Shown here: positions 1-64,000 of the stretch, in pieces
Numbering within the stretch: position 1 is the first letter of the stretch
How the letters are laid out: the number at the start of each line of letters is the position of its first letter
Made by a program: the position numbers and the translations under genes
Notes under the pieces: model-generated
The model's database searches: none
What the model was told of the DNA's origin: nothing
What the model saw: only the letters and a program-made list of their open reading frames with translations
NCBI RefSeq assembly: GCF_963675165.1
Contig: NC_087380.1
Location: 698,303 to 762,302, forward strand
Length of the DNA: 64,000 bases
Reading direction: 5' to 3'
From: Halichondria panicea
Lineage: Eukaryota; Porifera; Demospongiae; Suberitida; Halichondriidae

Positions 1-240
1 TGTGTTCCCCCTCAAGCTGACTGGAGGTGAGGATGACCTGACAGCTGTACTGACCAGCGTCTGACAAGTAGAGAGTGTCAAAGTTGAGGGTTGCTGTGCT
101 GGTCATGAGTGACCCTCCCTCCCTCGTCCACTGGTAGGAGAGGGTGGGTTGTAGAGAGGCCCCTCCACTCAGGAAACAAGTGAGGGAGAAACTCTGACCA
201 GCCATTGGACCTCCACTGGGGCTGATCACCACTTGTATGG
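1..240 (-). CDS. R1 membrane-side Ig exon (IgM), cut by window edge
   Basis: Reads AIQVVISPSGGPMAGQSFSL, TCFLSGG, SYQWTREGGSL and YLSDAGQYSCQVILTSSQ. B-strand Cys, C-strand Trp and the DAGQYSC F-strand are all present, so this is a standard Ig domain. It is nearly identical to the IgM exons of R3, R6, R8 and R9. The end of the exon and its donor lie to the left of base 1. Confidence 0.8.
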
Positions 241-3200
241 CTGGAAGGAAGAGAAACAAAACAATTTAGTTAAACATAACTTTCACTGACAGAACAAACA
301 AACAAAACTGCTCTAGCTACATAGCAACTGTTGTCAATAACTAGCTCACCTAAACAGGTTGGAGCGTCTGGACTCCAGTTTCCATTAGCCTCACATGTTC
401 TTGTATTTGGCCCAACTAAGATGTGCACAGCTGTAAGTAGCTGTATTCCCAAAAGTGACTCCAGAGGATGTGTCCACTGCTCCATTATTAATAGACAGGG
501 AGGCACAGCTGATACCTAATGAACCAATATAGTACTTGAATTAAAGTTATTACAATGTATGTATCAATGTATACGAGTACACACTGTTGAATGTATTATT
601 ATACCTTGACAGACAATGTCTCCTCCATTCCAGGTAGTGTCTGATTGACATGTTCTTGTTCTGGGACCAAATATATCGTACCCAGTGTCACAGGTGTAGG
701 TGGCCACTGTCCCCGCTGGTCTTGGGGAGAACATCGTATCATAGCTAATCACTCCATTAGCAGGTGAGGGAAGATCCTGACAAACAGCTGTACAAGACAG
801 ATAAATTAAAATCTTTAATTAAAAACTATTAACTCACGAGAGCATATTGGAGGTGTGCCCCAGGATCCACTGACCATACAAGTCAGAGTGGAGTCTCCTG
901 ATAGAGTGAAACTCCCAGTACACGTGTAAGTGGCCATCTCTCCAAATGTAGTTGTAGAGAATTGGGGCATTCCATTTGAGATCACCGGAGGATTGCCACA
1001 GTCCACAACTGAATATAAGAATTGTCCGTCATATCACTACCTTAAAGGGTCAATACAACTCACTTAGACAAGTAAGCGATGGTTCACTCCATGTTCTGTC
1101 AGACTGACAGGTCCTATAGTAGTAGTGGATGAGGACAGTTCATACCCAGTGACACAGCTGTGTGTAGCCATGGCTCCCTCTAGTCTGGGGGTGGAGGTTG
1201 GATTGTAGAGGATCCCTCCATTGACCAGTGCAGGAAGGTCATCACAGAGGGCTGTGGGAAATAGTCTAATACAATACCTTCAGTGATGTGTCTTACCTCT
1301 ACACACTGGTGCTGCACTCCAGCTCCCACTAGCAAGACAAGATATCGTGGCTGATCCTGACCTTTGGTACCCAGTGTTGCAGGTGTAGGTGGTCGTCTCT
1401 TCGAATGTTGTACCAGTGGAAGTTCTGATACTATTGGTAACAGTGGGAGGGTTGCCACAGGAGACAGCTGAACACGAGGTGAGGGAGATTGTCAGTAATA
1501 TTGAAAACATGAATTTTAAATACATCACATACGTTTACAAGTGAGGGGTACTCGACTCCATGTTCTGTCAGACTGACAGGTCCTAGTATCAGTGGATGAG
1601 GACAGTTGGTACCCAGCGACATTACAGAAGTGTGTAGCCACGGCTCCCTGCAGTCTGGGGGTGGTGGTTGGATTGTAGAATATGAGCCCATTAACCAGTG
1701 AAGGGAGGTCACCACAGAGGGCTGGGGGAAATAGTTTGATACAATACCTTCAGTGTTGTGTCTTACCTGTACACACTGGTGCTGTACTCCAGCTCCCACT
1801 AGCAAGACAAGTTATCGTGGCTGATCCTGACCTTTGGTACCCAGTGTTGCAGGTGTAGGTGGTCGTCTCTCCGAATGTTGTACCAGTGGAAGTCCTGCCA
1901 CTATTGGTAACAGTGGGAGGGTTGCCACAGGGGACAGCTGAATGAGAGAGGAGGGAGGTGTCAGTCATAGTGAAACATTTGATCACATGCATACGTTCAC
2001 AAACTGGTGCAGCTGGACTCCACACTCCATCACTTGGTGTAGTTGCTCCACTTGTTCCACTTGCTCCACAAGTACTGATCTCACTACCAACAATGTTGTA
2101 TCCAGTGACACAGGTGTAGGTAGCAGTCATCATGAAGGTGGTTCCAGAGGTTGTGTCCACTGCTCCATTGGAGGGGGCCATCAGAGAACCACAGTCAACA
2201 GCTGTGGGGAGATGCTTGATCACCATTACTTCCAACCCACCATTGCTAACTCACGTGGACAAGTAAATGTTGGTGCCACTCCTGACCACTGACCAGTATC
2301 TTGACATGTTCTAGCACTACCACTATTACCAGTGAGGACGTAGCCAGTATCACAGCTGTATGTAACAACAGTGAGGTAGTCCCGACTAGTGGTGGACAAG
2401 GCTCCATTGGTAGGGGAGGTTAGGACAGGGCAGGTGACGACTGTGTTGGGAAGCCATAGCTTATACACACAATGAACTACTGACTAGTCTAGTCTTACTT
2501 GTACAAATGGCTGAAGGTGTTGGAGACCAGGTACCAGCACTAGTAGTACCAGTACTCATACAAGTTATCGGAGTAGCTCCACTAATGGTGTACCCAGTGT
2601 CACAGGTGTAGGTGGCTATGTGTTGGTGGTTGTATCGTATGAGATCATTCCATTAGACAGGGGACTCAGTGTGGGGCAGGGAGCTATGGGGGGTGGGGGT
2701 TAGTATTGGACATAGACAATATAGTCAGCACTCACTGAAAGTGACACATTTCCTCTGAACGTCCACACCATTAGTCCTCCTCACACAGCAGTGTTCTCCA
2801 TCAGGACTGAAGTGTGTGGGACCACGATGCAGAGCAACGCCAAAATTAGTAACATCTCTGATGAACAATTCGTCCGTAACTGCCACCGATCTACTTTCAA
2901 ATTGCAATGCACTCCCACCAGGACCCTGCCACACTACACTACCAGTTTGTGCGGTGTAGCAAACCCAGGGACGTGGTGGTTCAGTGCCAACTCCTGATCC
3001 AACATCAGAGAATGAGATGATCTCTCCAGTGTGGTCAGTGTCAGAGGGATCATTGGATGCTGCCAGTCGAGCTGAGTAGTGCATGTGTGTTTATCCTAAT
3101 ACTAGTTCACCAACTCAATATTGTCAAGAGACTGACGACATGCAGGATCTCTAGAGTAAGGCCACTCCAAGTGATACTCTGGTTTCTGGTCCACCGCCCG

Positions 3201-3554
3201 CATCAGATTTTATTCTTGGATTTCTATCTCATTATTGGATTTCTATCTCATTATTTCTACTACGCATGCGCAGAATGGTCCACGTGGTACAAAGTAGTGT
3301 GATAATGATATTCATTTGCAAAATAATGAGATTCATAAGGTGAAATTGATAATGACATAATGAGAAAAGCCGCCCGCCCGCATGCAATTAGAAAAACTTC
3401 AGGACCAGAAACCAGAGTGTCACTTGGAGTGGCCTAATGTACAAGTAGCTACAGAAACTACACACAATAACTCACACAGTGTTTGTGCATGTACCCATCC
3501 AACAGACACCGTCAGTCCTAGTAGTAGGCTTAGAGCAAGTCTTGAGAAGGCCAT
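1..3554 (-). CDS. R1: SCR/Ig transmembrane receptor, 3' end outside window, several damaged exons
   Basis: Leftmost member of the receptor family; the start is at 3554 and the 3' part lies beyond base 1. In transcription order: signal exon (3476-3554), IgN (2736-3071), SCR exons near 2505-2690, 2226-2455, 1985-2210, 1765-1945, 1535-1735, 1280-1480, 1060-1260, 815-1006, 564-785 and 345-515, then the IgM exon cut by the window edge. The missing part should be the JMD, transmembrane and tail exons seen in R3, R6 and R8. Three SCR exons are out of frame: a 2-nt insertion near 2618, a 2-nt change near 1108, and a degenerate exon at 345-515. SCR exons here are phase 1-1, so skipping them would keep the frame, but a decayed gene is as likely. 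Function is inferred from the family: cell-surface recognition. Confidence 0.7.
345..2690 (-). CDS. R1 block of ten SCR/CCP exons
   Basis: Each exon codes for one sushi domain with four Cys, a conserved ATYTC..GY stretch and a W between Cys 3 and 4. Two exon types alternate at 1280-1945 (CGNPPTVTNS type and C.DLP.LVNG type), which points to a local two-exon duplication. Exon 1985-2210 carries an insertion with TSGATTPSDG before its Trp. Damage: the exon near 2505-2690 has two extra bases relative to the paralogs at 10985 and 57660 and reads into TAG; the exon near 1060-1260 is frameshifted between TTT and the expected RTC; the exon at 345-515 has lost the first CG and is frameshifted after its second Cys. 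Confidence 0.75.
2736..3071 (-). CDS. R1 N-terminal Ig-like domain exon (IgN)
   Basis: Single open exon with phase-1 borders. It contains the hallmarks shared by all IgN copies in the cluster: DHTGEIISFSDVGSG, PRPWVCYT, a VVW strand, and near the end GPTHFSPDGEHCCVR. The Cys in WVCY and the first Cys of HCCVR stand where the Ig disulfide would be, with the Trp between them. V-type Ig fold is my reading; I cannot name a database family. This copy is intact. Confidence 0.7.
3160..3434. mobile_element. 275-bp MITE with 3-bp TAA target duplication (Harbinger-like)
   Basis: Terminal inverted repeats of about 33 bp begin GGCCACTCCAAGTGA and end in its complement. TAA flanks both sides (3157-3159, 3435-3437). 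The same intron in R4 (33349-33351) and R6 (38205-38207) has a single TAA and no insert, so both the element and the target duplication are shown directly. A 3-bp TWA duplication with GGCC-starting ends fits PIF/Harbinger non-autonomous elements. It lies in R1 intron 1. Confidence 0.85.
3476..3554 (-). CDS. R1 signal-peptide exon
   Basis: ATG at 3554 opens MAFSRLALSLLLGLTVSVGW followed by VHAQTL: a short basic n-region, a Leu-rich core and a likely cleavage after VHA. The exon ends in phase 1 at a GTGAGT donor (3475), which fits the phase-1 acceptor of the IgN exon. Two mobile-element copies lie on either side: one in the following intron and one just upstream of the start. Confidence 0.8.
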
Positions 3555-3581
3555 GCCTAGCTAGCTAACAATTAATTATAG

Positions 3582-4357
3582 CAGAGATACAAAAGAAAGG
3601 GGATTGGAAACGACCGCCCACGCCCTATGTAAAAGGACTGACATCCGGTGAAGCACTCCGTGTAATTATTGCGCTCGCAAATAATTACATGGAGGACTGC
3701 GCTACGGTTTTGTATCCCTGGTTTCTAGCTCTCCTATCCACTAGAGATCACTCAGGGCCTGGGAGATACTTGAGAGAAGTAAGCTTATACCACTGACAAG
3801 CTCTAAGTCCGTTGTCTTTACTCTGTTTCCAATTTTTTTGAGTTTAGCTTGAATTACTCTATGTCAACTTTTCTCTGTCCCTCCTATGAAGTCAAAACAG
3901 CAAAGGACATTGCTTGACTTGGTTATTATGTATCTAAGTGCTACATAGAATGGCTTCATGCTATAAATAAGCTGTACTGTTCATAAACGTTTGCAGTATA
4001 GTCCTTCAAACTGCTTTAGTATACTTTTAGACACACCACGGGCCTGTCCCTCCTACGACTTCATAGTAAAGGCTATTTCTTCTTGCATAGCATTTATTTG
4101 TCTAGTAATAGTGGCTGTGTGGCTTAGTCGACTTTTTAGAGCTAAATTCTCTTTACTTTTTAGAAAAATCAACATTAAAAATGATCAATTTCACTGTTTC
4201 TATGTACAGCACATTGTAGAGCAGTCAAGACAGGTAATGAGCATGCTGACTATAAATATAATCCTTTGTAGTTTTAGCCACGCCCTATAACGCGGAATGC
4301 TTCACGCAAAAATTTCGTAAAAATTTCGTTTCCAATCCCCTTTCTTTTGTATCTCTG
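3582..4357. mobile_element. 776-bp inverted-repeat element upstream of R1
   Basis: Ends are CAGAGATACAAAAGAAAGGG and its complement, continuing for about 30 bp. ATTATAG occurs on both sides (3575-3581 and 4358-4364), a likely 7-bp target duplication. The matching positions near 33490 and 38350 lack the insert. The ends resemble those of the 52201-53080 element (GCATAGATACACGAAAGAAA), so the two are probably relatives. The interior has short open frames on the plus strand but no recognisable transposase. Confidence 0.75.
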
Positions 4358-4388
4358 ATTATAGCTGGCTTTTCCTGATCAGCTAATA

Positions 4389-4815
4389 TCTAGTCTCGCG
4401 AGCAGACGTGGGAGGGAGGGAACGTCTGGTCACTATTGCAGCAATTCCGTGAACCCTGCCAGAATATTGGCAGTGCCAATCAGATTTGTCCACGTCATAG
4501 TGGGCAGGTAACACCCCGTATATTTCCTATTATAGCATAAAATGAACGTGAAAAGAAGGATTATTGACTCTAGCAAAGGCTAATTTTAGTGTTGAACCAT
4601 ACCTGGCTGCAAAGGAACTCGGTACAAGGAGCTCAGACCAAGCAAGAGCTAGCTAGCTGCGAATAAAAATATTTGTCTACATGTGAATTTGGTTAATTAA
4701 AAAGCCAACATGCTCGTTTAACAAATATCTTGCACGTGACTACATTCCTCAGTGCCATGGAATTGCTGCAATAGTTACCAGACGTTCCCTCTAGGACAAG
4801 TCTGCTCGCGAGACT
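4389..4815. mobile_element. 427-bp MITE with 8-bp AGCTAATA target duplication
   Basis: Inverted ends of nearly 60 bp start at the palindromic TCTCGCGAGCAGAC and include AACGTCTGG and TATTGCAGCAATTCC. AGCTAATA lies on both sides (4381-4388 and 4816-4823). The paralogous sites near 33514 and 38374 read CCAAGCTAATAGCGTC without an insert. An 8-bp duplication is typical of hAT elements; that class is inferred. Confidence 0.8.
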
Positions 4816-4823
4816 AGCTAATA

Positions 4824-5309
4824 GCTTCTTTGCAATAATGGGCGTGGCTGGCAGGAGGACAGTGACTAGGCCTATTATAATTAGCGCTTTTTACTTTGGC
4901 AACCCTCACCTAAATATTGTCAAAACAATAAAGTGGCAATAAGGCCACCTCAATTAAGTCATTACTGCATGATGTCAGCCATTATTTGAGATCAAAGTCC
5001 TTTTTTTGGCTGACATTGCATTATTTCACCATGTGCCATGTTGCAAGTTGCATTGTGCACCAAAAAGCCAGTGTGCTAAAAAAATTAAACTATTTTTATG
5101 TAATTATTGTTCAGACTCCGTCCTTTTGTGTATTTTCATCAGTTAAAAAAACAGGATATGACGTCATCAAATAATGGGATAATGGGTAATGAAGACCTCC
5201 CTCCCTCATCGGGGTCGAGCTAGTATTCTCATCTGAAACAAGTATGCAACTAACAGTGGCCTAAAACTACAATACGACTACATGAAACAGTGACACATAC
5301 ATTGACAAA
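4824..5309. other. Intergenic spacer between R1 and R2
   Basis: No gene seen. The stretch is homologous to 38391-38870, upstream of the R7 3' end, with small indels. It contains ATTTGAGATCAAAGTCC-type sequence and a run of Ts, but nothing I can name as a regulatory element. Confidence 0.5.
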
Positions 5310-7010
5310 CTAGACTGTGTTGTTATAGTGTCTACTTGTTCTCTGTGTTGCAGTCAGTGGATGCATAAGCTGCACAGGCTGAGAGCTGGTAGTCTGCAGG
5401 AGGAAGGGGCGTGGTTGGTCCACCACCTCATAGGTAGCCTCCTCTTGTAGTTTACTCAACTCCTCGTAATCAGGGGAGGGGAGATGACTCATCACCACTG
5501 GGGGTAGTCTGTACGAAATAAAAGAATAAATTAAATCCGGAGCGTTAGCATGTAGAAAACGTGTACAAAACTATGTAGCGGCTATGGGTAGATTACAACA
5601 CAATGCCCTCACTCTGTTGTTGTGATGCTGGTTTTGTTGTCAATGTCCTTTGACCCATACCTCCGCTGTCTCCATACCAACAGCACCACTGCTATGACCA
5701 CTAACACTGCAATAGTCACAACCACAACTCCAGCAACCACTCCCCCAGCTACAGCACCAATGTTCACAGCTTCACTTGAGGAGGTTGTCCGATTAGTGAT
5801 GTCCTCAGGGCACTCTGGACTATTGAGGTTAGCAATGACAATTGGACAACTGTTAGTCACACTGAGGCCTGCTCTCTGCACCACAACGATTGGATCATTC
5901 TCATCCCACTGTTCCATTAGCCTAGCCAGTTGTATGGTGGATACACTCTCTGTTCCAGTCAGCACAGCTCGGTATGTCACATGACTAGGGGAGTCATCTA
6001 AACAAACAATGAAGGGATTCAAAATGAGGGAAGAGTTGAATCCACAGGCACACTGGCTTTCAATGCCTTGTGTCAGACTATTGGTGATGTCATCTGTTTT
6101 CATATCAGCGTCTTGTTTAGTGTACACTCTGCAGTTTGTTATTCCCTCCAGACCAAGTTGAATGTGCAGGCCTGTGGAATGTGGAATAGTTGGTATAAGC
6201 AAATAGCAGACTGATGCTAATAGAGCTGTACAAACAATGTAGCCTGGGTACATGTACATTCATGTGAAATTGATCACATAACAACTTACTCCTGAACTCA
6301 ATGGTGTACAGTGAGCAGCTACAGTGTGTCCCCCCTCAAGCTGACTGGAGGTGAGGATGACCTGACAGCTGTACTGACCAGCGTCTGACAAGTAGAGAGT
6401 GTCAAAGTTGAGGGTTGCTGTGCTGGTCATGAGTGACCCTCCCTCCCTCGTCCACTGGTAGGAGAGGGTGGGTTGTAGAGAGGCCCCTCCACTCAGGGAA
6501 CAAGTGAGGGAGAAACTCTGACCTGCCATTGGAACACCACTGGCCATGGGGATGATCACCACTTGTATGGCTGGATGGAAGAGAGTGGGCGTAAACAAAA
6601 CAATTTTTGACAGTATAAATTATATTGCTCAACAGAATACGAATATATTTCACTATGGCAGAATAAACAAAGCTGCTAGATCTACAATAACAGCAATTAA
6701 CTTGGTGATTTTAGCAAGTCACCACAGGGAGAATCGAGATACACAACAAAATGGTTGCAGTTTCTTGTACTGTTTTTGCAATACCTATAAAGACATGTGT
6801 GGGAACTGACCTTGACAGAATGGTTCAGTCCCACTCCAGTTTTACGGTCTGATTGACATGTTCTCATAATTATTGTCTCCAGGCAGCAAAAACCCCATCC
6901 CACAAGAGTAAGTGGCAGTACTCTCATCAGTACGTGGAGGAGAGGTTGATGAGTAAGCAATGACTCCATTAGTGATGCTGGGTAGGTCCTCACATGTTCC
7001 TGTAAGGAAA
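5310..7010 (-). pseudogene. R2: 5'-truncated receptor pseudogene (SCR relic, IgM, JMD/TM, tail)
   Basis: Contains the 3' half of a receptor only: an SCR relic (about 6820-7000), IgM (about 6280-6575), the JMD-transmembrane exon (5609-6170) and the tail exon (5310-5512). No signal or IgN exon precedes it; R3 lies upstream instead. Lesions relative to paralogs: extra bases in the SCR exon near 6868-6871 and 6840, a 2-nt insertion near 6306 that shifts the end of IgM, and a 1-nt change in the tail near 5404 that replaces the PPPPADY region with another C-terminus. The JMD/TM exon itself is still open. The whole is best read as a decayed copy. Confidence 0.75.
5609..6170 (-). CDS. R2 juxtamembrane domain and transmembrane exon (open, in a pseudogene)
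   Basis: Opens LHIQLGLEGITNCRVYT, then a CACGFNSSL segment, SHVTYRAVLTGTESVSTIQL, an LMEQW.ENDPIVVVQ helix-strand unit and NSCPIVIANLNSPEC. After a short NRTTSSSEA linker comes a Gly/Ala/Val-rich transmembrane helix ending in WRQRRYGSKD, a clear stop-transfer signal. The linker is shorter than in R3 and R6, and the end (KTSITTTE) differs from GSQPTQ in other copies, so R2 and R7 form a subtype. Confidence 0.7.
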
Positions 7011-7014
7011 CCAT

Positions 7015-7619
7015 ACTTTAATTGAAGATAATATATAGCTTACCAATGCATGTTAACATACAGTCATGCAGTACAATACTATACCATCCCGAATTCAGCA
7101 ATTTATTTATTGTTTTGATCACATTGTGAAGTGCACAAACTCATTAAATATAGCATGGGAACAGCAGGACAGGTGTTTGCATAATGGCTCTGTAGGGGAA
7201 TGGGAATGGGAACAATCACTCGGACTGTCTATAAAATGCTCTTACCTGTTTCTGGTGTGAGGAATGCGTGCCGTAGCATAAACTAGAGACACACATGTGT
7301 GTACAAGAGCACTGTTGGGTTTGAAGTGGCCATTGAATAGCTATACATGCATAGCCACAGCAATAGCCACATTGACAATCAAGGACACCAGCAAGGAAAC
7401 CTTAAAAATATACCTTTCATATTATATATACAGTGTATGACATGTTTTGTTAGCGCCATAGTTTATTTTTCAGCCATGCAAATTCTTATATGAACATTGA
7501 TCAAAGCAAATGAATGATTTTTGCGTATATAGATCTCGATCTACTAACAACTTGCTAAAATAACAGTGACACGTAGTGATACATTGACAAACTAGACTAC
7601 ATGTGTTATTACATAGTGT
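7015..7619. other. Conserved intergenic spacer (four related copies)
   Basis: Homologous spacers occur at about 34063-34577, 40260-40795 and 53820-54375, each directly 3' of a receptor tail exon on the minus strand. The spacer includes an AGCATAAACT..AGAGACACA segment and CAAGGACACCAGCAAGGA. I see no open frame of note. It may hold the 3' UTR and polyadenylation signals of the upstream receptor. Confidence 0.5.
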
Positions 7620-7796
7620 CTACTTGTTCTCTGTGTTGCAGTCAGTGGATGCATAAGCTGCACAGGCTGAGAGCGGGTAGTCTGCAGGAGGAGGGGGGCG
7701 TGGCTGGTCCACCACCTCATAGGTAGCCTCCTCTTGTAGTTTGCTCAACCCCTCGTAATCATGGGAGGGGAGATGACTCATCACCACTGGGGGTAG
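7620..7796 (-). CDS. R3 cytoplasmic tail exon with ITAM-like motif; splice acceptor mutated
   Basis: Codes for VVMSHLPSHDYEGLSKLQEE then ATYEVVDQPRPPPPADYPLS and ends ASTDCNTENK with TAG at 7620-7622. The two tyrosines form YEGL, eight residues, YEVV, close to the ITAM rule YxxL/I-x6-8-YxxL/I, with Val at the last position. RPPPPAD could bind SH3 domains. Minus-strand sequence before the exon is CGTGCAA instead of CGTGCAG, which removes the AG. Confidence 0.7.
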   Translation of the reverse strand, partial: LPPVVMSHLPSHDYEGLSKLQEEATYEVVDQPRPPPPADYPLSACAAYASTDCNTENK

Positions 7797-10700
7797 TTTG
7801 CACGAAATAGAATATAATATATAGATTATACATTAACTCACATGCCGGTACATAATTATAATTATTATAGAATAAGGGCAGAAGCTCTCTATACAACCAC
7901 ACCATATATGCACTGTACAGCTACTTCATTCACACACTAGCTAACACTCACTGTGTTGGTTGGCTGCCTGTCTTCTCATCACTCATGTCCTTGGATCCAG
8001 ACCTCCGTAGCCTCAACATAACCAGCACTATTACAATCAGTACTAGCACAGCAATGGCCAAGACTCCAGCAACCACCCCACCAGCCACTGCACCAACATT
8101 GACCACTACAATCTCTGTGGGTGACTCAGAGGTAGTAGCCATAGAGGAAGTTGGAGCAGCCACCTGCGTCCGATTAGTGATGTCCTCAGGGCACTCTGGA
8201 CTATTGAGGTTAGCAATGACAATCGGACAACTGTTAGTCACACTGAGGCCTGCACTCTGCACCACAACGATTGGATCATTCTCAACCCACTGTTCCATTA
8301 GCCTAGCCAGTTGTATGGTGGATACACTCTCTGTTCCAGTCAGCACAGCTCTGTAGGTCACATGACTAGAGGAGCCATCAAAACAATTGATAAACTCGTC
8401 AGTGAGAAGGGAGGAGATGAACCCACAAGCACACAATCCTTCAACACCTTGAGATAGTCTGGTAGTGATGTCACTGGCTATGGCACTTCTTCCTGACTCA
8501 ATGTACACCTCACAGTTTGTTATTCCATCCAGACGAAGTTGAATATTGAGTGCTATAAAACAAAAACCAAAAGAAAATGATGTGAATCCGTATGAATACA
8601 CTATCTTTAGTAAGGTTTTACGTAAGTATGCTTACATATTTTGAGTGGAATTGTAAATGTACCAACTTACTCATGAACTCAATGGTGTAGTGAGCAGCTA
8701 CAGTGTGTCCCCCCTCAAGCTGACTGGAGGTGAGGATGACCTGACAGCTGTACTGACCAGCGTCTGACAAGTAGAGAGTGTCAAAGTTGAGGGTTGCTGT
8801 GCTGGTCATGAGTGACCCTCCCTCCCTCGTCCACTGGTAGGAGAGGGTGGGTTGTAGAGAGGCCCCTCCACTCAGGGAACAAGTAAGGGAGAAACTCTGA
8901 CCAGCCATTGGAACACCACTGGGGCTGATCACAGCTAGGAGCTCTGTGAAAGTAATAACAATCTTGTTTCAGTTTAAACTTAAGTAAACAGATCTAATGG
9001 GATGACAGATGACAACTGGTGGACCATATGAATTATAGACTGCTAATGTAAACATACAATTGATGTTGATAATAACTTGCGTACGTAAACAGGTTGGAGC
9101 ATCTGGAGTCCACTGTCCATCACCACCACAAGTCCGAGTGTTTGCTCCAATGAGAGTGTATCCAGTGTTACAGGTGTAGGTAGCAGTCATCATGAAGGTG
9201 GTTCCAGAGGATGTGTCCACTGCTCCATTAGAGGGGTCAGTGAGGCCATTACAGTCAACAGCTGTATAAAGAATTCATTCACAATTAGAACGTGTGTTAG
9301 TTCAACTAACAATTGCAAACAGGTAGAGATGTACTCCATCCACTGACAGCCACACAATTCCTCGTACTAGCACCACTCAGTTCATAGCCAGTGTCACAAG
9401 AGTAAGTGGCCATTGCTCCGGGTTGTGGAGGGTCAACATCTGATGAGTAGGTCACCATTCCATTGGAGAGGGGATCATGAGGACACAGGGCTATGGAAAC
9501 ATGAGGTATCCTCTATACGCTTGACTACTACACGAGGCATACCAGTACAGGTGGGTGCAGTGAGGCTCCATATTGCACTAGCCTGGCAGGTCCTGGTCAC
9601 AGTTCCAACCATATTGTAGCCAGTGTTACAGGTGTAGGTAGCAGTCATCATGAAGGTGGTTCCAGAGGATGTGTCCACTGCTCCATTGGAGGGGGCGTCC
9701 AGGGAACCACAGTCAACAACTGTGGGGAGATATGAAATTGATGAAATGGACAATTGTACGACTTACATTGACAAGTTAATGATAATACAGTTGATAATAC
9801 AGTTAATGCAGTATTATCAGTGACATCAACTTCACATACGTGAACAAGTTGGTAGAGGTCCCCAGGTCCCACTAGCCATACAGGTAGCCATTGCTGTGGT
9901 GACTCCAGTGGAGATCCCATATCCACTGACACAGGTGTAGGTCACTGTCCCTTGGTAGGTTGTGCTGGTGGGTGTTCCAGGAGATCCATTGCCAGTGGTG
10001 GGAGGAGAGCCACAATCCACAACTGAGAATAAATGATATTATCAAGTGCAATAATGCATGCATTGCTCAAGTGCAGCTTGCAGCAGTCTTTCTTCTTTAT
10101 ACAGTACTTTGCAAGTAGGTTGAATCATTCAAAGTTGAATGTTGAAGTGAGTACTCACACCACTAAACCACAAAGCTGATACAACTGTAAGTGGCTGTCA
10201 CAGCCTGTCAGTGTGATGATGCCCATGCATGATAATACACAGCACTGACTACATGTGTGGGTGTTCATCTAGATGCATATTCAAATGACTTGAGGTGCAG
10301 AGTGTTGCTACACTACTTAAGCAAACCAAGTAAGAGAATTAATGTACATCAGCAAAAGTACTGTAAAAGAATAGAGCATTTGTTCGGGAGAAGTGGAGAT
10401 GTCGAGCCAAAGTAGCAAAGGCATGCATGGTCCTCATCCTATGTTGAAATCCGTAACAACAGATACTCTAGGCACTTACTTAGGAGAAGTTCAAGCAAAG
10501 ATACACATACATTTGTACATAATTATGAAGCTTGTGGGTAGATCATAATCATGATCAGCTTTGTTTTGTGGTTTAGTGGTGTGAGTACTCACTTCAACAT
10601 TCAACTTTGAATGATTCAACCTACTTGAAAAGTACTGTAATTAATGAGGCACAAAACATTAACAGTGACAAATAGACAAGAAAAAAACTTGATTGGCGCT

Positions 10701-11698
10701 TATATTAGAGTGGTGCTAAAGTGATAGTAGCTGTTCCACGAGACTATAGGATCAGTATTAGACTAGATTTCAATTTTCTAGTTATATGCGCTAGCACCAT
10801 AATTTAGTTAACGCTCACAATTGGAGCTTCTATTAAGGTGACGCTGTAATTATAAGATGGACGGTTAACAGTACTCACTTGTACAAATGACTGATGGTGT
10901 TGGAGACCAGGTACCAGCACTAGTACCATCATCACTCATACAAGTTATCGGAGTAGCTCCACTGATGGTGTACCCAGGGTCACAGGTGTAGGTGGCCATG
11001 TTGGTGGTTGCATCGTATGAAATCATTCCATTAGACACGGGAGTCAGTGTGGGGCAGGGAGCTGTGGGGGGTGGGAGTTAGTATTGGACATAGACAATAT
11101 AGTCAGCACTTACTGAAGGTGAGACATATCCTCAGTGCTGTGTTATTCCTCACACAGCAGTGTTCTCCATCAGGACTGAAGTGTGTGGGACCACGATACA
11201 GAGCAACGCCAAAATTAGTAACATCTCTGATGAACACTTCGTCCTGAACTGCCAACAAAGTACTTCCAAATTGCAATGCACTCCCATCGGGGAAAAGCCA
11301 CAATACACTACCAGTGTCTTCAGTGTAGCAAAGCCAGGGGCGTGGTAGACCATCAGCTCCTGATCCAACATCAGAGAATGAGATGATCTCTCCAGTGTGG
11401 TCAGTGCCATCACCGAATTCATTGGATGCTGCCAGTCCAGCTGTATGCCATAATACAATAATTGATGCTCTGATATCAAACCTATAATACTTGTTTCATC
11501 TACTATCCAATAGCACAGGTTAGTATTAGCTTAGCCATAATTATAGCTGACTGCATGATAGTATCTATGCATGATCTATATCAACTCACTCAAAGCCTGC
11601 TGTCCATACACAAGAGAAGCACTTCCCAGCAGACAGCAGAGAAATAACCTTGAGGGGAACATTCTCATTATTCTTGTAGCCAAGAGTTCATTATTCAT
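7620..11698 (-). CDS. R3: signal-IgN-SCRx5-IgM-JMD-TM-ITAM-like tail receptor
   Basis: Complete module order on the minus strand. Exons: signal 11590-11698, IgN 11114-11440, SCR 10880-11065, 9840-10022, 9540-9722, 9310-9495, 9080-9265, IgM 8670-8943, JMD/TM 7953-8552, tail 7620-7796. With five SCRs it is the most compact full-length member. Every ectodomain exon reads open. The one visible fault is at the tail exon: other copies have TGCAG before ACTACC, here it is TGCAA, so the acceptor AG is gone. The gene may end differently, use a cryptic site, or be inactive. A 536-bp MITE sits in the intron after the first SCR. The role as a cell-surface recognition receptor is inferred. Confidence 0.75.
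7953..8552 (-). CDS. R3 juxtamembrane domain and transmembrane exon
   Basis: Opens at a TTTTATAG acceptor with LNIQLRLDGITNCEVYIESG, includes LCACGFISSL, SSHVTYRAVLTGTESVSTIQ, LARLMEQWVENDPIVVVQSA and the SPEC end. A Thr/Ser-rich linker (AAPTSSMATTSESPTE) leads into a transmembrane helix VAGGVVAGVLAIAVLVLIVI with LRLRRSGSKD after it. The helix has no charged residue. The domain family is unknown to me; position and size recall SEA domains but no autoproteolysis motif is visible. N-terminal residues differ from the other copies more than the rest does. Confidence 0.75.
8670..8943 (-). CDS. R3 membrane-side Ig domain exon (IgM)
   Basis: Reads VISPSGVPMAGQSFSLTCSL, YQWTREGGSLMTSTATLNFD and YLSDAGQYSCQVILTSSQLE, ending HYTIEFMS. 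Canonical Cys pair, Trp and DAGQYSC are intact. Almost identical at the base level to the other IgM exons in the window, which suggests recent duplication or gene conversion of this exon. Confidence 0.85.
9080..11065 (-). CDS. R3 SCR exons (five)
   Basis: First SCR (10880-11065) begins APCPTLTPVSNGMISYDA and ends SVICT, with a longer loop MSDDGTSAGTWSPT. Then 9840-10022 (VVDCGSPPTTGNGSPGTPTS), 9540-9722 (VVDCGSLDAPSNGAVDTSSG), 9310-9495 (ALCPHDPLSNGMVTYSSDVD) and 9080-9265 (DPSNGAVDTSSGTTFMMTAT). All have the four-Cys sushi pattern. The last two types recur in R4 at 30650-30840 and 30430-30605 in the same order, so R3 and R4 share their 3' ectodomain ancestry. Confidence 0.8.
10102..10637. 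mobile_element. 536-bp MITE with TA flanks in an R3 intron (Tc1/mariner-like)
   Basis: Inverted ends of about 80 bp start CAGTACTTTGCAAGTAGG on the left and CAGTACTTTTCAAGTAGG on the reversed right end, and run through CACACCACTAAACCACAAAG. TA flanks each side. TA duplication and CAGT ends fit Tc1/mariner-type MITEs; the class is inferred. No coding capacity is seen. Confidence 0.75.
11114..11440 (-). CDS. R3 N-terminal Ig-like exon (IgN)
   Basis: Acceptor CATACAG at 11441-11442, donor GTAAGT after 11114. Reads GLAASNEFGDGTDHTGEIIS, PRPWLCYTEDTGSVLWLFPD, VFIRDVTNFGVALYRGPTHF and SPDGEHCCVRNNTALR. Intact. Shares NNTALRICLTF with the R9 copy at 57780, unlike the VTFSEC endings elsewhere, consistent with R3 and R9 being the receptor halves of one segmental duplication. 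Confidence 0.75.
11590..11698 (-). CDS. R3 signal-peptide exon
   Basis: Two in-frame ATGs lie at 11698 and 11668; the second gives MRMFPSRLFLCCLLGSASLV followed by YGQQAL, a good signal peptide with cleavage near VYG. The exon leaves in phase 1 at GTGAGT. The same peptide opens R8 and R9, and a variant opens the RPTP. Confidence 0.8.
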
Positions 11699-11857
11699 CC
11701 TATAATGATATGATCTAGCTGAAATTTTATTATGAGAAATAATTTATTCATACTGACAGCACACACTATACACAAAGTCATGATAAGGAAGTGTGCACAT
11801 TAAATTGCAGTTCTATAGAATAACACTGTTCAGTGGTCCCAGTTAGTGTGTGTAGTG

Positions 11858-12535
11858 TCATCTCCCTCCATTGTATCCAGGGAACAGGTCCAATAGTACT
11901 GCCTGTAGGGACTTGTTGACTGTCATGGCATAGTCCTTGCCCAGGTCATGACGACAGTTGGGGCAGCTGTACACGTCCACCTTGAAGGAACGACTCAGAC
12001 ACGTCTAGTGTGTGGGTGTGTGGGTGTGTATGTGTGTGTGTGTGGGGGGGGAAAGTGAGGGACGCAGTGGGGGTAGTGTACACTTGCATAAGATACTCAT
12101 TGAAAACAAAACCATGATGGATGCAAAATAGCAATTGTAAACGGTAGATCTATGTAAAATAAAGATATAGATCTATAAAATCAGAGGAGGTACGACACGC
12201 GTGCCTCGATTAGGCTAATTGCCTCTGCAATAACCTTGAGCGTCGGCATAACCACGCCTCGATTATACGCCCACACTCAAGGTTATTACAGAGGCAATTA
12301 GCCTAATCGAGGCACGCCTCCTCTGATATAAAATCTTATCAATCTTGAGCTGCCGCTCATTAGCTATGTTATGAAGCCACACTACAAAGCCACAGTGCAT
12401 TAGTGATATCTCTAGTCAGTGGTTTCTCCCCACCTTACAGATGTTGTGGCTGCAGGTGGTAGTGACGGGCTGGTAGACCACCTCCTGACACACGATGCAG
12501 TTGAATGTCTCCTGGATACGACTCAACAGACCAGC
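11858..12535 (-). CDS. UHRF1-like A RING and C-terminal exons
   Basis: Exon 12434-12535 gives [20 protein letters not shown] and TTCSHNICK; exon 11858-12004 gives [20 protein letters not shown] and ends LFPGYNGGR with TGA at 11858-11860. This matches the RING and the LFPGY.GR end of animal UHRF1. Zinc ligands CxxC, CxH, CxxC and CxxC can be assigned. The intron between the exons contains a TG microsatellite (about 12005-12050) and a perfect palindrome. Confidence 0.85.
12183..12318. repeat. Long palindrome in the UHRF1-like A intron
   Basis: Near-perfect hairpin: arm TCAGAGGAGG...GCCTCGATTAGGCTAATTGC pairs with its complement across a loop at about 12245-12275. The right arm has lost a few bases (GCACGCCTCCTCTGA). 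The same palindrome, more complete, sits in the equivalent intron of fragment B at 58899-59050, so it predates the duplication. It is absent from fragment C. Confidence 0.85.
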
Positions 12536-12816
12536 CTTAAGGAGAGAACAATGCAAATGAATATACACTATACAGTACACTACAGTACTGTAACAGTATA
12601 GCATACAGTAGGTACAGTATACATGTACATCAGAGGATGTACTCTAAACCCAATGATAACAAACAAAGCTGCTTCGTGTTTTCTCAAGAAAGTATTACCA
12701 TACAATAACATAGTCATATATAGTACCAGGTAAGTACTGAATGCCAGTACGTGTCCCTATAAGCTAGGGATTAGTATACAGAGTCATACAGTGCTTCCAG
12801 GCAGATAGTGACTCAC

Positions 12817-13232
12817 TGAGCCCTCATCTTTGGACGAGGCTAGTAGCTCCTCCCACACTTTGCTGTTGACCGTGTCAGCCTTGATGAGTGACCTCTGACC
12901 TTTGCTCAGCTCGTACCGAGGTTGCTTACTCTTCTTGGCAGGGGAACCAGGAGCCTTGGAGTCTGCACAAAATTAAAAGCAATAAATCAATAATAGCTAA
13001 AGCGACAATCACAGACTAAAGTACATCAGATACACATACCAGGAGCCTTTCTCTTCCGCCCCCTCTTCCCCTTGTTGTCTGCCTCCTCCTCTGACCCCGC
13101 CCCATCATCAGCCTCTGCTTCTTTGCTCTGTTTCTTGGCAGCCTGAGCCTCGAGGTAGCCATCAGGATACTCCATGGTGAGGCCTAACTTCTTAATGGCC
13201 TTCTTGCCCTCACGAGTCCAGGGAGCATGAGA
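12817..13232 (-). CDS. UHRF1-like A post-SRA linker exons
   Basis: Exon 13040-13232 reads [30 protein letters not shown] with a Lys/Glu-rich tail ending in RGRKRKAPG; exon 12817-12962 reads [20 protein letters not shown] then [14 protein letters not shown]. The first is the end of SRA, the second the LI.AD..N.K.W.E.LAS block just before RING in UHRF1. In this copy the second exon is open, unlike in fragment B. Confidence 0.8.
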
Positions 13233-13548
13233 CTGTCAGAGAGAGGAGGAGAGAGGGAGAAGGGTAACTGGAGACACTGGTATTATATTATAGCATAAAA
13301 TAAAGGCTCTTGATTGCAGTACATATAATTATCATGACTTTAGTACGACTGCCAACACTTGTACAGTAATTATCTACGGGCATACCTCACCCACCACATG
13401 CAGAGGGTATATTTCGTGGGTATAAATGTTTGCTGATTAAGCATGTACAGCAAACATTCATACTCAATATTGCATGCATGGCATATGATGCAAAAAGGCT
13501 GCTATTCGGCGAAACGTTTCTAACAGTCTTTCCTTAAAGTGTACCCAC

Positions 13549-13789
13549 CTCATCATCTCTCCTGCTGAATAGGTACTTCCAGACAATGAATCCATTCTTG
13601 TTCTTCTCTGGCCAGTACTTGACCACCTTGTAGATCCCATCGTACCTGTTCCCCTCCTCGGGGGCGTACTCTGAGCTCTTCCGTCCCTTGTAGTTCCGTA
13701 CCACTCTCACTGGTTTGTTGTTTGTCCACTTCTGAGCACTACCGCCTGTCTTGTCATTGAGGGGGCAATCACACGTACGAGCAAGCGCC
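13549..13789 (-). CDS. UHRF1-like A SRA core exon
   Basis: Reads [40 protein letters not shown] and [20 protein letters not shown] then [15 protein letters not shown]. The YDGIYKVV..W motif is diagnostic of SRA/YDG domains. It carries one extra Ser codon (FSRR) relative to fragment B (FRR). An acceptor CATACAG and a GTGGGT donor are present. Confidence 0.9.
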
Positions 13790-14808
13790 CTGTATGGGGG
13801 GTATGGGGTTGTTGAAACAGTGTTCTGGAAAATTTTGGAAATTGTCAACAATTGATCTAGCATGCCATCTGAAAGGACTCAATCAAAAAATCATGAAATC
13901 GGATAATTAGAACTTTAGTTACGGCCACTGATTCGATCCACCTGACAACACAATGGAGTAGGCGCCGTCATCCTCGCGACCATGGATACCAGCAACGTGT
14001 GGACGGTGGACACCACTCTATCTCACCTACACAGGAAGAGAGAGAGCTAGAGCATTGTACCATTATAGAGTTATTTTCGTATGGTATAAATTTTCGTATT
14101 TATAGAAATGCGTAAAATAGGTTTTACATCACCATTCTGAGCTGTAGAATATGAAATTAGTGGTTCAACAAAAATTATATAACGTATAATTTATTATGGA
14201 ATATCAAGAGCATATTATTATAGTTACCTGAACTTCCACATGGATCCAATTGGAATACTCCTGCATGGCATGGGATGGGTCCGAAATGGTTGGAGGGTAC
14301 AATATATGGTACATATCTTGGTGCGACCTACATAAGCCATGCCCTGGGGGAGAGGGGGGGGGACAAGACAGTCAGAGCTAATTTCATTATACAGCTGGCT
14401 GTTTGCTTCTGATCTATTACTGATGGACACCATTATACATACAGGTAATGCATCAGATGTACTTCACGCTAAATTCTAAGGCCACCAACTAATACCTTTA
14501 ATCAGAATGAGCATGCAAGGCATGGTTGAAGGTTATCGATTAATTATGTTCAATTGAAGTATAATTATTTGGCAATTTTCAGTTAGGCGACCATGCAGCA
14601 CTTAAATCATCCAAACATTTTCATCACACTGAAATGATATACAATTATTAATTAAAGGAGAATAAAAAATGTGAAATGTGGAAAAAACTAAAATCCTACG
14701 TCTAACTTCAAACACAGCAAAACAACATGTTCACATTAAAAACCTCTCCCTTGCTCCCCCCTCCCAAATGTAAGTGGAACAGATGTTGCCACCAAGTTCC
14801 AGTTTGGT

Positions 14809-14928
14809 TTACAGAAAGTTTGCATAAGTATCGAAGGAGTCCAAGTAGACCAACAAGGCCTCGAAAACATCCTTGTAGTTGTCCTGTGAGGGGGAGTGGC
14901 ACATTAATACACATACACTGCACACACA

Positions 14929-14980
<52 letters not shown>

Positions 14981-16283
14981 TGCACACACACACACACACG
15001 CACACACACAATGACTGTGGTGTGTGGTAGGAAATACAAGTAATGCACAAGGCATGAATGGTGCAAGGAGGCTTGCTTGTGTGGGTAGCAGCTGAGAGGT
15101 CTGGCTTATATAAGTGGTGCAGGCTCTATATATAATAGCTGTAAGCAGCAGATGAACTCACGACTGAGGGTACTGCCCCTGGCTTGTGGACCCTGAGAGC
15201 CTTGACCACCTGGAACACATCCACCACTCCCTCTGTCTTGCAACGGTCAATGGTAGTAGCTATAGAGCAGTACATACCAGAGCGGGTCGCAGTGTCACTG
15301 GAAATAACACAATACAATTAGAAACTTATTATAACAGATCCTCACCTGCAGTGGACCACAATCGCCTTGTTTCCAGTCCTCCTTTGAACCTTTATAACCT
15401 CCTCATTCACGTCAGTTACAATCTTGAGGTTTGCACATGCACCAGTCGACTTCCAATCGAGAATTTGGATTTGAATTATTTGCTGAGTTTGCTTAGTCTG
15501 GAGGAAAAAATAGGAACGATAAAGAAGCAATCGAAGTGATATATAAATAACAAACCTTCTTGTTAAGTACGCTCAGTTGCCTCATAACGAACCCAGTGTT
15601 GGTTTCCTCACCCAAGTTATCGATGGTGAACTCACCGAAGGAGGTGACATTGCCACTCTCTGGCCAGTACTGGGAGCATGCCTCCTACACACACACACAC
15701 ACGCACTCAACAGGGAGGACCTCTAATGGAGGCCATCTCTTACCTTCCCATTCTCACTGAGTGGAGTCAACATCACAACAGCCGCACACTTCCTGTCATA
15801 GATCACCTTCCAGAAGTTACGCACAGTTGAGTCCAGTGGATTCTGGGCAATGATGTATGCCTTCTGGTGCTTGTAGCCCTGGAGGGAGGGAGGGAACACT
15901 GAACAATGTGCTCCAAATGATAGTGGTACAATAATTATGGTGTGCTTAGATTAGTGATGTATTTCAGGCGAACATTTTCCATTTTTTGAAGTGAGTGTTT
16001 TTTTCTAAATCAAGTCTGTTTCCTGGAACTATCTTTCGTTGTTCATAACTTGGGTAGCAAACGTCCAATTAAAAAAATAATGTTGTGTGTTCAGTAGCTC
16101 TTTGAGTGCCTTGCGAACACACACTTACATTGACAAAGACGGCATTGACATAGTCACGGCCAGGGTCCTCTCCTTTCAGGAACACACGGTGATTCTCAAC
16201 TGTGGAGTTGGTAAAGGGGCGCTTACATATAATCAGGTAATGGTCGTTTAATCTAAAATCTAAAACCTTAGTAAATACTTACT
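14809..16283 (-). CDS. RPTP D2 phosphatase-like domain exons (degenerate)
   Basis: Six exons from 16139-16199 to the stop give GENHRVFLKGEDPGRDYVNA, GYKHQKAYIIAQNPLDSTVR, CSQYWPESGNVTSFGEFTID, TQQIIQIQILDWKSTGACAN, VVHC joined to SDTATRSGMYCS, VVDVFQVVKALRVHKPGAVP and DNYKDVFEALLVYLDSFDTY ANFL. The C(x)5R skeleton survives as CSDTATR, but the WPD loop reads WKS and the glycines of HCSAGVGRTG are gone. So D2 is probably a non-catalytic regulatory domain, as in many animal RPTPs. Confidence 0.85.
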
Positions 16284-19200
16284 TGGTAGGTACTGTATTC
16301 CCCTGTTCAGGTTCTTGTGTCTCAATGCACTACTGCAGTTGACCTCATTCGGATTTGGAGATACTTGTTCCAGAATTTGGAACTGGTATTGGAAATCTGA
16401 GACGGTTTTTCCCGGGGCCACTGATGACATCTTCTGTATCTGTCTGCGCAGATCTCCAGCACTGATCTGAGTGTCTCCACACGTCACTGACTCCAGGATA
16501 GCATCGTGGATGAACACATATTGGTCCTATAGGAAGAGGGGCAATGAGCATGCTCAGTAGAATCAATTCAAAATGGCAGTGTCTGAGCCATTTCACTGTT
16601 AATGTCACGTCATTAGACACTACCGGTAGTAGATAAGATCTACATGGGAAGTACATGGGAAAAGTGCCTCAGAGCAGGTATACTAAGGGACTTAGTATAC
16701 CTGCAAATTTACTTAGTATACCTAGTATTCCGTTGTTAAGTAATTGTATTGTAGTCAAGCAGTTTGCTAACTATTATTTAGATGGTAGTGCTAATAGTTG
16801 GGTCGAAAACAGCAAAAAGCCCCGGCCCCTCTGGATCTCAGATAGAGTTATTTTGACTTTATATATCTGTTGCCCATATCATTTGTGTGACAAATGTGAA
16901 CTGAATTGAACATTATATGAAAAAGTATAAAAACAGCAATTTAAACTACAAACTTTTGTCATTCTTCCCCTGATCAGTTTCTTCCGTGAGATAATCTAGA
17001 GAACTGCAGCTCCACAGCACAAACTAGACACATATTACTATCCTCTGTTGTCTTGGATACGTCCCTAACTAATCGCTTTCCCTCAAAGTTAAGTCAAATT
17101 TGCTAGGGTGGAAGCTTTTTATTTTTTTTTCATTATTTTCTTACCGAGTATGCTCAAACATAGCTAATTGCCCACACACCTCTTACCGTAGTGTTTTGTA
17201 CTGTCGATTCTTACCTCTCCAGTTCCGGAGATAGTCTAGTCGATAAGCTGCTTTAGGTTAATATGATGACTGCTCTTATTCTGAGCTGCTTATGCCTTAT
17301 TATAGATCTAATAATCACTGCATGCATATAATCATACGTGAACTAGATTTACTACTAGTACAAAAACTTCATGGTTGACAGATGCACAAAAAAAAACTGG
17401 AACAGTGTCAGCTAATGCAGCTGAAACAAGTTGTTGTTCTTATAATGGTGGCAATGCATAGACTACAGATATTCGATCTATAGCTAACGTACCTACAAAT
17501 TGGAGAAAAAGTGTACAAACAAGTGCAAATAACATTTTGTGAAAAAATGGGGGAGGTAGGGTTGGTATAATAATTTATTGGTTATTTTATGGTTGATATT
17601 GGCTTGGTTGGAGCACTACTTCTCCTTTTTAACTATCATTACTTTTGCGTTCAGGTTTTCTACTGGCGTTTCATGATGAAGAGGGTAAAAAAAACTAGCC
17701 TTATTAATAATAATTATATCATAAATTATTACAACTATAGACCCTCATGCAGCTGTTGACATGAATATATAGAACCAGAGGAGTGTTCAGTTATACAATC
17801 ACTGCAATGGGTCTAACAAACTACTTTTAGTAGACTGGTAAAGGATCACATCAGCTGAAAATAATTATCGTGATTAAATGCCCATGGTAAAAGCTGTCTT
17901 TGTCAATAAACTCCATGTCAATAAACGCCCATCTCAAACAAAGCCAATATCAACCATAAAATAACCAACACCAAACCATATCTTGTTTACGTCCTTTTTG
18001 GTGTTTGAGCGGCTCAGCCAACCCTACTTCCCCCTCCCCCTTTTTTCACAAAATGTTTTTTGCGCTAGTTATATATATATACTGTGGGTACTTAAACTGG
18101 ACAGATTACACGTTGTTATCCTGTATTAGCCGGTATCTGGCTAATGGTTAGCTCATACGCAAGCAGTCGATACCACGCCCACTCTCAGAGGAAGTGGGCG
18201 TGAGGACGAGGCTAGGCATACCTAATTTTTATAATGGCCACTTTATTATTTATATAGTGTGTACAAATGATACCCACTTTCCCTGACTACATGTAATCCT
18301 CTACACATTCTTATCAGTTAGACTCAGAGGAGGTCCGACATGCGTGCACGAATCACTATAAGTGCCAGTATATTGGGCTGGACCTTATCACGTGACCGCA
18401 ATGACATCAATGCACTGAACATGTAGTTACTTGTTTCTGTGTCTATATAGTACGTGCTTACCTGGGTCTGGACCATTTTCATTCTCTGATTGCGAGCTCT
18501 GACAATGGTGCCGGAAATATCGATGATGTCCTCAGCTGCGATCTGATCGAGGACATTATCAAGGGCAATGTAAGTGCCTGTGCGTCCCACACCAGCACTG
18601 CAATGGACCAGGAGAGGACCTCTGGATGGCTTGTGTTGGGACTTGACCCGACGGTGGAACCCAAGAATGGGCGTGGCATAGTCAGGCACACCGTGATCAG
18701 GCCACGTCGTGAAGTGAAACTGAGTGGTCTTGAATGGTTTCCCACTTTCCCCTTTCATCTGTGACAAAGACAAACATCGAAAGAAAATTAATGTGTGAAG
18801 TAAACAGTCAAAAAACACAATGTCAACGAATGTTAACAAAATTACTGTTAAACATAACAATTATTGTTAACATAACATATGCAGTATATATAATGCTATT
18901 AGGGTACTCACTGCAAGTAGTAGGTTTCTGACAGTGTAGTCAGCCAGGACCTGCTGGTCTGTGATGGTGACCGTGAAGGGGCCATAGCTCACACTGCCAC
19001 TGTCAGGCCAGTACTGTTGACACTTGATCTTGTTGTTCTCCATGACGTTGGTGAGCATGACTATTATGGGTGGTCTCTCCTGCCACATCATGCGCCAGAA
19101 GTCCACCAGAGTATTGGGTAGTGGTCCTTTGTGTGGGGAGGGGAGGAATAGACATATTGAAAACAAGCAATGAAGTATTTAACAATAGTCATGATTGTAA

Positions 19201-21383
19201 AAGCAAGCACACAGCAAGTGTGCATAGTTACAGCAAGTGTGCATAGTTACTGTCTTGTGTGTACAGTTATGCTCTAAACTGCATGATACCTTGAGAAGCA
19301 ATGAACTTGTTTCGCTTGACAAAACCCTGCAGTAGAGAGCGTGACACCATTTGAAGGTAACAAAACATAAACATGGTAATTGCACGCTATAGTAGGGTTG
19401 GGTCGAAAATAGACCCCCCTCTGGATCTCACCCAAGACAATTTTCGCTATTTGGCTCCAGAGCCACCAATAGCTTAATTTACATGTGAAATACCAGTGTG
19501 TGGGAGTTTATCCCCGTTTTAATTTTCGCGTTAACTACTCTTCCCTCGAAAAACGCGAAATTTTGCACCTCACGAAAATTTCCCTCTATATGGTATATTA
19601 TTGCAATTGTTGACAATGAACCCACACAGTCATTATAGAATCGAAGAGAGCTTGATGGCTTGATGATGACTGGATAGAAGATATATTACAAGAGTAGACA
19701 AGAGTAAGAGTGTTGAACTGCTGTAGTAAATGTTCAGACGATTGTCATCCACACTGTTGCAGGCTGTGAGTCTTTTGTTAGCATAGCAGGCTACGGGGTG
19801 GCTATCAGAATGCTATCAGACGGGCCTTCAATCGAAGTTTCAATTCACTTCTGTTTGTTGTGACGTCATTGTTTTACTGAGCATACACGTTGTTATCCTG
19901 TATTAGCTGGAATCTGGCTAATGATTAGCTCATAAGCAGTCGATACCACGCCCATTCTCAGAGGAAGTGCAGCCTGGTATCGAGGCTAGTTTTTAGACAG
20001 CTAGTGCAACAATTCAGTCACACCACTGTACTATTAAACTTAGCTAGCTTGCATGCTGCTCATGCCTGTTCTAATTATTCCGGACATCTCACGTGCGCTA
20101 TAAAGATCCGTTCCAATTATACCCGGACAATTTCTAAAATAATAAATTTTTGCTGTCTGATAAATTATAAGATATACGGTACATTGTTATTCATGGAAGA
20201 GACAGGCAGCCCTATATAATCATTAACTATATTTCTAAATTCCGTGACCCTCTAGTCATAACACACACCCACTCACGTCTACATAGCAGGCATTGATGTA
20301 GTCACTCTGACAGTCCTCTTGTCCAGGGATGGGGTCTAGGATAATGAGGTTGTCATCATCTGCAGAACAAAAGGGCAAAGATTGTCAGTCGCACACCCAC
20401 CCAATCTTGCGAAAAGCTTAATTTCGTTTATTTACGATGGTTGGAATCCAACCTTTACTACTAGCAGATGATTTTCAGCGGCTATATCCAACTAGTTAAT
20501 GGAATCCTACCTACATGTGTCTAGGTTATCTTACATAGTCAATCACAGTGTCTTGATTATTTATTTTGATTGGGCATCAAAAATGCAAAACGCTCTTCAG
20601 CTAGTATTTAATAGCTAGGGAACTATATAGTAAACCAGAAACAAAAAAAGCAGACAACACAAAACCATACAGGAAATGCTGAATAGAAAAAGCAAGCCGA
20701 TAATGATGGGTGGGTTAAATAGTCTTTAACGGTGCACCAACCCTCCCCATTCATCTGTTACATTCAGAGACACATACAACTAGTACACTGAATATAAGCT
20801 ATTCACATGCATTGGGGCCATGCTGACTGCAAGCTACTCACATGCATTGGGGCCATGCTAACTGCAAGCTACTCACATGCATTGGGGTCATGCTGACTGC
20901 AAGCTACTCACATGAGCTGGCATAAATTATAGGACATATCTTGGACTTGATATTAATTGGTTGCTGTATCACTGTATGCTTGGCTGTACTAGTACAATGT
21001 AGACATGTTGTGTGTGTTAGAGGCTCACACTAACTGGGAGGCCTAATTATACAGCTCAGTACAAGACTGTACTGTCTGGGCCAGGTTGTGTGGTTAGTAG
21101 CTGATAAATGGGTTGGTCTATGTGGTTGGACTTCTATAGAAATGCAAAACAAAAAGATAAATCTCTTAGAGTTAGCTCTAGGCTTTAGTTAAAATAAATA
21201 GATACCAGTGTGCACGTGTTGTACCACATGAATCCAAAATAAATCCCCTCTGAACAAAGTACTGATTCTACCTCAGGAACTTACACACAAGAATGTTTCC
21301 AAATCTGTTTTCATCTTTGTGCTGTTTGGCAATTGCTGTTGAGTGTTCACCTTCCTTGCCACCAGGACCCTGTACAGTTTTGT

Positions 21384-21459
<76 letters not shown>

Positions 21460-21945
21460 TGTGTGTGTGTGTGTGGGTGGGTGTGTGTGCTGGATTGAAC
21501 ATCATAACAATAACAAGGCCAGTCTGTTGATGAGGTAATAAGCACAGCACAAAAGACAGAGACACATACAACTAGTACACTGAATATAAGCTATTCACAT
21601 GCATTGGGGCCATGCTAACTGCAATCTACTCACATGCATTGGGGTCATGCTGACTGCAAGCTACTCACATGAGCTGGCATAAATTATAGGACATATCTTG
21701 GACTTGATATTAATTGGTTGCTGTATCACTGTATGCTTGGCTGTACTAGTACAATGTAGACATGTTGTGTGTGTTAGAGGCTCACACTAACTGGGAGGCC
21801 TAATTATACAGCTCAGTACAAGACTGTACTGTCTGGGCAGACCTCTACCTCAGGAACTCACACACAAGAATGTTTCCAAATCTGTTTTCATCTTTGTGCT
21901 GTTTGGCAATAGCTGTTGAGTGTTCACCTTCCTTACCACCGAGAC

Positions 21946-22000
<55 letters not shown>

Positions 22001-23385
22001 TGCTGGAGTGAACATCATAACAATAACAAGGCAAGTCTGTTGGTGAGGTAATAAGCACAATCACTGTACATGTATTAAACCCACCGAATAGTTGTTGGAA
22101 AACTTCTTATTGCCATTAGCATGCTGCTCAGTGACATATGCTCCAAACCCATCCACTGGTATAGGAGTGAGGTCCACCTCATCTGTCACCTCTGCTTCCC
22201 CTCCCTCTGGTACCACTATCAACTGGAGCTCTTTCTCAGCTGTGCCAGAGGGTCCACTGGCCACCAGCTTATACACACCTGCACACACACACACAGGGAA
22301 ATGGTAAACACACACACGCACGCACGCACGCACGCATGCACGCACGCATGCACGCACACACACGCACGTACGCACGCGCGCACACACACACACAGGAAAA
22401 ATATCTAAATTTCCTATACTTTCAGGATAGTACAAAATTTCCTGTAGACTTTCCTTTATGAATCTTACACATGTCCTGAACTTCTTAAGGAATAGTAAAG
22501 GAAACTATACAGGAAACGTTGCACTATCCTTTGTAAGTAGGTTGCAGGACACTTGCAGGACACCTGCCATTTTTCAGGAAATGTGCAGATTTTATGGGCT
22601 GCAATGTAGCAGCACTGTAGCAGGAAATTTAAATATTTTCCCTGTGACACACGCACGCGCACACACACACACACGCGCGCGCACACACTACCATCTATAT
22701 ATTATTTTGTCATTATTTTAACAAAATATGCCTAGTGCTAATTCTAAGAACCAAAATTAGAGGTTAATGATTGTTTTGTGCTTGCCACATAGACCCATCC
22801 CCATTATCAGATACTACACCACAAAACCAATACAGCCTGTACCTAAGCCTCTCTAAGGTCAGATTAGAATGTACACAGCCATACAAGCTAAGTTGAAGTA
22901 CTGCAGCAGCCAATATCAAGTCTAAGATAAGTCCTATAATTTATGTCAGCATTTAATATACCTCAAATGTAAATAGCTTATACAATAATTATTCAGCATG
23001 GCCCCAAGTGAATAGCTTATTCAGTGTGCTAGTTGTATGTGTTTCTGGATGCAACAGATGAATGGGGAGTGTTGGTGCACCGTGAAAGACTCTTTAACCC
23101 ATCATTCTCGGCTCTCAAGGCCGGGCTCTGTTTGCCTTTTCTTTTCTGTTCGTGGTTTGTGTCTGTGTGTTTTCTATGATGTCTGAATATATAAAAGAAG
23201 CCTACCAATAGACAGCTAATTAACTACAGTAAGAGTTATTCCTGCAACCATTTGTCAATTTTTATAAGCAATATTTAATGAAAATAGGAGAGGTGGTTAC
23301 CCAATTCTACAGTCATATAAGGCAGTTTCTCACAATTTATTTTTTTGTTTCAACCCCTCCAACACACACACACGCACACACACAC

Positions 23386-23428
<43 letters not shown>

Positions 23429-26400
23429 CTACATATTGATATATCATATTATGATAGTTGACATTTTGGGACTAATGAGACGTGTGTTTGTTAAACTGAA
23501 GTGCATTTTCAATATGAAACTTTACAATAGAGAGTTGTACCAGCTGTAGTCACTTTACACTAACAAGGCCTTGTGTGTAACCTGTACTCTCACCAGCATG
23601 TTTCATTTCCACACTAGGGAAGGATATTCCACTGTCCTGGTCCAGTTCTATGGCATAGTCTGCAGTCACCTTCCTACCATCGTGGTGCCAGGTGAGACTG
23701 GGTGGAGGGTGACCTTCCACCTTGGGCTTAATGACCACCTCCTCCCCTTCATTAGCTCTGCTCTCACTGGGGAAGCCAGTGATGGTAGGCTCTGCACATA
23801 TTAACACATACACATGCAGGTTTAAGTGGTGAAATTCATGACACTAATCAACAGCACTGACCTTGATCCTTTGATATGGTGGCCACCCCATCAGTATCGC
23901 TGTGTTTGGTGTATACAGTAGAGAAACCAGAGTTTTTGACAGCAGGCTCATACTGCTTCTTCCGTGAGCGTCTGTAGAAATAATAACAGTTATGTTGTCA
24001 TGCTTCAGTGTCTATATAAGCTATTCTGGTGCTGGATACACGATGAACAGGCTGTTAATTGGAGGCTAGCTAGATCCACAATGAACAGGCTGTTGGAGGC
24101 TAGCTAGATCCACAATGAACAGGTTGTTGGAGGCTAGCTAGATCCACAATGAACGTTGGAGGCTAGCTAGATCCACAATGAACAGGCTGTTGGAGGCTAG
24201 CTAGATCCACAATGAACAGGCTGTTGGAGGCTAGCTAGATCCACAATGAACAGGCTGTTGGAGGCTAGCTACATCCACAATGAACAGGCTGTTGGAGGCT
24301 AGCTAGATGCACAATGAACAGGCTGTTGGAGGCTAGCTAGATCCACAATGAACAGGCTGTTGGAGGCTAGCTAGATCCACAATGAAGGGGCTGTTGGAGG
24401 CTAGCTAGATCCACAATGAACAGGCTGTTGAGGCTAGCTAGATCCACAATGAAGGGGCTGTTGGAGGCTAGCTAGATCCACAATGAACAGGCTGTTGGAG
24501 GCTAGCTAGATCCACAATGAACAGGCTGTTGGAGGCTAGCTAGATCCACAATGAACAGGCTGTTGGAGGCTAGCTAGATCCACGATGAACAGGCTGTTGG
24601 AGGCTAGCTAGATCCACAATGAACAGGCTGTTGGAGGCTAGCTAGATCCACGATGAACAGGCTGTTGGAGGCTAGCTAGATCCACAATGAACAGGCTGTT
24701 GGAGGCTAGCTAGATCCACGATGAACAGGCTGTTGGAGGCTAACTAGATCCACAATGAACAGGCTGTTGGAGGCTAACTAGATGCACAATGAACAGGCTG
24801 TTGGAGGCTAGCTAGATCCACAATGAAAGTATATAATTATATATATATACACACTGCATGATGGTAGCATCTGCATGACTTATACCTTACGTTGTTGGAG
24901 ACACACAATTGTGTGTAGCTAGACCCACAATGAATGTACACACACACTGCATGATGGTACCATCTGCATGGCTTACCTCAGGAACAGTACTAGGAATATG
25001 ATGAGCAGGATCACTAGAATCACCACCACTATAGCACCGACTGCCCCACCAATAGCAGCAACAGGGACAGAGACTAGGGGAATACAAATAGTTACAGGTT
25101 CTTGTATTGTTTTTAAGCTACCTTGAGGTTCAGGCAGAAATAGTGGTGCACAAAACATCCCCACGGTAACTCCATCGTCCACTGGAACTCGGCAGCAATA
25201 TTGGCCAGTTGCAGTGGTGGTATTTCTGATGAGGTTGAGGCGTATGAACCCGACACCAGTGTCAGTGTAGAAATCAGAGTCTCCACGAGTTGAAGGGACA
25301 ACAGTGCCATTGGGATTAAGCCACGCGGCGTTAGAGGTCTCGTTACAGCATTGTTGGTGGTCAGTCCTGCACACCAGCCCTCTCTCCCCCTCTCCAATGG
25401 TGTCAAGCTGCACTCGAGAACTATTATCAACTATTATGGACACTCCAAACTGAAGGAACACTCCTGTAATAAAACATGACATCAACACACATTAGTAACA
25501 CATATATGGGAACTGACTCTGACAGAATGGCTCAGCCTCAGTCCAGTTACGGTCTGATTCACATGTTCTTACACTGCTCCCGATCACCATTAGCTCCATC
25601 ATCATCCCACAAGAGTAAGTGGCAGTACTCCCATCAGTACGTGGAGGAGAGGTTAATGAATAAGCAATGACTCCATTAGTGATGCTGGGTAGGTCCTCAC
25701 ATGTCCCTGTAAAGATACCATAATTATAGGAACTTTATTGATAACAGATGCTTACCAATGCATGTTAGTATTGGTCCACTCCACATTCCTCCACTAGCAC
25801 TGTCAGTACATGTCCTGGTAGCATCACCAGAGAGCACGAACGTGGCGTTACAGGTGTGGGTAGCCACTGTACCCACTGGAATAGGAGAGGTGTCTGTGAT
25901 GTAAGTGATGTCACCATTTGATAGAGTGAGAGCAGGACAGCTTGCTGTAAGAGAAGTCACTACAGGGACAAGCAATAAAGAAGATACCTTGACAGACAAT
26001 GTCTCCTCCACTCCAGGTAGTGTCTGATTGACATGTTCTTGTTCTTGGACCAAATATATCGTACCCAGTGCCACAGGTGTAGGTGCCCACTGTCCCCGCT
26101 GGTCTTGGGGAGAATGTCGTATCATAGCTAATCACTCCATTAGCAGGTGAGGGAAGATCCTGACAAACAGCTGCATGAATACAAATACAATAATACAGAT
26201 ACGATCTTTATGGACTGTTAACTCACGAGAGCACATTGGAGGTGTGCCCCAGAGTCCACTAGCCATACAAGTCAGGGTTGAATTCCCAGATAACACAAAG
26301 TTGTCTTGACAAGAATAAGTGACATTCTGTCCAAATGTTGTCGAAGGGAATGTTCTGGTGCTACTGGCAACCATAGGAGGGACACCACAGTCCACAACTG

Positions 26401-29111
26401 GTGAGAGTAAATTAGCGTAGAATATCATAATTATTGAACTCACTTGGACAAGTGATGCTCATTCCACTCCACTTTCCACTGATCCCACAATCTCTATCAG
26501 GTCTACTCACCACTTCATACCCCTCCTCACAGCTGTATGTAGCCACGGCTCCGGCTAGTATGGGGGTGGTGTTTGGACTGTAGCTGATCACTCCATTGTC
26601 TGGTACAGTGAGGATATCACAGATGGCTGTAAAGAAGTATAATTATAGAGATAGCATATAAGGATACAAAACAATCTTTACCTCTACAGGTTGGTGCAGT
26701 TCCCTCCCATCCACTGTCACTACACATTCTCATTGAGGTACCAGTTAGTTCAAAGCCAGTGTCACAGGTGTAGGTAACCATGGAGCCCTCAGCTCTGGGG
26801 ATGGTGGTGTCACTGTACATCACTGCTCCATTGGTTGGTACAGGGAGGTTGGGACAAATCACTGCATACAATAATGAGTGATACGATCAGTATAATGACT
26901 GAACAGTATTCTCCACAGTAGCATTTTTTTGCCATTCACCAACCTGTACAAGTTGGAGTACCACCAATTAGCGCACTCCACCCAGTGGTAGCACAAGTCC
27001 TTGATAGTGTCCCACTGAAGTGATACCCAGTCACACAGAAGTAGGTGGCAGTGGAGTCCATAGCTCTGGGGATGGTGGGATGACTGTAGGTCACTCCTCC
27101 ATCGGTTGGTACGCCAAGGTTGATGCAAATCACTAAATGGAAATAAGTTGATCGTTTTCACAATCAACAGCTATAACAATAACTTGTGACACCCAAACAA
27201 TAAATCTTACTCACAATTACAAATCAGCAGAAAAAATTCACAATTTGTAACTGTGTTCGTTATAAGGTACCATCTATACACTTGACTACTACACGAGGCA
27301 TACCAGTACAGGTGGGTGCAGAGAGGCTCCATATTGTATTAGCCTGACAAGTCCTGGTCACAGTTCCAACCAGAGTGTATCCAGTGTTACAGGTGTAGGT
27401 AGCAGTCATCATGAAGGTGGTTCCAGAGGTTATGTCCATTGATGGGGTCAGTGAGGGAACCACAGTCAACAGCTAAACGACAAAAATAAATTTGTATTTG
27501 ATATTGATGGTCATACTCACGATTACAGGAAGGTTCTGACCCACTCCAGTCTCCATTAGCCTGACAAACCCTGGTCTGATCTACACTTAGTGTGTAGCCA
27601 GGGTTACAGGTGTAGGTAGCAGTGTTTGAGAGGGTGGTCCCTGTTGTAGTGACTCTTCCATTGATAGGATCATCCAATGATCCACAGCTAACTACTGTAA
27701 GGAACAACATTACACGTGTATACAATGTGCCTATTAAACTTCTAACCTGTACAAGTTGGACTACCACCATCACCCCACCCACTGGCAGTACAGGTCCTTG
27801 GTACACCTCCACTGAATTCATACCCAACGACACAGCTGTAGATAACCGTGGAATCAATAGGTCTGGGAATGGTGGGGTCGCTGTAGGTCACCACTCCATT
27901 GGTTGGTACGCCAACGTTGGGGCAAATCACTGAATAGAAATAGCATTTAGTTATATAACTCATAAAGTCGTCAGTTTGAGTACATACGTGTACAAGTGAG
28001 GTGTGTTCCACTCCATGATCTATCAGACTGACAGGTCCTAGTGCCTCCACCAGCTAACACGGTGTACCCAGTGACACAGCTCTGTGTAGCCATGGTTCCC
28101 TGAGGGTGTGGTGAGGTACTAGAGCTGTAGCTGATCATCACTCCATTGGTTGGTACAGTGAGGTCATCACAGAGGACTGTGGGTGCACACTTGACATCAG
28201 TTCAACAACACACCGTGACCCTCACCAGTACAGACAGGGTCATCTCCAATGCTCCATCCACTGACAGTACACATCCTCATCATCAGTCCAGTCACCTGGT
28301 AGTGAGTGGTACAGGTGTAGGTAGCCGTGGAGCCCTCATCTCTGGGGATGGTGGTGTCACTGTAGGTCACTCCTCCATTGGTTGGTACGCCAAGGTTGGG
28401 GCAAATCACTAAATGGAAATAAGTTGATCGTTAAGTTGTCCGTTTTCACAATCAACAGCTATAACAAAACAACTTGTGACACCCAAACAATAAATCTTAC
28501 TCACGATTACACACAGGTTCTGACCCACTCCAGTCTCCATTAGCTTGACAAACCCTGGTCTGATCTACACTACGTGTGTAGCCAGTGTTACAGGTGTAGG
28601 TAGCAATGTTTGAGAGGGTGGTCCCTGTTGTCATGACTCTTCCATTGGTAGGATCATCCAATGATCCACAGCTAACTACTGTAAGGAACAACATTACATG
28701 TGTACAATGTGCCTATTAAACTTCTAACCTGTACAAGTTGGACTACCACCATTACTCCACCCAGTGACAGTACAGGTCCTTGGTACACCTCCACTGAATT
28801 CATACCCAGAGACACAGCTGTAGGTAACCGTGGAACCCACAGCTCTGGGAATGGTGAGGTCGCTGTAGGTCACCACTCCATTGGGCGGTAGTTGGACGTT
28901 GGGGCAAATCACTGAATAGAAATAGCTATATAACTCATAAAGTCGTCAGTTTGAGTATATACGTTCACAAGTGAGGGTCGATCTACTTTAGCTATTAATT
29001 TACTACATGACTATAACTAGTTGCACTGCATATCAACTCACCCGAATCCTGTCCATACACAAGAGAAACACTTCCCAGCAGACAGCAGAGAAATAGAGTT
29101 ACAGTAGCCAT
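14809..29111 (-). CDS. RPTP: receptor tyrosine phosphatase with SCR ectodomain and cytoplasmic Ig-like domain
   Basis: Start at 29111, TAA at 14809-14811. Domains: signal peptide, 14 SCR exons (13 open), one Ig-like domain, transmembrane helix, short basic and Tyr-containing segment, Ig-like domain without cysteines, PTP D1 and PTP D2. Most exon borders from the transmembrane exon to the stop could be fixed by GT-AG and frame: 24977-25073, 23862-23971, 23594-23791, 22085-22278, 21862-21946 or 21285-21369, 20277-20359, 19290-19326, 18912-19126, 18462-18758, 16283-16526, 16139-16199, 15744-15878, 15556-15684, 15346-15497, 15162-15297, 14809-14883. It would dephosphorylate phosphotyrosine under the membrane. 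Placement among receptors with tyrosine tails suggests those tails as substrates (inference). No lesion was found except one dispensable SCR exon. Confidence 0.9.
16283..22085 (-). CDS. RPTP D1 catalytic phosphatase domain exons
   Basis: Segments: HKDENRFGNILV then YDDDNLIILDPIPGQ and SDYINACYVD; GFVKRNKFIASQG; LVDFWRMMWQERPPIIVMLT and IKCQQYWPDSG; KTTQFHFTTWPDHGVPDYAT and LLVHCSAGVGRTGTYIALDN; QRMKMVQTQ with DQYVFIHDAILES in the next exon (16283-16526). All catalytic parts are present: WPD Asp, the P-loop Cys and Arg, and the Q-loop Gln. The usual KNRY is DENRF, so the pTyr-loop Tyr is Phe. The exon at 16283-16526 also carries the D1-D2 linker. Confidence 0.9.
16527..18461. other. Long RPTP intron between D1 and the linker exon
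   Basis: No exon seen. It holds a short cluster of TTAGTATACC inverted copies (16677-16725), a large inverted repeat (17520-18070; arms with AACATTTTGTGAAAAAA, TAGGGTTGG and TTATTTTATGGTTGATATTG), and at 18110-18215 a dispersed repeat (ACACGTTGTTATCCTGTATT) with a second copy at 19886-19990 in another intron of the same gene. Confidence 0.6.
17520..18070. mobile_element. Foldback element in the RPTP D1-D2 intron
   Basis: Left arm GCAAATAACATTTTGTGAAA to GGTTGATATTGGCTTGG; right arm is its complement at 17935-18065. Arms are about 100 bp with small gaps, around a centre of roughly 330 bp. Target duplication could not be fixed by eye. Confidence 0.65.
21285..21369 (-). CDS. RPTP alternative D1 exon b (85 nt)
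   Basis: Acceptor TGTACAG at 21370-21371 and donor GTAAGT after 21285. It codes for GPGGKEGEHSTAIAKQHKDE NRFGNILV plus one base. The twin exon at 21862-21946 differs by Leu for Pro at residue 2. Both are 85 nt, so including both would shift the frame; only one can be used per transcript. Confidence 0.8.
21383..21490. repeat. TG microsatellite in the RPTP intron
   Basis: About 100 bp of GT repeats with a few GGG interruptions, directly 5' (minus strand) of exon b. A second, shorter GT run lies at 21954-21999 directly 5' of exon a. The pyrimidine-purine tracts abut both acceptors, so their length may affect choice between the two exons (inference). Antisense poly-Cys and poly-His readings are artefacts. 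Confidence 0.9.
21862..21946 (-). CDS. RPTP alternative D1 exon a (85 nt)
   Basis: Acceptor GCACAG at 21947-21948 and donor GTGAGT after 21862. Codes for GLGGKEGEHSTAIAKQHKDE NRFGNILV. It arose with exon b through a local duplication of the 20.8-22.0 kb intron-exon segment. The upstream exon (ending NNYS, phase 0) and the downstream exon (starting Y-DDD after one base) fit either copy. Confidence 0.8.
22085..23791 (-). CDS. RPTP cytoplasmic Ig-like domain (two exons), no cysteine pair
   Basis: Exon 23594-23791 reads EPTITGFPSESRANEGEEVV, IKPKVEGHPPPSLTWHHDGR and SGISFPSVEMKHAG; exon 22085-22278 continues VYKLVASGPSGTAEKELQLI V and then PIPVDGFGAYVTEQHANGNK KFSNNYS, the approach to D1. The pattern G.PPPSLTWHHDG...AG.Y.L.A.G..GTAE is that of I-set Ig domains. 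The B-strand Cys is Pro and the F-strand Cys is Leu. It lies after the transmembrane helix and its basic stop-transfer, so it should be cytosolic, where a disulfide would be of no use. Confidence 0.8.
22281..22400. repeat. CA/CG microsatellites in RPTP introns
   Basis: Mixed CACA and CACGCACG runs at 22281-22395, 22650-22690 and 23361-23425, and again at 14922-15010 in the last intron of RPTP. No other structure is seen. Confidence 0.9.
23862..23971 (-). CDS. RPTP cytoplasmic linker exon
   Basis: Joined to the transmembrane exon it reads FLRRSRKKQYEPAVKNSGFS and TVYTKHSDTDGVATISKDQ. The RRSRKK cluster is the stop-transfer signal. Tyr residues in QYEPAV and VYTKH could be phosphorylated (speculative). 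Acceptor and donor (GTCAGT) are clear. Confidence 0.8.
24045..24830. repeat. 34-bp minisatellite, about 23 copies
   Basis: Unit AGGCTAGCTAGATCCACAAT GAACAGGCTGTTGG, in an RPTP intron just 3' of the transmembrane exon (minus strand). Variants include CACGATG, GAAGGGG, GCTAACT and one unit shortened by about 8 bp near 24155. A degenerate start of the same sequence is at 24895-24935. Confidence 0.95.
24977..25073 (-). CDS. RPTP transmembrane exon
   Basis: Reads VSVPVAAIGGAVGAIVVVIL and VILLIIFLVLFLR: a single 25-30 residue hydrophobic helix with no charge. The intron on its 5' side is only 48 nt (25074-25121), bounded by GTAGCT and CCCTAG. The frame continues into the basic cytoplasmic exon. 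Confidence 0.9.
25122..25463 (-). CDS. RPTP membrane-proximal extracellular Ig-like exon
   Basis: Reads GVFLQFGVSIIVDNSSRVQL, GLVCRTDHQQCCNETSNAAW, LNPNGTVVPS, DTGVGFIRLNLIRNTTTATG and QYCCRVPVDDGVT. Cys in LVCR, Trp, and the double Cys of QYCCR mirror the layout of the IgN domain of the R genes (VCYT..W..HCCVR), so this looks like the same Ig subfamily in a different position. NETS and RNTT are possible N-glycosylation sites. Confidence 0.75.
25515..28915 (-). CDS. RPTP block of 14 SCR exons
   Basis: In order of transcription: 28724-28912, 28497-28694, 28225-28409, 27985-28180, 27745-27935, 27520-27700, 27290-27475 (broken), 26940-27133, 26682-26871, 26437-26630, 26225-26400, 25990-26175, 25757-25945, 25520-25710. 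The first six match, exon for exon and intron for intron, the a, b, d, e, a, b types of the R8 array. The 26225-27470 part instead resembles R9 (55945-57040). The exon at 25520-25710 (TCEDLPSITNGVIAYSLTS) matches the last SCR of R8. Trapped between are ordinary sushi domains with four Cys each. Confidence 0.85.
27290..27475 (-). pseudogene. Frameshifted SCR exon inside RPTP
   Basis: Begins AVDCGSLTDPINGH, then runs out of frame; relative to the intact type-c exons (for example 44175-44360) about 8 nt are missing between NG and the DxTSG turn, near 27438. The rest (TYTCNTGYTLVGTVTRTCQA) is preserved in another frame. Because its borders are phase 1-1, skipping it would leave the RPTP reading frame intact. 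Confidence 0.75.
29042..29111 (-). CDS. RPTP signal-peptide exon
   Basis: MATVTLFLCCLLGSVSLVYG followed by QDS, leaving in phase 1 at GTGAGT. The FLCCLLGS.SLVYGQ core is the same as in R3, R8 and R9, which ties the phosphatase to the receptor family by its 5' end too. A truncated SCR-e relic (about 28945-28980) lies in the first intron, in place of an IgN exon. Confidence 0.8.
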
Positions 29112-29139
29112 TGATTCTTCTATACTAAGCTAGCTATTA

Positions 29140-29745
29140 GGCCACTCCAAGTGACACTCTGGTTTCTGGTCCTGAAGTTTTTCTAATTGCATGCGGGCGG
29201 GCGGCTTTTCTCATTAGGCCAAGCAAAGTCAATTTGTAGTTTCTCAGGCTATTATTCCTAAAATAGCAAGCGGATTGAGGCATTTGATAAATATTAATGA
29301 TAATGATATTCATAGAATTTTAATTGAAAACACACCCCTAACTTCCTCAATAAGCGGAAGTGCATAATTTTTACTTATCAATTTTAGTCATAATTATATT
29401 CATGACCAAAAAACCATACAAATTTATCCTTTTCTTTTCTTTTAGTGCCTTTAATTTGAGGTCACGTGATATTTAACTTTTTTGTAAAGCTGCCAATTTC
29501 CAAGCGAGAGGGCCTGAGAAACTACAAATTGACTTTGCATGGCCTTATGTCATTATCGATTTCACCTTATGAATCTCATTATTTTGCAAATGAATATCAT
29601 TATCACACTGTTTTGTACCACATGGACCATTATGCGCATGCGTAGTAGAAATAATGGGATAGAAATCCAATAATGAGATAGAAATCCAAAAATAAAATCT
29701 GATGCGGGCGGTGGACCAGAAACCAGAGTATCACTTGGAGTGGCC
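29140..29745. mobile_element. Harbinger-like MITE upstream of RPTP, second copy, interrupted
   Basis: Same family as 3160-3434, in the opposite orientation: ends GGCCACTCCAAGTGACACTC and its complement, flanked by TTA (29137-29139, 29746-29748). Its sequence is split by a second element at 29217-29544. Lies about 30 bp upstream of the RPTP ATG, so it may contribute promoter or 5' UTR sequence. Confidence 0.85.
29217..29544. mobile_element. MITE nested inside another MITE
   Basis: Inverted ends GGCCAAGCAAAGTCAATTTG (left) and CAAATTGACTTTGCATGGCC (right), continuing into TAGTTTCTCAGGC. TTA flanks (29214-29216 and 29545-29547). The uninterrupted copy at 3160-3434, read on the minus strand, has CTCATTATGTCATT at this place, giving the empty site with one TTA. 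Second Harbinger-like family by the same 3-bp rule. Confidence 0.85.
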
Positions 29746-29964
29746 TTAGCTCAATCGATATCGGTAGGTACAGGTGGAACTTTACTTCCGCCATCTACCG
29801 ATCAATTAGTGAAGAGTGGGCGTCAACGATGCCACATGCATCCTCATCAGAGGAGGCTGGAACCACTTGACCTTAGCTAATTAAGGTCACTAATTGGATT
29901 TATCCAAACTTTTCTTGCAGACTATACTTCAAGCCTAGTTTTTAGAGTTTAAAAAGTTATTTTT

Positions 29965-30178
29965 TATAGGGGGGGATCAAATTTTATTTTGCTCAGAAGC
30001 AGTCTCAAAGCTAGCCTCGATTCCAGGCCGCTTGAACAAGGCTGCCTGGAATCGAGGCTATCTCAAAGCAGCTATGCAGTGGCCTCGAGAACAAGCCGCT
30101 CATGATATCGAGGCTAGTGCAAGAGCAAGACTTTTGATTGTATCTCTGCTTCTGAGCAAAATTGGCGAAAAAAAATTT
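29965..30178. mobile_element. Inverted-repeat element ending R4
   Basis: Ends AATTTTATTTTGCTCAGAAG and CTTCTGAGCAAAATTGGCG are complementary. Inside is a hairpin GCCTCGATTCCAGGC / GCCTGGAATCGAGGC. Its right end abuts the middle of the R4 IgM exon, so its arrival, or a deletion linked to it, removed the 3' end of R4. Confidence 0.65.
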
Positions 30179-30429
30179 GTAGGAGAGGGTGGGTTGTAGA
30201 GAGGCCCCTCCACTCAGGGAACAAGTGAGGGAGAAACTCTGACCAGCCATTGGACCACCACTGGGGCTGATCACAGCTATAGGAGCTCTGTGAACATCAT
30301 AACAATGTAGTTTCAGTTTAAGCCTGAGTAAACACATCTAATGGGATGATAGATGACAACAGGTGGACCACATGAATTATAGACTGCTAATGGTAAACAT
30401 ACAATTGATGTTGCTAATAACTTGCGTAC

Positions 30430-32885
30430 GTAAACAGGTTGGAGCATCTGGAGTCCACTGTCCATCACCACCACAAGTCCGAGTGTTTGCTCCAATGAGA
30501 GTGTATCCAGTGTTACAGGTGTAGGTAGCAGTCATCATGAAGGTGGTTCCAGAGGATGTGTCCACTGCTCCATTGGCAATAGTCAGAGGTCCACAGTCAA
30601 CAGCTATATAAAAAAATTGTAACCAATTAGAACGTGTGTTAGTTGTTAGTTCAACTAACGATTGCAAACAGGTAGAGATGTACTCCATCCACTGACAGCC
30701 ACACAATTCCTCATACTAGCACCACTCAGTTCATACCCAGTGTCACAAGAGTAAGTGGCCACTGCTCCGGGTTGTGGAGGATCATCAGAAGGTGAGTAGG
30801 TCACCATTCCATTGGAGAGGGGCTCACGAGGACACAGGGCTGTGTGTGGGGGAGATACAGTATGCTGGTTATTTTCGTATGGTAGTTCGTAGTTGGAGCA
30901 TTAATCTGAAAATTAAAATCGTGCAATTATTCTAAGCTTTATGAATACAATTGGGTAGTTCAAAGAAAATATGAAACCAGTAAAAAATTACCCGCTATAC
31001 ATGTAGTGTTTTAATCATCTCACCATCACAAGTTGGTGCATCTCCCCTCCACACTGTATCAGCCTGACATGTTCTGGTGGATGGTCCATTTTGAGTGTAT
31101 CCAGTGTTACAGGTGTAAGTAGCAGTGCTCCCAAAGGTGGTTCCAGGGGATGTACTGACTTGTCCATTATTAATAGTCAGAGGAGGTCCACAGTCAACAG
31201 CTAAAAAACAAACTTGATTGGTTGTGATTAATGGTATGTGTGTACTCACGATTACACACAGGTTCTGACCCACTCCACTCTCCACTAGCCTGACAAGTCC
31301 TGATCTGACCTCCACTCCGTGTGTAGCCAGTGTTACAGATGTAGGTAGCAAATCTTTGGTAGATGGTACCTCCTGATGTCGTGACTCTTCCATTGGTAGG
31401 ATCACTCAATGAGCCACAATCAACCACTGAAAGAACAGTATTTTATTTACACTGTACCCGGGCTATTGAGAAACTTAAATTTCTAACCTGTACAGGTAGG
31501 AGTGCCACCAATTAGTGCACTCCACCCAGTGGTAGTACAAGTCCTTGATAGTGTCCCACTGAAGTCATACCCAGTCACACAGCTGTAGGTGGCAGTGGAG
31601 CCCTCATCTCTGGGGATGGTGGGATGACTGTACACAAGTGGTGCTCCATTGGTTGGTACAAGGAGGTCTGGACAAGTCACTGAATAGACACAGTTAGTTA
31701 CTCATAAAGTCGTCAGTTTAAGTACATACGTGTACAAGTGAGGGATGATCCACTCCACATTCTGTTGAACAGGCAGGTCCTAGTGCCTCCACCAGTATAC
31801 CTCTCATTACAGCTGTGTGTAGCCACGGCTCCCTCTAGTCTGGGGAATGAGGTTGGATTGTAGCTGATCCCTCCATTAACCAGGGTGAGCTGCTCAAGAC
31901 ATATGGCTGTGGGGTACATACTTGACATCAGTTCAACAACACATCCCCCTCACCAGTACAGACAGGGTCATCTCCAGTGCTCCATCCACTAGCAGTACAC
32001 GTCCTCACCATCAGTCCAGTCATCTGGTAGCCAGGGTTACAGGAGTAGGTAGCTGTGCTTTCAAAGGTGGTAGTGGGTGTATCAACCATGCCATTGGTGG
32101 GGTCAGTGAGGGAGCCACAGTCAACAACTGCAGTGTATAAGAATGGGCTCATAAAACAAGCGAATAGAGCCTTATAACTTAACGTACTATCACAAGTAGG
32201 ATCACTGCCACTCCAGTCTCCATTAGCCTCACAAGTCCTAGTGGTGTCTCCATTCAGATTGTGGCCACTGTTACAAGAGTAGGTAGCAGTGCTCTCAAAC
32301 GTGGTAGTGGATAAAGTAATCATTCCATTGGTGGGGTCAGTAAGGGGGCCGCAGTCAACAACTGCAGTGTATAATAATAAGCTTTAAAAACAAGAGAATG
32401 TGAGTAACTTACGAGTACATGTTGGATTAGTCCCACTCCACACTCCACTAGCCCCACAAGTCCTGGTCATATCACCAGTCACAGTGTATCCAGTGTTACA
32501 TGTGAAGGTGGCCACGGTGTTCACTGGTCTAGTATTCATGGTCTCCGCATTATAGCCAATCATTCCATTGGTTGGAGCAGGTAAGTCAGAGCAGGTAGTG
32601 GTGCTGACTGCACACATTATAATGAAAACAATTTTACACTCTTGGTCGGTACAGATGGCCAGGACAAAATTTAATGACAATGCTAGAAAAATATTGATAA
32701 TAGTTACTCTTACGTTCACAAGTGGGTCTCACAGTGCTACTCCACAGCATTGTGACATCATTACAGGTGATGGATGAGATGGTCGTCACAGCGTACCCAG
32801 GGTCACAGGTGTAGGTGGCCATGTTGGTGTCTGCATCGTATGAGATCATTCCATTAGACACGGGACTCAGTGTGGGGCAGGGAGC
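30430..32885 (-). CDS. R4 block of ten SCR exons (all open)
   Basis: Order of types: MSNGMISYDADTNMATYTC, TTCSDLPAPTNGMIGYNAET, DCGPLTDPTNGMITLSTTTF, DCGSLTDPTNGMVDTPTTTF, CLEQLTLVNGGISYNPTSFP, VTCPDLLVPTNGAPLVYSHP, DCGSLSDPTNGRVTTSGGTI, DCGPPLTINNGQVSTSPGTT, CPREPLSNGMVTYSPSDDPP and DCGPLTIANGAVDTSSGTTF. Use as the reference for R6, which has lost the last three and damaged two more. Confidence 0.8.
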
Positions 32886-32936
32886 TGTGGGGGGTGGGGG
32901 TTAGTATTGGACATAGACAATATAGTCAGCACTCAC

Positions 32937-33263
32937 TGAAGGTGACACATTTACTCTCATCGGTGTTAGTCCTCACACAGCAGTGTTCTCCATCAGGACT
33001 GAAGTGTGTGGGACCACGATACGGAACAACGCCAAAATTAAGAACAACTCTGATGAACACTTCGTCCTGAACTGCCACCAATCTACTTTGGTATATGGGC
33101 AATGCACTCCCATTGGGGAACAGCCACAATACACTACCAGTGTCTAAGGTGTAGCAAACCCAGGGGCGTGGTAGACCAGTAGCTCCTGATCCAACAGCAG
33201 AGAATGAGATGATCTCTCCAGTGTGGTCAGTGCCAGGGGGCTCATTGGAATCTGCCAGTCGAG
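32937..33263 (-). CDS. R4 N-terminal Ig-like exon (IgN)
   Basis: Open exon: RLADSNEPPGTDHTGEIISF, PRPWVCYTLDTGSVLWLFPN, VFIRVVLNFGVVPYRGPTHF and SPDGEHCCVRTNTDESKC. Differs from R3/R8 by SALPIYQSRLVAV in place of SALQFESRSLAV. The R6 copy is identical except for a Leu for Pro. Confidence 0.75.
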
Positions 33264-33390
33264 CTGAGTAGTGCATGTGTGTTTATCCTAATACTAGCTC
33301 ACCAACTCAATATTGTCAAGAGACTGACGACATGCAGGATCTCTAGAGTAATGTACAAGTAGCTACAGAAACTACACACAATAACTCACT

Positions 33391-33469
33391 CAGTGTTTGT
33401 GCATGCACCCATCCAACAGACACCCGTCAGTCCTAGTAGTAGGCTTAGAGCAAGTCTTGAGAAGGCCAT
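33391..33469 (-). pseudogene. R4 signal exon with 1-nt insertion
   Basis: Identical to the R1 signal exon through LLLGLT, then one extra C (plus strand ACACCCGTC versus ACACCGTC) changes VSVGWVHAQTL to GVCWMGACTNT. The exon then leaves in phase 2 rather than phase 1, out of register with IgN. R6 carries the same insertion. Confidence 0.75.
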
Positions 33470-33560
33470 ACGTACCTAGCTAGCTAACAATTACTTTCCC
33501 AAGGGCCTTTCCAAGCTAATAGCGTCTTTGCAATAATGGGCGTGGCTGGCAGGAGGACAG

Positions 33561-34062
33561 TTGAGGGTTGCTGTGCTGGTCATGAGTGACCCTCCCTCCC
33601 TCGTCCACTGGTAGGAGAGGGTGGGTTGTAGAGAGGCCCCTCCACTCAGGGAACAAGTGAGGGAGAAACTCTGACCAGCCATTGGACCACTGATCACCAC
33701 TTGTATGGCTGGATGAAAGAGAGTGGGTGTAAACAAAACAATTTTTGACAGTATAAATTATATTGCTCAACAGAATACGAATATTTTTCACTATGGCAGA
33801 ATAAACAAAGCTGCTAGATCTACAAAAACAGCAATTAATTTGGTGATTTTAGCAAGTCACCACAGGGAGAATCGAGATACACAACAAAATGAATGGTTGC
33901 AGTTTCTTGTACTGTTTTTGCAATTGCTGGGTAGTCTAGGTCCTCACATGTTCCTGTAAGGAAACCATACTTTAATTGAAGATAACATAGCTTATCAATG
34001 CATGTTAACATACAGTCATGCAGTACAATACTATACCATCCCGAATTCAGTACAACGAGCAA
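33561..34062 (-). pseudogene. R5: relic of a receptor 3' half (partial IgM)
   Basis: Holds the first half of an IgM exon (GPMAGQSFSLTCSLSGGASL to STATLN) fused at 33560/33561 to intergenic sequence. In the R7 locus the two sides are separated by 38421-39756, so about 1336 bp covering the end of IgM, JMD, TM and tail were deleted here. The stretch 33720-34062 matches the region upstream of R7. Confidence 0.75.
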
Positions 34063-34577
34063 TTTATTTTATTGTTTTGATCACATTGTAAAGTGCACAA
34101 ACTCATTAAAAATATAGTTGACATGCATGGGAACAGCAGGACAGGTGTTTGCATAATGCATGGCTCTGTAGGGGAATGGGAATGGGAACAATCACTCGGA
34201 CTGTCTATAAAATGCTCTCACCTGTTTCTGGTGTGAGGAATCCGTGCCGTAGCATAAACTAGAGACACACAAGACTGAGCACTGTTGGGTTTGAAGTGGC
34301 CATTGAGTAGCTATACATGCATAGCCACATTGACAATCAAGGACACCAGCAAGGACACCTTAAAAATATACCTTTCATATTATATATACAGTGTATGACA
34401 TGTTTTGTTAGCGCCATAGTTTATTTTTCAGCCATGCAAATTCTTATATGAACATTGATCAAAGCAAATGAATGATTTTTGTGTATATAGATCTCGATCT
34501 ACTAACAACTTGCTAAAATAACAGTGACACGTAGTGATACATTGACAAACTAGACTACATGTGTTATTACATAGTGT
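34063..34577. other. Intergenic spacer between R5 relic and R6
   Basis: Copy of the conserved spacer described at 7015-7619. No gene seen. Confidence 0.5.
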
Positions 34578-34756
34578 CTACTTGTTCTCTGTGTTGCAGT
34601 CAGTGGATGCATAAGCTGCACAGGCTGAGAGCGGGTAGTCTGCAGGAGGAGGGGGGTGTGGCTGGTCCACCACCTCATAGGTAGCCTCCTCTTGTAGTTT
34701 GCTCAACCCCTCGTAATCAGGGGAGGGGAGATGACTCATCACCACTGGGGGTAGTC
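34578..34756 (-). CDS. R6 cytoplasmic tail exon with ITAM-like motif
   Basis: VVMSHLPSPDYEGLSKLQEE, ATYEVVDQPHPPPPADYPLS and CNTENK, TAG at 34578-34580. YEGL-x8-YEVV as in R3 and R8. The exon enters in phase 2 from PTQ of the JMD/TM exon. Confidence 0.8.
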
Positions 34757-37700
34757 TGCACGAAATAGAATAATATATGGAATACATTAACTCACATGTA
34801 CATAATTATAATTATTCTTGTATAAGGGCAGAAGGTCTCTATACAACCACACTGGTATGTATAGCTACTTTATTCACACACTAACACTCACTGTGTTGGT
34901 TGACTGCCTGTCCTCTCATCACTCATGTCCTTGGATCCAGACCTCCGTAGCCTTAGTAACAACAGCACCACTATTACAATCAGTACTAGCACAGCAATGG
35001 CCAAGACTCCAGCAACCACCCCACCAGCCACTGCACCAACATTGACCACTACACTCTCTGTGGGTGAGGTAGTAGCCATGAAAGAAGTTGGAGTAGCCAT
35101 AGAGGAAGTTGGAGTAGCCATCTGCATCCGATTAGTGATGTCCTCAGGGCACTCTGGACTATTGAGGTTAGCAATGACAATCGGACAACTGTTAGTCACA
35201 CTGAGGCCTGCACTCTGCACCACAACGATTGGATCATTCTCAACCCACTGTTCCATTAGCCTAGCCAGTTGTATGGTGGATACACTCTCTGATCCAGTGA
35301 GCACAGCTCGGTAGGTCACATGACTAGGGGAGTCATCGAAACAAACAATGAAGGGATTCAAAATGAGGGAAGAGTTGAATCCACAGGCACACTGGCTTTC
35401 AATGCCTTGTGTCAGACTATTGGTGATGTCATCTGTTTTCATATCAGCGTCTTGTTCAGTGTACACTCTGCAGTTTGTTATTCCCTCCAGACCAAGTTGA
35501 ATGTGCAGGCCTGTGGAATGTGGAGTGGTTGGCATAAGCAAATAACAGACTGATGCTAATAGAGCTGTACAAACAATGTAGCCGTGGGTACATGTACATT
35601 CATGTGAAATTGATCACATGACAACTTACTCCTGAACTCAATGGTGTAGTGAGCAGCTACAGTGTGTTCCCCCTCAAGCTGACTGGAGGTGAGGATGACC
35701 TGACAGCTGTACTGACCAGCGTCTGACAAGTAGAGAGTGTCAAAGTTGAGGGTTGCTGTGTTGGTCATGAGTGACCCTCCCTCCCTCGTCCACTGGTAGG
35801 AGAGGGTGGGTTGTAGAGAGGCCCCTCCACTCAGGGAACAAGTGAGGGAGAAACTCTGACCAGCCATTGGACCACCACTGGGGCTGATCACAGCTAGGAG
35901 CTCTGTGAACATCATAACAATGTAGTTTCAGTTTAAGCCTGAGTAAACAGATCTAATGGGATGATAGATGACAACAGGTGGACCACATGAATTATAGACT
36001 GCTAATGGTAAACATACAATTGATGTTGCTAATAACTTGCGTACGTAAACAGGTTGGAGCATCTGGAGTCTAAAAAACAAATCGTGGTTGATGGTTATGG
36101 TTAGACAGTGTATACACTCACGATTACAAGCAGGTTCTGACCCACTCCACTCTCCACTAGCCTGACAAACCCTGGTCTGATCTCCACTCCGTGTGTAGCC
36201 AGGGTTACAGCTGTAGGTAGCAAATCTTTGGTAGATGGTACCCCCTGTTGTCATGACCCTTCCATTGGTAGGATCACTCAATGAGCCACAATCAACCACT
36301 GAAAGAACAATATTTTATTTACACTGTACCCGGGCTATTGAGAAACTTAGTTGGAGTGCCACCAATTAGTGCACTCCACCCAGTGGTAGTACAAGTCCTT
36401 GATAGTGTCCCACTGAAGTCATACCCAGTCACACAGCTGTAGGTGGTAGTGGAACTCTCAGCTCTGGGGATGGTGGGATGACTGTACACAAGTGGTGCTC
36501 CATTGGTTGGTACAGGGAGGTCTGGACAAGTCACTGAATAGACACAGTTAGTTACTCATAAAGTTGTCAGTTTGAGTACATACGTGTACAAATGAGGGAT
36601 GATCCACTCCACATTCTGTTAGACTGACAGGTCCTAGTGCCTCCACCAGTATACCCCTCATTACAGCTGTGTGTAGCCACGGCTCCCTCTAGTCTGGGGA
36701 AGGAGGTTGGATTGTAGCTGATCCCTCCATTAACCAGGGTGAGCTGCTCAAGACATACGGCTGTGGGGTACATACTTGATATCAGTTCAACAACACATAC
36801 CCCTCACCAGTACAGACAGGGTCATCTCCAGTGCTCCATCCACTACTGAGCAGTACACGTCCTCACCATCAGTCCAGTCATCTGGTAGCCAGGGTTACAG
36901 GAGTAGGTAGCTGTGCTCTCAAAGGTGGTAGTGGGTGTATCAACAATGCCATTGGTGGGGTCAGTGAGGGGCCACAGTCAACAACTGCAGTGTATAAGAA
37001 TGGGCTCATAAAACAAGCAAATAGAGAATTATAATTTAACGTACTATCACAAGCTGGATCACTGCCACTCCAGTCTCCATTAGCCTGACAAGTCCTAGTG
37101 GCGTCTCCATTCAGATTGTGGCCACTGTTACAAGAGTAGGTAGCAGTGCTCTCAAACGTGGTAGTGGATAAAGTAATCATTCCATTGGTGGGGTCAGTGA
37201 GGGGGCCACAGTCAACAACTGCAGTGTATAATAATAAGCTTTAAAAACAAGAGAATGTGAGTAACTTACGAGTACATGTTGGATTAGTCCCACTCCACAC
37301 TCCACTAGCCCCACAAGTCCTGGTCATATCACCAGTCACAGTGTATCCAGTGTTACATGTGAAGGTGGCCACGGTGTTCACTGGTCTAGTATTCATGGTC
37401 TCCGCATTATAGCCAATCATTCCATTGGTTGGAGCAGGTAAGTCAGAGCAGGTAGTGGTGCTGACTGCACACATTATAATGAAAACAATTTTACACTCTT
37501 GGTCGGTACAGATGGCCAGGACAAAATTTAATGACAATGCTAGAAAAATATTGATAATAGTTACTCTTACGTTCACAAGTGGGTCTCACAGTGCTACTCC
37601 ACAGCATTGTGACATCATTACAGGTGATGGATGAGATGGTCGTCACAGCGTACCCAGGGTCACAGGTGTAGGTGGCCATGTTGGTGTCTGCATCGTATGA

Positions 37701-38325
37701 GATCATTCCATTAGACACGGGATTCAGTGTGGGGCAGGGAGCTGTGGGGGTGGGGGTTAGTATTGGACATAGACAATATAGTCAGCACTCACTGAAGGTG
37801 ACACATTTACTCTCATCGGTGTTAGTCCTCACACAGCAGTGTTCTCCATCAGGACTGAAGTGTGTGGGACCACGATACAGAACAACGCCAAAATTAAGAA
37901 CAACTCTGATGAACACTTCGTCCTGAACTGCCACCAATCTACTTTGGTATATGGGCAATGCACTCCCATTGGGGAACAGCCACAATACACTACCAGTGTC
38001 TAAGGTGTAGCAAACCCAGGGGCGTGGTAGACCAGTAGCTCCTGATCCAACAGCAGAGAATGAGATGATCTCTCCAGTGTGGTCAGTGCCAGGGGGCTCA
38101 TTGGAATCTGCCAGTCGAGCTGAGTAGTGCATGTGTGTTTATCCTAATACTAGCTCACCAACTCAATATTGTCAAGAGACTGACGACATGCAGGATCTCT
38201 AGAGTAATGTACAAGTAGCTACAGAAACTACACACAATAACTCACTCAGTGTTTGTGCATGCACCCATCCAACAGACACCCGTCAGTCCTAGTAGTAGGC
38301 TTAGAGCAAGTCTTGAGAAGGCCAT
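34578..38325 (-). CDS. R6: receptor with ITAM-like tail, damaged 5' part
   Basis: Exons: signal 38247-38325 (frameshifted like R4), IgN 37793-38119, SCR at about 37560-37745, 37265-37470, 37045-37220, 36805-36985 (frameshifted), 36567-36773, 36345-36534 (donor lost), 36120-36299, IgM 35628-35895, JMD/TM 34888-35511, tail 34578-34756. The SCR at 36805-36985 has a 1-nt deletion near 36970 and a 4-nt insertion near 36844 relative to R4. A 30-nt stub of a further SCR remains at 36040-36070. The 3' part (IgM to tail) is intact, with the acceptor TGCAG in place. As it stands the gene needs a different first exon to be functional. Confidence 0.75.
34888..35511 (-). CDS. R6 juxtamembrane domain and transmembrane exon
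   Basis: LHIQLGLEGITNCRVYTEQD, ESQCACGFNSSLILNPFIVC, THE repeated TPTSxMATPTSFMATTSPTE stalk and VAGGVVAGVLAIAVLVLIVI followed by LRLRRSGSKDMSDERTGSQ. The stalk has an extra ATPTSS/FM unit relative to R3, a short repeat that changes length between copies. Confidence 0.8.
   Translation of the reverse strand, partial: GLHIQLGLEGITNCRVYTEQDADMKTDDITNSLTQGIESQCACGFNSSLILNPFIVCFDDSPSHVTYRAVLTGSESVSTIQLARLMEQWVENDPIVVVQSAGLSVTNSCPIVIANLNSPECPEDITNRMQMATPTSSMATPTSFMATTSPTESVVVNVGAVAGGVVAGVLAIAVLVLIVIVVLLLLRLRRSGSKDMSDERTGSQPTQ
35628..35895 (-). CDS. R6 membrane-side Ig exon (IgM)
   Basis: VISPSGGPMAGQSFSLTCSL, YQWTREGGSLMTNTATLNFD and DAGQYSCQVILTSSQLEGEH. Intact; differs from others by Asn for Ser in MTNT. 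Confidence 0.85.
37793..38119 (-). CDS. R6 N-terminal Ig-like exon (IgN)
   Basis: Copy of the R4 IgN with GVVLYRGPTHFSPDGEHCC. Open, with the CTCAG acceptor and GTGAGT donor. Confidence 0.75.
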
Positions 38326-38870
38326 ACGTACGTACCTAGCTAGCTAACAATTACTTTCCCGAGGGCCTTTCCAAGCTAATAGCGTCTTTGCAATAATGGG
38401 CGTGGCTGGCAGGAGGACAGTGACTAGGCCTATTATAATTAGCGCTTTTTACTTTGGCAACCCTCACCTAAATAAAGTGGCAATAAGGCCCAGAGAGGCC
38501 CACCTCAATTAAGTCGTCATTATTGCTGCATGATGTCAGCCATTATTTGAGGTCAAAGTCCTTTTTTTGGCTGACATTGCATTATTTTACCATGTGCCAT
38601 GTTGCAAGTTGCATTGTGCACAAAAAGCCAGTGAGTAAAAACTATTTTTATGTAATTATTGTTCAGACTCCGTCCTTTTGTGTATTTTCTGTATTTTCGT
38701 CAGTTAAAAAAACAGGATATGACGTCATCAAATAATGGGATAATGGGTAATGAAGACCTCCCTCCCTCATTGGGGTCGAGCTAGTATTCTCATCTGAAAC
38801 AAGTATGCAACTAACAGTGGCCTAAAACTACAATACGACTACATGAAACAGTGACACATACATTGACAAA
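38326..38870. other. Spacer upstream of R6, empty for three mobile elements
   Basis: Collinear with 3555-5309 but without the elements at 3582-4357 and 4389-4815. It thereby provides the pre-insertion sequence. No gene seen. Confidence 0.6.
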
Positions 38871-40258
38871 CTAGACTGTGTTGTTATAGTGTCTACTTGT
38901 TCTCTGTGTTGCAGTCAGTGGATGCATAAGCTGCACAGACTGAGAGCTGGTAGTCTGCAGGAGGAGGGGGGCGTGGCTGGTCCACCACCTCATAGGTAGC
39001 CCCTCTTGTAGTTTGCCCAACCCCTCGTAATCAGGGGAGGGGAGATGACTCATCACCACTGGGGGTAGTCTGCACGAAATAAAAGAATAAATTAAATCCG
39101 GAGCGTTAGCATGTAGAAAATGTGTACAAAACTATGTAGCAGCTATGGGTAGAATACAACACAATGCCCTCACCCTGTTGTTGTGATGCTGGTTTTGCTG
39201 TCAATATCCTTTGACCCATACCTCCGCTGTCTCCATACCAACAGCACCACTGCTATGACCACTAACACTGCAATAGTCACAACCACAACTCCAGCAACCA
39301 CTCCCCCAGCTACAGCACCAATGTTCACAGCTTCACTTGAGGAGGTTGTCCGATTAGTGATGTCCTCAGGGCACTCTGGACTATTGAGGTTAGCAATGAC
39401 AATCGGACAACTGTTAGTCACACTGAGGCCTGCATTCTGCACCACAGGGATTGGATCAGTCTTGTTCAGTGTACACTCTGCAGTTTGTTATTCCCTCCAG
39501 ACCAAGTTGAATGTGCAGGCCTGTGGAATGTGGAATGATTGGTATAAGCAAATAACAGACTGATGCTAATATAGAGCTGTACAAACAATGTAGCCTGGGT
39601 ACATGTACATTCATGTGAAATTGATCATATAACAACTTACTCCTGAACTCAATGGTGTAGTGAGCAGCTACAGTGTGTCCCCCCTCAAGCTGACTGGAGG
39701 TGAGAATGACCTGACAGCTGTACTGACCAGCGTTTGACAAGTAGAGAGTGTCAAAGTTGAGGGTTGCTGTGCTGGTCATGAGTGACCCTCCCTCCCTCGT
39801 CCACTGGTAGGAGAGGGTGGGTTGTAGAGAGGCCCCTCCACTCAGGGAACAAGTGAGGGAGAAACTCTGACCAGCCATTGGACCACTGATCACCACTTGT
39901 ATGGCTGGATGAAAGAGAGTGGGTGTAAACAAAACAATTTTTGACAGTATAAATTATATTGCTCAACAGAATACGAATATTTTTCACTATGGCAGAATAA
40001 ACAAAGCTGCTAGATCTACAAAAACAGCAATTAATTTGGTGATTTTAGCAAGTCACCACAGGGAGAATCGAGATACACAACAAAATGAATGGTTGCAGTT
40101 TCTTGTACTGTTTTTGCAATTGCTGGGTAGTCTAGGTCCTCACATGTTCCTGTAAGGAAACCATACTTTAATTGAAGATAATATAGCTTACCAATGCATG
40201 TTAACATACAGTCATGCAGTACAATACTATACCATCCCGAATTCAGTACAACCAGCAA
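38871..40258 (-). pseudogene. R7: 5'-truncated receptor pseudogene of the R2 type
   Basis: Keeps IgM (about 39650-39900, open), part of the JMD, the transmembrane helix (39170-39440, ending RQRRYGSKDIDSKTSITTTG) and a tail. Within the JMD a deletion at about 39460 joins VYTEQD to the sequence before VVQNAG, removing most of the domain and creating a stop. The tail has a deletion near 39002 that destroys the second ITAM tyrosine (YEGLGKLQEGLPMRWW). No signal exon. Clear relic. Confidence 0.8.
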
Positions 40259-40259
40259 T

Positions 40260-40795
40260 TTATTTTATTGTTTTGATCACATTGTAAAGTGCACAAACTC
40301 ATTAAAAATATAGTTGACATGCATGGGAACAGCAGGACAGGTGTTTGCATAATGCGTGGCTCTGTAGGGGAATGGGAATGGGAACAATCACTCGGACTGT
40401 CTATAAAATGCTCTCACCTGTTTCTGGTGTGAGGAATCCGTGCCGTAGCATAAACTAGAGACACACAAGACTGAGCACTGTTGGGTTTGAAGTGGCCATT
40501 GAATAGCTATACATGCATAGCCACAACAATAGCCACATTGACAATCAAGGACACCAGCAAGGACACCTTAAAAATATACCTTTCATATTATATATACAGT
40601 GTATGACATGTTTTGTTAGCGCCATAGTTTATTTTTCAGCCATGCAAATTCTTATATGAACATTGATCAAAGCAAATGAATGATTTTTGCGTATATAGAT
40701 CTCGATCTACTAACAACTTGCTAAAATAACAGTGACACGTAGTGATACATTGACAAACTAGACTACATGTGTTATTACATAGTGTCTACTTGTTC
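40260..40795. other. Intergenic spacer between R7 and R8
   Basis: Third copy of the conserved receptor-downstream spacer. No gene seen. Confidence 0.5.
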
Positions 40796-40974
40796 TCTGT
40801 GTTGCAGTCAGTGGATGCATAAGCTGCACAGGCTGAGAGCGGGTAGTCTGCAGGAGGAGGGGGGTGTGGCTGGTCCACCACCTCATAGGTAGCCTCCTCT
40901 TGTAGTTTGCTCAACCCCTCGTAATCAGGGGAGGGGAGTTGACTCATCACCACTGGGGGTAGTCTGCACGAAAT
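40796..40974 (-). CDS. R8 cytoplasmic tail exon with ITAM-like motif
   Basis: VVMSQLPSPDYEGLSKLQEE, ATYEVVDQPHPPPPADYPLS and ASTDCNTENK. YEGL, eight residues, YEVV. The acidic residues near both tyrosines suit kinase and SH2 recognition (inference). Acceptor TGCAG present, phase 2. Confidence 0.8.
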
Positions 40975-43900
40975 AGAATAATATATGGAATACTCACATG
41001 TACATAATTATAATTATTCTTGTATAAGGGCAGAAGGTCTCTATACAACCACACTGGTATGTATAGCTACTTCATTCACACACTAACACTCACTGTGTTG
41101 GTTGACTGCCTGTCCTCTCATCACTCATGTCCTTGGATCCAGACCTCCGTAGCCTTAGTAACAACAGCACCACTATTACAATCAGTACTAGCACAGCAAT
41201 GGCCAAGACTCCAGCAACCACCCCACCAGCCACTGTACCAACATTGACCACTACACTCTCTGTGGGTGAGGTAGTAGCTATGGAAGAAGTTGGAGTAGCC
41301 ATAGAGGAAGTTGGAGTAGCCACTTGCGTCGGATTGGTGATGTCCTCAGGGCACTCTGGACTATTGAGGTTAGCAATGACAATCGGACAACTGTTAGTCA
41401 CACTGAGGCCTGCACTCTGCACCACAACGATTGGATCATTCTCAACCCACTGTTCCATTAGCCTAGCCAGTTGTATGGTGGATACACTCTCTGATCCAGT
41501 AAGCACAGCTCGGTAGGTCACATGACTAGGGGAGTCATCGAAACAAAGAATGAAGGGATTGAAAATGAGGGAAGAGTTGAATCCACAGGCACACTGGCTT
41601 TCAATGCCTTGTGTCAGACTATTGGTGATGTCATCTGTTTTCATATCAGCGTCTTGTTCAGTGTACACTCTGCAGTTTGTTATTCCCTCCAGACCAAGTT
41701 GAATGTGCAGGCCTGTGGAATGTGGAGTGGTTGGTATAAGCAAAAAGAAGCCTGATGCCAATAGAGCTATATATACATCATTGGGAGATTCATAGTATAC
41801 ATAAGAACTACAACAACTAGTGTGTTTACATTGTTCGTGTGAAATTGAATCAACAGCTATAAAAAACAAAACATAACACTTACTCATGAACTCAATGGTG
41901 TAGTGAGCAGCTACAGTGTGTTCCCCCTCAAGCTGACTGGAGGTGAGGATGACATGACAGCTGTACTGACCAGCGTCTGACAAGTAGAGAGTGTCAAAGT
42001 TGAGGGTTGCTGTGCTGGTCATGAGTGACCCTCCCTCCCTCGTCCACTGGTAGGAGAGGGTGGGTTGTAGAGAGGCCCCTCCACTCAGGGAACAAGTGAG
42101 GGAGAAACTCTGACCAGCCATTGGAACACCACTGGAGGTGATCACCACTTGTATGGCTGGATGGAAGAGAGTGGGTGCAAACAAAACAATAATTATAATC
42201 ATGTAAAGAAGCTCTGTTCACTTTCACTATAGCAGAATAAACAAAGCTGCTACAGCAACAGGTGGTCACAGCAAATAACTGAGACAGAGGCTATAGACAA
42301 CAACAAAATATAGCGGGGGTAAAAAATTCGTTCAACCTCGAAAACAGAGATTCAAGGAAGTAAACATTTCATTGTCTGCACTGCATTGTATGCGTTCCGG
42401 TAAGCCACACCTACATTTTTATGGGGACAATTTCGTGGAGGTCAGCTTGCCCACGAAAATTACCCGCTATACGATATAGATTCATGTACTGTTCTTGCAA
42501 TGCCTATAAAGGTAGGAAGAAAGTAACACATGTGTGAGAACTGACTTTGACAGAATGGCTCAGTCCCACTCCAGCTACGGTCTGGTTGACATGTTCTCAT
42601 ATTGTCTCCACGCAGCAAAAACCCCGTCCCACAAGAGTAAGTAGCAGTACTCCCATCAGTACGTGGAGGAGAGGTTGATGAATAGGTAATGACTCCATTA
42701 GTGATGCTGGGTAGGTCCTCACATGTTCCTGTAATCAATAATATGATATGATCAAAGAATCAGAAGTATAAGGTGTCAGTGTACACAAGTGGTGCTCCAT
42801 TGGTTGGTACAGGGAGGTCTGGACAAATCACTGCATGCAATAATGAGTGATACGATCAGTATAATGACTGTTATTACATATGAGGAACAGTATTCTCCAC
42901 AGTAGCATTTTTTTGCCATTCACCAACCTGTACAGGTAGGAGTACCACCAATTAGCGCACTCCACCCAGTGGTAGTACAAGTCCTTGATAGTGTCCCACT
43001 GAAGTCATACCCAGTCACACAGCTGTAGGTGGCAGTGGAGTCCACAGCTCTGGGGATGGTGGGATGACTGTAGGTCACTCCTCCATTGGTTGGTACGCCA
43101 AGGTTGGGGCAAATCACTAAATGGAAATAAGTTGATCGTTCAGTTGTCCGTTTTCACAATCAACAGCTATAACAAAACAACTTGTGACACCCAAACAATA
43201 AATCTTACTCACGATTACACACAGGTTCTGACCCACTCCAGTCTCCATTAGCCTGACAAGTCCTGGTCTGATCTCCACTACGTGTGTAGCCAGTGTTACA
43301 GGTGTAGGTAGCAATGTTTGAGAGGGTGGTCCCTGTTGTAGTGACTCTTCCATTGATAGGATCATCCAATGATCCACAGCTAACTACTGTAAGGAACAAC
43401 ATTACATGTGTACAATGTGCCTATTAAACTTCTAACCTGTACAAGTTGGACTACCACCATCAGTCCACCCACTGGCAGTACAGGTCCTTGGTACAGCTCC
43501 ACTGAATTCATACCCAGAGATACAGCTGTAGGTAACCGTGGAACCCACAGCTCTGGGAATGGTGAGGTCGCTGTAGGTCACCACTCCATTGGGCGGTAGT
43601 TGGACGTTGCGGCAAATCACTGAATAGAAATAACATTTAGTTATATAACTCATAAAGTCGTCAGTTTGAGTACATACGTGTACAAGTGAGGGGTGATCCA
43701 CTCCATGATCTGTCAGACTGACAGGTCCTAGTGCCTCCACCAGCTAACACGATGTACCCAGTGACACAGCTCTGTGTAGCCACGGTTCTCTCTAGTACGG
43801 GGGATGAGGGTGGATCGTAGACGATGAATCCATTGGTGAGGGTGAGGAGAGGACAGAGAGCTGTGGGGGAACACTTGATATCAGTTCAACAACACATCCC

Positions 43901-46900
43901 CCTCACCAGTACAGACAGGGTCATCTCCAGTGCTCCATCCACTAGCAGTACACGTCCTCACCATCAGTCCAGTCATATGGTAGCCAGGGTTACAGGTGTA
44001 GGTAGCCGTGGAGCCCTCATCTCTGGGGATGGTGGTGTCACTGTAGGTCACTCCTCCATTGGTTGGTACGCCAAGGTTGGGGCAAATCACTAAATGGAAA
44101 TAAGTTGATCGTTAAGTTGTCCGTTTTCACAATCAACAGCTATAAAACAACTTGTGACACCCAAACAATAAATCTTACTCACGATTACACACAGGTTCTG
44201 ACCCACTCCAGTCTCCATTAGCCTGACAAATCCTGGTCTGACCTCCACTACGTGTGTATCCAGTGTTACAGGTGTAGGTAGCAGTCATCATGAAGGTGGT
44301 TCCAGAGGATGTGTCCACTGCTCCATTGGAGGGGGCGTCCAGGGAACCACAGTCAACAGCTAAACAACAAAAATTAATTTGTATTTGATTATTGATGGTC
44401 ATACTGTACTCACGATTACAGGAAGGTTCTAACCCAGTCCAGTCTCTATTAGCCTGACAAGTCCTGGTCATATCTCCAGTCAGAGTGTAGCCAGTGTCAC
44501 AGGTGTAGGTAGCAATGCTTGAGAGGGTGGTCCCTGTTGTAGTGACTCTTCCATTGATAGGATCATCCAATGATCCACAGCTAACTGTAAGGAACAACAT
44601 TACATGTGTATACAATGTGCCTATTAAACTTCTAACCTGTACAAGTTGGACTACCACCATCAGACCACCCACTGACAGTACAGGTCCTTGGTACACCTCC
44701 ACTGAATTCATACCCAGAGATACAGCTGTAGGTAACCGTGGAACCTACAGCTCTGGGAATGGTGGGGTCGCTGTAGGTCACCACTCCATTGGGCGGTAGT
44801 TGGACGTTGGGGCAAATCACTGAATAGAAAGTTATATAACTCATAAAGTCGTCAGTTTGAGTACATACGTGTACAAGTGAGGGGTGATCCACTCCATGAT
44901 CTGTCAGACTGACAGGTCCTAGTGCCTCCACCAGCTAACACGATGTACCCAGTGACACAGCTCTGTGTAGCCACGGTTCTCTCTAGTACGGGGGATGAGG
45001 GTGGATCGTAGACGATGAATCCATTGGTGAGGGTGAGGAGAGGACAGAGAGCTGTGGGGGAACACTTGATATCAGTTCAACAACACATCCCCCTCACCAG
45101 TACAGACAGGGTCATCTCCAGTGCTCCATCCACTAGCAGTACACGTCCTCACCATCAGTCCAGTCATATGGTAGCCAGGGTTACAGGTGTAGGTAGCCGT
45201 GGAGCCCTCATCTCTGGGGATGGTGGTGTCACTGTAGGTCACTCCTCCATTGGTTGGTACGCCAAGGTTGGGGCAAATCACTAAATGGAAATAAGTTGAT
45301 CGTTAAGTTGTCCGTTTTCACAATCAACAGCTATAAAACAACTTGTGACACCCAAACAATAAATCTTACTCACGATTACACACAGGTTCTGACCCACTCC
45401 AGTCTCCATTAGCCTGACAAATCCTGGTCTGACCTCCACTACGTGTGTATCCAGTGTTACAGGTGTAGGTAGCAGTCATCATGAAGGTGGTTCCAGAGGA
45501 TGTGTCCACTGCTCCATTGGAGGGGGCGTCCAGGGAACCACAGTCAACAGCTAAACAACAAAAATTAATTTGTATTTGATTATTGATGGTCATACTGTAC
45601 TCACGATTACAGGAAGGTTCTAACCCAGTCCAGTCTCTATTAGCCTGACAAGTCCTGGTCATATCTCCAGTCAGAGTGTAGCCAGTGTCACAGGTGTAGG
45701 TAGCAATGTTTGAGAGGGTGGTCCCTGTTGTAGTGACTCTTCCATTGATAGGATCATCCAATGATCCACAGCTAACTGTAAGGAACAACATTACACGTGT
45801 ATACAATGTGCCTATTAAACTTCTAACCTGTACAAGTTGGACTACCACCATCAGACCACCCACTGACAGTACAGGTCCTTGGTACACCTCCACTGAATTC
45901 ATACCCAGAGACACAGCTGTAGGTAACCGTGGAACCTACAGCTCTGGGAATGGTGGGGTCGCTGTAGGTCACCACTCCATTGGGCGGTAGTTGGACGTTG
46001 GGGCAAATCACTGAATAGAAAGTTATATAACTCATAAAGTCGTCAGTTTGAGTACATACGTGTACAAGTGAGGGGTGATCCACTCCATGATCTATCAGAC
46101 TGACAGGTCCTAGTGCCTCCACCAGCTAACACGGTGTACCCAGTGATACAGCTCTGTGTAGCAATGGCTCCCTCTAGTACGGGGGATGAGGGTGGATCGT
46201 AGACGATGACTCCATTGGTGAGGGTGAGGAGAGGACAGATAGCTGTGGGGGAACACTTGATATCAGTTCAACAACACATCCCCCTCACCAGTACAGACAG
46301 GGTCATCTCCAGTGCTCCATCCACTAGCAGTACACGTCCTCACCATCAGTCCAGTCATATGGTAGCCAGGGTTACAGGTGTAGGTAGCCGTGGAGCCCTC
46401 ATCTCTGGGGATGGTGGTGTCACTGTAGGTCACTCCTCCATTGGTTGGTACGCCAAGGTTGGGGCAAATCACTAAATGGAAATAAGTTGATCGTTAAGTT
46501 GTCCGTTTTCACAATCAACAGCTATAACAAAACAACTTGTGACACCCAAACAATAAATCTTACTCACGATTACACACAGGTTCTGACCCACTCCAGTCTC
46601 CATTAGCCTGACAAATCCTGGTCTGACCTCCACTACGTGTGTATCCAGTATTACAGGTGTAGGTAGCAGTCATCATGAAGGTGGTTCCAGAGGATGTATC
46701 CACTGCTCCATTGGAGGGGGCGTCCAGGGAACCACAGTCAACAGCTAAACAACAAAAATTAATTTGTATTTGATTATTGATGGTCATACTGTACTCACGA
46801 TTACAGGAAGGTTCTAACCCAGTCCAGTCTCTATTAGCCTGACAAGTCCTGGTCATATCTCCAGTCAGAGTGTAGCCAGTGTCACAGGTGTAGGTAGCAA

Positions 46901-49900
46901 TGCTTGAGAGGGTGGTCCCTGTTGTAGTGACTCTTCCATTGATAGGATCATCCAATGATCCACAGCTAACTGTAAGGAACAACATTACACGTGTATACAA
47001 TGTGCCTATTAAACTTCTAACCTGTACAAGTTGGACTACCACCATCAGACCACCCACTGGCAGTACAGGTCCTTGGTACACCTCCACTGAATTCATACCC
47101 AGAGACACAGCTGTAGGTAACCGTGGAACCCACAGCTCTGGGAATGGTGGGGTCGCTGTAGGTCACCACTCCATTGGGCGGTAGTGTGACGTTGGGGCAA
47201 ATCACTGAATAGAAAGTTATATAACTCATAAAGTCGTCAGTTTGAGTACATACGTGTACAAGTGAGGGATGTTCCACTCCATGATCTATCAGACTGACAG
47301 GTCCTAGTGCCTCCACCAGCTAACACGGTGTACCCAGTGATACAGCTCTGTGTAGCAATGGCTCCCTCTAGTACGGGGGATGAGGGTGGATCGTAGACGA
47401 TGACTCCATTGGTGAGGGTGAGGAGAGGACAGATAGCTGTGGGGGAACACTTGATATCAGTTCAACAACACATCCCCCTCACCAGTACAGACAGGGTCAT
47501 CTCCAGTGCTCCATCCACTAGCAGTACACGTCCTCACCATCAGTCCAGTCATATGGTAGCCAGGGTTACAGGTGTAGGTAGCCGTGGAGCCCTCATCTCT
47601 GGGGATGGTGGTGTCACTGTAGGTCACTCCTCCATTGGTTGGTACGCCAAGGTTGGGGCAAATCACTAAATGGAAATAAGTTGATCGTTAAGTTGTCCGT
47701 TTTCACAATCAACAGCTATAACAAAACAACTTGTGACACCCAAACAATAAATCTTACTCACGATTACACACAGGTTCTGACCCACTCCAGTCTCCATTAG
47801 CCTGACAAATCCTGGTCTGACCTCCACTACGTGTGTAGCCAGTGTTACAGGTGTAGGTAGCAGTCATCATGAAGGTGGTTCCAGAGGATGTGTCCACTGC
47901 TCCATTGGAGGGGGCGTCCAGGGAACCACAGTCAACAGCTAAACAACAAAAATTAATTTGTATTTGATTATTGATGGTCATACTGTACTCACGATTACAG
48001 GAAGGTTCTAACCCAGTCCAGTCTCTATTAGCCTGACAAGTCCTGGTCATATCTCCAGTCAGAGTGTAGCCAGTGTTACAGGTGTAGGTAGCAGTGTTTG
48101 AGAGGGTGGTCCCTGTTGTAGTGACTCTTCCATTGATAGGATCATCCAATGATCCACAGCTAACTGTAAGGAACAACATTACACGTGTATACAATGTGCC
48201 TATTAAACTTCTAACCTGTACAAGTTGGACTACCACCATTACTCCACCCAGTGACAGTACAGGTCCTTGGTACACCTCCACTGAATTCATACCCAGAGAC
48301 ACAGCTGTAGGTAACCGTGGAACCCACAGCTCTGGGAATGGTGAGGTCGCTGTAGGTCACCACTCCATTGGGCGGTAGTTGGACGTTGGGGCAAATCACT
48401 GAATAGAAAGTTATATAACTCATAAAGTCGTCAGTTTGAGTACATACGTTCACAAGTGAGGGGTGTTCCACTCCATGATCTATCAGACTGACAGGTCCTA
48501 GTGCCTCCACCAGCTAACACGGTGTACCCAGTGACACAGCTCTGTGTAGCCATGGTTCCCTCTAGTACGGGAGATGAGGGTGGATCGTAGACGATGACTC
48601 CATTGGTGAGGGTGAGGAGAGGACAGATAGCTGTGGGGGAACACTTGATATCAGTTCAACAACACATCCCCCTCACCAGTACAGACAGGGTCATCTCCAG
48701 TGCTCCATCCACTAGCAGTACACGTCCTCACCATCAGTCCAGTCATCTGGTAGCCAGGGTTACAGGTGTAGGTAGCCGTGGAGCCCTCATCTCTGGGGAT
48801 GGTGGTGTCACTGTAGGTCACTCCTCCATTGGTTGGTACGCCAAGGTTGGGGCAAATCACTAAATGGAAATAAGTTGATCGTTAAGTTGTCCGTTTTCAC
48901 AATCAACAGCTATAACAAAACAACTTGTGACACCCAAACAATAAATCTTACTCACGATTACACACAGGTTCTGACCCACTCCAGTCTCCATTAGCCTGAC
49001 AAATCCTGGTCTGACCTCCACTACGTGTGTAGCCAGTGTTACAGGTGTAGGTAGCAGTCATCATGAAGGTGGTTCCAGAGGATGTGTCCACTGCTCCATT
49101 GGAGGGGGCGTCCAGGGAACCACAGTCAACAGCTAAACAACAAAAATTAATTTGTATTTGATTATTGATGGTCATACTGTACTCACGATTACAGGAAGGT
49201 TCTAACCCAGTCCAGTCTCTATTAGCCTGACAAGTCCTGGTCATATCTCCAGTCAGAGTGTAGCCAGTGTTACAGGTGTAGGTAGCAGTGTTTGAGAGGG
49301 TGGTCCCTGTTGTAGTGACTCTTCCATTGATAGGATCATCCAATGATCCACAGCTAACTGTAAGGAACAACATTACACGTGTATACAATGTGCCTATTAA
49401 ACTTCTAACCTGTACAAGTTGGACTACCACCATTACTCCACCCAGTGACAGTACAGGTCCTTGGCATACCTCCACTGAATTCATACCCAGAGACACAGCT
49501 GTAGGTAACCGTGGAACCCACAGCTCTGGGAATGGTGAGGTCGCTGTAGGTCACCACTCCATTGGCCGGTAGTTGGACGTTGGGGCAAATCACTGAATAG
49601 AAAGTTATATAACTCATAAAGTCGTCAGTTTGAGTACATACGTTCACAAGTGAGGGGTGATCCACTCCATGATCTATCAGACTGACAGGTCCTAGTGCCT
49701 CCACCAGCTAACACGGTGTACCCAGTGACACAGCTCTGTGTAGCCATGGCTCCCTCTAGTATGGGGGATGAGGGTGGATCGTAGACGATGAATCCATTGG
49801 TGAGGGTGAGGAGAGGACAGATAGCTGTGGGGGAACACTTGATATCAGTTCAACAACACATCCCCCTCACCAGTACAGACAGGGTCATATCCAGTGCTCC

Positions 49901-52181
49901 ATCCACTAGCAGTACACGTCCTCACTATCAGTCCAGTCATATGGTAGCCAGGGTTACAGGAGTAGGTAGCCGTGGAGCCCTCATCTCTGGGGATGGTGGT
50001 GTCACTGTAGGTCACTCCTCCATTGGTTGGTACGCCAAGGTTGGGGCAAATCACTAAATGGAAATAAGTTGATCGTTAAGTTGTCCGTTTTCACAATCAA
50101 CAGCTATAACAAAACAACTTGTGACACCCAAACAATAAATCTTACTCACGATTACACACAGGTTCTGACCCACTCCAGTCTCCATTAGCCTGACAAATCC
50201 TGGTCTGACCTCCACTACGTGTGTATCCAGTGTTACAGGTGTAGGTAGCAGTCATCATGAAGGTGGTTCCAGAGGATGTGTCCACTGCTCCATTGGAGGG
50301 GGCGTCCAGGGAACCACAGTCAACAGCTAAACAACAAAAATTAATTTGTATTTGATTATTGATGGTCATACTGTACTCACGATTACAGGAAGGTTCTAAC
50401 CCAGTCCAGTCTCTATTAGCCTGACAAGTCCTGGTCATATCTCCAGTCAGAGTGTAGCCAGTGTTACAGGTGTAGGTAACAATGCTTGAGAGGGTGGTCC
50501 CTGTTGTAGTGACTCTTCCATTGATAGGATCATCCAAAGATCCACAGCTAACTGTAAGGAACAACATTACACGTGTATACAATGTGCCTATTAAACTTCT
50601 AACCTGTACAAGTTGGACTACCACCATCAGACCACCCACTGACAGTACAGGTCCTTGGTACACCTCCACTGAATTCATACCCAGAGACACAGCTGTAGGT
50701 AACCGTGGAACCCACAGCTCTGGGAATGGTGGGGTCGCTGTAGGTCACCACTCCATTGGGCGGTAGTTGGACGTTGGGGCAAATCACTGAATAGAAATAG
50801 CATTTAGTTATATAACTCATAAAGTCGTCAGTTTGAGTACATACGTTCACAAGTGATGGGTGTTCCACTCCATGATCTATCAGACTGACAGGTCCTAGTG
50901 CCTCCACCAGCTAACATGGTGTACCCAGTGACACAGCTCTGTGTAGCCATGGTTCCCTGAGGGTGTGGTGAGGTACTAGAGCCATAGCTAATCATTACAT
51001 TGACCAGTGAAGGAAGGTCATCACAGAGAGCTGTGGGGGAACACTTGACATCAGTTCAACAACACATCACTGTAGAACAACATCTATCAACCATGCCATT
51101 GGTGGGGTCAGTGAGTGGGCCACAGTCAACAGCTACAGTGTATAATAATAAGCTTTAAAAACAGGTGGCCACGGTGTTCACTGGTCTAGTATTCATGGTC
51201 TCCGCATTATAGCCAATCATCCCATTGGTTGGAGCAGGCAAGTCAGAGCAGGTAGTGGTGCTGACTGCACACATTATAATGAAAGCAATTTTACACTCTT
51301 GGTCGGTACAGATGGCCAGGACAAAATTTAATGACAATGCTAGAAAAATATTGATAATAGTTACTCTTACGTTCACAAGTGGGTCTCACAGTGCTACTCC
51401 ACATCATTGTATCATCATTACAGGTGATGGATGAGATGGTCGCCACAGCGTACCCAGGGTCACAGGTGTAGGTGGCCATGTTGGTGTCTGCATCGTATGA
51501 GATCATTCCATTAGACAGGGGACTCAGTGTGGGACAGGGAGCTGTGGGGGGTGGGGGTTAGTATTGGACATAGACAATATAGTCAGCACTCACTGAAGGT
51601 GACACATTTACTCTCATTGGTGGCAGTCCTCACACAGCAGTGTTCTCCATCAGGACTGAAGTGTGTGGGACCACGATACAGAACAACGCCAAAATTAGGA
51701 ACATCTCTGATGAACACTTCGTCCTGAACTGCCAACGATCTACTTTCAAATTGCAATGCACTCCCATTGGGGAACAGCCACAATACACTACCAGTGTCTT
51801 CGGTGTAGCAAACCCAGGGGCGTGGTAGACTATTAGCTCCTGATCCAACATCAGAGAATGAGATGATCTCTCCAGTGTGGTCAGTGCCATCGGGCTCATT
51901 GGATGCTGCCAGTCCAGCTGTATGCCATAATACAATAATTGATGATCTGATACCAAACCTATAATACTTGTTTCATCTACTATCCAATAGCACAGGTTAG
52001 TATTAGCTTAGCCATAATTATAGCTGACTGCATGATAGTAGATCTATCTATGCATGATCTATATCAACTCACTCAAAGCCTGCTGTCCATACACAAGAGA
52101 AGCACTTCCCAGCAGACAGCAGAGAAACAACCTTGAGGGGAACATTCTCATTATTCTTGTAGCCAAGAGTTCATTATTCAT
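40796..52181 (-). CDS. R8: giant SCR receptor (about 36 SCR domains), ITAM-like tail
   Basis: In-frame ATGs at 52181 and 52151, TAG at 40796-40798. Exons: signal 52076-52181, IgN about 51594-51920, SCR1 51360-51545, an SCR-e variant at 50840-51040, a run of 33 SCR exons of five types (a, b, c, d, e) from 50790 down to 42920, a last SCR 42540-42735, IgM 41880-42165, JMD/TM 41093-41715, tail 40796-40974. Two truncated SCR stubs (51165-51265 with 51070-51130, and 42780-42830) sit at the two ends of the run and are presumably skipped. All other exons look open with phase 1-1 borders. The scale and periodic layout recall the long homologous repeats of complement receptor 1; any ligand is unknown. 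This is the best candidate for a working member of the family. Confidence 0.85.
41093..41715 (-). CDS. R8 juxtamembrane domain and transmembrane exon
   Basis: LHIQLGLEGITNCRVYTEQD, GIESQCACGFNSSL, SHVTYRAVLTGSESVSTIQL, ENDPIVVVQSAGLSVTNSCP, stalk with two ATPTSS units, VVNVGTVAGGVVAGVLAIAV helix and LRLRRSGSKDMSDERTGSQ. Six Cys before the stalk are conserved between copies. Confidence 0.8.
41880..42165 (-). CDS. R8 membrane-side Ig exon (IgM)
   Basis: AIQVVITSSGVPMAGQSFSL, TCSLSGGASLQPTLSYQWTR and DAGQYSCHVILTSSQLEGEH. Intact; the intron to the JMD exon happens to be open in this frame. Confidence 0.85.
42540..51545 (-). CDS. R8 SCR exons
   Basis: Types by their starts: a ICPNVQLPPNGVVTYSD, b VSCGSLDDPINGRVTTTGTT, c DCGSLDAPSNGAVDTSSGTT, d ICPNLGVPTNGGVTYSDTTI, e CPLLTLTNGFIVYDPPSSP. 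Counts: a 7, b 7, c 6, d 7 (one variant at 42920 with YSHPTIPRAVDS), e 7 (one variant at 50840), plus SCR1 (51360) and the last SCR (42540). The b exon at 43205 carries a c-like end (TYTCNTGYTRSGDQTRTCQA), a hybrid that marks a recombination point. Confidence 0.85.
42780..42830 (-). pseudogene. SCR stub at the 3' end of the R8 array
   Basis: Only the first ~17 codons (ICPDLPVPTNGAPLVYTDT) remain, running into unrelated AGTATAAGG sequence. The identical stub with the same junction occurs in R9 at 56370-56437, so the break predates the divergence of these two loci. Confidence 0.75.
43881..51040 (-). repeat. Six tandem 1.19-kb units, five SCR exons each
   Basis: Type-d exons start at 43881, 45072, 46263, 47457, 48651 and 49845, spacing 1191, 1191, 1194, 1194 and 1194 bp. 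Exons and introns are nearly identical between units; differences are single bases and 3-bp steps (for example loss of a 9-nt stretch TAGCATTTA in inner units against 43630 and 50800). Half a unit more lies at 42920-43865. The pattern indicates unequal crossing-over with homogenisation, and copy number is likely polymorphic. Confidence 0.95.
51070..51265 (-). pseudogene. Truncated SCR stubs at the 5' end of the R8 array
   Basis: The exon matching 37265-37470 keeps only TTCSDLPAPTNGMIGYNAET through VNTVAT; about 135 bp with its second half and donor are gone near 51170. The neighbouring 51070-51130 keeps only the beginning of another SCR (CGPLTDPTNGMVD). Both are likely scars of the recombination that built the array. 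Confidence 0.75.
51594..51920 (-). CDS. R8 N-terminal Ig-like exon (IgN)
   Basis: GLAASNEPDGTDHTGEIISF, PRPWVCYTEDTGSVLWLFPN, VFIRDVPNFGVVLYRGPTHF and SPDGEHCCVRTATNESKC. Intact with CATACAG acceptor. Confidence 0.8.
52076..52181 (-). CDS. R8 signal-peptide exon
   Basis: MRMFPSRLFLCCLLGSASLV YGQQAL from 52151, or ten residues longer (MNNELLATRI) from 52181. Leaves in phase 1 at GTGAGT. A mobile element begins about 20 bp upstream of 52181, so the R8 promoter region differs from those of R3 and R9. Confidence 0.8.
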
Positions 52182-52200
52182 CCTATATTAAACTCTTGCT

Positions 52201-53080
52201 ATAAGCATAGATACACGAAAGAAAGGGATAGGCAACACCCAGCACTTCCGTTGGATGAGGCGAGTTGCTAAAAAGGGGCGTGTAATGAGCAAAAAGGGGT
52301 GTGTGCACTCAAAATGTCAGTAAAGATTTTAATTAATAGTTTATAGTATTATAGCAAACTGTGCTCTTGAGGAGACACCAGATACACTTAGACATAGGCT
52401 ATTAATCTTTTAGAGCTACTATATGCAAAGTGATGAGAAAGTGAGCTCCAAAGGGGTGTCAGTACACTCTACAAACCATAACAGGTATGTTCCCAAGTCC
52501 TTCAAATGCCATCTCTTCGATCACACAATACAGATAAAGATACTTGTGTTCCACTTTCTAATACCTAAACTGTGTCTTAGAGCACTTCAAACTACATTAC
52601 CATGTACAGTAAGAGCAGGAGAGGTACGCAAACTTTCTGGACTTCGGACAAGCGTTTCATGGTGCTGCTACTACTTCACTGCATTGAGAGCTGGAAAATA
52701 TGCTTTGTTCCATGCAGTTATAAACACACTTTAATTCTGTGAAACGTACATGTTATAAAATTATTTCATATTGGAGATATAGGTACATAAACTGACAAAT
52801 CGGTGTTTTTTCACACAAATCAAGCTGAATAAAAGAAAACTCGGCACTAACATAGCAACTGTAGCTATCAGTAGTGCTGGGTCTATGTGTGCATGATGCC
52901 TGATTGCTTTGAATTTCTCTTTTAGGCCCCCTACGAGAAAAATAAGCAGATATAGGGATCATTGTGTACTTTCTTGAGCGCAACTCGCCTCCAACCAGAG
53001 GGTGTGACGTCACACACTGCATTTACCTAGCATCACGTGGGGCGTTGCCTATCCCTTTCTTTCGTGTATCTATGCTATAA
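52201..53080. mobile_element. About 880-bp inverted-repeat element upstream of R8
   Basis: Ends GCATAGATACACGAAAGAAA and its complement, followed by GGGATAGGCAAC. The R9 locus reads CTTGCTAGGTTAGC at 58378-58391 with no insert, giving the empty site. The ends resemble the 3582-4357 element. Open frames inside (52423-52734 plus, 52753-53022 minus) match nothing I know and are probably chance. Confidence 0.75.
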
Positions 53081-53254
53081 GGTTAGCTGATATTGCTCAA
53101 AATTAATTAGACTCTAATTGCATTCTTGCGAATCTGATTGGTTCATACTGAAAGCACACACTATACAAAGTCATGATAAGGAAGTGTGCACATTACATTG
53201 CAGTTCTATTTATAGCTGTTCAGTGGTCCCAGTTAGTGTGTGTAGTGTCATCTC

Positions 53255-53760
53255 CCTCCATTGTATCCAGGGAACAGGTCCAATAGTACTGCCTGTAGAG
53301 ACTTGTTGACTGTCATGGCATAGTCCTTGCCCAGGTCATGACGACAGTTGGGGCAGCTGTACACGTCTTGAAGGAACGACTCAGACACGTCTAGTGTGGG
53401 TGTGTGTGTGTGTGTGTGGGGGGGGGTAAGTGAGGGACGCAGTGGAATAGTGTACGTACACTTGCATAAGATACTCAAAGCAAAACCATGCAGTTTACTG
53501 GATGCATGCACAATAATTATAGAAATTGATGCATTAAAAAAGGTCTATGAAACTAAAATTATTATGAAGTCACACATATACAATGTGTATGTAAATGACA
53601 CAGTACATTAGTGATCTCTCTATAGTCAGTGGTTTCTCTCCACCTTACAGATGTTGTGGCTGCAGGTGGTAGTGACGGGCTGGTAGAACACCTCCTGACA
53701 CATGATGCAGTTGAATGTCTCCTGGATACGACTCAGCAGACCAGCCTTAGGGAGGAAACA
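53255..53760 (-). pseudogene. UHRF1-like fragment C (RING exons only)
   Basis: Exon 53643-53745 gives [20 protein letters not shown] and TTCSHNICK; exon 53255-53392 gives [20 protein letters not shown] and LFPGYNGGR. Four bases (CACC on the plus strand, at 53367) are missing compared with A and B, so SFKVDVYSC becomes SFLQDVYSC only by a frame change. Nothing else of the gene is present. A TG/GGG run lies in the intron (53396-53428). Confidence 0.85.
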
Positions 53761-54375
53761 AAGAAACCAAAACATTGTGTACATGCAGTATACAGTACTC
53801 TACAGTACATGCAGTGCAGTACAATACCTTTACCATCCAGTATTAAAATAAATAGTACAACCAATTTATTTATTGCATTGTGAAGTGCACAAACTCATTC
53901 AAAAATATGCTTTAATGTCAAATGGTCTGTGTTCACTGGTATAGTGGTTGACATGGGAACAGCAGGACAGGTGTTCGTACAGTGACTCTGCATGTATGGG
54001 GAATGGGAATGGTATGTCTATAAAATGCTCTCACCTGTTTCTGGTGTGAGGAATGCGTGCCTAGCATAAACTTGAGACAGACAAGAGCACTGTTGGGTTT
54101 GAAGTGGCCATTGAATAGCATAGCCACACAATAGCCACATTGACAATCAAGGACACCAGCAAGGAAACCTTAAAAAGATACCTTTCATATGACATGTTTT
54201 GTTAGCGCCATAGTTTATTTTCCAACCATGCAAATTCTTATATGAACATTCATCAAAGCTATATAACAGGAAATGAATGATCTTAGATCTACAATACATT
54301 AATTTTAACAACTTACTAAATTACATGAAACAGTGACACATACATTGACAAACTAGACTGTCTTTTTTATAGTGT
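53761..54375. other. Spacer between UHRF1-like C and R9
   Basis: Fourth copy of the conserved receptor-downstream spacer from about 53820, joined directly to the UHRF1-like remnant. No gene seen. Confidence 0.5.
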
Positions 54376-54555
54376 CTACTTGTTCTCTGTGTTGCAGTCA
54401 GTGGATGCATAAGCTGCACAGGCTGAGAGTTGGTAGTCTGCAGGAGGAGGGGGGCGTGGCTGGTCCACCACCTCATAGGTAGCCTCCTCTTGTAGTTTGC
54501 TCAACCCCTCGTAATCATGGGAGGGGAGATGACTCATCACCACTGGGGGTAGTCT
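54376..54555 (-). CDS. R9 cytoplasmic tail exon with ITAM-like motif
   Basis: VVMSHLPSHDYEGLSKLQEE, ATYEVVDQPRPPPPADYQLS, CNTENK. Same YxxL-x8-YxxV arrangement; acceptor TGCAG intact. Confidence 0.75.
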   Translation of the reverse strand, partial: RLPPVVMSHLPSHDYEGLSKLQEEATYEVVDQPRPPPPADYQLSACAAYASTDCNTENK

Positions 54556-54697
54556 GCACGAAATAGAATAATATATGGAATACATTAACTCACATGTACA
54601 TAATTATAATTATTCTAGTATAAGGGCAGAAGGTCTCTATATACAACCACACTGCCATCTGGTATGTACAGCTACTTCATTCACACACTAACACTCA

Positions 54698-55277
54698 CTG
54701 TGTTGGTTGACTGCCTGTCTTCTCATCACTCATGTCCTTGGATCCATACCTCCGTTGCCTTAGTAACAACAGCACCACTATTACAATCAGTACTAGCACA
54801 GCAATGGCCAAGACTCCAGCAACCACCCAACCAGCCACTGCACCAACATTGACCACTACACTCTCTGTGGGTGAGGTAGTAGCAGTTGTCCGATTAATGA
54901 TGTCCTCAGGGTACTCTGGACTATTTCTGTCAGTGATCACCACAGGGAAAGTGTTAGTCACACTGAAGCCTGCTCTCTGCACCACAATGATTGGATCATT
55001 CTCAATCCACTGTTCCATTAGCCTAGCCAGTTGTATGGTGGATACACTTTCTGTTCCAATCAGCACAGCTCTGTAGGTCACATGACTAGGGGAGTCATCG
55101 AAACAAACCATGAAGGAATTCAAAATGAGGGAAGAGTTGAATCCACAGGCACACTGGCTTTCAATACCTTGTGTCAGACTATTGGTGATGTCATCTGTTT
55201 TCATATCAGCGTCTTGTTCAGTGTACACTCTGCAGTTTGTTAGTCCCTCCAGACCAAGTTGAATGTGCAGGCCTGTG
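54698..55277 (-). CDS. R9 juxtamembrane domain and transmembrane exon
   Basis: LGLEGLTNCRVYTEQDADMK, SQCACGFNSSLILNSFMVCF, YRAVLIGTESVSTIQLARLM, then FSVTNTFPVVITDRNSPEYP. Two Cys conserved elsewhere (NSCPIV and SPEC) are Phe and Tyr here, suggesting they pair with each other and were lost together. Helix VAGWVVAGVLAIAVLVLIVI and RQRRYGSKD follow. Confidence 0.75.
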
Positions 55278-55439
55278 GAATGTGGAATAGTTGATAAGCA
55301 AAAAGAAGCCTAATGCCAATAGAGCTATCATTGGGAGATTCATAGTATACATAAGAATTACAACAACTAGTCTGTTTGCATTGTTCGTGTGAAATTGAAT
55401 CAATAGCTATAAAAAAACAAAAACATAACACTTACTCCT

Positions 55440-55715
55440 GAACTCAATGGTGTAGTGAGCAGCTACAGTGTGTTCCCCCTCAAGCTGACTGGAGGTGAGG
55501 ATGACCTGACAGCTGTACTGACCAGCGTCTGACAAGTAGAGAGTGTCAAAGTTGAGGGTTGCTGTGCTGGTTATGAGTGACCCTCCCTCCCTCGTCCACT
55601 GTTAGGAGAGGGTGGGTTGTAGAGAGGCCCCTCCACTCAGGGAACAAGTGAGGGAGAAGCTCTGACCAGCCATTGGAACACCACTGGGGCTGATCACCAC
55701 TTGTATGGCTGGATG
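55440..55715 (-). pseudogene. R9 IgM exon with premature stop
   Basis: Same as other IgM exons except for TAA in place of Tyr in LSYQW (55601-55603). Cys pair and DAGQYSC are unchanged. Confidence 0.85.
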
Positions 55716-55944
55716 GAAGAGAGTGGGTGCAAACAAAACAATAATGTAAAGAAACTCTGTTCACTTTCACTATAGCAGAATAAACAAAACTGCTACAGCA
55801 ACAGGTGGTCACAGCAAATAACTGAGACAGAGGATATAGACAACAACAAAATATAGCGGCTGGGGTAAAAAATTCGTTCAACCTCGAAAACAGAGATTCA
55901 AGGAAGTAAACATTTCATTGTCTGCACTGATCTTTAAAGACTGT

Positions 55945-57730
55945 TAACTCACGAGAGCACATTGGAGGTGTGCCCCAGAGTCCACTAGCCATGCAAGTCA
56001 GAGTTGAATTCCCAGATAACACAAAGTTGTCTTGACAAGAATAAGTGACAGTCTGTCCAAATGTTGTCGGAGGGAATGTTCTGGTGCTACTGGCAACCAT
56101 AGGAGGGACACCACAGTCCACAACTGGTGAGAGTAGATTAGCGTAGATTATCATAATTATTGAACTCACTTGGACAAGTAATGCTCATTCCACTCCACTC
56201 TCCACTGGTCCCACAATCTCTATCAGGTCCACTGGACACTCTGTATCCTTCATCACAGCTGTATGTAGCCACGGCTCCGTCTAGTCTGGGGGTGGTGTCT
56301 GGACTGTAGCTGATCACTCCATTGTCTGGTACAGTAAGGATATCACAGATGGCTGTAAAGAAGTATAAGGTGTCAGTGTACACAAGTGGTGCTCCATTGG
56401 TTGGTACAGGGAGGTTGGGACAAATCACTGCATGCAATAATGAGTGATACGATCAGTATAATGACTGTTACTACATATGAGGAACAGTATTCTCCACAGT
56501 AGCATTTTTTTGCCATTCACCAACCAATTAGCGCACTCCACCCAGTGGTAGTACAAGTCCTTGATATAGTGTCCCACTGAAGTCATACCCAGTCACACAG
56601 CTGTAGGTGGCAGTGGAGTCCACAGCTCTGGGGATGGTGGTGTCACTGTACGTCACTCCTCCATAGGTTGGTTCTCCAAGGTTGGGGCAAATCACTAAAT
56701 GGAAATAAGTTGATCGTTTTCACAATCAACAGCTATAACAATAACTTGTGACACCCAAACAATAAATCTTACTCACGATTACAAATCAGCAGAAAAAATT
56801 CACAATTTGTAACTGTGTTCGTTATAAGGTACCATCTATACACTTGACTACTACACGAGGCATACCAGTACAGGTTGGTGCAGAGAGGCTCCACATTGCA
56901 TTAGCCTGACAAGTCCTGGTCACAGTTCCAACCCGAGTGTATCCAGAGATACAGGTGTAGGTAGCAGTCATCATGAAGGTGGTTCCAGAGGATGTGTCCA
57001 CTGCTCCATTGGAGGGGGCAGAGAGGGAGCCACAGTTGACAACTAAACGACAAAAATAAATTTATATTTGATATTGATGGTCATACTCACGATTACAGGA
57101 AGGTTCTGACCCACTCCAGTATCCATTAGCTTGACAAGTCCTGGTCTGACCTCCACTACGTGTGTAGCCAGTGTCACAGGTGTAGGTAGCAGTGCCTTGG
57201 TAGGTGGTCCCTGTTGTAGTGACTCTTCCATTGATAGGATCATCCAATGATCCACAGCTAACTGTAAGGAACAACATTACATGTGTACAATGTGCCTATT
57301 AAACTTCTAACCTGTACAAGTTGGACTACCACCATTAGTCCACCCACTGGCAGTACAGGTCCTTGGTACACCTCCACTGAATTCATACCCAGAGACACAG
57401 CTGTAGGTAACCGTGGAACCAATAGCTCTGGGAATGGTGGGGTCGCTGTAGGTCACCACTCCATTGGGCGGTAGTTGGACGTTGGGGCAAATCACTGAAT
57501 AGAAATAGCATTTAGTTATATAACTCATAAAGTCGTTGATAATAGTTACTCTTACGTTCACAAGTGGGTCTCACAGTGCTACTCCACATCATTGTGACAT
57601 CATTACAGGTGATGGATGAGATGGTCGCCACAGCGTACCCAGGGTCACAGGTGTAGGTGGCCATGTTGGTGGTTGCATCGTATGAGATCATTCCATTAGA
57701 CAGAGGACTCAGTGTGGGGCAGGGAGCTGT
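55945..57730 (-). CDS. R9 SCR exons
   Basis: Open: 57550-57730 (PCPTLSPLSNGMISYDATTN), 57307-57500 (type a), 57075-57260 (b/c hybrid, TYQGTATYTCDTGYTRSG), 56865-57043 (CGSLSAPSNGAVDTSSGTTF), 56165-56360 (CDILTVPDNGVISYSPDTTP) and 55945-56125 (CGVPPMVASSTRTFPPTTFG). The last four resemble the RPTP exons at 26225-27475 in the same order. Confidence 0.8.
56520..56695 (-). pseudogene. Dead SCR exon in R9
   Basis: Type d exon with a 2-nt insertion (CCTTGATATAGTG versus CCTTGATAGTG, near 56564) and a deletion of about 20 bp at 56523 that took the end of the exon and its donor, compared with 42920-42950. Confidence 0.8.
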
Positions 57731-57778
57731 GGGGGGTGGGGGTTAGTATTGGACATAGACAATATAGTCAGCACTCAC

Positions 57779-58102
57779 TGAAGGTGAGACATATCCTCAG
57801 TGCTGTGTTATTCCTCACACAGCAGTGTTCTCCATCAGGACTGAAGTGTGTGGGACCACGATACAGAGCAACGCCAAAATTAGGAACATCTCTGATGAAC
57901 AGTTCGTCCTGAACTGCCTCCTGTCCACTTTCAAATTGCAATGCACTCCCATTGGGGAACAGCCACAATACACTACCAGTGTCTTCAGTGGTGTAGCAAA
58001 ACCAGGGGCGCGGTAGACCACTAGCTCCTGATCCAACATCGTAGAATGAGATGATCTCTCCAGTGTGGTCAGCAGGAGAGGCCTCATTGGATGCTGCCAG
58101 TC
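57779..58102 (-). CDS. R9 N-terminal Ig-like exon (IgN)
   Basis: RLAASNEASPADHTGEIISF, PRPWFCYTTEDTGSVLWLFP, LFIRDVPNFGVALYRGPTHF, SPDGEHCCVRNNTALR. Intact, one codon longer (TTED) than R3. Confidence 0.75.
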
Positions 58103-58254
58103 GAACTGTATGCCATAATACAATAATTGATGATCTGATACCAAACCTATAATACTTGTTTCATCTACTATCCAATAGCACAGGTTAGTATTAGCTTAGC
58201 CATAATTATAGCTGACTGTATGATAGTATCTATGCATGATCTATATCAACTCAC

Positions 58255-58363
58255 TCAGAGGCTGCTGTCCATACACAAGAGAAGCACTTCCCAGCAGACA
58301 GCAGAGAAATAACCTTGAGGGGAACATTCTCATTATTCTTGTAGCCAAGAGTTCATTATTCAT
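58255..58363 (-). CDS. R9 signal-peptide exon
   Basis: MRMFPSRLFLCCLLGSASLV YGQQPL from 58333; longer alternative from 58363. Phase-1 GTGAGT donor. Confidence 0.8.
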
Positions 58364-58699
58364 CCTATATTAAACTCTTGCTAGGTTAGCTGATATATAT
58401 TGCTCAAAATTAATTAATTGCATTCTTGAGAATCTGATTGGATTCATACTGAAAGCACACACTATACAAAGTCATGATAAGGAAGTGTGCACATTAAATT
58501 GCAGTTCTATAGAATAACACTGTTCAGTGGTCCCAGTTAGTGTGTGTAGTGTCATCTCCCTCCATTGTATCCAGGGAACAGGTCCAATAGTACTGCCTGT
58601 AGGGACTTGTTGACTGTCATGGCATAGTCCTTGCCCAGGTCATGACGACAGTTGGGGCAGCTGTACACATCCACCTTGAAGGAACGACTCAGACACGTC

Positions 58700-58770
58700 T
58701 AGTGTGTGGGTGTGTGTGTGGGTGTGTGTGTGTGTGTGTGTGGGTGTGTGTGTGTGTGTGTGTGTGGGGG
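58700..58770. repeat. TG microsatellite
   Basis: GTGTGG-interrupted TG run in the UHRF1-like B RING intron; shorter equivalents at 12005-12050 and 53396-53428. Confidence 0.9.
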
Positions 58771-58898
58771 GGGACAAGTGAGGGACGCAGTGGGGGTAGT
58801 GTACACTTGCATAAGATACTCATTGAAAACAAAACCATGATGCAAAATAGCGTTTATAAACGGTAGATCTATGTAAAATAAAGATATAGATCTATAAA

Positions 58899-59050
58899 AT
58901 CAGAGGAGGTACGACACGCGTGCCTCGATTAGGCTAATTGCCTCATCAATAACCTTGCGCGTGGGCGTAACCACGCCTCGATTATCCGCCCACGCTCAAG
59001 GTTATTGCAGAGGCAATTAGCCTAATCGAGGCACGCGTGTCGTACCTCCT
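58899..59050. repeat. Perfect palindrome in UHRF1-like B intron
   Basis: AGAGGAGGTACGACACGCGT...GCCTCGATTAGGCTAATTGC pairs with the complementary arm ending ACGCGTGTCGTACCTCCTCT. The centre is GGGCGTAACCACGCC. Both arms are about 65 bp. Orthologous to 12183-12318. Confidence 0.9.
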
Positions 59051-59981
59051 CTGATATAAAATCTTATCAATCTTGAGCTGCCGCTCATTAGCTATGTTAT
59101 GAAGCCACACTACAAAGCCACAGTGCATTAGTGATCTCTATAGTCAGTGGTTTCTCCCAACCTTACAGATTTTGTGGCTGCAGGTGGTAGTGACGGGCTG
59201 GTAGACCACCTCCTGACACACGATGCAGTTGAATGTCTCCTGAATACGACTCAGCAGACCAGCCTGAGGGAGGGAAACAACGTAAATGAATATACAGTAC
59301 AGCACAATGCAATAGAGCAGTACTCTAAACCCAATGATAACAAACAAAGCTGCTTTGTGTTTTCTCAAGACTTTCTTGAGAAAACACAAGGCAGCTTTGT
59401 TAATACATACAATAACACAGTCATAGTACCAGGTGTGTACTGCATGCCAGTACATGTCCCTATAAGCTAGGGATTTACTATACAGTGCTCCCAGGCAGCT
59501 AGTGACTCACTGAGCCCTCATCTTTGGCCGAGGCTAGTAGCTCCTCCCACACTTTGCTGTTGACCGTGTCAGCCTTGATGAGTGACCTCTGACCTTTGCA
59601 TGCTCAGCTCGTACCGAGGTTGCTTACTCTTCTTGGCAGGGGAACCAGGAGCCTTGGAGTCTGCACGATATTAAAAGCAATAAATCAATAATAGCTAAAG
59701 CAACAATCACAGACTAAAGTACATCAGATACACATACCAGGAGCCTTTCTCTTCCGTCCCCTCTTCCCCTTGTTGTCTGCCTCCTCCTCTGACCCCGCCC
59801 CATCATCAGCCTCCGCTTCTTTGTTCTGTTTCTTGGCAGCCTGAGCCTCGAGGTAGTCATCAGGATACTCCATGGTGAGGCCTAGCTTCTTAATGGCCTT
59901 CTTGCCCTCACGAGTCCAAGGAGCATGAGACTGTCAGAGAGAGGAGGAGAGAGGGAGAAGGGTAACTGGAGACAATGGTAT

Positions 59982-60113
59982 TATGTTATAGTTATAACAC
60001 AGGCACGAGGGATGTATGGAATATATTGCACTCAGCCCTCGGGGCTGGCGCCCTCGTGCTTCAGTGCAATATATTCCATACATCCCTTGTGCCCGTGTTA
60101 TAACTATAACATA
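59982..60113. mobile_element. Foldback insertion of about 130 bp in UHRF1-like B
   Basis: Arms TTATGTTATAGTTATAACAC plus GGGATGTATGGAATATATTG CACT are complementary to each other around a GCCCTCGGGGCTGGCGCC centre. Fragment A at about 13280-13295 reads TATTATATTATAGCATAAAA with no insert. Confidence 0.85.
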
Positions 60114-60374
60114 ATTATAGCATAAAATAGAGGCTCTTGATTGCAGTACATATCATGCCTTTAGTACAACTGCCAACACTTGTACAGTAATTATCTACGG
60201 GCATACCTCACGCACATACACCAACACAGGGTATAAATCAAGGGTATAATGTTTGCTGATTAAGTATGTACTGCGAACATTCATACTCAATATTGCATGC
60301 ATGGCATATTCTGCAAAAAGTCTGCTATTCGGTGAAACGTTTCTAACGGTCTTTCCTTGAAGTGTACCTACCTC

Positions 60375-60989
60375 GTCATCTCTCCTGAATAGGTACTTCC
60401 AGACAATGAATCCATTCTTGTTCTTCTCTGGCCAGTACTTGACCACCTTGTAGATCCCATCGTACCTGTTCCCCTCCTCGGGGGCGTACTCTGAGCTCTT
60501 CCGTCCCTTGTAGTTCCGTACCACTCTCACTGGTTTGCTGTTTGTCCACTTCCGAGCACTACCCCCCCCTGTCTTGTCATTGAGGGGGCAATCACATGTA
60601 CGAGCAAGCGCCCTGTAAGGGGGGTATGGGGTGGTTGAAACAGTGCTCTGGAAAATATTGAAAATTGTCAACAATTGATCTATGAGCATGCCATCTGAAA
60701 GGGCTCAATCTAAGCTTTCAAAAAATAGTAAAATAACTGAAATTGAATTTTAGTTACGGCCATTGATTCGATCCAATGATGAGTGTACCTGTTCATGGCT
60801 GTGAGCTTCTGGTCCATTGACTGTTTGGCCATTCTCTTGTTGCCCGAGAGGTCACGACCTCCACTCCCAGAGTACGTGAAATCCTCACCATTATCCTGGT
60901 CATCATCGTATCCACCTGACAACACGATGGAGTAGGCGCTGTCATCCTCGCGACCATGGATACCAGCAACGTGTGGACGGTGGACACCA
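60375..60989 (-). CDS. UHRF1-like B SRA exons
   Basis: Together these give a complete SRA fold: [10 protein letters not shown]...DD (base-flipping pocket), [12 protein letters not shown] (NKR finger), QKLTAMN joined to [40 protein letters not shown] and [13 protein letters not shown]. The intron donor AACAG-GTACAC at 60788-60789 is present. This is the only copy that retains the finger. Confidence 0.85.
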
Positions 60990-61756
60990 CTCTATCTCAC
61001 TCACCTACACAGGAAGAGAGAGAGCTAGAGCATTGTACCGTTATAGAGAGTTATTTTCGTATGGTCTAAATTTTCGTATTTTTTTTGTATTATAGAAATG
61101 TGTAATAGGTTTTACATCACCATTCTGAGCTGTACGAATATTTAGAATATGAAATTAGTGGTTGATACAACAATTATAATTATTATGGAATATTAAAAGC
61201 ATAGTTACCTGAACTTCCACATGGATCTAATTGGAATACTCCTGCATGGGATGGGTCCGAAATGGTTGGAGGGTACAATATATGGTACATATCTTGGTGT
61301 GACCTACATAATCTATACCGGGGGGGGGGGGGGGGGGTAAGACAATCAGAGCTAATTTCTTTATACAGGCTGTTTGGTTCTGAATTATTACTGATGGACA
61401 CCACTATACATACAGGTAATGCATCAGATGTACTTCACACTTATTTGCTAAATTCTAAGGCCACCACCCACTAGCTAATAAAATGGGGCATGTTATTGAA
61501 GATTATTGGTTCGTATATTTGGCAATTTTCAGTTAGGCGACCATGCAGCACTTAAATCATCCAAACATTTTCATCACACTGAAATGATATACAATTATTA
61601 ATTAAAGGAGAATAAAAAATGTGAAATGTGGAAAAAACTAAAATCCTACGTCTAACTTCAAACAAACAACATATATGTTCACATTAGAACCTCTCCCTTG
61701 TTCCCCCCTCCCAAATGTAAGTGGAACAGATGTTGCCGCCAAGTTCCAGTTTTGGT

Positions 61757-62099
61757 TTACAGAAAGTTTGCATAAGTATCAAAGGAGTCCAAGTAGACCA
61801 ACAAGGCCTCGAAAACATCCTTGTAGTTGTCCTGTGAGGGGGAGTGGCACATTAATACCCACACCCACACACACACACACTGTGGTGTGCTATGTAATGA
61901 ATGTTTACTAATTATGGGAAACAGAAGCTAGCTGAGAGGATGGTTTGTAATCAAGTGGTACAGGCTCTATAATAGCTGTAAGCAGCAGATGAACTCACGA
62001 CTGAGGGTACTGCCCCTGGCTTGTGGACCCTGAGAGCCTTGACCACCTGGAACACATCCACCACTCCCTCTGTCTTGCAACGGTCAATGGTAGTAGCTA
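61757..62099 (-). pseudogene. RPTP 3' fragment next to UHRF1-like B
   Basis: Matches the last two RPTP exons (14809-14883 and part of 15162-15297): IDRCKTEGVVDVFQVVKALR and DNYKDVFEALLVYLDSFDTY ANFL. Homology stops inside the penultimate exon at about 62099, where GTAGCTAC meets unrelated ACAGAGAAAAAAG; in RPTP the same point is 15258. No other RPTP exon follows to the right edge, so this is the truncated end of a segmental duplication. Confidence 0.85.
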
Positions 62100-62111
62100 C
62101 ACAGAGAAAAA

Positions 62112-62275
62112 AGATGTGCTAATTTAGCACGGAAAACCGTGCTAAACGAATGTCTCCAGTTTTAGCACGTTTGCACATGTGCTAAACAACCTGATGTGCT
62201 AAACTGGCACATGTGCTGAAACAGCTGTGCTGAAACAGCTGTGCTGATTGTATTGTGCTAAATCAATTTCAAACA
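62112..62275. repeat. Cluster of GTGCTAA / TTAGCAC motifs
   Basis: About 160 bp directly at the duplication edge contain several GTGCTAA and TTAGCAC copies plus ACAGCTGTGCTGA twice. AAAACCGTGCTAAA and ATTTAGCACGG can pair. No known element recognised. Confidence 0.7.
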
Positions 62276-64000
62276 TTAAACAACAATAAAAACAACAATA
62301 CATCAATACAGTATTGATGAGGATATACAAAAAAAGGTTTTTTAAACATAGTTAGTTAACCATAGCAAGTCTGCACTCAGTTCACTGCAATTGTAAGATA
62401 CTGCCTTTGACTTCTCAGCATCACCTGCATGCGTGAAGTAGAAAAATATGTCACATAAAGCCATAACCAAGTATAAGAATAATTAAAGTGCGTATAGATT
62501 AGGTACATACCATCAGTCATAGCATGCATGAACAAAGTATGCTAATGAAACTTATAATTATTATAGGGCGAAATAAGAAAAGCCTTTGCTGTGATCCATG
62601 ACAAATGCCGAGTGCATGAAAAGTACATGAACCAAAAGCAAAGAATTGTAGCTACAGAAAAAGTCCTATAACACAAATAAGACCAAGAGGAAGGGTACGC
62701 TACTCGAATAGACTGTACACAGGAGGCAAACTCACTATTGCATGTAACCACAGCCACTTGAGATACAACAATAACAATAACAATGCTGATAAGGAAAAGC
62801 AATGAATAAAATTAGTAGTAACCTCACTAACGTATTCATCCATCATCGCTAAGATTTTACAGTTTATACAACAGCATGTGATTGTGACGTAGGTTAGACA
62901 GAATGCTTACTACGGTTAGTGGAGTTGCGTACTCTTCCTAATGAACTCTTAGTAAGACATTATAGTCGTTTTTACGCACAATTAAGTTTGCGAGACTATG
63001 ATAATGCAAATGAGTTCTTGTTGTGCTATTATAGAGCAGCATCAATATTCGGGCCCATCAATTCATCTCGTACAGAAAGCAGATTGAGAAGTTGTCTTCC
63101 ACTGACAATACTCGTTGTAAGGGCTAAACAACAAATATAATCCACTACAAGCCTTCTCTTAATTGTCAGAAAAGAGCTGCATATAAAGCTTAATCCGAAA
63201 CGATATAAAAGTTTAATTAAACTGCGTTGTCCTATAAATTATTATATCAATAGAACTGTTAGCTTAAGAGGAACAGCTACAGCTGCAAGGCCGGGCAGAC
63301 AATATGCTACAGGTGGCAGTATAGATTTGCATTAATTAGGAGGGTGTGTGGCAATCAAAAATCGTTTTGCGCACAAGGAAATTTGGGATTTCCGTAGCAG
63401 CAATTTTTATCAATTATGAACTTACAAAGTGGTAAACGTTTACATAGTACGTGCATAATATACACTGATACAGCGCAAATTAAACGCTAAAAAGGACGCT
63501 CAAGATAAGAGCTTTTTTCTGTTGTTAAAATTACTTTGGTCACCCCCATGCAGCTATAGTTATCATGAAATTTTGCAGCTTGCTAGCTTTGTATTATAGC
63601 TACATGTAAGATAGCTATAGCAATTATGCTAAGATCAAAATAGTGCGGTGAATGGTGCGTTATATTTCTTTGTTAGATCTATGTAGAACTATAGGCTTAT
63701 AGCAAAGCAAAATTTAGCTAGATATTATGTTACTAGAGGATTGTCGCTTTGTATTCAAAAACACAGCACACCGCATTTGTAAAGTGCAATGGTATATAGC
63801 AACGGTACAGTAAAATACGCTTTTAATACAGTACTTATCAAAATGGAAACACTTTAAACGTACTACGCAAACGGAATGGGATATTGACCGCTGTATACGT
63901 ATATAGACAGATAACTAAGTCAGATAAGTATGGTATACTGTTGCAATTGTTTTTTGGGTGAAGCTACTATACCTAAAACATTGTGGCAATACAGCAGCAT
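62276..64000. other. Right-hand end without recognisable genes
   Basis: AT-rich, no SCR, Ig or PTP exons on either strand. The open frames at 62542-62802 (minus) and 62919-63140 (plus) have no family signature and no homolog elsewhere in the window. Confidence 0.5.

Follow-up and report, generated by a model that had tools for sequence, protein, structure and literature searches.

A receptor tyrosine phosphatase gene with an SCR ectodomain

The window, by which we mean the whole analysed stretch of 64,000 nucleotides, carries on its minus strand a gene for a receptor tyrosine phosphatase (RPTP). The gene model, built from the sequence, comprises 31 coding exons with GT and AG at 30/30 introns and compatible phases throughout, and these exons encode, in order, a signal peptide, 13 SCR (sushi) domains, an Ig-like domain (IgL), a transmembrane segment (TM), a cytoplasmic Ig domain and two PTP domains:

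14809..29111, minus strand: SCR-RPTP gene, 31 coding exons, 1,679 aa, open from ATG to stop
29042..29111, minus strand: signal-peptide exon, called by eye, MATVTLFLCCLLGSVSLVYGQDS
25518..28911, minus strand: 13 SCR exons, all phase 1-1 in the open model
27304..27472, minus strand: degenerate, frameshifted SCR exon, omitted from the clean model
25122..25463, minus strand: Ig-like exon (IgL), phase 1-1, in the open model
24977..25073, minus strand: transmembrane exon, ending in phase 2
23862..23971, minus strand: juxtamembrane (JM) exon, in the open model
22085..23791, minus strand: cytoplasmic I-set Ig domain, two exons (Pfam I-set, E 1.2e-11)
16283..21369, minus strand: PTP D1, with WPDHG and HCSAGVGRTG intact (exon 18462-18758)
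14809..16199, minus strand: PTP D2, degenerate, LDWKS replacing WPD and HCSDTATRSG replacing HCSAGVGRTG

The signal peptide and single TM (both called by eye), the ectodomain and the cytoplasmic PTP domains are those of a receptor tyrosine phosphatase. On the juxtamembrane side, the codon left open by the phase-2 TM exon is completed by the next exon, which adds basic residues, and the degenerate SCR exon (27472-27304) could be kept in the model only by bridging its frameshift with a 2-base exon overlap. The original observation that this gene ends in PTP domains was borne out: Pfam Y_phosphatase matched twice (E 1.2e-137), and D1-D2 aligned with D1-D2 of PTPsigma over residues 8-549 of 552 (E 8e-144), the best match being to the LAR/sigma group. 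CD45 (PDB 1ygr), with the same D1-D2 layout, was also matched (E 6e-100).

The SCR introns of this gene measure mostly 43-130 bases, and the intron after the TM exon is 1 kb long and filled with a 34-bp repeat. This repeat-filled intron could be taken to favour a separate gene for the SCR exons at 25.5-29 kb, unspliced to the PTP exons, but the phase-compatible model is open, the order TM, JM, I-set, PTP recurs in three RPTPs besides that of the window and the order IgL, I-set, PTP in 8/8 RPTPs of the surrounding cluster, and a second open RPTP model at C4:547-540 kb has short introns after its TM exon. The open model and the recurring gene order led us to reject a separate gene, to which we give almost no credence; as had been claimed, the SCR exons most probably belong to the PTP gene.

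Neighbouring receptors carry an ITAM-like tail

The following receptors and receptor pieces share the window with the RPTP gene, "SEA-like" being a label that we assigned from recall to the membrane-near domain:

40786..52181, minus strand: R8, signal peptide, N domain, 36 SCR, Ig, SEA-like, TM, ITAM-like tail
40786..40963, minus strand: R8 tail exon, YEGL-x8-YEVV at 40876-40923
51594..51917, minus strand: R8 N domain exon, of a family with dN/dS above 1
54379..58330, minus strand: R9, signal peptide, N domain, 6 SCR, Ig, SEA-like, TM, tail (motif 54466-54513), exon map only
34581..38123, minus strand: R6, N domain, 7 SCR, Ig, SEA-like, TM, tail (motif 34668-34715), exon map
7623..11665, minus strand: R3, signal peptide, N domain, 4 SCR, Ig, SEA-like, TM, tail (motif 7710-7757), exon map only
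5335..7000, minus strand: 5'-truncated tail receptor, frameshift in the tail beyond the motif
30173..33267, minus strand: tail-less ectodomain copy, N domain, 10 SCR, truncated Ig, directly upstream of the RPTP
38896..39881, minus strand: 3' half of a tail receptor, tail exon frameshifted, with tail matches in two frames

R8 gave an open model of 41 exons (2,518 aa plus stop), in which the starts of some SCR exons are clipped, and no signal exon was found for R6 in the exon map. YEGL-x8-YEVV was located in all four receptors said to end in YxxL-x8-YxxV, the tail sequence YEGLSKLQEEATYEVV lying on the minus strand at 7710-7757, 34668-34715, 40876-40923 and 54466-54513 (R3, R6, R8 and R9, respectively), and a fifth copy, YEELSKLQEEATYEVV, lies at 5421-5468 within the 5'-truncated gene. 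The tail exons of R6 and R8, read by eye, are in frame with the SEA-like/TM exon, which places the motif in the cytoplasm.

Among 39 tails the motif was YxxL-x8-YxxV, with the second Tyr in 39/39, the first in 36/39 (Phe in the other 3), Leu at +3 in 39/39, and Val (37) or Met (2) at +3 of the second Tyr. This set joins 20 of the 25 cluster tail matches, broken or split copies being excluded, to 19 of 20 stretches fetched from 26 matches outside the 262 kb described below, a few of the fetched tails ending early. The strict ITAM consensus consists of two YxxI/L about 6-12 residues apart, and YxxV falls outside it. We dropped the label of genuine ITAM because the second motif is YxxV; the tails are ITAM-like, not strictly ITAM. 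The genome contains Syk-, Shark- and SHP2-like genes, with a Syk-type C-SH2 (E 4e-38 to SYK) and an SH2-ankyrin-SH2-kinase layout among them. The tails may be phosphorylated and then bound by Syk/Shark-type kinases.

The window belongs to a 262-kb cluster

The cluster extends far beyond the window. The minus strand of the 262-kb exon map shows 8 RPTPs and 22 tail receptors in interleaved order. Grouping of the minus-strand matches gave 45 pieces. A catalytic PTP exon is present in 8 of them and the set of SEA-like, TM and tail exons in 22 (16 have an N domain and 6 lack one, some of the 22 being broken); the other 15 have neither, and 3 of these are exons of the E3 gene. The plus strand also carries a more distant PTP gene, at C4:521.8-526.1 kb, which stands outside all counts. 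The catalytic D1 motifs (HCX5R, WPD) are intact in all eight minus-strand RPTPs, and a UHRF1-like gene adjoins three of them. The model at C4:547-540 kb, whose last exon lies outside it, includes an N domain; in the RPTP at 768 kb, D2 contains a stop and the following exon is split by about 4 kb; the one at 670 kb, which comes after a cut tail-receptor piece, lacks both signal exon and N domain. Hybrid gene pieces were also found.

At two sites the end of a tail exon lies head to tail with the next RPTP, about 180 bp from its start codon. Given this spacing and the symmetric SCR exons (phase 1-1 in the modelled RPTP), it is conceivable that transcription reads through from gene to gene and that splicing then chooses the output to which an ectodomain is joined, for which the position of the tail-less ectodomain directly upstream of the window's RPTP also speaks. 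Against this, every modelled gene has a start and a TM of its own, a stop is reached in two of the three models, and the upstream regions are distinct; we regard such a choice as very improbable. Comparison of the upstream regions mostly revealed no promoters shared by the two classes, the exception being the RPTP starting at C4:535832, which has an upstream stretch of the tail class; since these regions are mostly class-specific, shared regulation is not favoured.

Ectodomain modules are exchanged between the two classes

The signal-peptide core had been noted as common to the RPTP and the tail receptors, and the DNA of the RPTP signal-peptide exon is indeed 89.6% identical to that of R8 over 67 bp, 89.9% to that of R3 over 69 bp and 88.4% to that of R9 over 69 bp. 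Four SCR tracts compared between the RPTP and R8 showed exon/intron identities of 94.9/96.4, 93.5/95.4, 88.5/96.0 and 90.2/94.4%, and one SCR exon of the RPTP has an R8 counterpart of 100% identity. The near-identity claimed for these exons together with their introns is therefore accurate for the introns (94.4-96.4%) but generously worded for the exons (88.5-94.9%). Likewise, the two classes do share SCR modules, but the same ectodomain cannot be ascribed to both throughout: the N domain of the tail receptors is present in five of the eight cluster RPTPs and absent from the window's own and two others.

When matches covering at least 85% of the length in another gene were considered, 11 of the 12 SCR matches of the window's RPTP (degenerate exon included) were closest to a tail receptor. 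Across the cluster, the best match of an RPTP SCR exon outside its own gene (n=51, from 53 RPTP exons, two having no qualifying match) was a tail receptor in 33 cases, an RPTP in 11 and a tail-less copy in 7, so that the RPTP-to-RPTP share, 0.216, equalled chance (permuted mean 0.215); this comparison used 205 of 240 matches, 35 partial or stop-bearing ones being dropped. On the tree, the N domains of the five RPTPs fall at separate places among those of the tail receptors; a single RPTP clade was rejected (p-AU 5.6e-47), and the effector labels are unclustered, with 9 changes for the tail class against a shuffled mean of 8.8. An RPTP and a tail receptor that start at C4:547148 and C4:551562 are direct neighbours with similar N domains. 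The chance-level share, the rejected clade and the alike introns uphold the original prediction that the modules are kept alike by recombination, and the tests support their sharing and exchange between classes by this route. The locus shows two marks of paired receptors: its linked genes have ectodomains that are homologous but cytoplasmic ends that differ, and there is recombination or gene conversion between the RPTP and tail classes.

The N domain diversifies and the catalytic domain is conserved

We calculated dN/dS by the Nei-Gojobori method summed over all pairs, which are not independent, with a codon bootstrap and after dropping rows with internal stops. For the N domain (27 of 29 matches, two short pieces being dropped) the ratio between paralogs was 1.76 (95% 1.29-2.49), and for the catalytic D1 PTP exon (n=8) it was 0.23 (0.14-0.35). 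Average divergence within a 21-copy clade is 9.8% for the N exon versus 2.6% for 44 bases of the adjacent 3' intron. This diversifying selection, observed between paralogs of one assembly, is what is expected of a recognition locus, and in its evolution the N domain resembles a domain used for recognition. A search by dN/dS in 20 and 39 tails did not establish purifying selection on the tail motif, given the intervals obtained for the tails (0.91, 0.44-2.37, in the 20 cluster tails; 0.74, 0.49-1.12, in the 39) and for the motif columns (0.50, 0.20-1.18).

These ratios bear on whether the likeness of the two classes is a by-product of the array, in which crossing over and conversion homogenise neighbouring SCR exons while the classes have unrelated ligands and jobs (the RPTP in adhesion, for example). 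Introns more alike than exons in the four compared tracts, as blind conversion predicts, an SCR dN/dS of 0.89, close to neutral, the many broken copies and hybrids, and the mostly class-specific upstream regions all fit this account. It sits poorly with an N domain whose dN/dS exceeds 1 and which is mixed between the classes, and with a second cluster at C4:1.27-1.38 Mb where an N domain lies, by position, upstream of 9/9 catalytic PTP exons. We judge it unlikely, though far from negligible.

Domain searches found no Pfam match for either the N domain or the SEA-like domain, and no credible match for the N domain in the PDB (best E 0.1); their AlphaFold models, intended to show whether the N domain has an Ig fold and the membrane-near domain a SEA fold, were too poor for use (pLDDT 38.5 and 42.1, respectively). 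Profile comparison indicated weak relatedness between the IgL exon and the N domain (probability 52%). On a wider scale, C4:0.09-2.61 Mb contains at least about 49 catalytic PTP exons, SCR ectodomains having been checked in the cluster's eight and two further genes, and a third class at C4:956-966 kb has a tail with a single YxxI/V. Receptor kinases with the same ectodomain were sought in two C4 receptor-kinase stretches (L049, L050), which gave no N-domain or SCR match. The genome is compact, at 131 Mb, which together with the short introns suggests a sponge, and Wnt matches support an animal; one COX1 fragment is also present.

A proposed recognition array with two main outputs

The reading to which we incline, and which we think fairly probable, is that the tandem array encodes recognition receptors with exchangeable outsides and two main insides. 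The outside consists of a signal peptide, mostly a fast-evolving N-terminal domain and a variable SCR string. One inside comprises Ig, SEA-like domain, TM and a YxxL-x8-YxxV tail that Src-type kinases could phosphorylate, and the phosphorylated tails would bind tandem-SH2 kinases (Syk or Shark); the other comprises IgL, TM, a cytoplasmic Ig domain and a LAR/sigma-like D1-D2 phosphatase, by which the tails would be dephosphorylated wherever receptors of the two classes bind a common ligand or sit close together. Unequal crossing over and gene conversion would spread ectodomain modules between the classes and, as each SCR lies on its own phase 1-1 exon, duplication, loss or swap keeps the frame. 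We propose that this ongoing spread would let activating-type and phosphatase-type receptors keep overlapping ligands. Diversifying, recombining ectodomains are coupled either to a tail of kinase-recruiting type, the recruitment itself being predicted, or to a phosphatase. From these features we infer that the classes may be functionally paired (shared ligand, opposite sign) and co-expressed.

Activating and inhibitory outputs are putatively assigned from domain type. CD45 promotes ITAM signalling in vertebrates, as in lymphocytes, so the label "inhibitory" is an inference, and the RPTP might instead be a positive partner that activates Src-type kinases and enables the tail receptors. Sequence does not give the sign, and CD45 has the same D1-D2 layout, but vertebrate RPTPs of that kind are not known to share an ectodomain with the receptors they regulate, and the best match here is to the LAR/sigma group; we consider a positive role quite unlikely.

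A further reading, offered as a speculation that is somewhat unlikely, is a plug-in locus of an early-branching animal, in which one pool of diversifying N domains and SCR exons is dealt by recombination to at least three outputs (ITAM-like tail, built-in phosphatase, single YxxI/V tail), gene content setting the balance of kinase and phosphatase for each ligand. If true, the locus would supply candidates for the missing self/non-self receptors, with an inhibitory enzyme that is built in, not ITIM-recruited. Returning to the two-output array, it is a candidate recognition array, and one genome cannot separate allorecognition from microbial recognition. If the proposal is true, it offers concrete genes for self/non-self recognition, for which candidates are disputed; differences between individuals are predicted to lie in the N domain, and the head-to-tail receptor/RPTP pairs are defined units.

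Comparison with known receptor systems

RPTPs of the LAR/PTPsigma (R2A) group have an ectodomain of Ig and FN3 domains. The sponge RPTP aligns with them along nearly the full length of D1-D2, with D1 intact and D2 degenerate, but has SCR and IgL in the ectodomain instead and, unlike them, a cytoplasmic I-set domain and many local copies. With CD45, an RPTP and ITAM-type receptors act in one pathway, but CD45 is not known to share its ectodomain with those receptors.

Among invertebrates, the Alr receptors of Hydractinia are clustered and have ITAM/ITIM-type tails; their ectodomains are of Ig type, and they are not known to include SCR domains or an RPTP member. A study of Botryllus schlosseri mentions these ITAM/ITIM-type receptors and describes the fester co-receptors (FcoR) of the fuhc locus as a clustered multigene family with Ig and sushi ectodomains and YxxI/L/V tails (PMC12065747). 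According to the same study, an E3 ubiquitin ligase gene adjoins each fester gene, an adjacency resembling that of the UHRF1-like gene and three of the eight RPTPs here (PMC12065747). The FcoR outputs given there are ITIM, hemITAM or core motif, unlike here, and RPTPs with CD45 homology are named in that study as signalling molecules that are expressed, rather than as members of the locus sharing the receptors' ectodomain (PMC12065747). The likeness to FcoR is one of architecture. Among the papers listed in searches of the open-access (PMC) literature, no title or abstract start describes an SCR-RPTP paired with ITAM-type receptors.

Vertebrate innate immunity relies centrally on paired activating and inhibitory receptors, of which the inhibitory one has an ITIM or a motif like it and recruits a phosphatase. 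Here the phosphatase domains lie within the receptor, the ectodomain consists of SCRs and the N domain, and the pairing is read from sequence. Siglec-11 and Siglec-16 are vertebrate paired receptors kept alike by gene conversion (PMC5701461), as the CEACAM and CD300 receptors reportedly are. Such receptors combine near-identical ectodomains with different signalling ends, as does the sponge locus. The comparison suggests that the array is an unusual variant of the paired on/off receptors of vertebrate immunity and, if this is true, that the same logic can arise in a sponge with other parts, the phosphatase being fused to the receptor.

A receptor phosphatase that shares its ectodomain type with tail receptors

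Within the 131-Mb host genome (39 contigs), the window corresponds to C4:698303-762302 and carries its receptor genes on the minus strand. Splice sites were read by hand and combined with a phase-constrained chaining script, giving the following gene models:

29111-14809, minus strand: receptor tyrosine phosphatase (RPTP), 31 exons, open frame of 1,679 aa (model)
52181-40786, minus strand: tail receptor R8, 41 exons, open frame of 2,518 aa (model)

The first model bears out the original prediction that the mid-cluster SCR (sushi) gene ends in PTP domains, with SCR and PTP exons joined in one open frame. One extra SCR exon is frameshifted, and the frame survives its omission because SCR exons are of phase 1-1. 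The codon interrupted at the phase-2 end of the transmembrane exon is completed by the next exon, which also contributes a basic stretch, and Pfam recognises in the cytoplasmic part an I-set Ig domain followed by two PTP domains, D1 and D2, whose alignment with PTPsigma spans residues 8-549 of 552. D1 retains both WPDHG and HCSAGVGRTG; D2 lacks the WPD and reads HCSDTATRSG. The first PTP exon occurs in two copies (window 21863-21946 and 21285-21369, protein 96% identical), possibly as an alternative exon, and a 34-bp minisatellite (window 24053-24939) lies in the intron separating the transmembrane and juxtamembrane exons.

The neighbouring receptors R3, R6, R8 and R9, among which R8 was modelled exon by exon, had been proposed to end in YxxL-x8-YxxV, and all four read YEGL-x8-YEVV; a fifth, broken tail copy in the window reads YEEL-x8-YEVV. 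The exon map showed no signal exon for R6. R8 contains near-identical internal repeats ~1.19 kb long that hold several SCR exons apiece (window 42.9-51 kb), so that length differences among haplotypes are likely.

Searching the genome for the tail yielded 52 matches, a figure that includes fragments of split copies. Almost all fall on C4, at 538-793 kb, 1385-1417 kb and 1739-1806 kb; C8 has two, and C10 and C12 have one each. The second Tyr is retained in 39 of 39 tail sequences and the first in 36, the other 3 having Phe; position +3 is Leu after the first (39/39) and Val (37) or Met (2) after the second. Judged against the ITAM consensus, the predicted tail is ITAM-like and falls outside the strict sense of the term. 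Tail dN/dS was 0.91 (0.44-2.37) for the 20 tails of the cluster and 0.74 (0.49-1.12) for 39 tails; the values for motif columns, 0.50 (0.20-1.18), versus the remainder, 0.91 (0.58-1.50), are suggestive of selective constraint on the motif and not significant.

Composition of the cluster

Exon types were mapped over C4:520-782 kb, and minus-strand matches were grouped into 45 pieces. A catalytic PTP exon is present in 8; 16 combine the N domain (an N-terminal ectodomain domain) with SEA-like (a descriptive label), TM and tail exons; 6 have SEA-like, TM and tail exons without the N domain; and 15 are of other kinds (tail-less copies, fragments and three E3-gene exons). Among the tail pieces, 22 in all, several are disrupted. 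Two features alone fall on the plus strand of the map: an isolated PTP exon at 552 kb and, at the cluster edge, a ninth PTP gene that is more distantly related (C4:521838-526099) and lies outside these counts.

The N domain of tail receptors also occurs in 5 of the 8 cluster RPTPs; it is absent from the RPTP of the window (717 kb) and from the two at 670 and 768 kb. In the gene at 768 kb, D2 contains a stop and a D2 exon is split; no signal exon is present in the gene at 670 kb. The RPTP at C4:547148-540141, whose model is open with the last exon left out, has a signal peptide, an N domain and 4 SCR, and starts ~180 bp past the tail exon of the upstream receptor. In a second cluster (C4:1.27-1.38 Mb), nine catalytic PTP exons alternate with nine N domains on one strand, as judged by position only. 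RPTPs at C4 346-355 kb and 2203-2213 kb contain SCR exons, with no N-domain match nearby.

Upstream regions of RPTPs versus tail receptors are mostly class-specific. Two ectodomain genes without TM or tail (C4:601416-597036 and 558249-556291) have upstream regions matching those of two RPTPs and are possibly secreted forms or remnants. At C4:956001-966000, reading by eye revealed a signal peptide, N domain, SCR, IgL (the Ig-like exon of the RPTP class), TM and a short tail, similar to the beginning of the ITAM-like tail, in which YxxI/V occurs once; on this reading the gene would represent a third receptor class.

Three of the 8 RPTPs are followed directly by UHRF1-like genes, one at C4:665 kb and two in the window, where minus-strand SRA exons (13537-13878 and 60360-60701, by Pfam) and RING-like exons near 12.5 kb and 59.3 kb (by eye) were identified. 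In Botryllus each fester gene is adjoined by a HECT E3 gene; here, the adjacency may simply reflect duplication of a block in which the genes were linked by chance.

Ectodomain modules are exchanged between classes

A qualifying match in another gene was found for 51 of 53 RPTP SCR exons, the best being in a tail receptor for 33, an RPTP for 11 and a tail-less piece for 7. The share of RPTP exons with their best match in another RPTP (0.216) is what chance predicts: permuting the labels of SCR exons 1,000 times gave a mean of 0.215. For the window RPTP, 11 of 12 SCR exons find their best match in a tail receptor, in one case with 100% identity. In a tree of 27 N domains (5 from RPTPs, 16 from tail receptors, 6 from neither class), 9 changes of the tail label are required versus a shuffled mean of 8.8, and forcing the RPTP rows into one group was rejected (p-AU 5.6e-47).

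The claimed likeness of the RPTP and R8 SCR tracts, introns included, was upheld: introns are 94.4-96.4% and exons 88.5-94.9% identical, so that recent recombination is the simplest reading. Two hybrid pieces (C4:595108-593327 and 553900-552015) run from N domain and SCR through part of a tail-class Ig exon into the last PTP exons and are probably dead recombinants, and an IgL exon sits inside the tail receptor at 687458-683890. The strongest rival to a paired-receptor system is a tandem array homogenised without functional pairing of the classes.

Selection on the exchanged domains

All selection comparisons are between paralogs within one genome, not individuals, with dN/dS summed over pairs (nearest pairs for SCR) and a codon bootstrap.

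dN/dS by domain
N domain (n=27): 1.76 (1.29-2.49)
N domain, 21-copy clade: 1.90 (1.30-2.93)
SCR (140 nearest pairs): 0.89 (0.80-0.99)
Tail-class TM exon: 0.81 (0.37-2.32)
Tail-class Ig: 0.58 (0.23-1.32)
IgL: 0.49
SEA-like: 0.42
D1 exons: 0.35, 0.23, 0.38

Mean divergence among the 21 clade members is 9.8% in the N exon, 2.6% in 44 bases of its 3' intron and 33% in its 5' flank; the four flanks inspected are of at least two unrelated kinds. For four RPTPs, divergence is 5.9% in the D1 catalytic exon and 27.8% in its 3' flank. The N-terminal domain thus outpaces the adjacent short intron, and the phosphatase is conserved.

Candidate signalling partners

At C4:4.84 Mb lies a stretch with two SH2 domains in tandem, the second of which is Syk/ZAP-70-like (SYK E 4e-38; next family Grb7, 3e-18). 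The gene at C9:5.255-5.260 Mb has the order SH2, ankyrin repeats, SH2, kinase, which we take to be the Shark arrangement, and a stretch of two SH2 plus PTP at C3:8.404-8.406 Mb is SHP2-like. Together these genes make an ITAM-type pathway possible. A cluster of tyrosine kinase exons was also observed at C4:2.52-2.76 Mb, near RPTPs at 2.58-2.61 Mb; the two stretches read contain receptor-like genes with an unrelated ectodomain.

Comparison with known recognition systems

The reading with most support is a paired-receptor system in which the ectodomains are shared, recombine and diversify and are coupled to two outputs. One output would be expected to recruit kinases, and the other is itself a phosphatase. 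The word "sushi" is absent from the main text of PMC10815196, and, of PMC5450542 and PMC8242945, the Amphimedon grafting paper contains none of phosphatase, sushi, tyrosine or receptor in its main text. Vertebrate paired receptors (PMC5701461) and Botryllus FcoR (PMC12065747) both differ from the system described here, in which the phosphatase is built into the receptor.
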